Assembly (NCBI GenBank): GCA_009773185.1
Contig: WPIF01000020.1
Coordinates: 1 to 51,567 of the forward strand
Direction of reading: 5' to 3'
Length of the DNA: 51,567 bases
DNA from: Nitrospirota bacterium
GTDB lineage: Bacteria > Nitrospirota > Thermodesulfovibrionia > Thermodesulfovibrionales > UBA1546
Shown here: positions 1 through 51,567 of the stretch, piece after piece
Numbering within the stretch: position 1 is the stretch's first letter
Layout: every line of letters starts with the position of its first letter
Made by a program: the position numbers and the translations under genes
The notes under the pieces: generated by a model
The model's database searches: none
Told to the model about the DNA's origin: nothing
Seen by the model: the letters and a program-made list of their open reading frames with translations, nothing else

Positions 1-17
1 ATAATCAAATACGTGAA

Positions 18-410
18 ATGGCAGGAAAGCCAGGATTCAGGTCAAGCGAAGCTTGTTCTGTGAAAAAGTGCCACGGGCTTGCCCGTGGGTATCTACAATA
101 CGCAGAGAAATTGAAACCGGATAATATCTATGTTCTGTCTGCTAAGCATGGTTTGTTGACCTTGAATGAAGAAGTCATGCCGTATAACCAAACCCTTAAT
201 GAAATGTCCACAGCGGAAGTTAAATCGTGGGCAGCGAGGGTTTTGCCCCAAATTAAGCGTGTTTCTGATATTGAAAATACGACATATATATTTCTCGCAG
301 GAGACAGATATCGAAGGTATCTCTTGCCGACCTTAAAGGACTATGCAATTCCCCTGCGAGGCTTAAGAATCGGGGAACAACTATCAAAATTAAAGGAACT
401 AACCTCATGA
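18..410 (+). CDS. DUF6884-like protein, possibly 5'-partial
   Basis: The 130-residue product carries the segment YVLSAKHGLL followed by MPYNQTL, typical of the DUF6884 family, whose function is not established. The frame stays open upstream of the ATG to the window edge, so the real N-terminus may lie outside. No clear Shine-Dalgarno site precedes the ATG. A perfect 8-bp-arm palindrome (71-90), repeated identically near the other end of the window, encodes residues CHGLARG here, so a repeat may have been absorbed into the gene. The stop overlaps the next start by 4 bp (ATGA), implying translational coupling with the GIY-YIG-like gene. Family assignment is by recalled motif only. Confidence 0.6.
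   Translation: MAGKPGFRSSEACSVKKCHGLARGYLQYAEKLKPDNIYVLSAKHGLLTLNEEVMPYNQTLNEMSTAEVKSWAARVLPQIKRVSDIENTTYIFLAGDRYRRYLLPTLKDYAIPLRGLRIGEQLSKLKELTS
71..90. repeat. Palindromic 20-mer, copy A
   Basis: CCACGGGCTTGCCCGTGGGT has 8-bp arms (CCACGGGC/GCCCGTGG) and a TT loop. It is identical to 51490-51509. This copy lies inside a coding frame. Confidence 0.8.
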
Positions 411-1042
411 GCAAAGAATGCGAGTTTCTTCACGAGATTGTTTGTTCCTTGAAAAGGCATCATTTCCCATTCGATGAGTCGGCAATCCCGCAAGACGGCA
501 TCTATGTGTTATTTCAGAGAGGGGAATTTGGTCATGGGGCTGAAAGAATAGTCAGAATTGGAACACATACGGGGGAAAGTCAACTTCCTTCGAGACTGAC
601 GCAACATTTTCTAAACGAAAACAAAGATAGAAGTATTTTCAGGAAAAATATTGGTCGAGCTATCTTAAGCGAGAGTAAAGATCCATTCCTTGAGCAATGG
701 GAAATCGATTTAACTACACGAAAGAGCAAGGCAAGTTATTCGCATAAAATCGATTTTGATCGTCAAAAAGAAATTGAATCGAAGGTCAGCCAATTCATCC
801 AGAAGAATTTCTCTTTTTCGGTCTTCCACATCAAAGACAAAACGGGAAGGCTGAAAATCGAGTCAAATCTCATTTCTACCGTCTCTCGGTGCAATGATTG
901 CAAGCCGTCCTCCGAATGGTTGGGCAATTATTCGCCAAAAGCGAAAATTCGCGAATCTGGTTTATGGCTGGTCAATGAATTGTATAAAACTCCTGCGACA
1001 CTTGAAGAATTGAAACAACTTGAAATTATGTTGAAGGAGTAA
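407..1042 (+). CDS. GIY-YIG-like domain protein
   Basis: The 211-residue protein has a GIYVLF strand (residues 32-37) and then IVRIGTHTG, which fits the GIY...(Y/V)xIG core of GIY-YIG nuclease-fold proteins. SRLTQHF and RSIFRKNIGRAIL follow. The second signature reads VRIG rather than YIG, so catalysis cannot be assumed. The C-terminal third (about 140-211) resembles nothing I recognise. The start overlaps the DUF6884-like stop by 4 bp, so the two products are probably co-translated and may work together in nucleic-acid processing or defence. That role is inferred from fold and context only. Confidence 0.6.
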   Translation: MSKECEFLHEIVCSLKRHHFPFDESAIPQDGIYVLFQRGEFGHGAERIVRIGTHTGESQLPSRLTQHFLNENKDRSIFRKNIGRAILSESKDPFLEQWEIDLTTRKSKASYSHKIDFDRQKEIESKVSQFIQKNFSFSVFHIKDKTGRLKIESNLISTVSRCNDCKPSSEWLGNYSPKAKIRESGLWLVNELYKTPATLEELKQLEIMLKE

Positions 1043-1114
1043 TAAGGATGGGGAAAATTTAATCGTTACTGCTCTTATCCCTTAAATGTATGGAAGACAA
1101 AAGGAGGGAGACAA

Positions 1115-1618
1115 ATGAGATTAAAACGCATGTTGCCAATTTATTACCAGGAAAATGAAAGTGACTGTGGGCCTACCTGTATCAAGATGGTAACCGACTA
1201 TTATTGGAAGCCCAAAGGTAAAAGTGCCGAAAAATATTTTAATAAAATTAAAAAATCAGCGAAGAAAGGTAAAGGACGAACAGGAAGTAATGATATGATG
1301 GAGACAATCAGAAAAATATCGAAACTCAAATGCAAGGAATTTGAAGGCGATGAAAAGGATAAAATACGTCAAATTAAAGAAGCAATTAAGAAGCAACGTC
1401 CGGTAATATTATATTGTCTGGTTGAAGGCAAATACGATCATTATGTTGTTGCCAAAGGTATTGATGCCGAATATCTCGAAGTAAACGACCCTTATAAAAA
1501 AAGGCCTTGCCAAATCGAGCTGAAATATTTTTTACAAAAAAATAATAAATCAACAAAGTACGGGCAGTGTCTCAGTTGGACACCAAAACAATGGGGCATC
1601 GAAGTCTACGAATCTTAA
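1115..1618 (+). CDS. Standalone C39-like cysteine peptidase
   Basis: The 167-residue protein begins with a papain-like C39 signature: Q12, then DCGPTC with catalytic-type C18, then DHYVV (H109) and VNDP (D125). This gives the complete oxyanion Gln, Cys, His and Asp set of C39 or C39-like peptidases. There is no membrane segment and no ABC transporter domain, so it is not a bacteriocin exporter. Its substrate is unknown. A strong Shine-Dalgarno AGGAGGGA lies just before the ATG. No leader-peptide gene is evident nearby. It sits between the GIY-YIG-like gene and a toxin-antitoxin pair in what looks like an accessory island. Confidence 0.65.
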   Translation: MRLKRMLPIYYQENESDCGPTCIKMVTDYYWKPKGKSAEKYFNKIKKSAKKGKGRTGSNDMMETIRKISKLKCKEFEGDEKDKIRQIKEAIKKQRPVILYCLVEGKYDHYVVAKGIDAEYLEVNDPYKKRPCQIELKYFLQKNNKSTKYGQCLSWTPKQWGIEVYES

Positions 1619-1730
1619 GTAAACACAAGGCGAGAGTGTTCAGATTTTGTTTCTTGAATTTTCAAAGAAACTGCCTGCTTGTTAACGGATTGATGCAAAT
1701 GGTATATTTAAGATTAAGGAGGTGATTTAA

Positions 1731-1919
1731 ATGGCCGGAGCAAAACAACAGGTTATTCAACTGATTCAATCTCTGCCTGAAGAAGCCTCTATTGATGACA
1801 TAATGGCAGAGTTGTATTTCAAGTTGCAGGTTGATGCAGGTTTGAAAGAATTGGACGAGGGGAAAGGAATCCCTCACGAAGAAGTTGAAAAGCGGATGTC
1901 TAAATGGCTTACGGCATAA
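1731..1919 (+). CDS. Antitoxin of RelE/ParE-type module
   Basis: The 62-residue acidic protein has the pattern LPEEASIDDIMAELYFK, GLKELDEGKG and HEEVEKRM. This is typical of small antitoxins encoded just upstream of RelE/ParE-family toxins. It would bind and neutralise the toxin and probably repress its own promoter. A very strong Shine-Dalgarno (AAGGAGGTGATTT, 1716-1728) sets the start. Its 3' end overlaps the toxin start by 16 bp, the usual antitoxin-first coupling. Confidence 0.8.
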   Translation: MAGAKQQVIQLIQSLPEEASIDDIMAELYFKLQVDAGLKELDEGKGIPHEEVEKRMSKWLTA

Positions 1920-2197
1920 AATGGTCTCCAAGGGCTGCTTCTCACTTTGAAGACATCTGTGATTATATCGCAAAAGATTCAAGACATTATGCTTCTCTTT
2001 TTGCTAAGAAAATTGTCTCAATTATTAAAACCATTCCCCAGTTTCCAAAGGCAGGACGCATTGTTCCAGAATATAATGACGAGAATTTGAGAGAAAAGAT
2101 TTACGAGAATTATAGAATCGTCTATCGTATCAAGGATGAGATAATAGAAATTGTTGCAATCTGTCATGGAGCAAGGCAGTTAGAAAACATACTGTAA
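1904..2197 (+). CDS. RelE/ParE-family toxin
   Basis: The 97-residue basic protein begins IKWSPRAASHFEDICDYIAKDS and contains FPKAGRIVPE, REKIYENYRIVYRI and VAICHGARQL. These are the standard secondary-structure landmarks of the RelE/ParE toxin superfamily. ParE members poison gyrase and RelE members cleave ribosome-bound mRNA; the sequence does not tell me which applies. It starts inside the antitoxin gene and relies on coupling rather than its own ribosome binding site. Length is normal for the family and the module looks intact. Confidence 0.85.
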   Translation: MAYGIKWSPRAASHFEDICDYIAKDSRHYASLFAKKIVSIIKTIPQFPKAGRIVPEYNDENLREKIYENYRIVYRIKDEIIEIVAICHGARQLENIL

Positions 2198-2214
2198 GCG
2201 GAAATAGATCGCCA

Positions 2215-2802
2215 CTATCCTTTTTTTATCCCATGAAACAACTCGCTTCCTGCTCCGGGATATACCTTCCGCTCACTCTTTGGAGTCGGTTTTTTGACCT
2301 TTGGCCAGACATTGAGATTAGGTTCCGAGCCTTCCTTGGTAATTGCTGAAGGGGCCTTATCAATCATCTTGGGTGTTTTTCTTACGTCTTTACCCTCGAC
2401 ATTATGGCTGAACTCAATCGGGATGCCGTTAGGGTCAAATGCATAAATTGAGTGTATGAAACCGTGGTCTATGACCTCTGAGACCCCAAAACCCGCTGCT
2501 TCAAGCTTATCCTTTAACTCCCATAGGGCATCTTCTGTTTCTACGCCAAAAGATATATGGTCAAAGATAAAGGGGCCTTTAACAGGATAGCCATGCTCTT
2601 TTTCTTCCACAGGTATAACTCCTGGCCATTCAAAAAAAGCTATAAGGTCATTTTCTGAAATCTCGAAGAAATAGTGCCTGTACCCGGGTTTTCCAAGCCC
2701 TGCAACCAGCCTCATTCCGAGCAGGTCCCGCCAGAATCTGGTTGTCTTATCCATATCCCCTGTTGCCATTGCCAGATGGTTTATGCCATTGAATTTTATC
2801 AT
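2215..2802 (-). CDS. VOC/glyoxalase-family protein
   Basis: The protein (195 residues from the chosen start) begins MIKFNGINHLAMATGDMDKTTRFWRD, the usual first beta-alpha-beta unit of vicinal-oxygen-chelate proteins. A second unit contains FDHISFGVE and YAFDPNGIPIEFS. H10 of INHLA and the E of IEFS are candidate metal ligands of a dioxygenase or glyoxalase-like site. The last 50 residues are a charged tail rich in Lys and Pro. I chose the ATG at 2802 because AGGGAGG lies 6 bp upstream; an alternative TTG at 2823 would place that motif inside the gene. Substrate unknown. Confidence 0.75.
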   Translation of the reverse strand: MIKFNGINHLAMATGDMDKTTRFWRDLLGMRLVAGLGKPGYRHYFFEISENDLIAFFEWPGVIPVEEKEHGYPVKGPFIFDHISFGVETEDALWELKDKLEAAGFGVSEVIDHGFIHSIYAFDPNGIPIEFSHNVEGKDVRKTPKMIDKAPSAITKEGSEPNLNVWPKVKKPTPKSERKVYPGAGSELFHGIKKG

Positions 2803-2951
2803 TGTGGTCCTCCCTGAGCACAATCAGCAGTGCATAAAATTATTATAACTCAATTTATTTTACAATAATAAAAAATTGGTGGATTTTTTAGCAGGTTTTA
2901 TTTTATTATTCAGAAAGAGCTGTACAATTTTCTAAGGAGGTGAATGCTTAA

Positions 2952-3137
2952 ATGTTTTTGGTAACAGTGGATACAGAAAAGTGTGAGGGTTGCGAGGAAT
3001 GCGCCAATAACTGTCCTGTTCAGGTTTTCAAGATGGAAAATGGCAAGGCAAACCCGTATCAGGCAGACCTTTGCGAGGGTTGCGAGACCTGTGTAAGTGT
3101 TTGTTCCAGCGGAGCAGTTACTCTCAAAGAGATGTAA
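2952..3137 (+). CDS. 2[4Fe-4S] ferredoxin-like protein
   Basis: The 61-residue protein has CEGCEECANNCP near the N-terminus and CEGCETCVSVCSSG near the C-terminus, each a C-x2-C-x2-C-x3-C motif for a [4Fe-4S] cluster. The usual Pro after the last Cys is Ser in the second motif. It is likely a small soluble low-potential electron carrier. AAGGAGGTGA (2934-2943) gives an excellent ribosome binding site. It appears monocistronic and is followed by a hairpin with a T-tract. Confidence 0.88.
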   Translation: MFLVTVDTEKCEGCEECANNCPVQVFKMENGKANPYQADLCEGCETCVSVCSSGAVTLKEM

Positions 3138-3163
3138 GTTTTTCTCAGGTAAAATTGAAGATA

Positions 3164-3200
3164 AAAAAAGGGGGCATAATTTTCTGTTCCCTTTTTTATT
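3164..3200 (+). terminator. Candidate rho-independent terminator after ferredoxin
   Basis: AAAAAAGGG (3164-3172) can pair with CCCTTTTTT (3189-3197), closing a 16-nt loop, and the T-run lies in the 3' arm. It sits 27 bp downstream of the ferredoxin stop. The stem is AT-rich, so strength is uncertain. Confidence 0.4.
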
Positions 3201-3318
3201 CGCAGGATGCGTTGATATAGTACTTTTGAGAAGGCAGTTAATATTGCCGTCAAATAAGAGGGCAGGTGAAGGCCTTCAAAAGGTTCAGGCCTGAGCAGTT
3301 TTCCTTATAAAATATTTA

Positions 3319-3561
3319 CTATTTTTTTAATTTATTGGAGAAGATTGCCTTCCTCAGGTCATCAATCTTCTGCTGGACATCATTCAGTTCTTCTCTTAAT
3401 TTGTCGCCATTGAGTTCAGATATCCTTGTTGCCTTGGTTAAGAGAAAAACCCCAAGCTCCGACACCTTTTCAGGTATGCCGCTGACACTTGTCTCGCCTT
3501 TCATATACTTGCTGCCCCTTGCATTGGCAAGGGCTATCAATTCCGTAAGCTTTTCGTCCAT
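3319..3561 (-). CDS. Small coiled-coil protein of unknown function
   Basis: The 80-residue charged protein has a C-terminal half (about 45-78: ISELNGDKLREELNDVQQKI) with heptad-like spacing suggesting a coiled coil. The N-terminal half includes MKGETSVSGIPEKVSELG. No membrane segment or catalytic motif is visible and I do not recognise a family. A good Shine-Dalgarno (GGAGGGAA) precedes the ATG, which supports a real gene. It lies alone between the ferredoxin terminator and the marC promoter. Confidence 0.6.
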   Translation of the reverse strand: MDEKLTELIALANARGSKYMKGETSVSGIPEKVSELGVFLLTKATRISELNGDKLREELNDVQQKIDDLRKAIFSNKLKK

Positions 3562-3660
3562 GTTGTTCCCTCCAGAATGAACTATTAAGAAGGTTATCAG
3601 ATTTAGTTAAGGTAATGCAATAGGTAAGCCCCTTCTGATTATGATTAAAACAGATAAGTT

Positions 3661-3689
3661 TTGACGCCGGCATCGTTAACTATTATAAT
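3661..3689 (+). promoter_or_regulatory. Sigma-70-type promoter of marC
   Basis: TTGACG (3661-3666), a 17-bp spacer and TATAAT (3684-3689) form a near-consensus promoter. The expected +1 falls at about 3696-3697, on the ATG of the marC-like gene, so the mRNA may be leaderless. Confidence 0.7.
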
Positions 3690-3696
3690 TAAAGCC

Positions 3697-4287
3697 ATGG
3701 AGAATTTTTTGAGGGTGCTGCTGAATACGTTTATTCCTATCTTTGTGGCAATAGATATCTTTGTGGTCCTTCCTATATTTATCTCTATAACAGAGGATAT
3801 GTCAAAGGCCAAAAGGCTGACAGTGGTCAGGGAATCCATACTTACGGCAGTAGTGGTCAGCCTGGCGTTTGTTGCAGTAGGTGAAGCAATTTTCAGGATA
3901 CTCGGTATTACGAGCAATGATTTCAAGATTGCCGGCGGGCTTATCCTTCTTGTTTTTGCAATCCTCGATGTAGTAAAGCATAGCGAAGAGAGGAGAAGGC
4001 CTACCGGCAAGATGGGTGTCGTTCCTATCGGAGTTCCATTGATTGTGGGGCCGGCAGTGCTCACTACTCTTTTAGTGCTTGTTGACCATTATGGTATTTT
4101 GCCGACGCTAATGGCCCTGATATTAAACCTGATTATTGTATATCTTTCTTTCATTAATGCTGATGCAATTACAAAATTATTCGGCCGGGGAGGGGTTGCT
4201 GCAATATCAAAGATAATGGCCATACTCCTTGCTTCAATAGCTGTAATGATGATCCGGTTAGGAGTTACAAACATTATCAAGCACTGA
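3697..4287 (+). CDS. MarC-family integral membrane protein
   Basis: The product (196 residues from the ATG at 3697) is a multi-span membrane protein. It opens FLRVLLNTFIPIFVAIDIFVVLPIFISIT and later has GVPLIVGPAVLTTLL, both hallmarks of the MarC/UPF0056 family. Segments near 10-30, 40-60, 70-90, 105-130, 140-160 and 175-193 are hydrophobic. Despite the name, the family's transport role is unproven. A longer reading from TTG at 3661 is rejected because that TTG is the -35 box of a strong promoter. No Shine-Dalgarno precedes 3697, consistent with leaderless translation. Confidence 0.85.
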   Translation: MENFLRVLLNTFIPIFVAIDIFVVLPIFISITEDMSKAKRLTVVRESILTAVVVSLAFVAVGEAIFRILGITSNDFKIAGGLILLVFAILDVVKHSEERRRPTGKMGVVPIGVPLIVGPAVLTTLLVLVDHYGILPTLMALILNLIIVYLSFINADAITKLFGRGGVAAISKIMAILLASIAVMMIRLGVTNIIKH

Positions 4288-4342
4288 AAACATAGTTTGC
4301 AGTGCATAACATTTTCAATCATTTTATAAGGGGAATTTTACT

Positions 4343-4819
4343 ATGCTTTTGGGAATTATGGCTGACACGCATGACAATTTGCCTATGACCAAAAAGGCGG
4401 TTGAGCTTTTCAATGGCAGAAAGGTTGATTATATGATACATGCAGGGGATTTCACGTCACCATTTACATTAAAGCTGTTCAGCGAGCTGAAATGCAGGTA
4501 TGCCGGGGTATTCGGCAACAATGATGGCGATAAGCTTCTTTTGCAGGAAAGGTCAGAGGGCAGCATTAAAAACCAGCCGCTTATGCTGACACTTGATAAT
4601 AAAAAAATAGTAGTCGTTCATGAACATCATACGGTTAATGCGCTTGCAGACAGCGGGCATTTTGACGTTGTTGTTTACGGCCATACACACGAGCCCCTCG
4701 TAAAAAGGAATGCCGCGCTGTTAATTAATCCTGGAGAAGTTTGCGGGTGGCTTTATGGCAAACCAACAGCGGCTATTTTAGACCTGAACAAGATGGATGC
4801 AGAGATTATTGGGCTTTGA
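4343..4819 (+). CDS. YfcE/MJ0936-type metallophosphoesterase
   Basis: The 158-residue protein has all calcineurin-like phosphoesterase motifs: D-T-H (8-10), GDF (35-37), GVFGNNDG, VVHEHH and YGHTHEP. These bind two divalent metals. Short single-domain members hydrolyse phosphodiesters in vitro; the natural substrate is unknown. Length and order match the family exactly. It lies 55 bp after marC and is weakly preceded by AAGGGG. It could be co-transcribed with marC. Confidence 0.9.
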   Translation: MLLGIMADTHDNLPMTKKAVELFNGRKVDYMIHAGDFTSPFTLKLFSELKCRYAGVFGNNDGDKLLLQERSEGSIKNQPLMLTLDNKKIVVVHEHHTVNALADSGHFDVVVYGHTHEPLVKRNAALLINPGEVCGWLYGKPTAAILDLNKMDAEIIGL

Positions 4820-4821
4820 TC

Positions 4822-6198
4822 TTACTCCTTAAAAACAATTGCCTTGGTTTTTTCTTTTCTGCCTATGTCTTCAGCCAGTTTTGAAGCCTCTTTCCTGTTT
4901 TCGAACTTGCCGATTAGGACTCTGTAAATTATCTCTTTTTCTTTTTGCGCCTTGCTTGTAAAGGCATCATAGCCTTTGTCTTTATACTGGTTTGTCAATG
5001 CAACTGCATTAGCCTCGTTTTTAAATGCGCCGACCTGAATGTGAAAAGCTGCTTTGGCTGACGGCTTAGCCTCAGGTTTTGGGGCAGACGCAGTAGTTGC
5101 CGGTTTAACTGTGAGTATCGGTACATGTGCAGATTTGTCTGCTGGTTTGGCAGCAGGCGCCGGAGCAGCCTTGGGCGCAGGTACAGGGGCCGCAGGTGTC
5201 TGTGCAGGCGCAGGTTTAGCTGGCTGCTGAGGGACTTGCTGTTCCTGAGAGGGAATGGCTTTAGCAGCTTCCTGTTGAACAGGCTGGGCCGGCTTAACAG
5301 CAACCGGCGTCTTGGGCTTTAGTCCGGGCAACATGCCTTTTTTATAAAGTATAATTCCTGATGCGCCAAGTATGATAATGATTACAACTCCGGCAATAAT
5401 TGGTACTAACAGTCTGTTTCTCATCCCTCTCCTCCTTATGTTTTTTTTCAGCACATAAGTCCTTTCACGTTCTCCGCTCATTCCCTCATCAGATTTTTTA
5501 CCCGGGGTATCTATATAATCAGTTTTTTCTTCTTCTTTTGCACCACTTTTTATTTGTTTGGTCAGAGTCTTATCATCGAAAGAGTGAATATCTTCCTTCA
5601 TCGTTACCAGGGTCTTATCAGCAAAATCCATATCTTCCGGTGTCTTTACTGCGGTTCTGTCTGAAAAATCCGTTTCTTCAGAAACCTCATTTTCAAGGCC
5701 AGGCATCAGGGGTGGAAACCCCGGCATATCCTGTCCTTTTACCAGTGTCTCTTCTTCAGGATTGAACCCCGAATCCTCTTCTGCTTCAGATTGCTGCAGC
5801 CCGGTTGCGGGCTGGACATCGAAGGATTTCATGGAAAGGATCTCCCTGGTCTTTGAAACAAGTTCTTCAGGGCTGAAAGGTTTTTTAAGCGAACCAACAA
5901 TACCGTATAAGGCAGTATAACGCGGGTCTGTAGCTCCTTCAAAGGTTGAAAGTACAACAATTGGAATGTTCTTGAGGGATTTCGTACTATGGATTGTCTT
6001 GCAGACCTCAAGACCGCTTGTGCCGGTCATTGCAGGATTTACAAATATCAATAAGGGATTAACTTTTTTTGCCATTGTGAGGCCAATGTCCCCGCTTTGG
6101 GCTGTGAAAACAAGATAATCTTCAGATTCAAGGGTTGACACAATCTGCTGTGTAGTCTCTGAGTCGGTATCAATTACAAGGATTGTTTCGCCTAACAT
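4822..6198 (-). CDS. Pseudo-receiver, transmembrane, SPOR-domain protein
   Basis: The 458-residue protein has three parts. Residues 1-120 form a response-regulator receiver fold, with DTD at 10-12 and KKP at 105-107, but the phospho-acceptor position is Asn54 (FVNPAMTGTSG), so ordinary phosphorylation is not expected. An acidic linker (130-250) contains three related DKT/DRT motifs. One membrane helix spans about 263-285. A Pro/Ala-rich region then leads to a SPOR domain (about 381-458, FHIQVGAFKNEANA...), a fold that binds denuded septal peptidoglycan. Topology should be receiver in the cytoplasm and SPOR in the periplasm. It follows the amidase and MamK-like genes, so a role linking a cytoplasmic filament or signal to septal wall is inferred. 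Confidence 0.85.
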   Translation of the reverse strand: MLGETILVIDTDSETTQQIVSTLESEDYLVFTAQSGDIGLTMAKKVNPLLIFVNPAMTGTSGLEVCKTIHSTKSLKNIPIVVLSTFEGATDPRYTALYGIVGSLKKPFSPEELVSKTREILSMKSFDVQPATGLQQSEAEEDSGFNPEEETLVKGQDMPGFPPLMPGLENEVSEETDFSDRTAVKTPEDMDFADKTLVTMKEDIHSFDDKTLTKQIKSGAKEEEKTDYIDTPGKKSDEGMSGERERTYVLKKNIRRRGMRNRLLVPIIAGVVIIIILGASGIILYKKGMLPGLKPKTPVAVKPAQPVQQEAAKAIPSQEQQVPQQPAKPAPAQTPAAPVPAPKAAPAPAAKPADKSAHVPILTVKPATTASAPKPEAKPSAKAAFHIQVGAFKNEANAVALTNQYKDKGYDAFTSKAQKEKEIIYRVLIGKFENRKEASKLAEDIGRKEKTKAIVFKE

Positions 6199-6220
6199 AA
6201 TGAATTACTCCTCTTTTTTA

Positions 6221-7249
6221 TTATAGCGGTTCCCAGTATTTTGCAGGCATATCCTGTGCCAGTTTTAGCGCACCGTTTGAACCTGAAAACAGAGGATCCT
6301 CCACACAGGTTACATTACAGGGGCCGTACTCTTTCAATGCATTCTGCAGATATTCACGTAAGCCCCTTATCAGGCTGCCGCCGCCTGCGAGCACGATATT
6401 GTTTTTTATCCTTACCTGGAACTCCGGGTCAAATCTTGCTATCATCTCGGTGGTTGTTTCTACCAGAGCAGGCAGGATGCTTTCGCATGCGCGTTTGACC
6501 TCATTTTTAATGTCATGCATAACAGGCTTCCCGTCAACCGGGATTTCTACACGAATATCTCCGGAAAGCTCCTTTACAAAACTGTATTGTTCTTTGAACT
6601 GGCGGACCATATTTTTATTGAACTTTGAATTAGGGTATTTCTCGGTCAGATAGCTGTAAAGCTGCTCGTCTATGTAATCCCCGGCAGCCAGTATCGTTTT
6701 CTGATCCTCTTCTAATGGTATAGTGCCATGCATGATACATAAGTCAGTTGTGCCGGCGCCTATGTCTATTACCAGCGAATTATTGAGCAGGTTCATCCCG
6801 TAAGCCACTGCAAACGGTTCTGAGACAACCATTAGTGAATGTGCAAATTCTGATACAGCCCTTCTGATTGCAAGTTTGTTTACCTTTAACGTATCGGCAG
6901 GCACGCCAACTACAGCATATATCTTCTGCTCAGGCTGAGGTTTTGCAAGTTCGATAAGGTATTTAATTATTTCTTTAACTGCCTCTTCGCTTTTTTCGAT
7001 GCCTTCTTTTATTACTCCGTGTTCGAGAGGCCTGCAAAGGTCAAGCGAGAGCCGGTTCTTGAGGGCCTCTGCTCCGAAGAGGACGGGCTTTCCTACTACC
7101 TGCAAAGAGATAAAGTCTTTGGGCCAGCCTACATAGCTTTCTATCCATTCCCTTGTGTTGTTGCTTGCAGAGATTGAACTTCTCGATGTCCCGAGGTCAA
7201 TCCCTACGAATAAGATGTTACCTTCTCCCTGAGCTTCTTTTTGCTTCAT
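6221..7249 (-). CDS. MamK-like bacterial actin
   Basis: The 342-residue actin/Hsp70-fold ATPase has phosphate 1 motif GIDLGTS (near 17-23), phosphate 2 motif VIDIGAGTTDLC, and the adenosine motif NIVLAGGGSLIRGL. Its resemblance goes beyond MreB. The segments VGWPKDFISLQVVGKP, GVPADTLKVNK, VVSEPFAVAYGM and the C-terminal NVTCVEDPLFSGSNGALKLA with PAKYWEPL follow recalled magnetosome MamK almost position for position. MamK forms cytoplasmic filaments that align magnetosomes. No mam or mad genes are visible here, so a different filament role is likely. The start overlaps the upstream amidase by 32 bp and the SPOR gene follows after 22 bp. Confidence 0.88.
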   Translation of the reverse strand: MKQKEAQGEGNILFVGIDLGTSRSSISASNNTREWIESYVGWPKDFISLQVVGKPVLFGAEALKNRLSLDLCRPLEHGVIKEGIEKSEEAVKEIIKYLIELAKPQPEQKIYAVVGVPADTLKVNKLAIRRAVSEFAHSLMVVSEPFAVAYGMNLLNNSLVIDIGAGTTDLCIMHGTIPLEEDQKTILAAGDYIDEQLYSYLTEKYPNSKFNKNMVRQFKEQYSFVKELSGDIRVEIPVDGKPVMHDIKNEVKRACESILPALVETTTEMIARFDPEFQVRIKNNIVLAGGGSLIRGLREYLQNALKEYGPCNVTCVEDPLFSGSNGALKLAQDMPAKYWEPL

Positions 7250-8288
7250 AGCTTACCTCTCCTTTATTTAGATAATCCAGTATGCCAGCCTCGAGATAAC
7301 GCGCAATATTTTCTCTGTGGCTTTCGGTATTAAGTTCTATCTCTTCCTCTCTGTTGCTGAGGCATGAGACCTCTGCCAGAACAGCGGGGACATCTACTCC
7401 CAGCAAGACAACAAATGGCGCTCTCTTAACGCCAAAGTTATAAACATTTGCATTTTGTTTTTTGCTGTTCAGGAAAAGATTTTTCTGTATAGAGGCCGCA
7501 AACTCTTTAGATTCCTGGAGTTTCAGTGTCTCCCCTATCTTTCCTATTATTTCTTTAAAATCGCTCAGCCCGTAATGTGAGCCTGCATTTTCCTGTTCGG
7601 CAAGCCTTAGTGTTTTGTCATCGTCAGACGGCCCGAAATAATAAGTCTCAATGATGTTTATGGGCTTGGAAGGCAGGTAATTCAGGTGTATGGATATGAA
7701 GAGGTCTGCCCTGCTTGAGCGGGCCAATTCCACCCTTTGATTTAATGGGAGAGTTGTGTCTTGTTCACGTGTGATCAGGATATTATAACGGCCGTATTTT
7801 CTAAGCCGCTCCCTCAGTTTTTTTGCTATATCCAATGTAATATCCTTTTCTTTGGTCCCCATTGTGCCTTTAGTGCCTGAATCAGAGCCGCCGTGTCCGG
7901 GGTCTATCATAATTGTCTTTACCTCCAGGCCGAACATGCGGCTTAACGGCATTTCCTTGCCGCCGAGAAAGGCTTGGTAATCCGAAGGCTTGACCACCGG
8001 TTTTTCCGCAGGCAGGGAAGAAGGCCTTTGTGTTATGAGGCTTGCTGTTGTCTGTTTTTCCGGGAACAAAGGAAGATTAAGATAGTTCCCGTTTACCAAG
8101 ATACTGAGAAGTGTTATAGAGAAAAAAAGAAACATTTTTTTAAAAAAGACAGGTACCCTGCCTGAGAGGATAACGGGATTTTTCCCGATTATTCTCAGAT
8201 TGTCTTCATAGACGCCTCTGAGAATGGCCTTCCTCACTTTTAGCTCTCTTTTTTTAGGGATCATGAATAACATAATAGATAGCATCAC
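7218..8288 (-). CDS. N-acetylmuramoyl-L-alanine amidase
   Basis: The protein (up to 356 residues) has an Amidase_3 zinc domain from about 122 to the end: IMIDPGHGGSDSGT with the first His ligand, a Glu ligand in TKEKDITLD, ISIHLN with the third ligand, and the catalytic Glu in LAEVSCLSN. This class cleaves the amide between muramic acid and the stem peptide. A hydrophobic segment at about 51-66 acts as signal anchor, preceded by a basic stretch. The true start is uncertain: GTG at 8288 or ATGs a few codons in, none with a good ribosome binding site. The 32-bp overlap with the MamK-like gene argues for coordinated expression. Confidence 0.88.
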   Translation of the reverse strand: MMLSIMLFMIPKKRELKVRKAILRGVYEDNLRIIGKNPVILSGRVPVFFKKMFLFFSITLLSILVNGNYLNLPLFPEKQTTASLITQRPSSLPAEKPVVKPSDYQAFLGGKEMPLSRMFGLEVKTIMIDPGHGGSDSGTKGTMGTKEKDITLDIAKKLRERLRKYGRYNILITREQDTTLPLNQRVELARSSRADLFISIHLNYLPSKPINIIETYYFGPSDDDKTLRLAEQENAGSHYGLSDFKEIIGKIGETLKLQESKEFAASIQKNLFLNSKKQNANVYNFGVKRAPFVVLLGVDVPAVLAEVSCLSNREEEIELNTESHRENIARYLEAGILDYLNKGEVSYEAKRSSGRR

Positions 8289-8373
8289 TTTACCAATTTA
8301 TTCAAAAAAATTCAATATTAAGGATGGTTTCTGATTCTCTGTTCTTGTCAGGCAGCATATTTAAGGTTTGCTT

Positions 8374-9126
8374 TTATGCCGGGGCCTGTATCTCTTTTTT
8401 CTGTGGATTTATGACCCAGATATTCCCAAAATCTTTTTCCTGATATACCCTGACAAGGCCGAGTCTTATAAGTTCAAGGAGTGCGATGAAAGTGACAATT
8501 AACTGAGGCCGTGTCCTGTCTTCTTTGAAAAGGTCTTCAAATCTTATTGTGTCCTGATTTTCAAGCAGCTCCATTATCAGGGATATCCTGTCTTTTACAG
8601 TCAGGGTCTCTCTTGTTATTTCAACAACCTCCGGCGGCGCCTTATCCAGCATGTCCTTGAATGCGCCGAGGAGGTCAAACAGGTTTACGTCAAAGAGATA
8701 CAGTTCACCTTCTTTTTCTTCTTCTGTCTCATCCTCTTTTCCTTTTACCGGTTCCCTGCGGAATATATTCATCCACTCCTCTTCTTTTTCCCTTAGGCCG
8801 AGCGCAGCGTCCTTGAAGGCCTGATATTCAAGCAGCCTCTGGACAAGTTCAAGCCTTGGATCCTCCTGCTCTTCTGCGGGAGCCTCTTCATCAGCCGGAA
8901 GCAGCATCCTTGATTTAATATGGATAAGCGTTGCGGCCGTAACAAGGAATTCACCTGCAATTTCAAGGTTGAGTTCTTTCATTATCTCGATGTATTGGAG
9001 GTACTGGCCGGTAATCAAGGCAATGGGTATGTCGTAAATATCCAGCTTATTTTCTTTGATGAGGTGCAGTAAAAGGTCAAAGGGGCCTTCAAATACAGGG
9101 ATTTTTATATTATAAATATCTTCCAT
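8374..9126 (-). CDS. scpA: Segregation and condensation protein A
   Basis: The 250-residue kleisin begins YNIKIPVFEGPFDLLLHLIKENKLDIYDIPIALITGQYL, the characteristic ScpA N-terminus that contacts the SMC neck. It ends with a winged-helix segment (FIALLELIRLGLVRVYQEKDFGNIWV). A Glu-rich linker sits between. ScpA joins ScpB and SMC in chromosome condensation. scpB is not in the window. A TATAAT lies at 9144-9149 (minus strand) with no clear -35. The amidase gene starts 85 bp downstream, so it may head the envelope cluster. Confidence 0.93.
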   Translation of the reverse strand: MEDIYNIKIPVFEGPFDLLLHLIKENKLDIYDIPIALITGQYLQYIEIMKELNLEIAGEFLVTAATLIHIKSRMLLPADEEAPAEEQEDPRLELVQRLLEYQAFKDAALGLREKEEEWMNIFRREPVKGKEDETEEEKEGELYLFDVNLFDLLGAFKDMLDKAPPEVVEITRETLTVKDRISLIMELLENQDTIRFEDLFKEDRTRPQLIVTFIALLELIRLGLVRVYQEKDFGNIWVINPQKKEIQAPA

Positions 9127-9192
9127 CGGCTAAAGTGGCCTATATTATAACAGATTAAAAATATAATCAGGAAATATTTTGGCAGGCAGGTC

Positions 9193-9217
9193 AGGGCCCG
9201 ATGCAGCCCTTTTTTTA
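9193..9217 (+). terminator. Hairpin plus T-tract without an upstream plus-strand gene
   Basis: AGGGC (9193-9197) pairs with GCCCT (9206-9210) and seven Ts follow. It resembles a small intrinsic terminator on the plus strand, but all genes immediately upstream are on the minus strand. It may block antisense or read-through transcription. Weak 5-bp stem. Confidence 0.3.
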
Positions 9218-9303
9218 TTGCGCACGCAGGCAAATAAATCCCTCAGATTTTACTCCTATCACAACTTTTCCTGAGCTATCCTGATATGCCTGTCAGTTTT
9301 TGC

Positions 9304-9333
9304 TTGCATAATAGGTACTAAATTTAGTATAAA
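9304..9333 (+). promoter_or_regulatory. Candidate promoter of the heme sensor kinase
   Basis: TTGCAT (9304-9309), 18-bp spacer, TATAAA (9328-9333). The +1 would fall next to the GTG at 9342, suggesting leaderless translation, and there is no Shine-Dalgarno before that GTG. Confidence 0.4.
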
Positions 9334-9341
9334 TTCCATTA

Positions 9342-10922
9342 GTGAGAGCGCATGTAAAGAAAACCATCTATTCCCTGACAGGGAAATTAATTATTACCAT
9401 AGGCACTCTGATGGTGGTGGGAAGCACTATCTTCTGGTATTTTCTTATACATTTTCAGGAGAAGGAACTTCTCAGGAATTCTGTAAAATACGGCCATTCT
9501 TTTGTAGACTTTGTAGAAAAAAGCACGCGTTACGGAATGCTCACCTTTCAGCAGCTCCTGATACAGCAGACGGTTGAGGCTATAGGTTCAGCCGAGGGGA
9601 TTGTCAAGATAAGGATGTTCGATGGCAGAGGCAAGATTGCATATTCTTCGGTAAAAGAAGAGAAGGGCACCATGCTGGGCAAAAACGAATCTGTCTGTAT
9701 GCTCTGCCATTCCAATTCCCGCAAGGCAGTAGAGATGCCAAGCTGGTCTATAAAAAAAGACAAGGATGGGTACAGGATACTGAATCTTCTGCAGCCCATT
9801 TATAATGAACCTGCATGTTATACATCTTCCTGCCATGTGCATTCCATCGGGACCGCCATTCTCGGATTTACAGAGGCCGATATATCTTTATCCCTTCTCG
9901 ATAAGGCCGTAAAAAAGCAGGAACTGGCCATAACAGCCTATGTGCTTGGTTTTATATGCCTGCTCTCTGTGGTCCTTTGTACGATACTATGGAACCTTGT
10001 ATCTACCCCTCTCAGTGTACTTACGCATGGCATGGAGAGAGTGGCTGCGGGTGAACTGGACCATACTGTGAAGATAGATACGAAGGATGAGATGGGCGAG
10101 CTTGCAACGGCATTTAACGCCATGACATTTGACCTCAAGAAGGCAAAGGACGAGCTTGTTGAATGGGGCAATACCCTTGAGAAAAAGGTTGAAGAGAAAA
10201 CCGAAGAGATCCGCAAGGCGCAGGCAAAACTCATACATTCTGAAAAACTTGCATCACTTGGAAGGATGGCAGCGGGTGTGGCTCATGAGATAAACAGCCC
10301 CTTAACAGGCATCGTTACCTTTGGCCATCTCCTGCTTAAAAAATTTCCGGAGGGCAGCCAGGAACGGGAAGATGTTGAGGTCATTATTGAACAGGCCAAC
10401 AGATGTTCGAATATCATAAAAGGACTTCTTGGCTTTGCAAGGGCAAGCTCGGCAGAGAAAAGCTCTATAAATGTAAATGATATAGTAAACAGTTCTTTAA
10501 ACATGGTGCGGCATAAGGCAGACTTTTTTAATATCAAGATAGTTCTGAATTTTGATGAGTCTCTCTCTTCCATAAAGGCCGATGCATCCCAGATTCAGCA
10601 GGTATTTTTAAATATGATTATCAATGCAGCAGATGCAATGGAAGGGAAAGGGACCTTTACCGTTACCACACGAAAAGTGGATGAAAACGGCGTTCCCTTT
10701 GTGGAGGTTGAATTTAATGATTCAGGCCCTGGCATAAATGAAAAAGACATTCCAAAACTTTTCGAGCCTTTCTTTACGACAAAACCTGTTGGCAAGGGCA
10801 CCGGGCTTGGCCTTGCTGTAAGTCACGGTATTATTCAGGACCACGGGGGCAGAATACGCGTGAGGAGCACAATTGGAAAAGGTACAAGTTTCTTTGTGAG
10901 GCTCCCTTTTTATGAGGGATAA
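9342..10922 (+). CDS. c-type heme sensor histidine kinase
   Basis: The 526-residue protein has a membrane helix at about 16-36, a periplasmic sensor (37-197), a second helix (198-218), HAMP, a coiled coil and a HisKA/HATPase core. The sensor contains CMLCH (119-123), a canonical CxxCH heme-attachment site, and CYTSSCH (159-165), a CX4CH variant. It therefore probably binds one or two c-type hemes and senses redox state or a gas ligand. The H-box GVAHEINSPLTG has phospho-acceptor H315; N (NMIINAADAM), G1 (DSGPGI) and G2 (GTGLGLAVS) boxes are intact. It heads a run of response regulators, its likely partners. The GTG start lacks a Shine-Dalgarno. Confidence 0.9.
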   Translation: MRAHVKKTIYSLTGKLIITIGTLMVVGSTIFWYFLIHFQEKELLRNSVKYGHSFVDFVEKSTRYGMLTFQQLLIQQTVEAIGSAEGIVKIRMFDGRGKIAYSSVKEEKGTMLGKNESVCMLCHSNSRKAVEMPSWSIKKDKDGYRILNLLQPIYNEPACYTSSCHVHSIGTAILGFTEADISLSLLDKAVKKQELAITAYVLGFICLLSVVLCTILWNLVSTPLSVLTHGMERVAAGELDHTVKIDTKDEMGELATAFNAMTFDLKKAKDELVEWGNTLEKKVEEKTEEIRKAQAKLIHSEKLASLGRMAAGVAHEINSPLTGIVTFGHLLLKKFPEGSQEREDVEVIIEQANRCSNIIKGLLGFARASSAEKSSINVNDIVNSSLNMVRHKADFFNIKIVLNFDESLSSIKADASQIQQVFLNMIINAADAMEGKGTFTVTTRKVDENGVPFVEVEFNDSGPGINEKDIPKLFEPFFTTKPVGKGTGLGLAVSHGIIQDHGGRIRVRSTIGKGTSFFVRLPFYEG

Positions 10923-10959
10923 TCAATAGATATGCAATTGAAGAACGGAGGAGTTTGCT

Positions 10960-11337
10960 ATGAATAAAGGCAATATCCTTGTAGTAGATGATGAAGACAT
11001 AGTGCTCTTGAGCTGCAAAAGGGCGCTCACTCCTGAAGGTTATAATGTCAAGACGGTCAGAAGAGGAGCAGATGGCATAACTCTGCTTGGAAATGAAGCC
11101 TTTGACATTGTAATGACAGACCTGAAGATGCCTGATATGGACGGCATAGAAGTCCTCCGGAGGGTAAAGGAGGGCTGGCCTGCCATTGAGGTCATTATTA
11201 TAACAGGTTATCAGACGGTCGAGACTGCTGTGAAGGCCATAAAACTGGGGGCGTTTGATTATATTGAAAAGCCTTTTACGCCGGAACAGATTTTAACAGT
11301 AGTAAATAATGCTGTTGCGCGCAGGGCAAATCAGTAG
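10960..11337 (+). CDS. Single-domain response regulator
   Basis: The 125-residue protein is a CheY-like receiver: DDE at 10-12, the phospho-acceptor Asp in MTDLKMPDMDG, Thr in IITGY, and Lys in YIEKPF. It has no output domain, so it acts as a phosphorelay intermediate or by protein contact. Its sequence is very close to the receivers of the next three regulators (shared LKMPDMDGIEVLRRV with the NtrC-type gene), suggesting tandem duplication. GGAGG precedes the ATG. It lies 37 bp after the heme kinase. Confidence 0.92.
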   Translation: MNKGNILVVDDEDIVLLSCKRALTPEGYNVKTVRRGADGITLLGNEAFDIVMTDLKMPDMDGIEVLRRVKEGWPAIEVIIITGYQTVETAVKAIKLGAFDYIEKPFTPEQILTVVNNAVARRANQ

Positions 11338-11345
11338 CAGGCAGA

Positions 11346-12746
11346 ATGGATAGGCCCAGGATCCTTGTCATTGATGATGAAGATATAGTAAGGATCAGCT
11401 GTCAAAGGGCGCTTGAACCGGAAGGTTATGATATTACGGCAGTTAAAAGCGGAGCAGATGGTTTAAGGCTGCTGGAAAATGAGGCCTTTGACCTCGTGCT
11501 GACAGACCTGAAGATGCCTGATATGGACGGCATAGAGGTTCTCAGAAGGGTAAGGGAGGGCTGGCCCGACACCGAGGTAATACTGATAACCGGCTATGGC
11601 ACTGTGGCTACTGCTGTAAATGCGATGAAGCTCGGGGCCTTTGATTATATAGAAAAACCATTCAGGCCCAATGAACTGATTATACTTGTCTCAAGGTCTC
11701 TTGAAAGAAAGCGCCTTCTCCTTGAAAATCTCAGGCTCAGAAGCGAACTTACAGGACAGTATAAACTCGAAAATATTATCGGCACATCAAAAACAATGCA
11801 GCGGGTTTTCCATCTCATTGCAAAGGTGGCCTCTACAGGGAGCACAGTTCTCATAACCGGAGAAAGCGGGACAGGAAAGGAATTGATTGCCAGGGCTATC
11901 CACTATAACAGCCCAAGGAAGGACAGGCCTTTTATAGTGGTTGATTGCGGAACCATCCCTGATGCATTAATAGAGTCTGAATTATTCGGGCATGTTAAAG
12001 GCGCTTTCACAGGCGCGATAGAAAACAGAAAAGGGCTGATGGAGCTTGCTGATGAAGGTTCCCTGTTCCTTGATGAGATAGGTAATCTTAACCTTTCAAC
12101 TCAGGCTAAACTCCTGCGTGCGCTGCAGGAAAAAGAATTCAGGCCGCTCGGAGGCAAAAATCCTGTAAAGTGTGATATGCGGTTCATTGTCGCAACTAAC
12201 AAGGATCTGGAGGCCATGACTAAAGAAGGTACATTCAGGGAAGATTTTTTTTACAGGCTTAATGTCTTTCCTGTAAGCATCCCGCCTTTAAGAGACAGGA
12301 AAGAAGATATCCCCATGCTTGCATACCACTTTCTTCAGAAATACAGCAAGGAGACAGGAAAGGACGTTACACATATCTCTGCAGAGACAATGAAGGCGCT
12401 TATCAATTATGAGTGGCCCGGCAATGTCAGGGAGTTGGAAAATACAATTCAGAGGGCCATAATACTCTGTCAGGGCAAGACCCTGCAGCCAGCGCATCTT
12501 CCTCCGCCTGGCGTGGCAGATGATGGTGAAGGAGTTCCCAGGACCATCGTCGAACTGAAGGGCAGGAAAAAAGGCCTTCGCCTGAAATCAATAGAAGATA
12601 TTGAAAAGGCTTTTCTTGTGGATGCCCTGAAAAGAAATGAGTGGAACATATCAAGGGCTGCGCTTGACGTTGGAATGCAGCGCACGAATTTCCATGCCCT
12701 CCTCAAAAAACACAACATCTCCAGAGTGCAGGCAAAGACAAGATAG
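11346..12746 (+). CDS. NtrC-family sigma-54 response regulator
   Basis: The 466-residue protein has a receiver (1-120, Asp54 in VLTDLKMP), an AAA+ domain with Walker A GESGTGKE (172-179) and the sigma-54-contacting loop GAFTGA (219-224), and a C-terminal Fis-type helix-turn-helix (SRAALDVGMQRTNFHALLKKH). It should activate sigma-54 promoters when phosphorylated, probably by the heme kinase. The gene begins 8 bp after the single-domain regulator stop. I found no convincing -24/-12 promoter nearby, so its targets may lie elsewhere. Confidence 0.93.
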   Translation: MDRPRILVIDDEDIVRISCQRALEPEGYDITAVKSGADGLRLLENEAFDLVLTDLKMPDMDGIEVLRRVREGWPDTEVILITGYGTVATAVNAMKLGAFDYIEKPFRPNELIILVSRSLERKRLLLENLRLRSELTGQYKLENIIGTSKTMQRVFHLIAKVASTGSTVLITGESGTGKELIARAIHYNSPRKDRPFIVVDCGTIPDALIESELFGHVKGAFTGAIENRKGLMELADEGSLFLDEIGNLNLSTQAKLLRALQEKEFRPLGGKNPVKCDMRFIVATNKDLEAMTKEGTFREDFFYRLNVFPVSIPPLRDRKEDIPMLAYHFLQKYSKETGKDVTHISAETMKALINYEWPGNVRELENTIQRAIILCQGKTLQPAHLPPPGVADDGEGVPRTIVELKGRKKGLRLKSIEDIEKAFLVDALKRNEWNISRAALDVGMQRTNFHALLKKHNISRVQAKTR

Positions 12747-13025
12747 CTTTTATTTATTAGCTGTATATAAAAATCATACACAGCCTCAACCCTTGATCCT
12801 ATTGGCTTTGCATCCGATTACATGAGAAAAACTGTATTTAATAATTATACAAAATCAAAGGTTACAAGCCATTGAAATTCTTCAATCTGTTGATTTGGCT
12901 GGGTTTTGTAAACTGGTATCATTATTGCTATCTTAATAATTGTAGATTTAGTTGTATGGATTAATGTATATTTGTTTGGGAACGGGGTTTAGAACTTTAA
13001 TGAAATACAGAAAGGAGGCTTAATT

Positions 13026-13793
13026 ATGGAAAAAAAGGGGAAGATATTAGTATTAGATGATGACCCTGTAGTAACTCTGAGCTGTAAAAGAATCCTTGGC
13101 GCTGAAGGCTACAATATCATAACTGTAGACAAGGGCGAAGACGCTATCAAGAGAATCTCTAATGAGGAATTCGATCTTCTGATTTCAGACATAAGGCTGC
13201 CTGATGTTAACGGCATTACTGTATTAAAAGAGTCAAAGATTATACAGCCCAAGCTGGACGTGGTCATAATTACAGGTTACCCGACATTGGACGATGCCAA
13301 AGAATCTGTAAGGCTCGGCGCATTCGAATACATAGAGAAGCCCTTCACTCCTGATTTTATGATGAATGTTGCCAGTAAGGTTTTTGACCAGAGGGGATGG
13401 ATTTTAAGAAAGGCGTTCATTGATGAATTCAGGAACGACATTGTATCTCTCAGGGACACGCAGAATCCTGTTATCTTTTATAAAGAAGGGACATGGGCCA
13501 GGCCCATAAAGGATGGGCTCTGGGAGATCGGCTTTGACATAAGATACTGGCTGCTCAGCGGACAGCTTATGTATATTGATATTCCTGAGGGGCTTAAGAT
13601 GGTTACCGCAGGAGCGTCCTTCGGAAAAATCTTATCGGGTTCCGGTCAGACAGAGGACCTTGTTTCACCGATGAACGGCATGGTCAAGGAGACAAATACA
13701 AATGCCAATACAGCCATGAGCGCATTAATCAGGGATAACCTGAGCGAAGGGTGGCTTCTCTGGCTGGCGAGGGTCCAGCCTATAACGGTTTAA
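13026..13793 (+). CDS. Receiver fused to GcvH-like domain
   Basis: The 255-residue protein has a receiver (1-120, acceptor Asp in LLISDIRLPDVNG, Lys in YIEKPF). The rest resembles glycine-cleavage H protein: GLWEIGFDIRYWLLSGQLMYIDIP, then a hammerhead-like SPMNGMVKETN and GWLLWL. The lipoyl-lysine position is replaced (SGSGQTEDLVSP in place of the usual ESVKAxSD), so lipoylation is not expected. GcvH-like proteins without lipoate may serve as scaffolds. GGAGG lies before the ATG. It follows a 279-bp intergenic gap in which I see no clear element, and it precedes the receiver-NuoE fusion by 41 bp. Confidence 0.75.
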   Translation: MEKKGKILVLDDDPVVTLSCKRILGAEGYNIITVDKGEDAIKRISNEEFDLLISDIRLPDVNGITVLKESKIIQPKLDVVIITGYPTLDDAKESVRLGAFEYIEKPFTPDFMMNVASKVFDQRGWILRKAFIDEFRNDIVSLRDTQNPVIFYKEGTWARPIKDGLWEIGFDIRYWLLSGQLMYIDIPEGLKMVTAGASFGKILSGSGQTEDLVSPMNGMVKETNTNANTAMSALIRDNLSEGWLLWLARVQPITV

Positions 13794-13834
13794 TGCAAAA
13801 TGAACAATTTTGAATTTTACATAGGGGGTAGTTT

Positions 13835-14764
13835 ATGGCGGAAAAACCCAGGATTTTAATTGTTGACGATGAGCTTATAGTCATAAGAAGTGCCGAGAGG
13901 GTCCTTAAGGCAGAGGGGTATGATGTTGAAGGCGCTCTGGGCGGAAGAGAAGCGATTACGAAAATAGAGCAAAACAGCTATGACCTTGTATTTACTGACC
14001 TGAAGATGCCTGAAGTTGACGGGATAACCCTTATCAGGTGGATAAAGAAAACAAAGCCTTCCATAGGGATTGTCATCATTACAGGATATCCGTCGCAGGA
14101 TACTATAAAGGAAGCGCTTGAATTAGGAATAATTGACTATGTGCCAAAACCATTTACTCCTTCGGTGCTTTTAGATGTTACTGAAAGGGCTGCTGAATGG
14201 ATAAAGGGCAGAAAACCTGAAGAAAAAAAGGTTAAAGAGGAATTCCCTCCTGCAATGGAAGCAGAACTGGAGAGGGTCATCTCCGACTTAAGGCGCAAGC
14301 AGGGCGCTTTAATACCTGTTCTTCAGCGCGCACAGGAAATTGTAGGGTATCTTCCCCCTGTAGTGCAGAAGAAAATTTCAAAGGGATTAAATATACCGGT
14401 AGCAGAAGTGCACAGCGTTGTATCATTCTATTCCTTTTTTACGATGAAGCCGAGGGGCGACCATAATATCAGGGTATGCCTTGGCACTGCATGTTATGTC
14501 AAAGGGATTGAACGCGTCCTGAGTAAAATTACAGATGCCTTAAAGATAAACATCGGAGATACTACGGAAAACAGAAAATTTTCCCTGGAAGGTGTGCGCT
14601 GCCTCGGGGCCTGCGGGCTTGCGCCTGTAATGGTCATTGACCAGGAAACACATGGCGCCATGACTCCAAAGAAGGCGCTGGAGATTATAGGCCAGTATGA
14701 ACCGGCAGTCCTGGAAGCAGTATCTGCCTCAGGGATGGAAGAAATGGCGGAGAAGGAGGGGTAA
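13835..14764 (+). CDS. Receiver fused to NuoE-type [2Fe-2S] subunit
   Basis: Residues 1-120 are a complete receiver (D55 in FTDLKMP, K105 in YVPKPF). Residues about 145-295 are a NuoE/HndA-like thioredoxin-fold [2Fe-2S] domain: helical QEIVGYLPPVVQKKIS, VVSFYSFF, CLGTAC (C215, C220) and CLGACG (C256, C260). All four cluster ligands are present. NuoE normally partners NuoF to pass electrons from NADH. Fusion to a receiver suggests phosphorylation could gate electron transfer or complex assembly; that is inference. The gene begins with GGGG upstream of the ATG and the HndB-like gene follows 1 bp after the stop. Confidence 0.9.
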   Translation: MAEKPRILIVDDELIVIRSAERVLKAEGYDVEGALGGREAITKIEQNSYDLVFTDLKMPEVDGITLIRWIKKTKPSIGIVIITGYPSQDTIKEALELGIIDYVPKPFTPSVLLDVTERAAEWIKGRKPEEKKVKEEFPPAMEAELERVISDLRRKQGALIPVLQRAQEIVGYLPPVVQKKISKGLNIPVAEVHSVVSFYSFFTMKPRGDHNIRVCLGTACYVKGIERVLSKITDALKINIGDTTENRKFSLEGVRCLGACGLAPVMVIDQETHGAMTPKKALEIIGQYEPAVLEAVSASGMEEMAEKEG

Positions 14765-14765
14765 T

Positions 14766-15149
14766 ATGCCTAGATTGAAAATAGAGGACCTTCAGAAGAT
14801 TAAGGAAAAACATAAGGCGGATTTCGCGCTTAGGGAAGGCGGCTACAGGGCAAAGGTGACAGTCCATATGGGCACATGCGGGATTGCGGCAGGCGCCAGG
14901 AATGTCATGACTGCATTGATGGATGAGATAGCAAAGGCCAACAGAAGCGATGTTATAGTTACTACCTCCGGTTGTGCAGGCCTCTGTGCGCGCGAACCTC
15001 TGGCCACTGTGGAGATAATGAATCAGTCGCCGGTAAAGTATTGCGACCTGAGCGACGAGAAGATAAGGGAGATATTTAAAGAGCACATACTCGGCGGCAA
15101 TCCTGTAGAAAAGTATGCACTGGTAATGGGAAGCGAGACAACATATTAA
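14766..15149 (+). CDS. HndB-like thioredoxin-fold [2Fe-2S] protein
   Basis: The product (127 residues) has VHMGTCGIAAGA (C38) and TTSGCAGLCAREP (C70, C74), like the HndB subunit of NADP-reducing hydrogenases. C93 could complete a cluster. The start is placed at the ATG at 14766 because AAGGAGGGG lies immediately upstream; a longer reading would overlap the previous gene. It probably forms part of the NuoEF-type diaphorase module. A repeat-filled 119-bp gap separates it from the NuoF-like gene. Confidence 0.85.
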   Translation: MPRLKIEDLQKIKEKHKADFALREGGYRAKVTVHMGTCGIAAGARNVMTALMDEIAKANRSDVIVTTSGCAGLCAREPLATVEIMNQSPVKYCDLSDEKIREIFKEHILGGNPVEKYALVMGSETTY

Positions 15150-15153
15150 AAAG

Positions 15154-15249
15154 ATTCAAGATTTAAAATTCAAGATTTAAAAACGCTGAGTTCATTAATT
15201 TTGAATTTTGGATGTTGAATATTGAATATTGAATATTGAATATTGAATA
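15154..15249. repeat. Heptanucleotide-type tandem repeats between redox genes
   Basis: ATTCAAGATTTAAA occurs twice in tandem (15154-15181), and TTGAATA is repeated five times (15215-15249). ATTCAA and TTGAAT are reverse complements, so the two blocks can pair. They fill the gap between the HndB-like and NuoF-like genes. Confidence 0.9.
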
Positions 15250-15268
15250 TTTATTTAGGAGGATATTA

Positions 15269-17137
15269 ATGGAAAAGTTTCGTGCAAATTTAATGTTATG
15301 TGCAGGAACGGGCTGTGTTGCCAGCGGAACAACTAAAGTCAGAGACGCCCTCCGTGATGAGATTCAAAAAAGAGGGCTTGATGAGGAAATAAAGATAGTC
15401 CTGACAGGATGCAACGGCTATTGCGCTGAAGGCCCTGTCCTGTCGGTTTATCCTGATGAAATCTTTTATCAAAAATTAACAGTTGAAGAAATCCCCAAAT
15501 TAGTTGAAGAGCATTTTCTCAAAGGCAGGCCCTACGAGAAATTAATGTTTAAAGAACCCGAGAAAAAGACAGCAATACCGATGATGAAAGATATCCCTTT
15601 CTTCAAGCATCAGGTACTAAGGGTTTTAAGAAACAAGGGACTTATAGACCCTGAAAAGATTGAAGAATACATTGCCAGAGACGGTTATCAGGCAGCAGCA
15701 AAGGCGCTTACCCAGATGACTCAGGAAGATATAATCAAGGTAATAAAAGATTCCGGATTAAGAGGGAGAGGCGGCGCAGGCTTTCCTACAGGCCTGAAAT
15801 GGGACTTTGCGTCCAAAGTTAAATCCGATATCAAATACATGCTCTGTAACGGCGATGAAGGAGACCCGGGCGCATTTATGGACAGGTCTGTTATGGAGGC
15901 AGACCCTCATTCAGTAATAGAGGGCATGATTATAGGGGCCAGGGCCATAGGAGCGCATCACGGTTACATATATGTCAGGGCTGAATATCCATTGGCTGTT
16001 AAACGCCTTCAGCTTGCAATAGACCAGGCTACGGAGGCAGGGCTTCTCGGCAATAATATTCTTGATACAGGGTTTGATTTCAAACTTGAAATATATCTGG
16101 GAGCTGGCGCTTTTGTATGCGGTGAAGAGACTGCGCTTATGCGTTCCCTTGAGGGAAAACGCGGGATGCCCAGGCCGAGGCCTCCATTCCCTGCTCACAA
16201 GGGGTTGTGGGACAAGCCGTCTGTTCTGAATAATGTTGAAACCCTGGCACAGATAGCTCCCATTATCCTGAATGGTTCTGACTGGTACAGGAGCCTTGGC
16301 ACTGAGAAGAGCACAGGCACTAAAGTTTTTGCACTTACAGGCGCTATAAATAATGTTGGTCTGGTTGAGGTCCCGATGGGAATTCCGCTCAGAACTATCA
16401 TATATGACATAGGCGGAGGACCTAAGAAGGGAAGAAAATTCAAGGCGGTTCAGCTTGGCGGGCCTTCAGGCGGCTGCATCCCTGAAAGTCTCCTTGATAT
16501 ACCTGTAACATACGAAGATATCGTTGCAACAGGAGCTATTGTGGGTTCAGGTGGAATGGTCGTTATGGATGACAATACATGCATGGTAGGCACAGCCAAA
16601 TTCTTCCTTGAATTTACAGCAGATGAATCCTGCGGCAAATGCACGCCGTGCAGGGTGGGAACAAAAATACTGCTTGATATGCTTACTGATATTACTGAAG
16701 GCAGGGGAAAAGAAGGCGATATGGAGACACTCGAAGACCTGGGCAGGGATATAATTGCCACATCTCTTTGCGGCCTTGGACAGACAGCGCCGAACCCGGT
16801 GCTTACAACAATAAAATACTTCAGGGACGAATATGAATCCCATATAAAACACAAGTGGTGCAAGGCAGGCGTATGCCGCAGCCTGACCACCTTCTGGATT
16901 GACGAAAAAATGTGCAAGGGCTGCGGAGCCTGCTTGAGAGGGTGCCCGTCCAAGGCCATAATGGGCGAAAAGAAAAAGCCGCACAAGATTATTCAGGAAC
17001 TTTGCGTGCGTTGCAGAAGCTGTTATGAGGCATGCAAATTCAAGTCTATAAAAATTCTGCCTGCCAACTTTGAAGGCGACCCTTCGGAATTAGTCGGAGT
17101 GACAACCGAAACTGAAACAAAAAAGGGGGAATCATAA
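15269..17137 (+). CDS. NuoF-like NADH-binding flavoprotein subunit
   Basis: The 622-residue protein has an N-terminal [2Fe-2S] thioredoxin-like domain (MLCAGTGCVASG and LTGCNGYCAEGP). The NuoF core follows: GRGGAGFPTG (FMN/NADH), NGDEGDPGAFMDR, GAGAFVCGEETAL, an SLBB-like region, and ESCGKCTPCRVGT for a [4Fe-4S] cluster. The C-terminus is a 2[4Fe-4S] ferredoxin domain (CKGCGACLRGCPSKA, CVRCRSCYEACKF). It matches HydB/HndC-type diaphorase subunits. The start at 15269 follows GGAGG; an upstream in-frame start would lie in the TTGAATA repeats. It exchanges electrons between NAD(P)H and the iron-sulfur chain. Confidence 0.94.
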   Translation: MEKFRANLMLCAGTGCVASGTTKVRDALRDEIQKRGLDEEIKIVLTGCNGYCAEGPVLSVYPDEIFYQKLTVEEIPKLVEEHFLKGRPYEKLMFKEPEKKTAIPMMKDIPFFKHQVLRVLRNKGLIDPEKIEEYIARDGYQAAAKALTQMTQEDIIKVIKDSGLRGRGGAGFPTGLKWDFASKVKSDIKYMLCNGDEGDPGAFMDRSVMEADPHSVIEGMIIGARAIGAHHGYIYVRAEYPLAVKRLQLAIDQATEAGLLGNNILDTGFDFKLEIYLGAGAFVCGEETALMRSLEGKRGMPRPRPPFPAHKGLWDKPSVLNNVETLAQIAPIILNGSDWYRSLGTEKSTGTKVFALTGAINNVGLVEVPMGIPLRTIIYDIGGGPKKGRKFKAVQLGGPSGGCIPESLLDIPVTYEDIVATGAIVGSGGMVVMDDNTCMVGTAKFFLEFTADESCGKCTPCRVGTKILLDMLTDITEGRGKEGDMETLEDLGRDIIATSLCGLGQTAPNPVLTTIKYFRDEYESHIKHKWCKAGVCRSLTTFWIDEKMCKGCGACLRGCPSKAIMGEKKKPHKIIQELCVRCRSCYEACKFKSIKILPANFEGDPSELVGVTTETETKKGES

Positions 17138-17138
17138 A

Positions 17139-19592
17139 ATGGTAGACCTTATAATTGACAATAAAAAGATATCCGTGGAAGAGGGCACTACAATTCTTAA
17201 GGCAGCCCAGATGAACGGGATTAAGATACCAAATATGTGCTATGACAAAAGGCTCAGGCCTTACGGAGGATGCAGGCTCTGTGTTGTTGAAGTCGAAGGC
17301 CAGCCCAGGCTTTTTGCCTCATGTTCGACACCTGCGGCTCCCAACATGGTAGTTAAAACAGACACTCCAAAGTTAAGAAAAGCGCGTCAGACGGTACTTG
17401 AACTTTTACTTATCCATCATCCATTGGACTGCCCGGTATGCGATAAGGCAGGCGAATGCGACCTTCAGGACATAGCCTATGAATACGGCAAACCCGAAGG
17501 CCGTTTTAAAAGGCACAGGAAAGACATGCCTCCTGATGTAAGGGGGCCATTGGTTGAATTGACTGCCAACAGATGCATCCTCTGCGGCAAATGTGTGCGT
17601 ATATGCTCCGAGCATCAGGGCCGGGGCGCATTGGGATTTATCGGCAGGGGCTTCCCCACAGTTGTTCAGCCTGCATTCGGTGAAATCCTTGAATGTGATT
17701 ACTGCGGGCAGTGTATAGACATATGCCCTACAGGCGCGCTTTTGAGCAAGCCCTTCAAGTTTCAGGCGCGTGCATGGTTTCTCGAGGAAAAAGACACTAT
17801 CTGTCCTTTCTGCGGCTGCGGATGCACCCTGACACTGGGAATAAGGGAAGGAAAGATACTGAGGTCAAGGGCCAAAGAAGATAACGGCAGAAGCGAGGGT
17901 AACCTGTGCGGAAGAGGCAGGTTTGGGTTTGATTACATATACAGCGAGAACCGCCTTAAGACGCCTATGATAAGAAAAGAGGGGAACCTTGTCCCTGCGA
18001 CATGGGAAGAGGCATTGACATATATAAGCGAAAGCCTGAAATACGTTATAAGCTCCTATGGCAGGGAATCTGTAGGCGCCATAGGTTCTCATAGGTGCAC
18101 AACTGAAGATAACTTCATGCTGAAAAAATTCATGCTGAATGTTATTGGTTCAGATAATATAGACTCTTCTGCTGCCTTTGGATATTCAAAGGTCCAGAAG
18201 GCGCTGGATAAGGCTTTGGGGATGAAAACACACCGGATAAACCTGAAAGCGCCTTTGGGCAAGGAAATTATTCTGATAATAGAGTCGGATATAAGCATTA
18301 CCCACCCTGTTTTCGGCCTTAATATACTTCAGGCAAAGAGAGAAGGCTCAAACCTGATTGTGGCGGATTCAAGGGAGACAAAGCTTACACGGCACAGTTT
18401 AAGCCATCTGAGAATGAAACAGGGGACCTCAGTTGCATTTCTTAACGGGTTAATGAAACTCATTATAGACAAGGGCCTTTTCAACAGGGAGATTGTCTCA
18501 AAGTTCCCGGGTTTCCCGGAGTTCGAAAAGAGCCTGAAAGACTATACTGCTGATAAGGTGTCAAAGATTACAGGCATATCCGGAGAAGACCTTGCAGCTA
18601 CGGCAGAGATGCTTGCAAAGGCAAAGAGCAGGATGCTCTCCTTTACTGTCAGCCTTACAGAAAACACAAAAGGCGCTGACACGGTGCTTGCTGCCTCTAA
18701 TATGATAATCCTTATGGGAGAGGACGCAGGTTCGCTGCAGATACCCGCGGAATATGCAAACACATACGGGCTGTATAATATGGGGGCCGGGGCGTCAGGC
18801 AGTAAAAATATATTCGATATGCTGTATAAATCCGGCTCTTTTCATGCGCTCTATATAATGGGTGAAGACCCTGTTTCTGCTTTTCCGCACAATTCAAAGA
18901 TAATGGGGAACCTTAAATCCCTTGAACTGCTTGTTGTTCAGGATATTGCCTTAACAGAGACAGCGAAGCTGGCTCATGTGGTCCTTCCTGCTTCAAGCTG
19001 GGCTGAAAAAGACGGCACATTTATCAATGCTGAGGGTGCAACCCAGAAGTTAAAAAAGATAGTTGATGCTCCGGGACAGTCGCTGCCTGACTGGCAGATA
19101 CTTAGGAACCTGTCTTTATCCATGGGAAGAGAGATTGCCGTCAGAAATATTGAAGATATCTCAGAAGAAATCAAGAACACAATACAGGAAGAACCTGCAT
19201 CAGATAAAAGGGCCTTTACCCCTGTGTCTTATGCAGCGGCAGAAGAGCCTGACACAGAATATCCGCTGGCGTTTGTAACGAGAGATGTCCTGCAGCACTC
19301 GGGAACCATGTCAACAAGGTCCAAGGCCCTTGACCTGGTTGTCTCAGAGGCATTTCTTGAGATAAATGATGAAGATGCCGGAAAGTATGCGATATCCGAC
19401 AACAGCCATGTCAAGGTGACATCAAGGAGGGGCACTGTTTATCTGAAGGCAAAGGTTTCAGATGCAGTTCCGGCAGGGACAGTCTTTACGTCAGTTCATT
19501 TTCCGCACGGACGCGTCAATGCGCTTACGCATTTTTCAGAAAACGGCACAGCATACACAGACGCTGTGAAGATAGAGGCAGTAAAAGTCTGA
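17139..19592 (+). CDS. NuoG/FdhA-like molybdopterin-fold subunit lacking Cys/Sec
   Basis: The 817-residue protein has an N-terminal [2Fe-2S] ferredoxin domain (C34, C45, C48, C62), a His-Cys cluster motif (HHPLDCPVCDKAGEC), two [4Fe-4S] motifs (CILCGKCVRIC, CDYCGQCIDICP), a CPFCGCGC...GNLCGRG cluster motif and a molybdopterin oxidoreductase fold, with HSGTMSTRS near the C-terminus. In formate dehydrogenases a Cys or Sec ligates the metal. The aligned stretch here is NIDSSAAFGYSKVQ, with Gly at that position, so formate oxidation is unlikely and a NuoG-like electron-wire role fits better. There is no H-cluster, so it is not an [FeFe]-hydrogenase. It follows the NuoF-like stop by 1 bp. Confidence 0.85.
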   Translation: MVDLIIDNKKISVEEGTTILKAAQMNGIKIPNMCYDKRLRPYGGCRLCVVEVEGQPRLFASCSTPAAPNMVVKTDTPKLRKARQTVLELLLIHHPLDCPVCDKAGECDLQDIAYEYGKPEGRFKRHRKDMPPDVRGPLVELTANRCILCGKCVRICSEHQGRGALGFIGRGFPTVVQPAFGEILECDYCGQCIDICPTGALLSKPFKFQARAWFLEEKDTICPFCGCGCTLTLGIREGKILRSRAKEDNGRSEGNLCGRGRFGFDYIYSENRLKTPMIRKEGNLVPATWEEALTYISESLKYVISSYGRESVGAIGSHRCTTEDNFMLKKFMLNVIGSDNIDSSAAFGYSKVQKALDKALGMKTHRINLKAPLGKEIILIIESDISITHPVFGLNILQAKREGSNLIVADSRETKLTRHSLSHLRMKQGTSVAFLNGLMKLIIDKGLFNREIVSKFPGFPEFEKSLKDYTADKVSKITGISGEDLAATAEMLAKAKSRMLSFTVSLTENTKGADTVLAASNMIILMGEDAGSLQIPAEYANTYGLYNMGAGASGSKNIFDMLYKSGSFHALYIMGEDPVSAFPHNSKIMGNLKSLELLVVQDIALTETAKLAHVVLPASSWAEKDGTFINAEGATQKLKKIVDAPGQSLPDWQILRNLSLSMGREIAVRNIEDISEEIKNTIQEEPASDKRAFTPVSYAAAEEPDTEYPLAFVTRDVLQHSGTMSTRSKALDLVVSEAFLEINDEDAGKYAISDNSHVKVTSRRGTVYLKAKVSDAVPAGTVFTSVHFPHGRVNALTHFSENGTAYTDAVKIEAVKV

Positions 19593-19610
19593 GAGGCATC
19601 TATCAAAAGC

Positions 19611-19967
19611 ATGAAATTGGGCGAGATCAAAAAGATACTCAATGCAGTAGTGCTTTCAAAAAATGGCGATATGGAGCTTGAAATAGGGAGGGCCTACTGC
19701 GCTGACCTTATGAGCGATGTCCTTGCATTCTCCATCACCAACTCCCTTTTGATAACAGGCCTGACCAATTCTCAGGTCATACGCACCGCTGATATGGCTG
19801 ATATGAATGCAATAGTATTTGTTCAGGGCAAACGGCCTGACCTGGAAACAATTTCTCTTGCGGAAGAAAAAAATATTCCTTTACTTGTGACTGATTTTTC
19901 GATGTTCGGCACATGCGGCAGGCTTTTTGAGAAGGGGCTTCAGGGGCGTTCTAACAGAGATAAATGA
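19611..19967 (+). CDS. DRTGG-domain protein (first copy)
   Basis: The 118-residue protein contains GRAYCADLMSDVLAFSITNSLLITGLTNSQVIRTADM and IVFVQGKRPDLETISLAEEKNIPLLVTDFSMFGTCGRL, the layout of DRTGG domains. These are found with CBS or phosphotransferase modules and recurrently beside NADH-linked hydrogenase operons. The biochemical function is not established. It starts 18 bp after the NuoG-like gene and overlaps the next start by 4 bp, so it is in the same operon. A related copy lies two genes downstream. Confidence 0.8.
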   Translation: MKLGEIKKILNAVVLSKNGDMELEIGRAYCADLMSDVLAFSITNSLLITGLTNSQVIRTADMADMNAIVFVQGKRPDLETISLAEEKNIPLLVTDFSMFGTCGRLFEKGLQGRSNRDK

Positions 19968-20398
19968 ATAAGACTGCAGAGGGTGTATTTTTTCTGACGG
20001 GGAAAGATTTTGCAAAGGCGGGCGTTGCCTCAAGCAATTTAAAAGCAATACTTGAAAGCATGGGCGTTCCGCCTGATATTATCCGGAGGGCGGCCATAGC
20101 AGCCTTTGAGGCAGAAGTGAATGTGATTATATATGCCGTGGCAGGCATGATGCACTATTCCATAACGCAGGAAATGATAAAGATTATTGTTCAGGACATG
20201 GGGCCGGGCATTCCTGATATCGCACTTGCAATGACAGAAGGTTATTCAACTGCGCCTGATTACATCAGGGAGATGGGGTTCGGTTCCGGCATGGGGCTTC
20301 CGAATATCAAAAAAAGTACGGACAAACTGACTGTAAATTCCGTTGTCGGAGAGGGGACCACACTAGAGTTTATTATAAATTTAAATAAAACTGCCTGA
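19964..20398 (+). CDS. Anti-sigma/RsbT-like ATPase domain protein
   Basis: The 144-residue single GHKL ATPase domain has an N-box AAFEAEVNVIIYA, a G1 box QDMGPGIPD and a G2 box GFGSGMGLPNIK. Size and motif spacing match RsbT/SpoIIAB-type serine kinases and anti-sigma factors. There is no His-containing dimerisation domain. It lies between two DRTGG genes, an arrangement also seen near HydABC-type operons. It may phosphorylate or sequester a partner in response to the redox complex. That role is inferred. Confidence 0.82.
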   Translation: MNKTAEGVFFLTGKDFAKAGVASSNLKAILESMGVPPDIIRRAAIAAFEAEVNVIIYAVAGMMHYSITQEMIKIIVQDMGPGIPDIALAMTEGYSTAPDYIREMGFGSGMGLPNIKKSTDKLTVNSVVGEGTTLEFIINLNKTA

Positions 20399-20409
20399 AG
20401 GAGTAAACC

Positions 20410-20751
20410 ATGAAACTGCAGGAGCTTGTTAACAGCCTTTCTCTTGAAGTAAAGACGCCGGGAATGGATTTAAACCGGGAAGTAACCGGAGGTTATGCGA
20501 GCGACCTCCTGTCTGATGTAATCGGGAATGCAAAGGAAGGGTCTGTCTGGATAACGCTTCAGGTCCACCTTAATATCGTGGCAGTAGCTTCTTTAAAGGG
20601 CCTTTCAGGAATCGTACTTGTGAATAACAGGATGCCAGATGACGATACCCTGAAAAAGGCCTCTGAAGAGAATATCCCGGTAATGACAAGCCCGCTTGCA
20701 GCCTTTGAACTCATTGGCAGGCTTTATACCCTTGGCCTGAGATGCCGGTAG
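20410..20751 (+). CDS. DRTGG-domain protein (second copy)
   Basis: The 113-residue protein resembles the DRTGG protein two genes upstream: GGYASDLLSDVIGNAKEGSVWITLQ, GIVLVNNRMPDDDTLKKASEENIPVMTSPLAAFELIGRL. It is probably the product of a duplication. GAAGGAG precedes the ATG. The stop overlaps the PHP gene start by 10 bp, indicating tight coupling. A partner or sensor role in the redox operon is likely but unproven. Confidence 0.8.
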   Translation: MKLQELVNSLSLEVKTPGMDLNREVTGGYASDLLSDVIGNAKEGSVWITLQVHLNIVAVASLKGLSGIVLVNNRMPDDDTLKKASEENIPVMTSPLAAFELIGRLYTLGLRCR

Positions 20752-21482
20752 AATTTGTAGCAGACCTTCATATTCACACATGTCTTTCCCCCTGCGCAGA
20801 GCTTTCGATGACGCCGAAGGGAATCGTAGAAAAGGCTGCATCGCTCGGGATAAACATAATAGCTGTCTGCGACCATAATTCTGCTGAAAATGTTGAAGTA
20901 ACAAAAGGCCTTGCAAAGAAAAAAGGGATAAATGTCATTGCAGGAATGGAAATCAGTTCTTCGGAAGAGGTTCATGTCCTTGGTTTTTTCAATGACACGG
21001 AAAGCGTCCTTAAGATGCAGGCAGTTGTTTATGAGAACCTTCAGGCAGGAGAAAATGACGAGGATAAATTCGGGATGCAGGTTGTTGTTAATGAAGACAA
21101 TGAGGTCTTGGGGTTTAATAAGAGGCTTCTGATAGGCGCTACAAGCCTCTCAGTGAATAAAATAGTTGATTTGATACACGGTTTTAACGGCATTGCAGCA
21201 GCAAGCCATATTGACAGAGATGTGTTTGGAATCATAGGGCAGCTCGGGTTCATTCATCCTGACATTAAATTTGATGCGCTGGAAATCTCCTTCAGGCTGA
21301 AGCTTAAAGAAGCGCTGATAAGATACGGCGCATACAGTCATATCCCGTGGATTTCCTCATCTGACGCGCACAGGATAGAAGACATAGGCAGAAGGACTAC
21401 AAGATTTCTTATGAACCATTCCACATTTGAGGAATTATTTCTGGCCCTCAAGGGCGCTGAAGGAAGAAAGATTGCGTTTTAA
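20742..21482 (+). CDS. PHP-domain phosphoesterase
   Basis: The 246-residue protein begins ADLHIHTCLSPCAE, the metal-binding HxH of PHP domains. It continues with IIAVCDHNSAEN, IAGMEISSSEEVHVLG, AASHIDR and ISSSDAHRIEDIG, which supply the remaining His, Asp and Glu ligands. PHP domains hydrolyse phosphoesters; in this neighbourhood the substrate could be a nucleotide or phosphoprotein, but that is speculation. It is coupled by overlap to the second DRTGG gene. A branched repeat element lies directly downstream, before the HATPase gene. Confidence 0.88.
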   Translation: MPVEFVADLHIHTCLSPCAELSMTPKGIVEKAASLGINIIAVCDHNSAENVEVTKGLAKKKGINVIAGMEISSSEEVHVLGFFNDTESVLKMQAVVYENLQAGENDEDKFGMQVVVNEDNEVLGFNKRLLIGATSLSVNKIVDLIHGFNGIAAASHIDRDVFGIIGQLGFIHPDIKFDALEISFRLKLKEALIRYGAYSHIPWISSSDAHRIEDIGRRTTRFLMNHSTFEELFLALKGAEGRKIAF

Positions 21483-21495
21483 TCGAGTAGTCATG

Positions 21496-21626
21496 AGGCA
21501 GGTTGGCTGTAATATTCTCGCTCATTATCGCTTCGCTCCGAGGTATTTTGCCTCTTTATTTTTCTTATTATTACTGCCGGACTATCGGCAAAATAAAACC
21601 GCTCAAATACTATATCCAACCTGCCT
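21496..21626 (+). repeat. Branched covarying intergenic element, copy 1
   Basis: Outer arms AGGCAGGTTGG (21496-21506) and CCAACCTGCCT (21616-21626) are perfectly complementary. Inside lie a CTCG...CCGAG hairpin and TATTTTGCC...GGCAAAATA arms. The core matches copies at 28312 and 33134, but the outer arms have a different sequence. It lies between the PHP and HATPase genes. Confidence 0.88.
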
Positions 21627-21654
21627 GGATATTTGCGGTAAAGAGAGTTGATTT

Positions 21655-22200
21655 ATGGAAGACATCTCTCTCCACATACTTGATATAGCGGAGAATTCTA
21701 TAGCTGCGGGTGCAACTATCATAAAAATCACAATAGCCGAGGATACAGGTAAAGACCTTCTCTCTGTTGAAATTGAAGATAACGGCAGAGGCATCCCTGA
21801 GGAGTTCATAAAAAAGGTCCTGGACCCTTTTTATACAACGCGCACAACAAGAAAAACCGGTTTCGGGCTTTCATTCCTTGCGCAGTCGGCAAGGGAGACA
21901 GGCGGAGATATCTCAATAAAATCAAAAGAGGGTAAAGGCACTGCAATATCTGCCTGTTTTAAATACAGCCACATAGACAGAAAGCCTCTCGGTAATATTG
22001 CTGATACCCTCATTGTTTTAATTGCAGGCAATCCTCATATTGATTTTCTCTATGAACACAGGCGTAATGGCAATGTTTATTCCATCAATACAAAGGAGAT
22101 AAGGCCGGAACTCGGAGAGGTGCCGCTGAATTTTCCGGCTGTGATAAATGTTATAAGAAAAGACATAGAGGATGGGATTAAAGGGCTGGGCATGGTATAA
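21655..22200 (+). CDS. Standalone HATPase-domain protein
   Basis: The 181-residue protein is a histidine-kinase-type ATPase domain (HILDIAENSIAAGA as N-box, EDNGRGIPE as G1, KTGFGLSFLAQ as G2, KEGKGTAISACF) without any dimerisation/His domain. The last 70 residues form a further region I do not recognise. Similar lone ATPase proteins accompany DRTGG and PHP genes in hydrogenase-type operons. It could transfer phosphate to, or regulate, the nearby receiver-bearing proteins. AGAGAG before the ATG is a weak ribosome binding site. Confidence 0.8.
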   Translation: MEDISLHILDIAENSIAAGATIIKITIAEDTGKDLLSVEIEDNGRGIPEEFIKKVLDPFYTTRTTRKTGFGLSFLAQSARETGGDISIKSKEGKGTAISACFKYSHIDRKPLGNIADTLIVLIAGNPHIDFLYEHRRNGNVYSINTKEIRPELGEVPLNFPAVINVIRKDIEDGIKGLGMV

Positions 22201-22315
22201 TTTATCACCTGAATTTTCTTTGTGGCAAATGTGACTTTGTTATGATATGATTTGTAAGTAGATATGCAACTGTTTGACTGAGAAGTATAGGAGAAGATAC
22301 AACCATTGGAGTAAA

Positions 22316-23842
22316 ATGACGACTGTCCCTGAAAAATTGAGTATAGAGGGCAAGGGCTTACGGAATAAACTTACGGTTATTGCTTCCCTGCTGTTTTTGC
22401 TGCCTTCTTTTGTCATCCTGTATATTTTATATAAAGAAAATATCTCTTTAAGGTCGGATAATTCTTACCTGGTCTTGATCGGGCTGACGCTTGTTCTTGC
22501 CCTTGCAGGCCTGATTATTCTGAGGAAGGTTTTCAGTGAATTCATACTGCTCTCCGGTTACATGAAAAAGGCAGAGGCCGGAGAAATGTATATGATGGAG
22601 GTCCAGAAAAGCACTGCCGAACTCCATGACATATCGGTTTCTTTTAATAATCTCATGAGAAAACTCGAAGTGACTACGAAGCGCCTTGAGGATCAGGCAT
22701 CTGAACTAAAAGAAGAGACTATTAAGCGCAAACGCGCAGAAGAGGGGCTTTTGCTGATGGTGAAAGCTGTTGAAAATACCAAAACAGGGATTACATTTGC
22801 CGACCGTGACAATGTAATCCGTTATACGAATCCGGCTGAGGCTAAAATGCATGGATATGCGCAGGAGGAACTTGTTGGCAAGAGCGTCAGGGTTTTCTCT
22901 CCGCCAGGAATGGGCCGGCCCATAGCATTTGAGGACATGAATGCGATAAAAGGCTGGGCCCGGGAAAGTGTCAATATAAAAAAGGATGGAAGCATATTCC
23001 CGGTTTATCTGATGTCTGATCTTGTGAAAAACGACGACGGGGAGCCTATAGGCATTGTCACTATTTGTGAAGACATGACCGAATCCAAGAGGGTGCAAAA
23101 GGAGCTGGAGGAGGCATATGCCCATGTATTCCATACAGGCCGTCTGTCGCAACTTGGTGAAATGGCTATGGGGATAGCACGTGAAATCAACCTGCTGTTA
23201 AACAGCATCTCCCGCACTAACCATTCAATGCTGGTTGACACAAAGGACGGGAAAATTCCGTCATTACCTGTAGTGGAAAGAAGCCTCAACAAGATAGATA
23301 ATCAGATAGCAAAGGTCAAGGACATTATTGAACATTTGAGGGTTTTTTCCCGGAAAGAGACAGGCAGCAGCCACTTTCACCTGATAGATGTTGCGGATTC
23401 TGTTAAGGGTGCATTGTTATTGATAGAAGAGCAGCTTAAAGTAAGAGATATAGGGGTTGAAATGCATTTCCCTCCTGATTTTCCGGATGTGCTGGCAAAC
23501 CCAAGCTGGCTTGAGCAGGTTTTCCTGAATCTTATGACCAATGCCAGAGACGCAATGGAAAACCAGCCAAGAAATGAGAAGCAGGTGCTGAGCATACGCG
23601 GGCGCAAAAACCCGGACGGCGGGGTTACGATTGATGTCAGTGATACCGGCAGCGGTATTCCCCATGAAATAAGGGACAAGATTTTTGATTCGTTCTTTAC
23701 AACAAAAGAGCCGGACAGAGGAACAGGCCTTGGACTTGCCATAAGCCGTGGCATAATAAAGGAACACGGCGGAGACCTTACGCTTGAACCTCAAGAAGGC
23801 AAAGGAAGCACTTTTCGCATTATCCTTCCACCGGTAGAATAA
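22316..23842 (+). CDS. PAS histidine-kinase-like protein lacking the H-box His
   Basis: The product (508 residues from the ATG at 22316) has two membrane helices (near 20-40 and 50-70), a short HAMP-like linker, a coiled coil, one PAS domain (about 145-260) and a HisKA/HATPase region. In the H-box the sequence is MAMGIAREINLLLNS: the phospho-acceptor His is Arg (R289) and the usual Pro is Leu. The N, G1 (DTGSGIP) and G2 (GTGLGLAISRG) boxes look intact. It may be a pseudokinase or an allosteric partner of the heme kinase. An upstream TTG start (22274) is less likely because GGAG precedes the ATG. Confidence 0.82.
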   Translation: MTTVPEKLSIEGKGLRNKLTVIASLLFLLPSFVILYILYKENISLRSDNSYLVLIGLTLVLALAGLIILRKVFSEFILLSGYMKKAEAGEMYMMEVQKSTAELHDISVSFNNLMRKLEVTTKRLEDQASELKEETIKRKRAEEGLLLMVKAVENTKTGITFADRDNVIRYTNPAEAKMHGYAQEELVGKSVRVFSPPGMGRPIAFEDMNAIKGWARESVNIKKDGSIFPVYLMSDLVKNDDGEPIGIVTICEDMTESKRVQKELEEAYAHVFHTGRLSQLGEMAMGIAREINLLLNSISRTNHSMLVDTKDGKIPSLPVVERSLNKIDNQIAKVKDIIEHLRVFSRKETGSSHFHLIDVADSVKGALLLIEEQLKVRDIGVEMHFPPDFPDVLANPSWLEQVFLNLMTNARDAMENQPRNEKQVLSIRGRKNPDGGVTIDVSDTGSGIPHEIRDKIFDSFFTTKEPDRGTGLGLAISRGIIKEHGGDLTLEPQEGKGSTFRIILPPVE

Positions 23843-23850
23843 TTCAAATA

Positions 23851-24708
23851 CTATGTCCTGCCTATGTTAGAGTTTACTTCTTTTTTGTATTCTCTGTGAA
23901 GCAATTTTGTTATAGTTCCAACCTTGTATTTATTCTTATCAACTCTGCTTACAGGCATGACCTCCATTGTTGTATTGGTTATAAAGGTCTCAGAGGCATT
24001 GTACAGGGCCTCTTTACTGAATCTGCCTTCTTTAATCTTTATCCTGTTTTTTACGGCTAATCCCAGTATGATTTTTCTTGTGATGCCGTCAAGTATTCCG
24101 CAGTTTGTTGAGGGTGTGCACAAGATTTGATTGGATATAAAAAAAATATTGCTTATCGTTCCCTCGGTGAGATAGCCGTTTGCGTTCAGCATCAATGCCT
24201 CATAGGCGCCTCTTTCTTTTGCCTCGGCCTTTGCAAGGATGTTGTTCAGGAAGTTAAGGGATTTTATCTGTGGATTGACTGCCTCTTTAAGATTTCTTTT
24301 TGTTCCGGATATGATTAACCTAATGCCATTTTTATAATATGCTTTTGGATATTCCTTGAACTCATTGGCAATGATTACAAATGTCGGCTTTTTGCATAGC
24401 TCAGGGTCCAGCCCGACAGGGCCGGGGCCTCTTGATACAGTCAGCCTTATGTATGCATTTTTGAGAGAATTTGCTTCCAGTGTCTTATGTATTGCCGCTT
24501 TTATGCCTGCGGCATTTTTTGGGATACGAAGCCCTATCAATGATGCCGAGCGATGCAGTCTCCTGATATGCTCGTCAAGCATAAAGACAACACCTTCATA
24601 GGAGCGCATTGTTTCATAAATCCCGTCTCCGTACAGGAAACCATGGTCAAAGACCGAGACCCTTGCATCAAGCGCAGGCACGAGCCTGTTATTCAGGTAA
24701 ATAAGCAC
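23851..24708 (-). CDS. Class IV PLP aminotransferase (IlvE/Dat-like)
   Basis: The 285-residue protein has the fold-type IV pattern: ARVSVFDHGFLYGDGIYETMR, RLTVSRGPGPVGLD, Schiff-base lysine K149 in QIKSLNFLNNILAKAEA, EALMLNANGYLTEGTISNIF and ETFITNTTMEVMPV. Family members are branched-chain aminotransferases, D-amino-acid aminotransferases or aminodeoxychorismate lyases; I cannot choose firmly. It begins with GTG and no Shine-Dalgarno, but an extended -10 (TGATATAAT) lies 6 bp upstream, implying a leaderless mRNA. It is divergent from the adjacent hybrid kinase. Confidence 0.88.
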   Translation of the reverse strand: MLIYLNNRLVPALDARVSVFDHGFLYGDGIYETMRSYEGVVFMLDEHIRRLHRSASLIGLRIPKNAAGIKAAIHKTLEANSLKNAYIRLTVSRGPGPVGLDPELCKKPTFVIIANEFKEYPKAYYKNGIRLIISGTKRNLKEAVNPQIKSLNFLNNILAKAEAKERGAYEALMLNANGYLTEGTISNIFFISNQILCTPSTNCGILDGITRKIILGLAVKNRIKIKEGRFSKEALYNASETFITNTTMEVMPVSRVDKNKYKVGTITKLLHREYKKEVNSNIGRT

Positions 24709-24714
24709 GGTCTA

Positions 24715-24723
24715 ATTATATCA
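24715..24723 (-). promoter_or_regulatory. Extended -10 promoter of aminotransferase gene
   Basis: On the minus strand TGA-TATAAT (24723 to 24715) is an extended -10. The -35 is weak. Six bases separate it from the GTG at 24708, so transcription should begin at or next to the start codon. Confidence 0.55.
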
Positions 24724-24743
24724 TTTAAAGGGCGCCATTTTTC

Positions 24744-24771
24744 TTGAAAAAAATACAGAAGGTGTTATGAT
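24744..24771 (+). promoter_or_regulatory. Promoter of hybrid kinase gene
   Basis: TTGAAA (24744-24749), 16-bp spacer, TATGAT (24766-24771). The ATG at 24801 has GGAAGGG upstream, giving a normal leader. It is divergent from the aminotransferase promoter. Confidence 0.5.
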
Positions 24772-24800
24772 TTAGGTTATGGAAAGGAAGGGCATTAGGC

Positions 24801-26978
24801 ATGGTTGAAAAGTTCTTCTCCGGCATGAAAAAAAAGAAGCTGGCCTTTCATCTCGGCATCCTTATCTTTGTTATGCTCCTTATGGGTAACCTCAGTGCGC
24901 TGGTTGACCATTTTCACCATCCGGAAATCCCCTATTTTGACTATGAACATTTGCTAATCGGCGGAATTACAGCTCTCATGATTGTTCTTTTGTCTGCTGG
25001 AGTGATTCAGTACATGCGCCGTCTGGAAAATACCGTAGAGAAGCTCAAAAAATCAGAGGAAACAATACAAAAAGAGAGAGACAAGGCACAGTTGTATCTT
25101 GATATTGCAGGGGTCATGCTTGTGGCAATAGATGCAACCCAGAGGGTTAAACTCATAAATAAGAAGGGATGTGAGGTCTTGGGATATTGCGAGGAGGATA
25201 TAATCGGGAAAAATTGGTTTGATATTTTTATCCCTGAGAAAAGCAGGGAAGATGTCAAGAATGTCTTTGCAAAAATAATGAAGGGCGAGGCAGAGGCGGT
25301 AGAGTATCATGAGAACTCTGTTGTTACCGGAAACGGTGAAGAAAGGCTTATAGCGTGGCATAACTCACTGATAAAGGATGATGAGGGAAATATCACAGGC
25401 ACTTTGAGTTCAGGGGAAGATATTACTGAGCATGAAAGGGCAGAGGAATTCATAAGAAACCTCCTCGAAACAGTGGATGAAGGGTTCATTGTCATAGACC
25501 GGGATTACAGGATAATAAATGCAAACAGGGCATATTGCACGCAGGTCAATATGCCGCTTGAATCAGTAATAGGTAAACACTGTCATGAGGTTTCGCATCA
25601 TATATCAAAGAGGTGTTTTGAGGCAGGCGAGGACTGTTCTGTAAAACGGGCGTTTGAGTCGGGGGAGCCTTATACAGTGCTTCATACACACTACGACGAC
25701 AAGGGGAATGCTATTTATGTGGAGACAAAGTCATACCCTGTTAAGGACGCATCGGGAAAGGTGGTCTCTGCCATAGAGGTAATCAATAATATCACGGAGA
25801 AAAAGAAGCTTGAGGAGCAGCTTCGCCATGCACAGAAGATGGAGGCAGTCGGGACCTTTGCAGGGGGAATTGCACATGACTTTAACAATATCCTTACGGC
25901 AATAATCGGATACGGAAATCTCCTGCAGATGAAGATGCAGGCAGATGAACCATTAAGGGCTTATGTAGACCCGATACTTATATCGGCAGAAAGGGCTGCC
26001 AGCCTGACCCAGAGCCTCCTAGCATTCAGCAGAAAACAGATAATGAACCCAAGGCCGGTAAACCTGAACGAGCTAGTGAATGTGGTGAAAAAACTCGTAG
26101 TGAGGCTCATTGGCGAGGACATAGAGGTTAAGACATTACTTTCAGAGGATGATTTAACAATAATAGCAGACCCCGGCCAGATGGAACAGGTACTGATAAA
26201 CCTTGCAACCAATGCAAGAGATGCCATGCAGGAAGGAGGGGCCTTAACAATCATTACAAAAGCCGTGGAACTGGACAATGAATTTATAATGGCCCATAAC
26301 TACGGGAAGAAAGGGAAGTATGCCTTTGTCTCTGTTACAGACACCGGAACAGGGATGGATGAAAGGACAAAAGAAAAGATATTCGACCCTTTTTTTACAA
26401 CAAAAGAGGTAGGAAAAGGCACCGGGCTCGGGCTTGCAATAGTATACGGCATAATCAAACAGCACAACGGGTACATCAATGTCTACAGTGAACAGGGACA
26501 GGGCACGACATTTAATATATATCTGCCCCTGACTCATAAAGCAGAGGTTAAAGAAACAAAACTTGCTGAAATGGCTCCGTCAATGGAAGGCGCAGAGACA
26601 GTGCTTCTGGCAGAGGATGAAGAAGACGTGAGGCGGATAACAAAGACCGTCCTCGAGAAATTCGGATATAAGGTTATAGAGGCGGTGGATGGAGAAGACG
26701 CCGTAAATAAATTCGTGGAAAACAGAGATAAGATTGAGCTTCTTATATTTGATGTAATAATGCCCGCGAAGACCGGTAAGGAGGCATATAAAGAGATAAA
26801 AAAGATAAGGCCTGATATTAAGGCGCTTTTTGTGAGCGGGTATCCTGCAGAAATATCGGACAGGAAAGGGCTTTTTGAAGAAGGAATAAATTTTGTCCCG
26901 AAGCCTGTTTCTCCGACAGGGCTTTTGAAAAAGGTGAGGGAAATACTTGATAAAAAAAGAGTGGACAGCATTTCGTAA
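24801..26978 (+). CDS. Membrane hybrid histidine kinase (PAS-PAS-HisKA-HATPase-REC)
   Basis: The 725-residue protein has two membrane helices (about 14-35 and 48-70), two PAS domains (about 90-210 and 215-335), a HisKA H-box (FAGGIAHDFNNIL), HATPase (NLATNARDAM, DTGTGMDE, GTGLGLAIVYG) and a C-terminal receiver (acceptor in IFDVIMPAKTG). The second PAS is Cys-rich (GKHCHE...RCFEAGEDC). From that PAS to the end it closely parallels the kinase at 46179, so the two are paralogs. No partner regulator is adjacent. It is probably transcribed alone. Confidence 0.92.
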   Translation: MVEKFFSGMKKKKLAFHLGILIFVMLLMGNLSALVDHFHHPEIPYFDYEHLLIGGITALMIVLLSAGVIQYMRRLENTVEKLKKSEETIQKERDKAQLYLDIAGVMLVAIDATQRVKLINKKGCEVLGYCEEDIIGKNWFDIFIPEKSREDVKNVFAKIMKGEAEAVEYHENSVVTGNGEERLIAWHNSLIKDDEGNITGTLSSGEDITEHERAEEFIRNLLETVDEGFIVIDRDYRIINANRAYCTQVNMPLESVIGKHCHEVSHHISKRCFEAGEDCSVKRAFESGEPYTVLHTHYDDKGNAIYVETKSYPVKDASGKVVSAIEVINNITEKKKLEEQLRHAQKMEAVGTFAGGIAHDFNNILTAIIGYGNLLQMKMQADEPLRAYVDPILISAERAASLTQSLLAFSRKQIMNPRPVNLNELVNVVKKLVVRLIGEDIEVKTLLSEDDLTIIADPGQMEQVLINLATNARDAMQEGGALTIITKAVELDNEFIMAHNYGKKGKYAFVSVTDTGTGMDERTKEKIFDPFFTTKEVGKGTGLGLAIVYGIIKQHNGYINVYSEQGQGTTFNIYLPLTHKAEVKETKLAEMAPSMEGAETVLLAEDEEDVRRITKTVLEKFGYKVIEAVDGEDAVNKFVENRDKIELLIFDVIMPAKTGKEAYKEIKKIRPDIKALFVSGYPAEISDRKGLFEEGINFVPKPVSPTGLLKKVREILDKKRVDSIS

Positions 26979-27064
26979 AAGATAAAATAGCCCTCCTTTT
27001 TCTTAACAATCGCCAAAAACAATTGCGTAAAAATATGAAATATGTTTTATAATTAATTCCTCTT

Positions 27065-27118
27065 GTCACCCTGAACTTGATTCAGGGTCTAAGATGCTGA
27101 AACGAGTTCAGCATGACA
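27065..27118 (+). repeat. REP-like double hairpin
   Basis: Two adjacent hairpins, ACCCTGAA/TTCAGGGT (27068-27088) and ATGCTGAA/TTCAGCAT (27094-27114), are enclosed by TGTCA/TGACA. Similar tandem hairpins are widespread intergenic repeats in bacteria. The element ends 18 bp before the decarboxylase start. Confidence 0.8.
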
Positions 27119-27135
27119 CATTTTCAGGAGTTATA

Positions 27136-28299
27136 ATGCCCAGGACCTTTAAGGTAGAAAAGTATCATACAGGGATTGTTTCCAAGACAACATTGTTCAA
27201 GGTCTTAAAGTACCTTGAACGGAAGAATATTGAGACGCCTTTTCTTCTTGTGGATAAGGAAAAGGTCATGGAAAAAGTATCCCTGATAGGCCGCAATATA
27301 AAAAACTCCACGGTCTTTTATGCTGTTAAGGCCAATCCTGATATCGAGGTAATAAAACTTGTCAATAAACTTGAGATGGGCTTTGAGATAGCCTCTGAGG
27401 GGGAATTGAAACTGCTCACATCCATAGGCGTTAAGCCCGAGAGAATCATATCCAGCAATCCCGTAAAATCTTTTAAGTTTTTAAAGATTGCCGCTTCCTG
27501 CGGCGTGAATTATTTCTCCTATGATTCTGTGGCAGAGGTGGATAAGCTTGCAAGGATTCTGCCGGGATGCAATGTCTATGTCAGGCTTTCTGTGCCTAAT
27601 GAGGGCAGTGAATGGCCGCTCAGCAAGAAGTTCGGAGTTGAAGTTGATGAGGCTGCGGAATTGCTTTCTTATGCAGGGGACAAGGGGCTTAATCCTGTCG
27701 GCGTCACATTTCATGTGGGTTCTCAGTGCACTAACATGTATAACTGGAACAGCGCACTGGATAAGGCAAAGGCCTTATGGGATATCGCCGGGAAAAAGGG
27801 CATAAGGCTTTCTCTCCTGAATATCGGCGGAGGGTATCCGATAAAATACACAAAAAATGTAGTTGATGTTGATGCAATAGATAAAAATATAAATAAGCTC
27901 ATCCGTGAAAAATTTCCTCATGATGTAAGGGTGTTTATAGAGCCGGGAAGGGCGGTTGTAGGCGATGCAGGCATATTTGTAACTTCAGTCATAGGAAAGG
28001 CCGGAAGGGCTGATGTGAACTGGCTTCATATAGACGTAGGGGTTTTTAACGGCCTGATGGAAAGCGTCGGGGGGATAAAGTACACGTATCTTGTTGAGAC
28101 CTCAAGGGATACAAAACATAAAAAGAGATGGACGCTGGCAGGCCCGAGCTGTGACAGTTTTGACGTGATTGACAAGGATGTGATGCTTCCCGAGCCGGAG
28201 ATTGGCGGGCTGGTGCTTATACTTTCAAGCGGGGCCTATACGATATCTTATGCATCGGAATTTAACGGGTTTTCAATACCAAAGACGATTTTGATATAA
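27136..28299 (+). CDS. Ornithine/lysine-type PLP decarboxylase
   Basis: The product (387 residues) is a fold-type III decarboxylase: PLP lysine K65 in FYAVKANPD, HVGSQ, LNIGGGYP for the phosphate, EPGRAVV, and a GPSCDSFD motif whose Cys and Asp enter the partner subunit's active site, as in eukaryotic-type ornithine decarboxylases. The substrate could be ornithine or lysine. The ATG at 27136 has CAGGAG 5 bp upstream; a start at 27094 is rejected because it lies in a REP-like hairpin. The following spermidine synthase gene makes putrescine supply the likely role. Confidence 0.88.
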   Translation: MPRTFKVEKYHTGIVSKTTLFKVLKYLERKNIETPFLLVDKEKVMEKVSLIGRNIKNSTVFYAVKANPDIEVIKLVNKLEMGFEIASEGELKLLTSIGVKPERIISSNPVKSFKFLKIAASCGVNYFSYDSVAEVDKLARILPGCNVYVRLSVPNEGSEWPLSKKFGVEVDEAAELLSYAGDKGLNPVGVTFHVGSQCTNMYNWNSALDKAKALWDIAGKKGIRLSLLNIGGGYPIKYTKNVVDVDAIDKNINKLIREKFPHDVRVFIEPGRAVVGDAGIFVTSVIGKAGRADVNWLHIDVGVFNGLMESVGGIKYTYLVETSRDTKHKKRWTLAGPSCDSFDVIDKDVMLPEPEIGGLVLILSSGAYTISYASEFNGFSIPKTILI

Positions 28300-28311
28300 G
28301 CGATGAGGAAG

Positions 28312-28441
28312 AAACAAGCAGGATATAATATTCTCGCTCATTCTCGCTGCGCTCCGAGGGATTTTGCCTCTTGATATTTAATTTTATGACTGTAGGACTA
28401 TCGGCAAAATAAACCGCTCGAATACCATATCCTGCTTGTTT
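28312..28441 (+). repeat. Branched covarying intergenic element, copy 2
   Basis: Outer arms AAACAAGCAGGATAT (28312-28326) and ATATCCTGCTTGTTT (28427-28441) pair perfectly over 15 bp. The core (CTCGCTCATTCTCGC, GCTCCGAGG, ATTTTGCC...GGCAAAATAAACCGCTCGAATA) matches the other copies. TATAAT begins at its right edge (28441-28446). Confidence 0.9.
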
Positions 28442-28477
28442 ATAATTTTAAAATGAAAACAATAAGGGAGGGACAAG

Positions 28478-29314
28478 ATGATAAAGTTTCATGAAAAAGA
28501 TCCGTATGCGCCTATTCAATACAGCTATGAAGTGGAAGATATTTTATACAGGGGCAAGAGCAAATTTCAGGAAATCATGGTTATTCAAAACCCGCATTTC
28601 GGAAAGATGCTTATCCTTGACGGAGTTGTCCAGATAACAGAGAGGGATGAATTCTTTTATCATGAGATGCTCACCCATGTTGCGCTTCATGCCCACCCTG
28701 CGCCAAAGAAGGTGATTGTTATCGGAGGCGGAGACGGCGGCGCTGTGAGAGAGATTTTAAAGCACAAAACAGTTGAAAAGGTATATTTCATCGAGATAGA
28801 CGAAGAGGTCATAAATGTTTCAAGAAAGTTTTTCCCGACAGTGGCATGTGATGTTGACGACCCCCGCGTTGAGATAAAATGCATGGACGGAGCTGAATTT
28901 GTCAGAGGGCGCAGTTCTGATATTGATGCCGTTATAGTTGATTCAACAGATATAGTAGGTTTTGCAACGAGCCTCTTCACTAAAGAATTTTTCACATCAA
29001 TAAAAAACTGCCTGACTGAGAACGGGTTTTACGTGACACTTTCCGAGTCCCTTCATTTTCATAAGGATATTGTCATAGAGGTCCAGGAGACGATGAAGGG
29101 TGTATTCCCGCTGGTTGACCTCTATGCTGCGCCGATAGCAACTTATGCAGGCAACTGGTGGACTTTCTCTGTGGGCTCAAAAGGGCTTTCGCCCCGCGAG
29201 ATGAGGCAAAAGTTCGATATAAAGACAAAGTATTACAGTGACGAGATACACCAACAGGCTTTTCTGCCCAAAGGCATGTACGAAAAGCTTATGCAGAAAA
29301 AGCTTGAGTGGTAG
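28478..29314 (+). CDS. speE: Spermidine synthase
   Basis: The 278-residue aminopropyltransferase shows YHEMLTHVAL, the SAM/dcSAM-binding VIGGGDGGAVREILKH, EIDEEVI, and the catalytic DSTD motif (VIVDSTDIVG), with PTYXSG-like downstream segments. It transfers an aminopropyl group from decarboxylated SAM to putrescine. AGGGAGGG precedes the ATG. It lies after the decarboxylase and a branched repeat, making a short polyamine operon. No speD is in the window. Confidence 0.94.
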   Translation: MIKFHEKDPYAPIQYSYEVEDILYRGKSKFQEIMVIQNPHFGKMLILDGVVQITERDEFFYHEMLTHVALHAHPAPKKVIVIGGGDGGAVREILKHKTVEKVYFIEIDEEVINVSRKFFPTVACDVDDPRVEIKCMDGAEFVRGRSSDIDAVIVDSTDIVGFATSLFTKEFFTSIKNCLTENGFYVTLSESLHFHKDIVIEVQETMKGVFPLVDLYAAPIATYAGNWWTFSVGSKGLSPREMRQKFDIKTKYYSDEIHQQAFLPKGMYEKLMQKKLEW

Positions 29315-29389
29315 GGAGACTCCCGGGCATTAAAAACTTCTGGTAAATTAATGCTAAGTCTTTTAAAAAGAAGAAAAAAATTGGGTCAC

Positions 29390-29417
29390 TTGACATGAAA
29401 AATGTTTTCCTGATAAA
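29390..29417 (+). promoter_or_regulatory. hrcA operon promoter
   Basis: TTGACA (29390-29395) and GATAAA (29412-29417), 16 bp apart, immediately upstream of the CIRCE operator. Confidence 0.7.
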
Positions 29418-29420
29418 CTA

Positions 29421-29447
29421 TTAGCACTCTCAATGCGAGAGTGCTAA
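29421..29447 (+). promoter_or_regulatory. CIRCE operator
   Basis: TTAGCACTC-N9-GAGTGCTAA is a perfect CIRCE inverted repeat, the binding site of HrcA. It overlaps the expected transcription start of hrcA-grpE-dnaK, so heat-shock genes should be repressed by HrcA at low temperature. Confidence 0.97.
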
Positions 29448-29468
29448 TACCCTTAGAGGTCTAAGAAA

Positions 29469-30503
29469 ATGCTTAATGAAAGAAGCCAAAAGGTACTCTG
29501 CGCAATAGTACAGACCTATATAAACAACCCTGAACCTGTGGGGTCAGGGTTTATTACAAAGAGATATTCTTTTAACCTTTCTCCGGCTACGGTCAGGAAT
29601 ATAATGGCAGACCTTGAGGAACAGGGTTTTCTCAGCCAGCCACATACATCTGCCGGCAGGATACCCACAGACATGGGTTACAGGTTATTTGTAAATTCTC
29701 TGCATTCAGAGATTGAATACCAGCCTGATAACAGGTCCAATCTTTACAAAATGGTTAATGAGCTGGAATCCATAAAGGATGACATAAATATACTTCTTGA
29801 GGAAACAACTAAAAGGCTTTCCGGTTTCTCCCACTATCTCAGCGTCGCAGTTTCTCCCAGCACAAGGATATCTACTTTTAACAGGATTGAATTTTTAAGG
29901 CACAGGGGCAGCCAAGTAGTTGCGGTGCTTCTTACAGATGAGGGGCTTATCAAGAATAAGGTCCTGGATGTGGGGTCAGAGCTTTCGCAGCGCCATCTTA
30001 ACAGGATATCCGAATACCTTAATTCAGAATTCCATGGTTATTCCCTTATCGAGATCCGCGCAAAGATACTCAGGGAAATGGCAAGAGAGAAAGACCTGTG
30101 CGATACGCTCATTTCCAGGGCCATAAGGATATGTAAAGATGCATTGTTTTTTCCTTATGATGACCTCTTTATTTCAGGATTTGCAGAGGTTCTCGGGCTG
30201 CCTGATTTATCGGATGTGGAAAAAATAAAAGAGATTTCGAAAGCAATAGAGGACAAACATCACATGCTTCAGATACTTGAAAAGATTTCTGATACCGATG
30301 GTGTTAAGGTGATAATCGGAGCTGAAAATTCTATAATGCAGATGAAGGGATTCAGCCTTGTGGCAGCGTCTTATAAAGAGGGTGACAGGCCCATCGGCTG
30401 TGTTGGTATGATCGGCCCAACGAGGATGGACTATTCCAGGGCTATTGCAGTGGTTAATACGACTGCGAGATTCCTTACGAGGATAGTAACAGACAGAAAA
30501 TGA
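29469..30503 (+). CDS. hrcA: Heat-shock repressor HrcA
   Basis: The 344-residue protein has an N-terminal winged helix (KVLCAIVQTYINNPEPVGSGF, LSPATVRNIMADLEEQGFL, HTSAGRIPTDMGYR) and a C-terminal region with AENSIMQMKGFSLV and GCVGMIGPTRMDYSRAI. It binds CIRCE, found 22 bp upstream, so it should repress its own operon. AGAGGT is the likely ribosome binding site. The stop overlaps grpE by 4 bp. Confidence 0.96.
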   Translation: MLNERSQKVLCAIVQTYINNPEPVGSGFITKRYSFNLSPATVRNIMADLEEQGFLSQPHTSAGRIPTDMGYRLFVNSLHSEIEYQPDNRSNLYKMVNELESIKDDINILLEETTKRLSGFSHYLSVAVSPSTRISTFNRIEFLRHRGSQVVAVLLTDEGLIKNKVLDVGSELSQRHLNRISEYLNSEFHGYSLIEIRAKILREMAREKDLCDTLISRAIRICKDALFFPYDDLFISGFAEVLGLPDLSDVEKIKEISKAIEDKHHMLQILEKISDTDGVKVIIGAENSIMQMKGFSLVAASYKEGDRPIGCVGMIGPTRMDYSRAIAVVNTTARFLTRIVTDRK

Positions 30504-31201
30504 AGAAAAGAAAGAAAGAGGATTTTATAGAAAACGGGACAGATAAAGTGGCTGGCATTGAAGATTCTGAAAATCAGGATTCTGCCGAGGCTGAGGCTGA
30601 AAAAAAAGTCGGTACGACTCGCAACCGGGATGCCGAGGCTGAAGTTTTACAGGGAAAGAATCTTGAGGAAGAGCTGAATGACCAGAAAGACAAGTATCTG
30701 CGGCTGTATGCAGAGTTTGAGAATTATAAGAAAAGGGTGGCCAAAGATAAGGAGGAACTCGTAAGGTATGGCAATGAATCACTGCTTTATGAGCTTATGC
30801 CTGTACTTGACAACCTTGAAATGGCCTTAAAGCACGCGTCAAATGATGTAAATGATGATACATCGGCAGAATATCAACCGAGGATGGCAGGGCTTGTTCA
30901 GGGCGTGGAAATAACACTAAGGGAATTTTTAAAGGTCATTGATAAGTTTGGGCTTACTCCAATAAGTGCGATTAACAGGATATTTGACCCTTCACTGCAC
31001 CATGCGATGACACAAGTTGAGAGGGACGATGTTGATGAGCATACAGTTGTGGAGGAATTCAGAAAAGGATATATGCTCAGGGATAAGGTATTAAGGCCTT
31101 CACTGGTGGCAGTATCTAAGAAGACAGAAGACAGTATACAGAATACAGAAGTCAGTCAGGAAAAAGAAAATACAGAAGAAAACATAGAGGAGGAGATGTA
31201 A
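30500..31201 (+). CDS. grpE: Nucleotide exchange factor GrpE
   Basis: The 233-residue protein has a charged N-terminal tail, a coiled coil ([32 protein letters not shown]) and the C-terminal beta domain ([24 protein letters not shown]... [19 protein letters not shown]). It drives ADP release from DnaK. It sits between hrcA (4-bp overlap) and dnaK (1-bp gap). The C-terminal tail of about 25 Glu-rich residues is longer than usual. Confidence 0.95.
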
Positions 31202-31202
31202 G

Positions 31203-33131
31203 ATGGCTAAAGCAATTGGAATAGACCTTGGGACAACCAACTCTGTTGTTGCAGTTGTTCAGGGCGGAGAGCAGGTAGTAATACCGAACCAGGAGGGAAC
31301 AAGGACAACCCCTTCTGTTGTTGCATTTACGGAAAAAGGAGAAAGACTGGTAGGACAGATAGCAAAAAGACAGGCAATCACAAATCCTGAGAACACGATA
31401 TTCTCCATAAAAAGGCTGATGGGAAGGAAATATAATTCCCCTGAGGTGGACCATGCAAAGAAACGCCTTCCATATAAGATTGTGGAGGCGCCAAACGGAG
31501 ATGCCCATGTTGAGATAAGGGGCAAGCGTTATTCACCGCCGGAGATTTCAGCAATGATACTCCAGAAACTAAAACAGGCAGCCGAGGATTATCTCGGAGA
31601 GACCATTAACGATGCTGTTATAACAGTCCCTGCCTATTTTGATGACAGTCAGCGTCAGGCCACGAAAGACGCGGGAAAGATTGCAGGGCTAAATGTCCTC
31701 AGGATAATAAACGAGCCTACAGCAGCTTCTCTGGCCTATGGCATGGACAAAAAGAAAGAGGAAAAGATCGCAGTTTATGATTTAGGCGGCGGGACGTTTG
31801 ATATATCAATACTTGAGATTGGACAGGGAGTAATTGAGGTAAAATCCACAAACGGCGATACATATCTTGGCGGCGACGATTTTGATATCAGGATTATAGA
31901 CTGGATGGTCGAGGAATTCAGGAAAGACCAGGGCATTGACCTCAAGCATGACAAGATGGCATTGCAGAGGCTTAAGGAGGCTGCGGAAAGGGCGAAGATA
32001 GAACTCTCAGCTGCTGCTGAGACTGAGATAAACCTGCCGTTTGTCACAGCAGACGCAACAGGGCCAAAGCATATGCTCATGAAACTCACAAGGGCCCAGC
32101 TTGAACAGCTCACAGGAGACCTTATAGAAAATACAACAGGGCCATGCAAAAATGCCCTTAAAGACGCAAATCTGTCTGCTTCGAACATTGATGAAGTCCT
32201 GCTCGTTGGCGGGCAGACAAGGACGCCAAAGGTACAGCAGACAGTTCAGGATTTTTTTGGGAAAGAGCCTAACAAGACAGTTAACCCTGATGAGGTTGTT
32301 GCTGTTGGCGCCGCAATACAGGGCGCAGTGCTTAAGGGAGAGGTTAAAGAAGTCTTGCTCCTTGATGTAACCCCTCTGTCTCTTGGAATCGAGACACTTG
32401 GAGGGATATTCACAAAGATAATAGAGAGGAATTCTACTATCCCGACAAAGAAGAGCCAGGTATTTTCAACAGCTGCTGATAACCAGCCGGCTGTCACAAT
32501 AAAGATATGTCAGGGCGAAAGGGAGATGGCTTCGGATAACAAGTTGCTTGGAAATTTTGAGCTCATTGGCATTCCGCCTGCGCCGAGAGGGATTCCTCAG
32601 ATAGAGGTGACCTTTGATATTGATGCAAACGGCATACTGCATGTATCTGCCAAAGACCTTGGAACCGGTAAAGAACAGTCAATCAGGATAACTGCCTCAA
32701 GCGGGCTCAATGATGAAGAAGTTAAAAAGATGATGCGCGACGCAGAGTCTCATGCAGAAGATGACAGAAATAAAAAACAGCTTGCAGAGGTAAGGAATGA
32801 GGCAGACACACTTGTTTACAGCGTTGAAAAATCCCTGCGTGATTACGGGAGCAAATTAAGCGAACCCGAGAAGAAGGAGATAGAAGAGACGCTCGAAAAG
32901 TGCAAGAAGGTAAAAGACTCAAGTACAGATGTTTCAGAGATAAAATCTTCTGTTGAAAACCTTATGAAGGCCTCGCATAAACTTGCAGAGCATATCTATA
33001 AGGCAGCAGGCGCACAGCAGGCAGGTGGTGCAGGCGCTGGCTCTGATGCAGGCAAAGCAGGAGCCAAGGCAGGCGAAGAAGAGGTTGTTGAAGCAGAATT
33101 TGAGGATGTGGATAAGAATAAAGAAAAATAA
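31203..33131 (+). CDS. dnaK: Chaperone DnaK (Hsp70)
   Basis: The 642-residue Hsp70 begins [18 protein letters not shown] and carries [49 protein letters not shown] and [14 protein letters not shown], followed by the substrate-binding domain ([13 protein letters not shown]) and an Ala/Gly-rich tail. The last residues ([13 protein letters not shown]) are typical. It lies in the HrcA/CIRCE operon, with a branched repeat element before dnaJ. Confidence 0.98.
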
Positions 33132-33133
33132 GA

Positions 33134-33274
33134 ATATAGAGAGGATACAGCATTTTCGCTCATTCTCGCCCCGATAGTATCGGGACTCCGAGGATTTTGC
33201 CTCTTTACCTCTGTGATAAATGCAGTCGGAATATCGGCAAAATAAACCGCTCGAATACTGTATCCTCTCTGTAT
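33134..33274 (+). repeat. Branched covarying intergenic element, copy 3
   Basis: Outer arms AGAGAGGATACAG (33138-33150) and CTGTATCCTCTCT (33258-33270) pair perfectly, extended by partial pairing outside. The inner hairpin is enlarged by CCCGATA-G-TATCGGG. The core otherwise matches copies 1 and 2. It lies between dnaK and dnaJ, and TATAAT (33272-33277) falls at its right edge. Confidence 0.9.
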
Positions 33275-33288
33275 AATAGATGGGTTAA

Positions 33289-34392
33289 ATGAAAGACTAC
33301 TACGAAATACTTGGTGTATCAAGGGATGCTTCCGAGTCTGATATGAAAAAAGCATACAGGCAGCTTGCCATGAAGTACCACCCTGACAGAAACCCTGACA
33401 ACAAAGAGTCAGAGGATAAGTTCAAGGAGATAAACGAGGCCTACTCATGCCTGTCTGATGCTCAAAAAAGGGCTCATTATGACAGGTTCGGAACTGCTGA
33501 AGGCATGGGTGCCGGTGCAGGATACAGTCCTTTTGGCGCGGGGTTTGGCGATGTATTTGAAGACATCTTCGGGGATTTCTTTGGTACATTCACAGGCCAG
33601 CGCAGAGCGAGGCCGGCAAAAGGCGACGACCTCAGATATGACCTGGATATAACACTGATGGAAGCGGCATTTGGCGTTGAGAAGGTGCTTGAAGTGCCGA
33701 GGTGGGATAACTGTACTGAGTGCAGGGGAACAGGAGCAGCTCCCGGGAAAGGGCCTGTTACATGCTCTAACTGTAAAGGCACCGGGCAGGTAAGGTTCCA
33801 GCAGGGTTTTTTTAGTGTTTCAAAGACATGCGGTAAATGTAATGGGGAAGGCAGGATTATTACAGACCCCTGCAAAAAATGTAAAGGCCGCGGCAAGGTC
33901 AAGGCATACAGGAATATAAGCGTTAAGATTCCTCCCGGTGTTGATACCGGTTCAAAACTGAGGATGTCAGGGGAAGGCGAGCTTGGTATTTATGGCGGCC
34001 CGCCTGGAGACCTTTATATATTTCTTAATATCGCTGAACATCCTTTTTTCAAGAGAGAGGGGATGACTTTATATTGCAAAGTTCCTGTTTCCTTTCCGCA
34101 GGCTGCATTAGGCGCAGAAGTTGAGGTCCCCACGCTTGACGGCCTTACAAAGCTCAGGATTCCTCCCGGAACTCCATCAGGTAAATCATTTCATATAAAA
34201 GGCAAGGGTATGCCGAGGCTTGGAGGGCATCCGCGCGGCGAGCAGGTTGTAATAGTTAATATAGAAGTTCCAAAGCACCTCACGCAGCGGCAGAAGGAGA
34301 TACTTGAGGAGTTTGCAAAGATAAACGGGGATGAAGTCTCAAAAGGGTTCAAGGAGAAACTCAAAGACCTGTTTGCAGGGGCGAAGACATAA
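33289..34392 (+). CDS. dnaJ: Chaperone DnaJ (Hsp40)
   Basis: The 367-residue protein has a J domain ([33 protein letters not shown] with the HPD motif), a Gly/Phe region, four zinc-binding CxxCxGxG-type repeats ([32 protein letters not shown]) and the C-terminal substrate domain. It stimulates DnaK ATPase. No Shine-Dalgarno is evident; a TATAAT lies 11 bp before the ATG at the repeat edge. It ends the classic heat-shock gene set. Confidence 0.97.
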
Positions 34393-34439
34393 ATGAATGC
34401 CCTGTATAGCCGTGTATTTTCATCTGTAAAAGCCTGACG

Positions 34440-35198
34440 ATGCGCATTATCCTTCCAAAAGAACAAATTAAAGGGCAGAGAATAACAATATCAGGCGAAA
34501 AGGCGAGATATCTGATATCTGTGCTCAGGTGCAATGCCGGAGATGAGCTGCAGGTATTTGACGGTGAAGGGAGTTTCTACAAATCAAGGATTTCAGGGGT
34601 AGACAACAAAGAAGTAAAAATAGATTTACTCGAAAAGATTCCATTTGATACTGAATCGCCATTGAACCTTATACTTATGCAGGGAATCCTTAAGGGCGAA
34701 AAGATGGATTTAGTAATCCAGAAGGCAACAGAGCTTGGCGTCAAAGAGATAATCCCTGCCATAACCGGGAGGAGTCAGGTACGCGAGACGAGGAAGTCAG
34801 CGAGGTGGAGAAAGATTGCAGAAGAGGCATCACGCCAGAGCGGAAGGACTGGAATTCCGAAAGTCCACGAGCCTGTGGATTTTAGCTCATGGCTCATAGC
34901 TAATAGCTCATTGAAGCTAAAGGGTTTTATATTCTGGGAAGAGGGCGGTGTCACGATACAAGATGCAAGATGCAGGATACAAGATAAAAATTTACACCCT
35001 GAATCATGCATCGTGAATCATGCATCTCCCTTTTTCATTGCCATTGGCCCTGAAGGCGGTTTTACAAAGGAGGAAGTTAAGCTTGCTGAATCAATGGGCC
35101 TTATTGCAACATCTTTAGGCAAACGCATTCTCCGTGCAGAGACAGCAGCAATTTCCGCAGCGGCACTTGTTCAGTTTTTGATGGGAGATATGGGCTAA
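34440..35198 (+). CDS. rsmE: 16S rRNA m3U1498 methyltransferase with repeat insertions
   Basis: The 252-residue SPOUT methyltransferase begins MRIILPKEQI and has LMQGILKGEKMDLVIQKATELGVKEIIP, SRQSGR, FFIAIGPEGGFTKEEV and the knot segment LGKRILRAETAAISAAALVQ. It should methylate U1498 of 16S rRNA using SAM. Two stretches between SRQSGR and IAIGPEGG are unusual. They are encoded by tandem 7-bp units (34884-34911 and 34955-34982) plus a 14-bp repeat (35001-35026), adding roughly 20-30 residues such as TIQDARCRIQDKN. The frame stays open. A third repeat runs through the stop codon. Confidence 0.93.
   Translation: MRIILPKEQIKGQRITISGEKARYLISVLRCNAGDELQVFDGEGSFYKSRISGVDNKEVKIDLLEKIPFDTESPLNLILMQGILKGEKMDLVIQKATELGVKEIIPAITGRSQVRETRKSARWRKIAEEASRQSGRTGIPKVHEPVDFSSWLIANSSLKLKGFIFWEEGGVTIQDARCRIQDKNLHPESCIVNHASPFFIAIGPEGGFTKEEVKLAESMGLIATSLGKRILRAETAAISAAALVQFLMGDMG
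34884..34911 (+). repeat. Heptanucleotide repeat inside rsmE, block 1
   Basis: Four 7-bp units: AGCTCAT, GGCTCAT, AGCTAAT, AGCTCAT. In frame with rsmE. Confidence 0.9.
34955..35026 (+). repeat. Heptanucleotide repeats inside rsmE, block 2
   Basis: GATACAA, GATGCAA, GATGCAG, GATACAA (34955-34982), followed after 18 bp by GAATCATGCATCGT and GAATCATGCATC (35001-35026). All are multiples of 7 bp and remain in frame. Confidence 0.9.
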
Positions 35199-35224
35199 AA
35201 TGCAAAATGGAAAATGCAAAATGG
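35197..35224 (+). repeat. AAAATGC/AAAATGG heptanucleotide repeat
   Basis: Four alternating 7-bp units beginning within the rsmE stop codon. Confidence 0.9.
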
Positions 35225-35237
35225 AGGTTATTTTAAT

Positions 35238-35402
35238 TTAATCCTCTTTTTCAGTAATAGAAACAACATTCTCAACAGGAATTACAATCCAGCCTGCTTC
35301 TGACTCAATGTAGACGTCTTTCTCGCCGATTTCAATAAGTTTGCCTGTGTATGTTGTTTCTGTTGATATTACCTCAACAATCTTGCCAATAAGGTGTTGC
35401 AT
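35238..35402 (-). CDS. Small Sm-like hypothetical protein
   Basis: A 54-residue gene too short for most gene callers: MQHLIGKIVEVISTE, TYTGKLIEIGEKDVYIESE and AGWIVIPVENVVSITEK. The alternating strands and G-K-(L/I)-(I/V)-E-(I/V) pattern resemble an Sm/LSm-type small beta barrel, though I cannot assign a family. A strong Shine-Dalgarno (AGAGGAG) precedes the ATG, supporting translation. It is transcribed toward rsmE and lies upstream of der on the opposite side of an AGGTTCT repeat. Confidence 0.7.
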   Translation of the reverse strand: MQHLIGKIVEVISTETTYTGKLIEIGEKDVYIESEAGWIVIPVENVVSITEKED

Positions 35403-35424
35403 ATAAGCTCCTCTTTTAGGTTTC

Positions 35425-35445
35425 AGGTTCTAGGTTCTAGGTTCT
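35425..35445. repeat. AGGTTCT heptanucleotide repeat
   Basis: Three perfect tandem copies of AGGTTCT in the gap between the Sm-like gene and der. Confidence 0.9.
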
Positions 35446-35467
35446 AGTCTAACACCTCTCACCTTCT

Positions 35468-36775
35468 TCACTTTTTAGCTTTTTTATATATTCTAACAGG
35501 CGTGCCTGCGAATGAGAACCTTTCTCTCAGGCATCTCTCAATATAGCGTATATAAGAGTCCTTTATTCCGGCAGGGTAGTTTGAAAATATAACGAATGCC
35601 GGCGGCTCAGTATTTACCTGTGTCACATAAGATATCTTTACCTGCTTACCTCTGTATAAAGGCAGGGCAGTGCTCGAAACCACATCCTGTATAAACCTGT
35701 TCATATCCGCTGTAGATATCCTTTTCCCTCTCTCTTTAATTATCTCATCAATTACAGGAAATATATTTGTTACCCTCTTTTTTTCTATGCCTGATGTTGT
35801 GATTACGGGGGCATGAGCGAGGAACCACATCTTTCTTTTAAGTTCCGTGACAAGTTTTTTATAGGCAAGCTCCGGTTCAGAGACAAGGTCCCATTTGTTA
35901 AGCAGGAATATGGCGCCTTTTGCATATTTCTCAACAATGCCTGCAACTTTCTGGTCCTGCTCTGTTATACCGCCTGAGGCATCAAGGACTATAAGCGCTA
36001 CATCACATCTTTCTATGCTCTTTATGGCCCTTACAACTGCAAATCTTTCTATCGAAAAACCAAGTTTGCCCTTTTGCCTGATGCCGGCTGTGTCTATAAG
36101 AAGGTATTTCTTTTTATAGTATGAACAGACAGAATCAACAGCATCCCGTGTGGTGCCGGACACCGGGCTTACGATCATTCTGTCCTTGCCCAGGATTGAA
36201 TTTACAAGCGTTGATTTTCCGACATTCGGCCTTCCGACAACAGCAATTTTAGGGTAAGTTATTTTTTCTTTGCTTGCAGGCGGCAGAAGGGATACGACTT
36301 TGTCCATAAGTTCGCTGAACTCATATCCTGTAGCTGCTGATACAGGCAGAAGCTCATCAACGCCAAGGGCATAGAAATCATAGAGCCTGTCTTCCCTGGT
36401 AGGCCCGTCTATTTTGTTCACGGCCCATAATACTTTTTTGCCGGAGGCCCTGAGTGTTTTTGCAAGTTCAACATCAGCGGATGTAAGCCCCTCTTTGCCG
36501 TCGAGGAGATGTATTATGACATCTGCCTCGGCTATGGCAAAAAGCGCCTGTTCCCTCATTTGAAGGAATATATCGTCTGCTGGTTCGGGATAGAACCCTC
36601 CTGTATCAACTGCAATAAAGGCCTTGCCTTCCCATTCTGTTTCCAGGTAGTTTCTGTCCCTTGTGACATTCGGGAGGTCTTCAACAATAGCAGCAGAAGA
36701 ACCAATCATCCTGTTAAAGAGGGTGGATTTTCCTGTATTTGCCCTTCCGACTATTACAACAAAAGGTTTAGCCAT
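35468..36775 (-). CDS. der: Ribosome-assembly GTPase Der (EngA)
   Basis: The protein (435 residues from the ATG at 36775) has two tandem GTPase domains. The first has P-loop GRANTGKST, DTGGF and NKID; the second has GRPNVGKST, DTAGI and NKWD. A KH-like C-terminal domain follows (YVTQVNTEPPAFVIFSNYP... YIRYIERCLRERF). Der is needed for 50S subunit maturation. A longer start at 36847 is rejected because family members begin directly before the P-loop strand. The first P-loop has Ala-Asn-Thr in place of Pro-Asn-Val, a mild deviation. Confidence 0.95.
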   Translation of the reverse strand: MAKPFVVIVGRANTGKSTLFNRMIGSSAAIVEDLPNVTRDRNYLETEWEGKAFIAVDTGGFYPEPADDIFLQMREQALFAIAEADVIIHLLDGKEGLTSADVELAKTLRASGKKVLWAVNKIDGPTREDRLYDFYALGVDELLPVSAATGYEFSELMDKVVSLLPPASKEKITYPKIAVVGRPNVGKSTLVNSILGKDRMIVSPVSGTTRDAVDSVCSYYKKKYLLIDTAGIRQKGKLGFSIERFAVVRAIKSIERCDVALIVLDASGGITEQDQKVAGIVEKYAKGAIFLLNKWDLVSEPELAYKKLVTELKRKMWFLAHAPVITTSGIEKKRVTNIFPVIDEIIKERGKRISTADMNRFIQDVVSSTALPLYRGKQVKISYVTQVNTEPPAFVIFSNYPAGIKDSYIRYIERCLRERFSFAGTPVRIYKKAKK

Positions 36776-37094
36776 AAAATCTAATTTTACACTAAAAGCA
36801 ATAAAAATTACGTCTATTATCGGACACCGCAGTTTAATATCAGACACCTGCTGATGTTGACAAGGTTTCTTTAAAAATCAAAACGTTAGTGGAGCAAGTG
36901 GACTGTGGGTTTTCAATCAGACTGGGTGAAAAGACGAAATTAAAGTTTGAAGTTTAGAATTTGTCATTAAAAAATAAGGTTTTTTTGGGTATTTTTCGGG
37001 TATAGAAATTGCTTTTTAATATGTAAGGATTTGATAAGGATTTGACTGTTAAGTCAAAACAGGCGTAAACAGGAGCGAGAGGTTTAAGCACTAA
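36776..37094. other. Intergenic region between divergent der and HD-GYP genes
   Basis: No gene is visible in 319 bp. An inverted repeat TTTGACT-GTTA-AGTCAAA (37041-37058) lies 37 bp before the HD-GYP start and could be an operator. I see no confident promoter or riboswitch. Confidence 0.5.
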
Positions 37095-39089
37095 ATGGTT
37101 CTAAAGTCTAAGATTATCACAGTCCTGACAGTAGTCCTGCTTTTAACAATCGGCACATCTGCGGCTGTCGTACTCAGAGTTCAGACAAAGATGCTGATAG
37201 ATTCAAAACTTAAAGATGTAGAGGTTTTAAGCGGTCTCATTGAAAGCAGCATCACAGATGCAATGGAAAGCGGAAGAACAGCCAATGTGCAGAAAATACT
37301 TGAGAATATCGGCAAGAACCAGGAGATAACAACCCTTAGAATACTTTCAACAAGCGGCGGGATAATGAAGTCAAAATCGCCTGATGAGATAGGCCTGAAG
37401 GCAAAAGAATATACACTAACAAGCAACGATCATCAAAAGCAGCCCATTTTAAACGAGGAATCTATAACTTATTTCAAGGCTATACCTAATAAGCCTGAAT
37501 GTTATGGCTGCCATAGCAAAGAAGTAAAGACTGCCGGGATAATACAGATTAAATACGATATGTCCAGGAGCAAAAATGACATAATGTCCATAAAACGGTT
37601 TCTTGTTTTTTCCAATATTCTTTCAGTTCTTGTAGTGGCAATTATTTTAAGTATCATGTTTTCGAAGCTCATATTAAAGCCCCTGAAGAATGTACTTTCG
37701 GCCATGAAGGAGTTTGAGGCCGGGAATTGGGAGGCCAAGGCGCATGCCACAGGTAATGATGAACTCGGCGTTATCAGCCAGGCTTTTAACAAGATGACAG
37801 ATGAGGTCAGGGGCCTTCATGAAAAAAGCCTGCGGAAAGAAAAAGAGTTGTCAAAGATAAAGCTGGACCTTGATCATAAGAGAAAGCTGGAGGAATTAAA
37901 TGCCCAGCTTCAGTTCAAGGTAAAAGAGGTTGAGACAGCGAATAAGACTGTTGTTACACTCTCAAAAGAGGTGAAGTCAAAGAATGTAGAACTCGAAAAA
38001 ATGGTCGAAAGGCTGAGGCGGATAAATGAGGTCGGAAAGATGCTGAGTTCGATTATCGAGACAGATGAACTTATAAAGCTGATAATAAAGACGACTGCTG
38101 AACTGCTGTCTGCGGGAAAGGGCGCAATCTATTTAAAACGGAATGAAAAACCATCTCTTACGCTGAAGTATCATCACGGCATCGGCGTTGAGGATTTTGG
38201 AGATGTAGCTCTGGATTTTAAACCTATTTACAGCGAACTTATGGATAACGGCAGCCCCGTGATAATACATGAGAAAGACTCTGTTAAGAAAAATAGTTAT
38301 GGCATTGATAATTCCGCAATCGGCGTGCCTTTAAAGATGAAGGGACAGGTGATAGGCGCAATGCTGCTGGAAGATAAGCTTGACGGCGCATCTTTTACAG
38401 ATGATGAACTTGAATTGCTTACAACACTTGCAAACCAGGCTATGGTTTCGATTGAAAACGCATGGCTGTATGAAAGAGTGAAGAATAATTATTTTGCAAC
38501 GATCCAGTCGCTCGTAAATGCGCTTGAAGCAAACGACAGGTACACAAAGGGCCATTCCGAAAGGGTCAGGTACCTGTCTGTTGAACTTGGCAAGTATATA
38601 GGGCTTGACTACAGGGAGATTGAGGTGCTTGAGCATGCAGCGATTCTTCATGATATAGGGAAGATCGGGATAGACTCAATGGTGCTTCATAAAGAAGGAA
38701 AACTTACTGCAAATGAGTATGGCCTTGTGAAAGCCCATCCCCTGATAGGAGATGAAATACTCGGGCCTATTGACACCCTTGCCGGTGTCAGGACAACGAT
38801 TATACAGCACCATGAAAGATATGACGGAAGAGGTTATCCTTACGGTATACCCGGAGATGAGATATCGCTGAAGGCAAGGATACTTGCTGTTATTGATACC
38901 TTCGATGCCATGCTGACAGACAGGCCTTACAGGCGCTCTCTGACTTTGTTCAGGGCGAAAGAGGAACTGAAGCACGGAGCCGGTTCGCAGTTTGACCCGT
39001 ATGTCGTTAATGCCTTTCTCGATATGCTGGAATCAAGGGAAGAGGAACTGCTGATGACTTCCGGGTATAATTTATCCCTGCCTGAATAA
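37095..39089 (+). CDS. Heme-binding HD-GYP c-di-GMP phosphodiesterase
   Basis: The 664-residue protein has a membrane helix (about 8-28), a periplasmic domain with CYGCH (136-140), a second helix (about 170-192), HAMP, a long coiled coil (240-305), GAF (about 315-455) and HD-GYP (about 465-650). The HD-GYP motifs HDIGKIG and HHERYDGRGYPYG are complete, so it should hydrolyse cyclic di-GMP. The single CxxCH predicts a covalently bound periplasmic c heme sensing redox or a gas. The sensor layout parallels the heme kinase at 9342. An inverted repeat lies upstream. Confidence 0.9.
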   Translation: MVLKSKIITVLTVVLLLTIGTSAAVVLRVQTKMLIDSKLKDVEVLSGLIESSITDAMESGRTANVQKILENIGKNQEITTLRILSTSGGIMKSKSPDEIGLKAKEYTLTSNDHQKQPILNEESITYFKAIPNKPECYGCHSKEVKTAGIIQIKYDMSRSKNDIMSIKRFLVFSNILSVLVVAIILSIMFSKLILKPLKNVLSAMKEFEAGNWEAKAHATGNDELGVISQAFNKMTDEVRGLHEKSLRKEKELSKIKLDLDHKRKLEELNAQLQFKVKEVETANKTVVTLSKEVKSKNVELEKMVERLRRINEVGKMLSSIIETDELIKLIIKTTAELLSAGKGAIYLKRNEKPSLTLKYHHGIGVEDFGDVALDFKPIYSELMDNGSPVIIHEKDSVKKNSYGIDNSAIGVPLKMKGQVIGAMLLEDKLDGASFTDDELELLTTLANQAMVSIENAWLYERVKNNYFATIQSLVNALEANDRYTKGHSERVRYLSVELGKYIGLDYREIEVLEHAAILHDIGKIGIDSMVLHKEGKLTANEYGLVKAHPLIGDEILGPIDTLAGVRTTIIQHHERYDGRGYPYGIPGDEISLKARILAVIDTFDAMLTDRPYRRSLTLFRAKEELKHGAGSQFDPYVVNAFLDMLESREEELLMTSGYNLSLPE

Positions 39090-39095
39090 TATCAG

Positions 39096-39554
39096 TCAGG
39101 CAATTTCAAATATAAACTCTATCTCCAGAGGCGAGTTCAAAGGCAGTATATTCACCCCTACAGCTGCCCTTGCATGTTTCCCTGCCTCGCCAAAAACTTC
39201 AACCATTAAGTCAGAGGCTGCATTAAGGACCCTGGGCTGTTCCGTGAAATCAGGGGCTGATGCTATATAGCCGGTTATTTTTATGCACCGCCGGACTTTG
39301 TTAAGGCTTCCGATATTGGATTTTAAAACTGCAAGGGCATTGATGGCCGCTGTCCTTGCATCTTCCAATGCCTCATTAATAGTTACCTTCTCGCCGACTC
39401 TCCCCTGCCTGTTTAGCTTTCCTCCCCTTAAAGGAAGCATGCCGCTGAGAAAGATGAGGTTGCCTGTCCTGACAAACGGGACATAAGAGCCGAGAGGTTT
39501 TGGGACCTCCGGTAATTCGAGACCCAGTTCTTTAAGTTTTTCTTCGGGTGACAT
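39096..39554 (-). CDS. RidA/YjgF-family protein
   Basis: The 152-residue protein is a RidA-like trimer former: PKPLGSYVPFVRTGNLIFLSGMLP, INEALEDARTAAINALAVLKSNIG and HARAAVGVNILPLNSPLEIEF. Canonical RidA hydrolyses reactive enamine/imine intermediates from PLP enzymes. The usual catalytic Arg-containing motif reads KHARAAVGV, typical of the longer YjgF subgroup, so activity may differ. Its start overlaps the leuC stop by 1 bp (TAATG), tying it to branched-chain amino acid synthesis. Confidence 0.88.
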   Translation of the reverse strand: MSPEEKLKELGLELPEVPKPLGSYVPFVRTGNLIFLSGMLPLRGGKLNRQGRVGEKVTINEALEDARTAAINALAVLKSNIGSLNKVRRCIKITGYIASAPDFTEQPRVLNAASDLMVEVFGEAGKHARAAVGVNILPLNSPLEIEFIFEIA

Positions 39555-40813
39555 TATAACCCCAGTTCCTCTGGAGTTCCTATTCTTCCAAGGACTGCTG
39601 TTGCTGCGGCAACTGCAGGATTTGAAAGGTAGACCTCGCTTTCAGGATGTCCCATCCTTCCGACAAAATTCCTGTTAGTGGTTGCCAGCGCCCTTTCTCC
39701 TTTTGCAAGAATTCCCATGTGGCCTCCCAGACAAGGGCCGCATGTCGGCGTTGATACAACAGCCTCCGCGTCAATGAATATGTCAACCAGTTTTTCCTTA
39801 ATCGCCTGTTTATAAATCTGCTGTGTAGCAGGAATTACTATCAACCTGACATTAGGATTTACCTTTTTCCCCTTTATAACCTCAGCAGCTTCTCTTAAAT
39901 CCTCAAGCCTTCCATTGGTGCATGAGCCTATTACTACCTGGTCTATGGCGACATGAGAAAGTTCTGCCGCAGGTTTTGTGTTTGAGGGAAGGTGAGGGCA
40001 TGCCACTGTCAATGGTATCCCTGAACAGTCGTATTCCTTTATTTCGGCATATTTTGATTTTTTGTCAGACTTATAAAATGAAAACTCTCTCCTGGCCCTT
40101 CCTTTTGCATATTTTTTTGTGATCCTGTCAGGCGCTATGATGCCGTTTTTTCCTCCTGCCTCAATAGCCATATTGCACATTGTGAGCCTTCCGTACATCG
40201 GGAGATTTGTAATCGCTTCTCCTTCAAATTCCATGGCCCTGTATAATGCTCCGTCAACGCCTATATCGCCTATTGTGTGAAGTATCAGGTCTTTTCCCCC
40301 AACCCATCTGTTGAGTTTGCCGTGATATATGAACTTCATTGACTCAGGGACCCTGAACCAGCACTCTCCTGTTGCCATTGCAGATGCAACATCAGTTGAG
40401 CCCACCCCTGTTGAAAATGCCCCGAGCGCTCCGTATGTGCATGTATGGCTGTCAGCCCCGATTATTAAATCACCAGGAACAACAAGCCCCTGCTCCGGCA
40501 GTAGTGCATGCTCAACTCCCATCCTTCCAACCTCAAAATAAAGACTGAGGTCATATTCCCTTGAAAACTCCCGAAGCAATTTGCACTGCTCGGCAGCCTT
40601 TATGTCTTTCTGTGGCGCGAAATGGTCAGGGATGAGGGCTATGCGGCTTTTGTCAAAAACATTTTTCGCCCCGATTTTTTTAAATTCCTGGATGGCTATC
40701 GGCGCAGTGATATCGTTTGCCAGTATCAGGTCTACCCTGGCATTGATTAATTCACCGGGTTCGACTTTTTTCTTTCCAGCATGTACAGCAAGTATTTTCT
40801 CTGTGATAGTCAT
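39554..40813 (-). CDS. leuC: 3-isopropylmalate dehydratase large subunit (HacA type)
   Basis: The 419-residue aconitase-family protein has [15 protein letters not shown], the [4Fe-4S] ligands in GSCTNGR and CGPCLGGH, and [21 protein letters not shown]. It isomerises 2- to 3-isopropylmalate in leucine synthesis with a small subunit (LeuD) not in the window. The compact length fits the archaeal/HacA-type group, which can also act as homoaconitase; the leuA gene nearby favours leucine. It has its own promoter with an upstream perfect palindrome. Confidence 0.93.
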
Positions 40814-40845
40814 ACATTCTCCAAAATAATAAGATTTAAAAAACT

Positions 40846-40875
40846 ATTATATCTCTACCCGGGGATAATTGACAA
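40846..40875 (-). promoter_or_regulatory. leuC promoter
   Basis: On the minus strand TTGTCA (40875-40870), 18-bp spacer, TATAAT (40851-40846). A 32-nt gap and GGAG then precede the leuC ATG at 40813. Confidence 0.65.
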
Positions 40876-40881
40876 GGGAGG

Positions 40882-40903
40882 AATGTCCAGGCGCCTGGAC
40901 ATT
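40882..40903. promoter_or_regulatory. Perfect 22-bp palindrome upstream of leuC promoter
   Basis: AATGTCCAGG-CG-CCTGGACATT is fully symmetrical. It ends 7 bp before the leuC -35 box, the position of an activator or repressor site. No T-run follows it in the minus-strand direction, so it is unlikely to be a terminator of the radical SAM gene. Confidence 0.6.
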
Positions 40904-40923
40904 ATTTTAAATAAGATTTCCCT

Positions 40924-42420
40924 CTATTGAAGGCCCGGCATCTGGCGTTTGAAAATCTTACGGAAATGGAATCCGTAAATCGTAAGGGTAATCGCAAGCG
41001 GGAAAAGCCGCGGCCGCCGGAACAAAGACCAGAAAAAAAGCTTCCAGTAATAGAATCTTTCCCTCCCTATTATCCCAAGGCGAACAGAGGACCGCAAGGC
41101 TGCTTTAAGGTGGCTGAACTTAAAGTGAAATGTTTTTTTCTGGGCAGGCTTATACTCCTTCAGGAATTTTCTGACCCGCGCATAGTAATGCTTGGGAGAA
41201 TAAATAGTGTGAACGACTTTTCTGTATCCGCTGATAAGTTTTTCATGGCTCATCACAGGCTTGAAATTAATGGAAAAGTCAGTATTGTCTCCGGATGATG
41301 CCTTTAATAGCCTGCCTTCTTTATTCAGGCGGTGGTAGAGCTTGGTGCCGTGAGGGGCATTCAGCAGCCCTACCATTGCAGTGGCAATTCCGCTTTCCTG
41401 TATAAATGCAATAAGCCGTTCAAAGATAGAGGCCGGGTCTTTATCAAAACCAACTATGAACCCTGCCTGCACCTCTAAACCTGAACGCTGGATTTTCTTG
41501 ACGCATGCTATGAGGTCGCGGTTCCTGTTTTGGAGCTTGCTGCACTCGGCAAGGCTTTCTTCATTGGGAGTCTCGATTCCGATAAAGACCGTGTCAAACC
41601 CGGCCTGTACCATCATATGTATAAGTTCTTCATCATCAGAAAGGTTTATGGACACTTCAGTAGAAAGCGCGAACGGATGCTTTCTTTTTTCCATCCATTC
41701 GGTGATTGCAGGAAGGACTTCTTTTTTTAACTTTACCTTGTTGCCGATAAAGTTGTCGTCAACAAAGAATATGCCGCCTCTCCATCCCTGCTGGTAGAGA
41801 TTTTCCATCTCCGCCACTATCTGTTCTTTTTCTTTGGTACGCGGCACGCGTCCGTACAGCACGGTGATATTGCAGAATTCGCAATCAAACGGGCATCCCC
41901 TTGAATACTGGATGTTCATTGATGCATATTTTTTTAAATCCGCAAGTTCCCACATTGGTAAAGGAGTATTTCTGATGTCTGCACGCTGCTGCGATGTATA
42001 AAAATGTCTGGCCTGTCCTTTTTTTAAATCATCCAGAAAAGGCTGGAGGGTAATCTCAGCCTCATTGAGCACAAAATGGTCCACATCCCCTTCGAATTCT
42101 TCAGGGATGGATGTGAACAGGGGCCCGCCTGCAACAATTTTGACACCCAGGGCTTTGCACCTGCTGATTACTGTTTTTACTGACTCTTTCTGAATTGACA
42201 TGGCGCTGATAAAGACATAATCAGCCCATAAGAGGTCTTTGTCCTTCAGTGGGTTAACGTTTATATCAATAAGCCTTTTATCCCATTCCTGAGGAAGCAT
42301 TGCAGCTATGGTCAGTAATCCCAGAGGAGGAAGGCTGGCTTTTTTGGATATGAACTTCAAAGCGTATTTAAAGCTCCAGAAGGTGTCGGGGTATTTGGGA
42401 TAGACAAGAAGGATTTTCAT
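40924..42420 (-). CDS. B12-binding radical SAM protein with DUF4070-type tail
   Basis: The 498-residue protein has an N-terminal cobalamin-binding domain (about 1-140), a radical SAM core with the cluster motif RGCPFDCEFCNITVLYGR, VDDNFIGNK and GIETPNEESL, and a DUF4070-like C-terminus (GLLNAPHGTKLYHRLNKEGRL, IYSPKHYY). The last 90 residues are basic, with a hydrophobic stretch. Such enzymes methylate unactivated carbons or modify lipids and natural products (the hopanoid methylase HpnP has this architecture), but the substrate cannot be named here. It lies between the thioesterase and leuC genes. Confidence 0.88.
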   Translation of the reverse strand: MKILLVYPKYPDTFWSFKYALKFISKKASLPPLGLLTIAAMLPQEWDKRLIDINVNPLKDKDLLWADYVFISAMSIQKESVKTVISRCKALGVKIVAGGPLFTSIPEEFEGDVDHFVLNEAEITLQPFLDDLKKGQARHFYTSQQRADIRNTPLPMWELADLKKYASMNIQYSRGCPFDCEFCNITVLYGRVPRTKEKEQIVAEMENLYQQGWRGGIFFVDDNFIGNKVKLKKEVLPAITEWMEKRKHPFALSTEVSINLSDDEELIHMMVQAGFDTVFIGIETPNEESLAECSKLQNRNRDLIACVKKIQRSGLEVQAGFIVGFDKDPASIFERLIAFIQESGIATAMVGLLNAPHGTKLYHRLNKEGRLLKASSGDNTDFSINFKPVMSHEKLISGYRKVVHTIYSPKHYYARVRKFLKEYKPAQKKTFHFKFSHLKAALRSSVRLGIIGRERFYYWKLFFWSLFRRPRLFPLAITLTIYGFHFRKIFKRQMPGLQ

Positions 42421-42450
42421 GATACACCTGAGTTTAACATATATTGAGGG

Positions 42451-42828
42451 CTAAGGGGAGCTGATTTTTTTAAAGGCATCAGGGAGCCTGTGCGGTTTTC
42501 CCTTATTGTCTATGTAAGCAATTGTCACATCAGCTTCGACCAGCAGGGTATTGTCTCTTGATATCAGATTTTTTAAAGTCATGGAGGCATTCCTGAGTTC
42601 TGTAATTTCTGTAGTTACTTCTACTGTATCACCAAGCCTTGCAGGTTTTTTGTAGTGTATGTCAACATGCGTAACCGTGAAAAAATAACCCAGATTATGT
42701 AATTCCCCCACGTTAATGCCGCGGCCTGAAAGAAATTCTGTTCGCGCCTGTTCCAGATAGCGGAGGTATTTGCCATAATAGACAACACCGCCTGCATCCG
42801 TATCTTCATAATAGACCTTAATCTTCAT
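42451..42828 (-). CDS. YbgC-type acyl-CoA thioesterase
   Basis: The 125-residue hotdog-fold protein begins VYYEDTDAGGVVYYGKYLRYLEQARTEFL, the YbgC signature with catalytic Asp in EDTDAGGVVY. FTVTHVDIHYKKPARLGDTVEVTTEI completes the fold. It hydrolyses short-chain or other acyl-CoA thioesters. In many bacteria it sits with tol-pal; here it lies 19 bp after leuA, so a distinct acyl-CoA role is possible. Confidence 0.9.
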   Translation of the reverse strand: MKIKVYYEDTDAGGVVYYGKYLRYLEQARTEFLSGRGINVGELHNLGYFFTVTHVDIHYKKPARLGDTVEVTTEITELRNASMTLKNLISRDNTLLVEADVTIAYIDNKGKPHRLPDAFKKISSP

Positions 42829-42847
42829 GCGCTGAAACGGGGTACCC

Positions 42848-44350
42848 TTATTTTTTCCTTACTGCCAGTTTATTCAGGGCATTAATATATGCCTTTGCAG
42901 CAGCAACGATTATGTCAGTGTCCGCGCCGTGGCCCCTTGCAGTGCGGCCGTTTTCTTCAAGCGAGACAATGACCTCCCCAAGGGCGTCTGTTCCTCCTGT
43001 GATGCTCTTCACCTCAAATTTCAGCAGGCTGCTCTTTGTCTTTGTTATTGATGAGATAGCCTTATATGTTGCATCAACAGGGCCGTCGCCGCTTGCTGTT
43101 TTCTTTACCATCTTGCCTTTGGCCTTCATGCTGATTGAGGCCTTTGGCTGTTTTTTCATGCCGCTTGAAACAGAAAGGTCAACGAGCTGGTATGTCTCGG
43201 GTATCTTTGATACCTCTTCCGAGACGAGAGTCTCCAGGTCTTCCTCGAATATGTCTTTTTTCTGGTCTGCGAGGTGTTTGAATTTTGCAAATGCGTTCTC
43301 AATTTCTTCAGAGCTTAGTTCGTACCCGAGTTCGCTTAACCTTGCCTTGAATGCATGCCTTCCGGAATGTTTTCCGAGCACCAGCTTTGTACTCTGGAGC
43401 CCTATGCTTTCAGGCCTGATTATCTCATAAGTTGTCTTTTCCTTGAGCAGCCCGTCCTGGTGTATCCCTGATTCATGCGCAAAGGCATTTGCGCCGACTA
43501 TCGCCTTGTTGGGCTGTACCGGTATGCCTGTTATTTTTGTTATGAGCCTGCTTGAGCGTATAATCTCTTTTGTATTTATTTTTGTGTCGGCATTGAAGAA
43601 GTCCTTGCGGGTCCTTAACGCCATGGCCACCTCTTCCATTGAGCAGTTGCCTGCCCGCTCTCCTATGCCGTTGATTGTGCATTCCACCTGTCCTGCTCCG
43701 TTTAAGACAGCTGACAATGAGTTTGCCACAGCAAGGCCGAGGTCATTATGGCAGTGGACTGAAATCACAGCCTTGTCCCTGATTTTTTCTTTTATGGCCT
43801 TTATAATCCTGCCGAATTCCTCAGGAGTTGTATATCCGACAGTATCCGGTATATTTACTGTGGATGCTCCGGCCTCAATAACCGCCTCTACCACCTCAAT
43901 CAGATAAGGCAGTTCTGTCCTCGTAGCATCCATAGGCGAGAATTCGACATCCTCAACAAGGCTTCTTGCAAGCTTTACCATCTCAACAGACCTCTTTAAG
44001 GCCTCTTCGCGGTTTACCCTGAATTGATACTTTAAATGGATATCTGAAGTTGAATGGAATGTATGAATCCTTCTTCTTGGCGCATTCTTAACAGCCTCGT
44101 AAGCCCTTTTTATATCAGCTTCTTTTGCCCTTGCAAGCCCGGCTATGGTTGCGCCCTTCACCTCATTGGCTATCCTGTTAACAGCCTCGAAATCGCCATC
44201 CGATGCTATAGGGAAACCTGCCTCTATAATATCAACACCCAGCCTTACAAGCTGCTTTGCAACCTGAAGCTTTTCTTCCACGTTCATTGATGCGCCGGGA
44301 GACTGCTCTCCGTCCCTGAGTGTCGTATCAAAGATTCTGATTATCCTCAT
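42848..44350 (-). CDS. leuA: 2-isopropylmalate synthase
   Basis: The 500-residue protein begins RIFDTTLRDGEQSPGASM and has IEAGFPIAS, HCHNDLGLAVANSL (metal His pair), GERAGN and a C-terminal LeuA dimer domain (SSGMKKQPKASISMK, GGTDALGEV) for leucine feedback. It condenses acetyl-CoA with 2-ketoisovalerate, the first committed step of leucine synthesis. The start overlaps the pssA stop by 4 bp. Homocitrate or citramalate synthase activity is possible but the length and context favour LeuA. Confidence 0.93.
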   Translation of the reverse strand: MRIIRIFDTTLRDGEQSPGASMNVEEKLQVAKQLVRLGVDIIEAGFPIASDGDFEAVNRIANEVKGATIAGLARAKEADIKRAYEAVKNAPRRRIHTFHSTSDIHLKYQFRVNREEALKRSVEMVKLARSLVEDVEFSPMDATRTELPYLIEVVEAVIEAGASTVNIPDTVGYTTPEEFGRIIKAIKEKIRDKAVISVHCHNDLGLAVANSLSAVLNGAGQVECTINGIGERAGNCSMEEVAMALRTRKDFFNADTKINTKEIIRSSRLITKITGIPVQPNKAIVGANAFAHESGIHQDGLLKEKTTYEIIRPESIGLQSTKLVLGKHSGRHAFKARLSELGYELSSEEIENAFAKFKHLADQKKDIFEEDLETLVSEEVSKIPETYQLVDLSVSSGMKKQPKASISMKAKGKMVKKTASGDGPVDATYKAISSITKTKSSLLKFEVKSITGGTDALGEVIVSLEENGRTARGHGADTDIIVAAAKAYINALNKLAVRKK

Positions 44351-45075
44351 TGTTTCTCCAAAGGCTGACCTAAATTTTTAAACTTTTTGTAGTAGATGTA
44401 TGTATTTTCTATTATACCAACACCAAGATAAAGCATTGCAAAGACAAAGAGCGCAATCTCAGGGTGCATTACCACAACTGCAAAGATTACAGCAAATGCA
44501 ACGAGTATCCAGAATGGTTTTCTCTTTTTGAAATCCAGTTCCTTTGCTCCATGAAACCTGAGAGTGCTGACCATGAGGATGGCGAGAATAAATGTCAGGA
44601 TGAGTATAAAAATGCTTCTTCTGCCTGTCCAGTCCATCTGGCTGTAAAATATTGCGGTTGTCGCAATCACAGCCGCAGCTCCAGGAATCGGCATGCCGGT
44701 GAATGATTTCTTTTCAGTCGAGCCCATCTGCACATTATACCTTGCGAGCCTTAACGCCCCGCACGCAACAAAAAGGAATGCCGCTGCCCATCCTATCCTC
44801 CCGAACGGCATTAAAGACCAGTTATAGAGCATTACAGCAGGCGCAACACCGAATGCAACGAGGTCTGAGAGGGAGTCCAGTTCAATCCCGAACCTTGTTG
44901 TGCTGTTTGTGAGCCTTGCAATCCAGCCGTCAAGGCCGTCAAAGACCATCGCTATCAATATGGCCCATGCAGCATGAACATAATCGCCTTTCAATGCAGC
45001 GAGTATTGCGTAGAACCCTGAAAACATTCCGCACATGGTAAGGCTGTTTGGCAGTATATAAATTCCTTTTCTCAT
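44347..45075 (-). CDS. pssA: CDP-diacylglycerol-serine O-phosphatidyltransferase
   Basis: The 242-residue membrane protein has the CDP-alcohol phosphotransferase motif DGLDGWIARLTNSTTRFGIE followed by LDSLSD, and several hydrophobic spans (including 155-200). It makes phosphatidylserine, the substrate of Psd. pssA is normally next to psd; here a 4.5 kb block separates them. A basic C-terminal tail follows the last helix. It is coupled to leuA by a 4-bp overlap. Confidence 0.92.
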   Translation of the reverse strand: MRKGIYILPNSLTMCGMFSGFYAILAALKGDYVHAAWAILIAMVFDGLDGWIARLTNSTTRFGIELDSLSDLVAFGVAPAVMLYNWSLMPFGRIGWAAAFLFVACGALRLARYNVQMGSTEKKSFTGMPIPGAAAVIATTAIFYSQMDWTGRRSIFILILTFILAILMVSTLRFHGAKELDFKKRKPFWILVAFAVIFAVVVMHPEIALFVFAMLYLGVGIIENTYIYYKKFKNLGQPLEKQ

Positions 45076-45122
45076 ACGGTCATTATAATAAAAACAGTGG
45101 ATTTTTGCTTGGAATTTGGTAG

Positions 45123-45671
45123 TTAGTTATTTTTATATGCAAGGATTAAAAAGTGTTTCAGGCTTTTTTTGAAGCGCAGGAGTTCTGTTGAAGGCGGAGA
45201 CTGTACGATTGCCTGTTGAGATGCTTTTAATATATCGCTTTTTTTGATATTGAATTTCTTTATAAGGAAAATAGCATCATGGATGTCTTTATCTCTGAAC
45301 ACTCTGAGTTTTGAAATTATCAAATCTACAGGCGCCAGCAAAAATACATTTATGTTTTTGGTTTTTACAGTATCAAATTTAATGGCCCGCTTTCTGTACC
45401 CCTCAGGGATATCTATCATGCTCCATCTCGAAATATCTGTGGTCAGCTCAGCAGGGAATCCAATATTTTTTTTAAGCCTTTCAATTACCTTAAAATCAGC
45501 GTTGACCTCTGCATCAATATCAAGCGTTGACCTTTCTTCCAGGCCATAGGCTATCGCTGCAAGCCCGCCACAGATTATAAGCCGCAAGTTTTTAACCCCT
45601 GCCTTTTGAGCAGCCAGATCAATGGTTCTGATAACGGACTTTAACTGACTAATTCCAATGCTTCTTTCCAT
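45123..45671 (-). CDS. AbiEii/DUF6036-like nucleotidyltransferase
   Basis: The 182-residue protein has LRLIICGGLAAIAYGLEERSTLDIDAEV, a nucleotidyltransferase active site (GG, then DID), and later VDLIISKLRVFRDKDIHDAIFLIKKF, typical of AbiEii/DUF6036-type proteins. Relatives act as toxins that modify tRNA or proteins. Its start overlaps the upstream partner by 31 bp, an antitoxin-toxin-like arrangement. It lies in the block separating psd from pssA. Confidence 0.75.
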   Translation of the reverse strand: MERSIGISQLKSVIRTIDLAAQKAGVKNLRLIICGGLAAIAYGLEERSTLDIDAEVNADFKVIERLKKNIGFPAELTTDISRWSMIDIPEGYRKRAIKFDTVKTKNINVFLLAPVDLIISKLRVFRDKDIHDAIFLIKKFNIKKSDILKASQQAIVQSPPSTELLRFKKSLKHFLILAYKNN

Positions 45672-46009
45672 CTTAAATCATCCGAACGGTTGAATTTTAT
45701 AAAATTGTCGGGATAAGTCTCTGCTGTCAGAGGAAGGAAGAGGTTTTTAAGCGCAATTTCTTTACCGAGGAAAAGTCTGGTAAGTTCCCGATATGTCTTA
45801 GTGAAAAAAAATGCCTTATTATATTCCCTGGTAAATAATAACCTGTTTTTTCTGCCGAGCTTTTTAAATACAACATTCCATTGCTTCTTAGGGTTTAAAG
45901 CAATATAAATCCACAGCAGTCCGCTTTGAAGAAATTTAACGGTAAATTCTTCGAGGTTGCCGTCCTCAGCATTTTGGAAATATATTTTTCTTAGAATGCC
46001 CCTTTTCAT
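45641..46009 (-). CDS. Hypothetical partner of the nucleotidyltransferase
   Basis: The 122-residue basic protein (EEFTVKFLQSGLLWIYIALNPKKQWNVVFKKLGRKNRLL, FFFTKTYRELTRLFLGKEIALKNLFLPL, FNRSDDLRWKEALEL) has no family I recognise. It is encoded directly upstream of, and overlapping, the nucleotidyltransferase gene. A predicted promoter places +1 on its ATG and there is no Shine-Dalgarno, so its mRNA may be leaderless. It could be the antitoxin or an accessory subunit. Confidence 0.6.
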   Translation of the reverse strand: MKRGILRKIYFQNAEDGNLEEFTVKFLQSGLLWIYIALNPKKQWNVVFKKLGRKNRLLFTREYNKAFFFTKTYRELTRLFLGKEIALKNLFLPLTAETYPDNFIKFNRSDDLRWKEALELVS

Positions 46010-46015
46010 GGCTAT

Positions 46016-46044
46016 ATATTACTGCATTTACATATTCTTGACAA
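46016..46044 (-). promoter_or_regulatory. Promoter of the nucleotidyltransferase pair
   Basis: On the minus strand TTGTCA (46044-46039), 17-bp spacer, TAATAT (46021-46016). The +1 falls at about 46009, the ATG. It shares its -35 bases with a divergent plus-strand promoter (TTGACA, 46038-46043). Confidence 0.6.
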
Positions 46045-46066
46045 CCAGCCTAATGTATGAGATAGT
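46038..46066 (+). promoter_or_regulatory. Promoter of the repeat-bearing uORF and kinase
   Basis: TTGACA (46038-46043), 17-bp spacer, GATAGT (46061-46066) with an extended TG at 46058-46059. The expected +1 is about 46073, exactly the ATG of a short upstream ORF. Confidence 0.5.
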
Positions 46067-46072
46067 TTTTGT

Positions 46073-46168
46073 ATGAAAGCAAAAATAGCTCTTGCACATA
46101 ATTTGCTCAGTCAGTCAGTCAGTCAGTCAGTCAGTCAGTCAGTCAGTCAGTCAGTGCTCTTGCCTTAA
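46073..46168 (+). CDS. Putative leaderless uORF containing the TCAG repeat
   Basis: ATG at 46073 opens a 31-codon frame, MKAKIALAHNLL then (SQSV)4 then LLP, stopping at TAA 46166-46168, 10 bp before the kinase GTG. The ATG coincides with the predicted transcription start. Each 4-bp repeat gain or loss shifts the frame: one unit fewer ends at TAG (46176-46178), touching the GTG, and one unit more ends past the GTG at TAA 46183. It could therefore switch coupling to the kinase. There is no homology evidence for the peptide itself. Confidence 0.4.
   Translation: MKAKIALAHNLLSQSVSQSVSQSVSQSVLLP
46107..46154 (+). repeat. (TCAG)12 tetranucleotide microsatellite
   Basis: Twelve perfect TCAG units (48 bp), 24 bp upstream of the kinase start. 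Tetranucleotide tracts of this kind are classic slipped-strand phase-variation loci in other bacteria. Confidence 0.97.
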
Positions 46169-46178
46169 AGGGAATTAG

Positions 46179-48128
46179 GTGTTAATTCAGGAAGACTATT
46201 TCAAAAACATTTTTAACGCGGTTCATGAAGGCATTCTCATGCTGGATGAGAACATGAGAGTTCTGTCGGCCAATCGTAGCTTCTTCAATATTTTCAAAGT
46301 AGATACCGCAAATACTATCGGCTCTCTTTTATACGATCTTGGAAATAAACAATGGGACATCCCTTCCCTTCGTTTGCTGTTTGAGGATATTCTTTCGAAG
46401 AAAACCACAGTTACTAACTTCGAAATTGAACATAATTTTGAGAGCATCGGGCTGAGAGTCATGCTCCTCAACGCCCGCAAAATCAGAGAAAAGAAAAACG
46501 ATCAGCCGATAATCCTCCTTGCCATTGAGGACATTACCGAGCGCAAGCGGCTGGAAGACATGTTAACAGAGGCTGAACGGAAGCGGCATGAGGAAAGGTT
46601 AAGGAAGTCAGAAGAATTCACAACAAACATCCTTGAGAGTGTTGATGAAGGATTTATTGTTATAGACCTTGAATACAGGGTCATTGCTGCAAACAGGGCT
46701 TATCTTAATTCTATTGGCAAGCCGTTGGAAGATGTAATAGGCAAACACTGCTATGAACTTTCTCACAACGTGGATAAACCCTGCTGTGAGGAAGGGACAG
46801 CTGACTGCCCTGTCACCCTTACTTTTAAGACAGGAGAACATTACTCTTCGTTCCATACGCATTATGACAAAACAGGAGTGCCTGTTTATGTGGAGACGAA
46901 ATCGTATCCGATGAAAGATAAATCCGGCAAGGTAGTATCGGCCATAGAGATTATCAATGATATTACTGAAAAAAGGAAACTCGAAGACCAGCTCCGCCAC
47001 GCCCAGAAGATGGAAGCCGTCGGCACATTAGCCGGGGGCATTGCGCATGATTTCAATAATATCCTCAATGTGATCATAGGATATGGCACCATGGTGCTGG
47101 ACAGGATAGGAGACGATCAACTCTCAAAAGAACAAATGAATGAGGTGCTCACTGCCGCCGATAGGGCTGCGGCTCTCACCAAAAGGCTGCTGGTATTTAG
47201 CAGAAAGCAGGTTGTTGAAGTGAAGCCCGTTAATATCAATGAGCTTATCCTAGGCCTGCAGAAAATGCTTGGCCGGATTATCAGAGAGAGTATTGAAATT
47301 AAATTAAATCTTACGGATAGGCCCTTGATGGTGCAGGCAGATGCCGGGCAGATAGAACAGGTGCTGATGAACCTTGCCTCAAATGCCAAAGACGCGATGC
47401 CGGAGGGCGGACGGCTGACAATCGGAACCGGACTTCAGAAATTAGATGATGAGTATGTTGCAGCTTATGGATATGGGAAGCCCGGAAAATATGCGCTTAT
47501 CACGATTGCCGATACAGGGCAGGGAATGGATGCAGAAACCCAGAAGAAGATATTTGAGCCTTTTTTTACAACTAAAGGTATTGGAGAGGGGACAGGGCTT
47601 GGCCTTGCAATCTCCTATGGGATAATAAAACAGCATGATGGATACATCAAGGTCTACAGCGAACCAGGACAAGGAACGCTATTCAAAATATATCTGCCGC
47701 TTATTGAGGAGTCGGCGGCCATGGGAAAAAAGACAGAGGCCACGGTTCCTGTCACGGGCGGAAGTGAGACGATACTTGTGGCTGAGGACGACGCTTCAGT
47801 GAGGGAATTATCAAGGATAGTCCTGGAGTCCTACGGCTACAATGTCATTACGGCAGAGGATGGGGAAGATGCAATTACAAAATTCATGGAGAACAGGAAA
47901 AATATCAGCCTCGTCCTGCTCGATATGATTATGCCGAAGAAAAACGGGAAAGAGGTCGGTGAGACGATCAGAAAAACGAATCCCCGTGCAAAAATACTCT
48001 TTGCGAGCGGCTATACAATGGATATTATCAAGACCAGAGAATTGACAGAGGCAGGCTTTGACTTTATCCATAAGCCTGTCCTGCCGAGAGACCTTTTGAA
48101 AATGGTGAGAGAGATGCTGGACAAATGA
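46179..48128 (+). CDS. Cytoplasmic hybrid histidine kinase (PAS-PAS-HisKA-HATPase-REC)
   Basis: The 649-residue protein has no membrane helix. It has two PAS domains (about 5-125 and 140-265), a HisKA H-box (LAGGIAHDFNNIL), HATPase (NLASNAKDAM, DTGQGMDAE, GTGLGLAISYG) and a receiver (LLDMIMPKKNG). The second PAS is Cys-rich (GKHCYELSH...PCCEEGTADC) and matches its paralog at 24801. Translation starts at GTG with AAAGGGA upstream; a stop codon (TAG) immediately precedes the GTG. The (TCAG)12 tract lies just upstream. It overlaps the HD-GYP regulator by 4 bp, its likely partner. Confidence 0.92.
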   Translation: MLIQEDYFKNIFNAVHEGILMLDENMRVLSANRSFFNIFKVDTANTIGSLLYDLGNKQWDIPSLRLLFEDILSKKTTVTNFEIEHNFESIGLRVMLLNARKIREKKNDQPIILLAIEDITERKRLEDMLTEAERKRHEERLRKSEEFTTNILESVDEGFIVIDLEYRVIAANRAYLNSIGKPLEDVIGKHCYELSHNVDKPCCEEGTADCPVTLTFKTGEHYSSFHTHYDKTGVPVYVETKSYPMKDKSGKVVSAIEIINDITEKRKLEDQLRHAQKMEAVGTLAGGIAHDFNNILNVIIGYGTMVLDRIGDDQLSKEQMNEVLTAADRAAALTKRLLVFSRKQVVEVKPVNINELILGLQKMLGRIIRESIEIKLNLTDRPLMVQADAGQIEQVLMNLASNAKDAMPEGGRLTIGTGLQKLDDEYVAAYGYGKPGKYALITIADTGQGMDAETQKKIFEPFFTTKGIGEGTGLGLAISYGIIKQHDGYIKVYSEPGQGTLFKIYLPLIEESAAMGKKTEATVPVTGGSETILVAEDDASVRELSRIVLESYGYNVITAEDGEDAITKFMENRKNISLVLLDMIMPKKNGKEVGETIRKTNPRAKILFASGYTMDIIKTRELTEAGFDFIHKPVLPRDLLKMVREMLDK

Positions 48129-49636
48129 GCGAAAAGATACTCTGCGTTGATGATGAGCCGCAGAATCTCAAGCTCCTTGAGGCAATGCTTGTGCCTAGGG
48201 GATATGTTGTAGTCTTGTCGGATAATGGCGCTGATGCGCTTACCATGATAAGGGAGCATAAGATAGACCTTGTGCTTCTGGATGTGATGATGCCCAAGAT
48301 AAATGGTTTCGATGTCTGTAAGCTGATAAAGGAGAACGAAAGATACAGGAATATCCCGATTATCATGGTTACAGGCCTTACAGCAAAGGAAGACAGGATA
48401 AAGGCAATAGAATCCGGTGCAGAAGATTTCATATCAAAGCCATTTGACAAGGCTGAGATTGTTGCAAGGATAGAGATGCTTCTGAAGATGAAGAATCTCA
48501 ATGACAGGCTTCTGCATGCGTATTCAAATATAAACAGCCTTATATACTATGGCGAGGAAATGGTAAAAACCTTTGACCCTTTAAATTTTGATTTTGAATC
48601 AAGGATTGATTCTGTTGTAGACCAGATTATACGCCATGGGGAAGCAGAGGGTGATAAACCGACTTTGATAGTCATTGGTATTTCGGATAAAGACCTAAAA
48701 AGGAAGTGGTTTTTGTATAGGTTTACCGGGAAGTTGACAAGGAGAGAGATATTGAACCTTGATGTGCACCCCTGTATGGTCATATCCGGTGATGAGCCGC
48801 GAATTGCTTTCTTCAATAATATTGACATTGAGACATCAGATATCCAGCCTATTATAAAGATGGTAGAAGCAACGAATGTAAAGGCCTCGAATGTTGTCAG
48901 TTACCACAGTAAAGAGATATGTATCCATGCCTTCAACTATAACAGGGAAGTGACATCGTATGATGCTTCGGTACTAAACAGCATTGTTATGCAGAGCCTT
49001 TTTCTGAAATCCCTTTCAGGGCAGGTTAAAGATACTGATGACGCATTTGCATATACGGTCCACGCATTAGCAAGGGCAGCAGAGGTAAATGATGAGGATA
49101 CAGGAAACCATATTCTGAGAGTCGGAGAATATTGCGCACTGCTTGCCAAACATCTCGGCATGTCAGAAAAATTTATAAGCATTATCAGGATTCAGTCGCA
49201 GATGCATGACGTCGGAAAGATTCACATACCGCCTGAGATATTGAAAAAACCCGGCAGGCTGATAACCGAGGAATTCGATATAGTTAAAAAACATCCTGAG
49301 TATGGCGTAAAAATAATCGGAGACCACGTGAGATTGACAATGGCAAAAACAATTGCACTCACGCATCATGAAAGATGGGACGGAGGCGGTTATCCATTCG
49401 GATTAAAAGGCGAGCAGATTCCGGTAGATGGGAGGATATTGAACCTGGTTGACATATATGATGCGCTGAGAAATAAGAGGGTATACAAACCTGCTATTGA
49501 TCATGAGACAACGTATAAGATAATTACAGAGGGCGATGGGCGGACAATGCCTAATCACTTTGATCCTGCGGTACTGGATGCATTTAAAGGCGTGCATAAA
49601 CAGTTTGATGAGATTTATGAAAGGATGAAAGGATAA
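48125..49636 (+). CDS. Response regulator with HD-GYP domain
   Basis: The 503-residue protein has a receiver (acceptor in LVLLDVMMPKING, Lys in ISKPF), a middle region of about 170 residues I do not recognise (including FDFESRIDSVVDQIIRH), and an HD-GYP domain (about 315-490) with MHDVGKIHIP and HHERWDGGGYPFG. It should degrade cyclic di-GMP when activated, probably by the adjacent kinase, whose stop overlaps its start. It ends 37 bp before the convergent psd stop. Confidence 0.92.
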   Translation: MSEKILCVDDEPQNLKLLEAMLVPRGYVVVLSDNGADALTMIREHKIDLVLLDVMMPKINGFDVCKLIKENERYRNIPIIMVTGLTAKEDRIKAIESGAEDFISKPFDKAEIVARIEMLLKMKNLNDRLLHAYSNINSLIYYGEEMVKTFDPLNFDFESRIDSVVDQIIRHGEAEGDKPTLIVIGISDKDLKRKWFLYRFTGKLTRREILNLDVHPCMVISGDEPRIAFFNNIDIETSDIQPIIKMVEATNVKASNVVSYHSKEICIHAFNYNREVTSYDASVLNSIVMQSLFLKSLSGQVKDTDDAFAYTVHALARAAEVNDEDTGNHILRVGEYCALLAKHLGMSEKFISIIRIQSQMHDVGKIHIPPEILKKPGRLITEEFDIVKKHPEYGVKIIGDHVRLTMAKTIALTHHERWDGGGYPFGLKGEQIPVDGRILNLVDIYDALRNKRVYKPAIDHETTYKIITEGDGRTMPNHFDPAVLDAFKGVHKQFDEIYERMKG

Positions 49637-49664
49637 GTCGTTTATTGCGTTGTGCGTTTATCGC

Positions 49665-49688
49665 GCTATAACCCTATAACGCTATAAC
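49665..49688. repeat. 8-bp tandem repeat across the psd stop
   Basis: GCTATAAC, CCTATAAC, GCTATAAC in tandem. The repeat encodes the last residues and stop codon of psd (minus strand). Confidence 0.85.
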
Positions 49689-50305
49689 GCCGATTATCGT
49701 TTCGCCTGCTTTTACTTTATCCCCAAGTTTAACTTTAATCTCTGTTTCTTTTGGCAGATAGACGTCAAGACGTGAGCTGAATTTGATGATTCCGTATCTT
49801 TCCCCGCGTTTTAATTCATCTCCGGGCTTAACCCTGCACACAGCGCGTCTTGCAATATAGCCTGCAACCTGCCTTACAAGAATATCACCGTATTTTGTTT
49901 CGAGGACCATTTCTATGTTTTCATTTTTCAGAGAGGCATCGTCTTTGTATGCTGCAAGGAAACGGCCTTTGTTATGTTTTACTTCTTTCACTTTTCCATC
50001 GCAGGGTGCGCGGTTTACATGGACATTCAGAGGAGACATAAATATGCTTATCTGTTTTGAGTCTTTTTTCAGGTGTTCACTTTCGAAGATGTCCCTTATC
50101 AGAATTATCTTGCCGTCTGCAGGTGATACAAAAAGCCCTTCTCCTTCAGGCGTTTTCCTTTCAGGGTCCCTGAAGAAATAGAGCATGAATAATGTCAATA
50201 AGAACGGCAGAAGGGCTATCCACCTACCACCGATAAAGAAAACTATAATTGCAATTATTGCAAAGAAGGCAATAAATGGATAGCCCTCAGGGGCAAATCT
50301 AAACA

Positions 50306-50306
<1 letters not shown>
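49674..50306 (-). CDS. psd: Phosphatidylserine decarboxylase (short archaeal type)
   Basis: The 210-residue membrane-associated protein has N-terminal hydrophobic helices (10-45), FFRDPERKTP, SPADGK, FMSPLNVHVNRAP and RYGIIKFSSRLDVYLP. Psd self-cleaves at the last motif to form a pyruvoyl group. Family members usually show Gly-Ser there; this copy has Ser-Ser (S177-S178). It makes phosphatidylethanolamine. It overlaps the ilvC stop by 1 bp. The C-terminal IIGVIAL is encoded within a short tandem repeat. Confidence 0.9.
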
Positions 50307-51361
<1,055 letters not shown>

Positions 51362-51489
51362 TTATATTACAGATGTTAAATTTTTTGCCATTTATTAAAA
51401 ATATTCCTATATTTCCTGATAAGCAGTCTGATAAACAGTAAAAGAGAAGGCACCTGTCGAGTTATAATGTCTAACACGTTATCAGAGTT

Positions 51490-51509
51490 CCACGGGCTTG
51501 CCCGTGGGT
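51490..51509. repeat. Palindromic 20-mer, copy B
   Basis: Identical to 71-90 (CCACGGGCTTGCCCGTGGGT). Here it is intergenic, upstream of ilvC. Confidence 0.8.
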
Positions 51510-51533
51510 GAATGATGTCCGGAGATATTTTGG

Positions 51534-51567
51534 TATACTGATGCATTGTGGAGAACCGTTTATCAGG
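51534..51567 (+). other. Possible start of a plus-strand gene cut by the window edge
   Basis: TATACT (51534-51539) lies 8 bp before GTG (51548), which opens a frame (MENRLS...) running to the window end. The -35 is not convincing. This may be the first codons of a leaderless gene divergent from ilvC. Confidence 0.25.

Follow-up and report, generated by a model that had tools for sequence, protein, structure and literature searches.

Gene Content of the Locus

The window analysed here is a 51,567-nucleotide stretch of a Nitrospirota bacterium genome (GCA_009773185.1, contig WPIF01000020.1, positions 1 to 51,567). It carries a run of genes at positions 9342 to 23842, all on the (+) strand (Table 1). 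The original prediction had listed a kinase, four receivers (two of them in fusions), diaphorase subunits, two DRTGG proteins, two ATPases, a PHP enzyme and a His-less kinase, and every one of these parts was found at the coordinates given in the table.

Table 1. Genes and candidate sites of the cluster, with positions in the window
Feature	Position	Strand	Basis
HK1, histidine kinase with HAMP, HisKA and HATPase domains; CxxCH and CX4CH heme-like motifs in sensor region	9342..10922	+	Pfam; motif conservation
Stand-alone receiver protein	10960..11337	+	Pfam Response_reg, 109.6 bits
NtrC-type response regulator: receiver, sigma-54 activator AAA+, Fis HTH	11346..12746	+	Pfam
Candidate sigma-54 promoter, TGGTAT-5 bases-TTGCT, 5' of receiver-GcvH	12914..12929	+	Motif scan; counterpart site in relatives
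Receiver fused to GcvH-like domain without conserved lipoyl lysine	13026..13793	+	Pfam GCV_H, 29.9 bits (cut-off 22.2); PDB sequence match; alignment of 37
Receiver fused to NuoE/HydC (BfuC-like), the defining feature	13835..14764	+	Pfam 2Fe-2S_thioredx, 163.9 bits; best PDB match HydC 7t2r_C
Fd2, small thioredoxin-like 2Fe-2S protein	14766..15149	+	Pfam and NCBIfam matches below cut-off; conserved in 39
NuoF/HydB (BfuB-like) with N-terminal 2Fe-2S and C-terminal 2x4Fe-4S domains	15236..17137	+	Best PDB match HydB 7t2r_B
NuoG/FdhA-like subunit (BfuA-like); five Fe-S cluster ligand patterns kept, formate dehydrogenase active site lost	17139..19592	+	Pfam, NCBIfam, PDB match, alignments
DRTGG protein 1	19611..19967	+	Pfam, 32.3 bits (cut-off 25.2)
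GHKL ATPase, RsbW/SpoIIAB-like	19964..20398	+	Pfam, NCBIfam
DRTGG-like protein 2	20410..20751	+	Pfam, 20.4 bits (below cut-off 25.2); synteny
PHP-domain protein	20742..21482	+	Pfam
Second GHKL ATPase	21655..22200	+	Pfam
HK2, PAS-HATPase kinase-like protein without phospho-acceptor His	22274..23842	+	Pfam, no HisKA match

The N-terminal sensor region of HK1 contains the motifs CMLCH and CYTSSCH. In the alignment of its counterparts, CxxCH is present in 21 of 24 rows and CX4CH in 22, one row (L050) being probably a non-orthologue. The kinase that had been described as heme-sensing is thus present, and its motifs suggest that it may bind heme. HK2, which had been counted among the cluster members, indeed lacks the histidine and has, as read by eye, an arginine at the expected position. 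Among the loci read, it turned up nowhere but in the window and in a single genome of the same genus (G001, in which L031 and L051 are one contig), and therefore we regard HK2 as a local addition outside the recurring core. The absence of a hydrogenase subunit was borne out for the whole window genome, in which a search with PF02906 ([FeFe] hydrogenase) gave no match while the Thermotoga maritima control was positive; the reading of the cluster as an [FeFe] hydrogenase was ruled out on these grounds.

The Redox Core

The NuoF protein reached 836 bits against the bifurcating HydB 7t2r_B and about 400 bits against complex I NuoF in PDB sequence comparison. Domains PF01512, PF10589 and Fer4 scored above their cut-offs, and the SLBB part (PF10531), with 22.6, fell short of its cut-off of 27; the lengths of orthologues point to the ATG at 15269 as the true start. 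Alignment to A. mobile HydB (7t2r_B) revealed the B2 cluster ligands C449, T487, H536, C542 and C547, of which T487 is kept in 34 of 37 aligned NuoF sequences and the other four are invariant. The N-terminal 2Fe-2S residues Cys22 and Cys27 are kept in 34 of the 37 and the remaining Fe-S cysteines in all. Likewise, at least 95% of 44 receiver-NuoE fusions retain the cluster cysteines C215, C220, C256 and C260.

The criteria for the Bfu family, with B2 ligands that include a family-defining His, were taken from PMC9304861. The locus encodes the corresponding domain set, namely the FMN, NADH_4Fe-4S and extra ferredoxin-type domains of BfuB together with the B2 His, the 2Fe-2S domain of BfuC, and the 2Fe-2S and 4Fe-4S domains of BfuA. 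The BfuB domains were matched through a correspondence of InterPro to Pfam names that we take to be correct. A canonical complex I NADH module does not fit the window NuoF, which has extra cluster domains, whereas canonical NuoF proteins of about 420-440 aa lack them and are encoded in a nuoA-N operon. Canonical NuoF also forms a separate clade (support 100) in our NuoF trees, the first of which was built from the 85 sequences left when 105 distinct ones were thinned at 90% identity, and the second from a hand-picked 37.

The NuoG-like protein could point to a formate dehydrogenase with accessory regulators, since in the PDB it is closest to formate dehydrogenase alpha subunits and it scores 477.7 bits to Fdh-alpha, below the cut-off of 666.25. 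However, at the active-site positions, set by alignment to these PDB subunits, the Cys/Sec metal ligand is replaced by Gly in 35 of 35 aligned orthologues, the catalytic His by Tyr in 33 (His and Phe in one each) and the catalytic Arg by Gln in 32 (Gly in three). We presume that these positions have the catalytic roles assigned to them in formate dehydrogenase; with these residues lost, the formate dehydrogenase reading is extremely improbable and was ruled out. Judged from their sequences, the NuoF protein and the NuoE domain bear the marks of an electron-bifurcating Bfu core, and together with the NuoG-like protein they would be predicted to bifurcate electrons.

Receivers and Sigma-54-Type Sites

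The receiver residues D55, T83 and K105 are kept in at least 95% of the receiver-NuoE (44) and receiver-GcvH (37) fusions. The four receivers of the cluster are 39-68% identical to one another and 20-35% identical to the four other window receivers that were compared. No lysine is conserved at or near the lipoylation site of the GcvH-like domain among 37 sequences, a minority of which have a nearby Lys, and a role of this domain as a lipoyl carrier was ruled out. Predicted structures of the receiver fusions gave no confident domain arrangement (pTM 0.46-0.49). The Foldseek search with the receiver-GcvH model returned receiver-domain proteins among the 50 matches listed, and thus taught us nothing about the GcvH part. 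The wiring of a NuoEFG-like redox complex to two-component proteins, as originally proposed, is supported.

A scan of the whole window for sigma-54 sites gave 20 matches with 28.6 expected, which is not above chance. Upstream of receiver-GcvH, a sigma-54-type site occurs in 25 of 44 rows as against 1.7% of base-composition shuffles, or in 23 of 41 distinct upstream regions, near-relatives such as the window and L031 both being counted. The site was present in all nine distinct regions with an NtrC-type gene nearby and in 14 of the 32 others. It precedes receiver-NuoE in 5 of 50 cases, and none was found before HK1 (0/22), DRTGG1 (0/17), NuoF (0/47), NuoG (0/45) or nuoA (0/14).

Recurrence of the Cluster

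The receiver-NuoE fusion is present in 107 of 176 genomes of the order and in 15 of 17 others drawn from the class, and was absent from all 178 genomes drawn from other Nitrospirota classes. The core gene order is repeated in many loci of related genomes, which indicates that the gene set is more than a chance assembly; the recurrence on which the original prediction depended was thereby found. The best 80 of 566 relatives were kept, and conservation was counted over loci L031-L075, L080 and L142-L161 with length cut-offs, a few genomes entering twice via overlapping loci. Our literature search, which extended neither to preprints nor to most subscription papers, found no report of a receiver-NuoE fusion, and nothing on DRTGG with a PHP domain and hydrogenase, on DRTGG with FeFe, or on a combination of receiver, GcvH and NADH. 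The paper on the organism of one of the loci (L054) lists complex I and Rnf, and the term 'response regulator' does not occur in the accessible portion of its text (PMC5812927).

Association with Complex I

The receiver-NuoE gene lies at most 20 kb from nuoD in 28 of the 92 genomes in which both genes were placed (25 divergent, 3 codirectional), representing 6 of 12 families, while about 1.4 genomes would be expected at random (92 x 40 kb / 2.7 Mb); one family, f13, supplies 19 of the 28 cases. For the remaining 64 genomes no such nearness was observed, which is due in part to contig ends, and in two single-contig genomes they are 148 and 239 kb apart. The adjacency counts and the co-occurrence counts given below used cuts of E <= 1e-60 for receiver-NuoE, at least 58% identity for canonical NuoF and at least 70% for nuoD.

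In one genome that is 100% complete (G009), the order is nuoABCD, the cluster without receiver-GcvH, and nuoHIJKLM, with no canonical nuoF; in another (G014) the cluster is placed between nuoE and nuoF. A family of another class (f23) has the order DRTGG-ATPase-DRTGG-PHP-ATPase-NuoE-Fd2-NuoF inside the nuo operon, with no receiver, in four of four loci read, and its NuoF is sister (98/94) to the clade linked to receivers (100/98). Two of these loci contain a nuoF of canonical type as well: L162 has it together with nuoE, between nuoD and the block, and L165 has it together with nuoG, ahead of nuoA. The block therefore need not be the sole head even there. The BfuABC genes are thus inside a complex I operon in G009, G014 and the f23 sisters, whereas in the window genome they are on a separate contig. 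On that other contig (L142), the latter genome possesses a full canonical complex I operon, nuoA-N, which includes nuoEFG genes of its own, and therefore the module can be at most a second, alternative head in this organism.

Where a good genome has a nuoD sharing at least 70% identity with the G009 gene, the cluster is present in 69 of 84 cases; without such a nuoD it is present in 8 of 42. This co-occurrence is confounded by descent, and some of these eight have split or truncated nuoD matches (e.g., G033, G037). Genomes without canonical nuoF are not richer in the cluster (12/14 vs. 57/70, Fisher p = 1), and hence the absence of nuoEFG alone is no evidence for the module. Genomes of family f9 have no cluster, and no NuoF apart from weak matches in some. 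A complex I without nuoEFG was published for Thermodesulfovibrio (PMC5165239). Both examples indicate that such complexes do not require the module. Among 46 loci clustered, the commonest unassigned families beside the cluster are complex I subunits.

Proposed Function

We see about an even chance that the gene set specifies an electron-input module of the Nuo-Bfu type under phosphorelay control, with electrons most likely passed to the complex I membrane arm. BfuABC would form a bifurcating/confurcating unit oxidising NADH and reduced ferredoxin, and its electrons would most likely reach menaquinone via the membrane arm. HK1, with its c-type-heme-like motifs, may phosphorylate the receivers of the cluster, and the NtrC-type regulator would switch on sigma-54 transcription of the receiver-GcvH, receiver-NuoE, Fd2, NuoF and NuoG genes. 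The receivers fused to NuoE and the GcvH-like domain could act on the assembled enzyme. In this enzyme family it is the 2Fe-2S domain of the NuoE-type subunit that has been suggested to shift towards B2, and so the receiver attached to NuoE might gate either docking or the use of ferredoxin. The DRTGG, GHKL ATPase and PHP proteins form an accessory block common to HydABC, Rnf-linked and complex-I-linked relatives. A more tentative extension is that the module serves in Thermodesulfovibrionia as an interchangeable second head of complex I, with Asp phosphorylation on the NuoE receiver gating confurcation and picking the head that feeds the proton pump.

The module might instead be a free-standing soluble Bfu enzyme that uses NADH, ferredoxin and a third substrate via the FdhA-like subunit, is controlled by the phosphorelay and never docks, its nearness to nuo genes reflecting shared regulation. 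This agrees with the full separate complex I of the window genome, the lack of visible nearness to nuoD in 64 of 92 genomes, the canonical-type nuoF in two f23 loci, and the FdhA-like NuoG-like subunit, which retains five-cluster ligand patterns and is unlike NuoG of the f23 operons. In StnABC, a NuoG-like subunit with an inactive FdhF-like domain serves assembly (PMC10482914). However, no candidate gene for a third substrate recurs beside the cluster in the 46 loci, where the most frequent unassigned neighbours are complex I subunits, the cluster replaces nuoEFG within the nuo operon of G009, and its sister clades are each associated with a membrane pump, namely complex I in f23 and Rnf in L077 and L082. 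With kin inside or beside complex I operons, the soluble complex originally envisaged appears less likely.

The idea that the locus is mainly a sensor, in which a diaphorase-like complex reads the NADH/ferredoxin balance and informs the receivers and the NtrC-type regulator, gains from the fusion of receivers to redox-type domains, the adjacent kinase and transcription factor, and the sigma-54-type site 5' of redox genes. Nevertheless, receivers are usually outputs of kinases rather than inputs, the Fe-S and flavin-domain residues of an enzyme are kept, and the sisters in f23 and beside Rnf belong to gene clusters for pumps that have no receiver. This part of the original prediction seems improbable to us. 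The receivers on the enzyme with intact phosphorylation residues, along with the sigma-54 sites, suggest that signalling acts on the enzyme and on its transcription, so that a regulated enzyme is a better fit than a sensor.

Two-component signalling is best known for the control of transcription or motility. In most sampled members of this bacterial class, a receiver is covalently part of an Fe-S enzyme subunit, and its direct fusion to a subunit of an electron-splitting enzyme suggests that a two-component system may control energy metabolism at the enzyme. If the receiver gates the enzyme, on/off switching of confurcation and swapping of complex I input modules become testable, and the second-head reading, if true, would mean direct His-Asp control of electron bifurcation. 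Some of the complex I operons that lack nuoEFG in Thermodesulfovibrionia may have a partner in this cluster.

Comparison with Known Systems

Like this cluster, the StnABC transhydrogenase has a bifurcating core of the HydBC type and a NuoG-like subunit whose FdhF-like domain is inactive; it differs in having an NADPH-binding domain, and no receiver is mentioned in the accessible part of PMC10482914. A precedent for a receiver protein that acts on complex I by protein contact is Rv3143 of M. tuberculosis, an orphan response regulator that binds NuoD and was proposed as a complex I component (PMC9274095); Rv3143 is stand-alone and not fused.

DRTGG/ATPase/PHP companions, originally noted near NADH-linked hydrogenases, adjoin the genes for NuoE/NuoF in 11 of the 53 loci whose titles do not name Nitrospirota. 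Pfam confirmed a true [FeFe] hydrogenase in both hydrogenase-type clusters scanned, and two other clusters have Rnf genes instead. Bifurcating [FeFe] HydABC clusters contain NuoE, Fd2, NuoF and matching DRTGG/GHKL/PHP genes in similar order, with HydA at the place of the pseudo-FdhA subunit and an additional [FeFe]-hydrogenase-like protein between the ATPase and DRTGG2 (PF02906, two scanned) that is missing here; the receivers are an addition of the present cluster. The Rnf-linked Bfu clusters L082 (titled Deltaproteobacteria, ending at a contig end) and L077 (titled Spirochaetes) have NuoF proteins 67% and 65% identical to that of the window and, as here, an FdhA-like subunit and DRTGG/PHP genes, but lie beside Rnf genes and have no receivers. 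L081 was labelled Rnf-linked from its position in the first tree.

The predicted bifurcating complex I, Nuo-Bfu (Schut et al. 2022, PMC9304861), for which Nitrospirae are listed among the clades, has, like this cluster, a HydB-type NuoF, a HydC-type NuoE and the B2 His; the terms 'response regulator', 'histidine kinase' and 'receiver' do not occur in the main text of that paper. The kin of the window cluster resemble Nuo-Bfu also in their placement in or beside nuo operons. The receiver on NuoE, the receiver-GcvH fusion, the kinase, the NtrC-type regulator, the FdhA-like NuoG and the frequent position away from the nuo operon set the present cluster apart from Nuo-Bfu.

Gene Content and Distribution

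All genes listed in the original prediction were present when the open reading frames and domains of the window were read, and the set also recurs in related genomes. The fusion of a receiver to a NuoE domain (RR-NuoE; presence scored at E <= 1e-60, a cut-off of our own choice) was found in 107 of 176 genomes of the order, including 77 of the 126 with completeness >= 90% and contamination <= 5%. When 295 genomes were drawn from across the phylum, the fusion was encoded by 15 of the 17 belonging to the class but not to the order, and by none of the 178 beyond the class. Among the best 80 loci of a named-genome scan, full or near-full fusions came from records titled Nitrospirae, Nitrospirota or their subgroups, and from three titled otherwise ('Deferribacteres', 'Bacterium BMS3Bbin05' and 'Nitrospira japonica'); the match in the remaining loci of these 80 was limited to the NuoE part or little beyond.

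The commonest core order in the loci read is RR-GcvH (a receiver fused to a GcvH-like domain), RR-NuoE, Fd2 (a small 2Fe-2S protein), NuoF and a NuoG-like subunit. In many loci, this core is preceded or followed by the accessory block DRTGG-ATPase-DRTGG-PHP-ATPase and by genes for the histidine kinase HK1, stand-alone receivers and NtrC-type proteins, while some loci are without parts of the core or flanking genes. The cluster is a real, conserved and class-specific variant of the Bfu/Nuo-Bfu kind with built-in His-Asp regulation.

Coordinates of the gene cluster and of further features in the window and in loci from other genomes
Sequence	Positions	Strand	Feature
Window	9342-23842	+	Cluster
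Window	6221-7249	-	MamK-family actin-like protein, 418.8 bits (NCBIfam MamK cut-off 400); near ScpA
Window	24801-26978		Among further hybrid kinases and HD-GYP-like regulators; by Pfam
Window	37095-39089		Same group, by eye from ORF list; another CxxCH in sensor region
Window	46179-48128		Same group, by eye from ORF list
Window	48125-49636		Same group, by eye from ORF list
L162	15137-16838		Canonical-type nuoE/nuoF beside bifurcating-type NuoE/NuoF in one nuo region; two NuoE/NuoF pairs, single NuoG seen
L165	3-2773		Canonical-type nuoF/nuoG beside bifurcating-type NuoE/NuoF in one nuo region
L082	4484-7414		Single frame of FdhA/NuoG-like protein and NuoE domain, downstream of Rnf genes
L099	2879-4252		Second [FeFe]-hydrogenase-like protein, between GHKL ATPase and DRTGG2 genes
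L124	8176-9507		As in L099

A Predicted Bifurcating Core

According to passages of PMC9304861, the Bfu family (BfuABC) is defined by BfuB with five clusters plus BfuC, and the B2 cluster has a near-universal His that is missing in homologues without bifurcation. The window NuoF matches HydB of A. mobile over nearly its full length with 836 bits, compared with about 400 for complex I NuoF; the alignment to HydB shows that it has the B2 His and Cys, which are invariant across 37 aligned NuoF relatives. The best match of the NuoE domain is HydC of the same enzyme. These matches, together with the retained B2 ligands, support at the sequence level the membership of NuoF and NuoE in the Bfu family, and the NuoF/NuoE/NuoG unit would be expected to carry out electron bifurcation.

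The Cys/His patterns for five Fe-S clusters, assigned by pattern, are kept in the NuoG-like subunit (35 aligned sequences). The metal-ligand position of formate dehydrogenase is Gly in all 35, and the positions of the catalytic His and Arg of that enzyme are occupied by Tyr in 33 and by Gln in 32, respectively. StnC, a related subunit, has an inactive FdhF-like domain with an assembly role, as described in part of PMC10482914. Genome G000 encodes two further NuoE/NuoF/NuoG-like sets, L131 (G000:C15) and L132 (G000:C19), one of which adjoins CODH/acetyl-CoA synthase-like genes (by eye); the NuoG/FdhA frame of the other is in two pieces, perhaps via a selenocysteine codon.

Relation to Complex I

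RR-NuoE and nuoD could both be placed in 92 genomes, and they lie less than 20 kb apart in 28 of these, representing 6/12 families and divergently oriented in 25 of the 28, against roughly 1.4 genomes expected if the two genes were positioned at random in a genome of about 2.7 Mb. In G009 (100% complete), the genes follow the order nuoABCD, HK1, RR, RR-NuoE, Fd2, NuoF, NuoG, DRTGG, ATPase, DRTGG, PHP, ATPase, nuoHIJKLM, with RR-GcvH absent; canonical nuoF was not found in this genome, the best match (9e-126) being at the level of the Bfu type. In G014, the cluster block is inserted between nuoE and nuoF. The nuo operons read in G018, G030, G040 and G059 are without nuoEFG. Two of these genomes, G030 and G059, have the cluster in divergent orientation to this operon and encode canonical nuoF elsewhere.

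Docking of the module on complex I is likely, but contrary results keep it from being established. The window genome also encodes a complete canonical complex I, cluster carriage is no different in genomes with and without canonical nuoF, canonical-type nuoF also occurs in 2/4 loci read from f23, which belongs to another Nitrospirota class, and family f13 supplies most of the adjacency cases. Members of family f9 have no cluster and no NuoF apart from weak matches. A published Thermodesulfovibrio genome has two complex I sets without nuoEFG, according to a passage of PMC5165239.

In all four f23 loci read, a nuo operon contains the accessory block together with a receiver-less NuoE, Fd2 and NuoF. 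The block directly follows nuoD in three, and canonical-type nuoE and nuoF intervene in L162; NuoG and nuoHIJ come next in L162 and L165, the two longer-reaching contigs. In the NuoF tree, f23 NuoF is sister to the receiver-linked clade (support 98/94), and both stand next to Rnf-adjacent relatives (99/92), with Rnf genes confirmed in loci L077 and L082. A simple history would be that a pump-attached bifurcating input module acquired receivers in one class.

Regulatory Input and Comparison with Known Systems

Accessory-block genes also stand beside NuoE/NuoF genes in 11/53 loci not titled Nitrospirota. In two hydrogenase-type clusters (L099 and L124, Pfam scan), the partner is an [FeFe] hydrogenase, and the second hydrogenase-like protein, in which PF02906 is combined with Fer4 and FeS domains, might serve to sense hydrogen. 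The window set has no such protein, and a PF02906 search of the whole window genome (44 contigs, 2.79 Mb) gave no match, which bears out the predicted absence of a hydrogenase subunit. One may speculate that phosphorelay input assumed a regulatory role held elsewhere by the hydrogenase-like protein.

HK1 keeps its His and the heme-like motifs CxxCH (21/24) and CX4CH (22/24); CxxCH is lost in G009 and G014, both with the set inside the nuo operon. The four receivers of the cluster share 39-68% identity with each other, compared with 20-35% to four other window receivers, and this higher mutual likeness fits a single cognate kinase.

Both RR-NuoE (n = 44) and RR-GcvH (n = 37) show conservation of the Asp, Thr and Lys of their receivers, and a sigma-54-type site precedes RR-GcvH in 25/44 rows versus 1.7% of shuffles. 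Among 41 distinct upstream regions, the site is present in 9/9 with a nearby NtrC-type gene and in 14/32 others; in 15 of the 18 regions without it, RR-GcvH directly follows a same-strand stand-alone receiver or ATPase gene. The conserved receiver residues and the sigma-54-type sites support control at two levels, transcription and the enzyme itself, which would be gated by its receiver. Such action at the protein level has a precedent in mycobacteria, where, as reported in part of PMC9274095, a response regulator acts on complex I through protein contact.

Follow-up and report, generated by a model that had tools for sequence, protein, structure and literature searches.

A receiver domain fused to the HydC/BfuC-type subunit of a putative electron-bifurcating oxidoreductase in Nitrospirota

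Organisation of the gene cluster

The window analysed here comprises positions 1 to 51,567 of contig WPIF01000020.1 of the Nitrospirota bacterium assembly GCA_009773185.1. It contains a single intact open reading frame of 309 codons, without any frame break, in which a response regulator receiver (REC) domain is joined to a NuoE-type [2Fe-2S] subunit (Table 1). Genes predicted to encode a membrane sensor histidine kinase, a stand-alone receiver, an NtrC-type regulator and a REC-GcvH fusion are located upstream in the same orientation, while the genes of the putative partner subunits and of several accessory proteins follow downstream. Further upstream, the opposite strand (4822-6198, -) encodes a fusion of a receiver-like and a SPOR domain, which are separated by a likely transmembrane segment.

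Table 1. Predicted genes and features of the REC-NuoE gene cluster (positions refer to the window).
Feature	Position	Strand	Basis
Membrane sensor histidine kinase	9342..10922	+	CxxCH and CxxxxCH in presumed extracytoplasmic part
Stand-alone receiver	10960..11337	+	
NtrC-type sigma-54 response regulator	11346..12746	+	
REC-GcvH fusion	13026..13793	+	Pfam, homologue alignment
REC-NuoE (REC-HydC/BfuC) fusion gene	13835..14764	+	309 aa, ATG start; Pfam, alignment, fused homologues
Receiver domain, residues 7-114	13853..14176	+	Pfam PF00072 Response_reg, E 1e-28
Phospho-acceptor D55 codon	13997-13999	+	
REC helix 5 (end) and flexible linker	14177..14269	+	Residues 127-135 pLDDT <50
NuoE/HydC-type [2Fe-2S] thioredoxin-like domain, residues 146-288	14270..14698	+	Pfam PF01257 2Fe-2S_thioredx, E 3e-48
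Small thioredoxin-like [2Fe-2S] ferredoxin, 127 aa	14766..15149	+	NCBIfam fdxn_Clost weak match below cut-off; syntenic
HydB/BfuB-type NuoF	15269..17137	+	Best PDB 7t2r_B; conserved cysteines
NuoG/BfuA-type subunit, molybdopterin-type domain	17139..19592	+	FDH catalytic Cys aligns to Gly348
DRTGG - HATPase - DRTGG - PHP accessory genes	19611..21482	+	
Second HATPase accessory gene	21655..22200	+	

The REC-NuoE protein

A preceding sequence-only reading had described this gene as a receiver fused to a NuoE subunit with all key residues kept in both halves, and the frame, the Pfam domains and an alignment of 75 distinct Nitrospirota homologues bear this out. The residues it had named (D55 and K105 in the receiver; C215, C220, C256 and C260 in the NuoE half) were all confirmed at their positions, and the acid pair D11/D12 and T83 were found in the receiver as well. 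The protein thus carries the full REC signature of acid pair, phospho-acceptor Asp, Thr/Ser and Lys together with the NuoE/HydC cluster motif C-x4-C ... C-x3-C.

In the AlphaFold model both domains are well formed, the linker between them has very low confidence, and no confident orientation of the REC domain relative to the NuoE domain was obtained (pTM 0.41). In Foldseek the two halves matched separately, the first to CheY-like receivers (3crn, TM 0.94 by target length) and the second to HydC/NuoE chains; a search of a viral structure library returned mostly generic receiver matches.

Conservation and distribution of the fusion

The search for further REC-NuoE fusions that had been proposed with the sequence-only reading recovered them repeatedly in Nitrospirota. 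The residues D11, D12, D55, T83 and K105 are kept in 74 of the 75 aligned homologues and the four cluster cysteines in all 75. Many of the near-invariant receiver residues outside the active site fall within positions 82-119 (beta4-alpha4-beta5-alpha5), as would be expected of a docking face, and the linker varies in length from 45 to 54 residues between K105 and residue 154.

Full-length fused homologues were detected in 40 of 61 genomes, comprising the source genome and 60 close relatives. Within the phylum, of which 296 genomes were sampled, they were confined to members of the same order or class; the small number of matches in other groups of the phylum cover the NuoE half only. In the named collection the fused matches are titled Nitrospirae, Nitrospirota, Nitrospira, Thermodesulfovibrionales, Thermodesulfovibrionia or unclassified bacterium, and the host group consists mostly of uncultured Nitrospirota. 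Three loci with an apparently unfused Nitrospirota NuoE (L109, L111, L115) proved to be N-masked or to lie at contig ends and were thus uninformative. A second, decayed REC-NuoE copy, the frame of which loses the FeS half, was noticed in another genome (L144 of G227, ~6470-7300), with NuoF and NuoG homologues downstream.

Two other phyla, with approximately 300 genomes scanned in each, yielded no fusion at the thresholds used; the scan covered the best 80 matches, so that more remote fusions may exist elsewhere. The long open frames flagged in these two phyla were, at the six loci read, NuoE genes without a fused receiver. The NuoE half alone occurs at loci titled Desulfarculaceae, Proteobacteria, Desulfatitalea, Spirochaetes and Deltaproteobacteria, and several of the unfused loci outside Nitrospirota adjoin the same DRTGG-HATPase-DRTGG-PHP-HATPase genes. 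On the simplest reading of these sequences, the receiver was presumably joined onto a pre-existing gene cluster in one lineage. No REC-NuoE or REC-HydC fusion was found described in the open-access PMC literature, which was the scope searched.

Identity of the enzyme

The best PDB matches of the NuoE half were 7t2r_C, 8a6t_C and 7q4v_C (150, 142 and 134 bits), which represent subunit C of the NiFe-HydABCSL enzyme and of two HydABC hydrogenases. A NuoF gene lies at most 1.5 kb downstream of the REC-NuoE gene in 65 of 70 loci. In the window this gene encodes a HydB of full length, best matched in the PDB by a solved bifurcating complex (7t2r_B, 836 bits, aligned over residues 4-595), with an N-terminal thioredoxin-like [2Fe-2S] domain, an FMN domain, the NuoF [4Fe-4S] site, a CxxxxC pair and two C-terminal [4Fe-4S] sites. 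Cysteines are thus present for each of the clusters B1-B5 that characterise BfuB, and the HydB-type cysteines are kept in 71-76 of 76 homologues; the sets were assigned to the individual clusters by analogy with known HydB structures.

According to Schut et al. (PMC9304861), the BfuBC core defines the bifurcating Bfu family, whereas non-bifurcating relatives lack clusters B2-B5. BfuA, BfuB and BfuC are co-encoded in the window. All FeS motifs of the A subunit are present in 70 of 70 homologues, and the position aligned with the catalytic cysteine of the formate dehydrogenases 6tg9 and 9wxb is a glycine in the same 70. An assignment as formate dehydrogenase (Fdh-Bfu) was rejected, as Gly348 replaces the Cys/Sec ligand.

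An identity as NuoE of complex I could be ruled out, since the adjacent NuoF carries the extra N- and C-terminal FeS domains found only in HydB; no further complex I subunit was detected among the neighbouring genes scanned. Judged from their sequences, the partners of REC-NuoE are a HydABC/Bfu-type electron-bifurcating core and not complex I. The subunits presumably form one complex, and the cofactor motifs suggest that it bifurcates electrons, with NADH, ferredoxin and a third substrate as the expected partners.

The source genome encodes two more HydB-type modules, both with a plain NuoE, the receiver being restricted to the module described here. One of them adjoins genes that, judged by eye from the sequence, resemble those of CODH/ACS. 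The other (L185, ~4721-7468, -, on contig 19 of the same genome) comprises a formate dehydrogenase alpha gene beside an unfused NuoE-HydB pair; in this gene the Cys/Sec position is occupied by an in-frame TGA, and the module is likely a selenocysteine-containing bifurcating formate dehydrogenase. At three further loci (L065, L068, L073) one REC-NuoE gene is followed by two NuoF-NuoG pairs in succession, so that a single receiver subunit may serve two enzymes.

Upstream signalling genes

The kinase contains two c-type-haem-like motifs ahead of its HAMP domain, C119-x2-C122-H123, kept in 35 of 36 relatives, and the non-canonical C159-x4-C164-H165, kept in all 36. No Pfam sensor domain was matched in this protein. 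The motifs suggest covalently bound haem, which makes the kinase a candidate di-haem sensor of redox state or of a gas.

The REC-GcvH protein retains the receiver phosphorylation residues and is conserved beside REC-NuoE. A function as a working lipoyl carrier was rejected, given that no lysine occupies the lipoyl position in the 60 sequences viewed of 74 aligned. In the complete genome G006 (L182 on contig 5, 3425-6269) the kinase, the lone receiver and REC-GcvH are retained without REC-NuoE or a dedicated HydB, next to genes that look like hrcA-grpE-dnaK-dnaJ; this arrangement suggests a role of REC-GcvH separate from the enzyme. A sigma-54 promoter ahead of the REC-GcvH gene was sought, and no site matching 11 of 12 consensus positions occurs anywhere in the window.

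Association of the kinase with the receiver

Among the source genome and its 60 relatives, kinase and REC-NuoE occur together in 39 and are both missing in 17, leaving five discordant genomes (Fisher p 2e-10, calculated without regard to relatedness). The genomes with neither gene are spread over several families, so that repeated joint loss or absence is likely. REC-NuoE without the kinase was found once, in a 420-contig assembly (G003). Four genomes have the kinase only: G002 is fragmented, in G042 the REC-NuoE gene is cut at a contig end and in G049 the match is mainly to the kinase core, while REC-NuoE is truly absent from G006. In some relatives (e.g. G017, G026, G037, G046, G058) the kinase match is likewise limited to the core, which indicates that the sensor differs there. 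At the level of the locus, the kinase is encoded nearby in 31 of 48 loci with sufficient upstream DNA.

Furthermore, the phosphorylation site D55 was lost in three genomes (G173, G195, G197), in all of which the best kinase match was core-only and a full-length match was absent. The acid pair is also altered in G173 and G195, and G197 has Asn in place of D55. As G173 and G195 belong to one genus, the losses probably represent two independent events. There are exceptions on both sides: G185 has an intact receiver and lacks a full-length kinase match, and in L104 the phospho-acceptor histidine of the kinase is replaced by Asn, yet the receiver is intact.

The receivers encoded in the cluster share the motif S-[CA]-x-R-[AIV]-L in helix alpha1, the face by which receivers contact their kinases; in the REC-NuoE homologues S19 is present in 73 of 75 and C or A at position 20 in 72 of 75. 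The motif was not found in the 22 other receivers of the source genome that were compared, and its occurrence throughout the cluster agrees with a shared kinase. The three co-encoded receivers are also the best REC matches to the REC-NuoE receiver in the genome; a tree of these short domains lacked the resolution to place it with or apart from them. Taken at the level of gene content and motifs, the kinase is the likely phosphodonor of the REC-NuoE receiver.

Proposed mechanism and alternative explanations

We consider it somewhat probable that a haem-based signal leads to phosphorylation of the receiver on the C subunit of the bifurcating enzyme and thereby determines its activity or assembly. 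In this scheme, the HydC/BfuC subunit of a bifurcating oxidoreductase of the HydABC type (Bfu family) would carry an apparently working N-terminal receiver, and a redox or gas signal perceived by the membrane kinase would result in phosphorylation of D55 and probably of the co-encoded receivers. The phosphate would alter the alpha4-beta5-alpha5 face, which may then dock next to the FMN on the NuoE/HydB module, or dimerise and so pair complexes; docking or pairing would decide on turnover or assembly of the bifurcating core. The kinase would affect transcription as well, through the NtrC regulator. Haem binding, the nature of the signal and the pairing of kinase and receiver are putative in this scheme, and we infer all steps from the phosphate to catalysis, including the direction in which activity would change and the way in which this would come about. 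A narrower version, in which the haem kinase directly switches the enzyme via the receiver on its FMN-proximal subunit, with NtrC and the lipoate-less REC-GcvH as parallel outputs, is put forward tentatively.

The sequence-only reading had suggested that the fusion would either place the electron entry from NADH under direct phospho-control or let the redox state of the cluster alter receiver phosphorylation. Phospho-control of an NADH-linked enzyme gains indirect support from the conserved phosphorylation residues, the co-occurrence with the kinase and the absence of the kinase where the receiver site is lost. The assignment of the enzyme, however, had to be refined: the subunit corresponds to HydC/BfuC in an electron-bifurcating module of the HydABC type and not to NuoE of complex I.

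In phosphate-sink arrangements several receivers share one kinase, and several receivers are likewise encoded in the one kinase cluster here. The REC domain, fused to an abundant enzyme, could drain phosphate from the NtrC branch or serve as a localisation tag tethering the complex to the membrane kinase, leaving catalysis unchanged. A flexible linker of variable length would suit a tether. However, a sink or tag explains neither why REC is joined to the FMN-proximal subunit in every lineage nor why the beta4-alpha5 face is so strongly conserved, and thus seems unlikely.

The signal might also run in reverse, with the NuoE cluster reporting the redox state of NADH/ferredoxin to the receiver and the changed phosphorylation feeding into the kinase-NtrC output. 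NuoE is thioredoxin-like and response regulators can dock on thioredoxin (PMC9584953); the NtrC regulator and the kinase are moreover co-encoded with REC-NuoE. Yet no phosphotransfer route back to NtrC is evident, no Hpt domain being found in the genes scanned, and the kinase has haem-like motifs of its own, which renders this scenario quite improbable.

A mainly structural receiver, which stabilises the complex and for which phosphorylation is vestigial, would be in line with the three genomes that keep the domain after the loss of D55, two of them with an altered acid pair as well; a purely phospho-driven role would not require its retention. Given that nearly all aligned homologues preserve the active site and that receiver decay coincides with the absence of the kinase, such a role appears scarcely probable.

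That the fusion is an artefact, be it a frame or assembly error joining two genes or an internal start yielding two proteins, is highly improbable, since the same fused frame is found in dozens of genomes independent of each other, single-contig chromosomes among them (40/61 genomes; 75 distinct proteins), which rules out a frame error or chimaera and upholds the single protein frame against the error scenario considered in the sequence-only reading. Met141 is a possible start of free NuoE, present in only 48 of 75 homologues, and may give this additional product in some species; 13 of the 75 have no Met anywhere in residues 120-154.

Comparison with known systems

REC-NuoE is most similar to the HydC/BfuC subunits of HydABC/Bfu enzymes (7t2r, 8a6t, 7q4v; PMC9304861), as indicated by the closest structures for the NuoE half, by the complete set of expected cluster cysteines in the HydB partner and by the DRTGG-HATPase-PHP accessory genes that also adjoin unfused versions in other bacteria. 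It differs from them in the phosphorylatable receiver on the C subunit, and the module differs in an A subunit with a molybdopterin-type domain and Gly in place of the FDH cysteine as well as in the lack of a hydrogenase subunit in the operon. The NuoE of complex I shares the fold and the [2Fe-2S] motif; its NuoF partner, in contrast, lacks the HydB-only domains. Some relatives encode a separate complex I: in L050 (14-7083, -) an operon with its own unfused NuoE divergently adjoins the kinase gene, and many other relatives likewise have NuoE/F/G homologues beside the kinase, which are missing from that position in this window.

The lone receiver Rv3143 binds mycobacterial complex I, with crosslinks mainly to NuoD, and alters respiration (PMC9274095); according to work cited there, it was phosphorylated neither by the kinases tested nor by acetyl phosphate. 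In both cases a receiver is attached to an NADH dehydrogenase-type complex, here a predicted one. Rv3143 is a separate protein, whereas the receiver described here is covalently joined to NuoE and accompanied by a candidate kinase. Among response regulators, those with enzymatic output similarly combine a receiver with a following non-DNA-binding domain, but that domain is a self-contained enzyme such as a cyclase or phosphodiesterase, while here it is only one of the several subunits that make up a redox enzyme.

For the kinase, a preprint (PMC12889525) describes sCache_heme sensors (DUF3365/Tll0287), the signalling versions of which are reported to bind NO. These are likewise extracytoplasmic sensors with a CxxCH motif; the kinase differs in its second, CxxxxCH motif and in having no Pfam sensor-domain match. 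This haem-Cache family with its NO-binding members is a possible parallel, to be taken as a lead only.

Implications

The new elements are the novel output of a response regulator and the regulatory domain on a Bfu-type enzyme; Rv3143 is a partial precedent. Electron-bifurcating enzymes set the sharing of electrons between NADH and ferredoxin in anaerobes, and their fast post-translational control is poorly known. With a receiver joined to the flavin-adjacent subunit, a candidate kinase and natural variants that have lost the phosphorylation site, such control becomes directly testable. If true, the proposed mechanism would add one subunit of a multi-component redox complex to the outputs of response regulators and would represent two-component control of flavin-based electron bifurcation itself. 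Energy metabolism in these Nitrospirota may thus be tuned at the enzyme itself and not through gene expression only.
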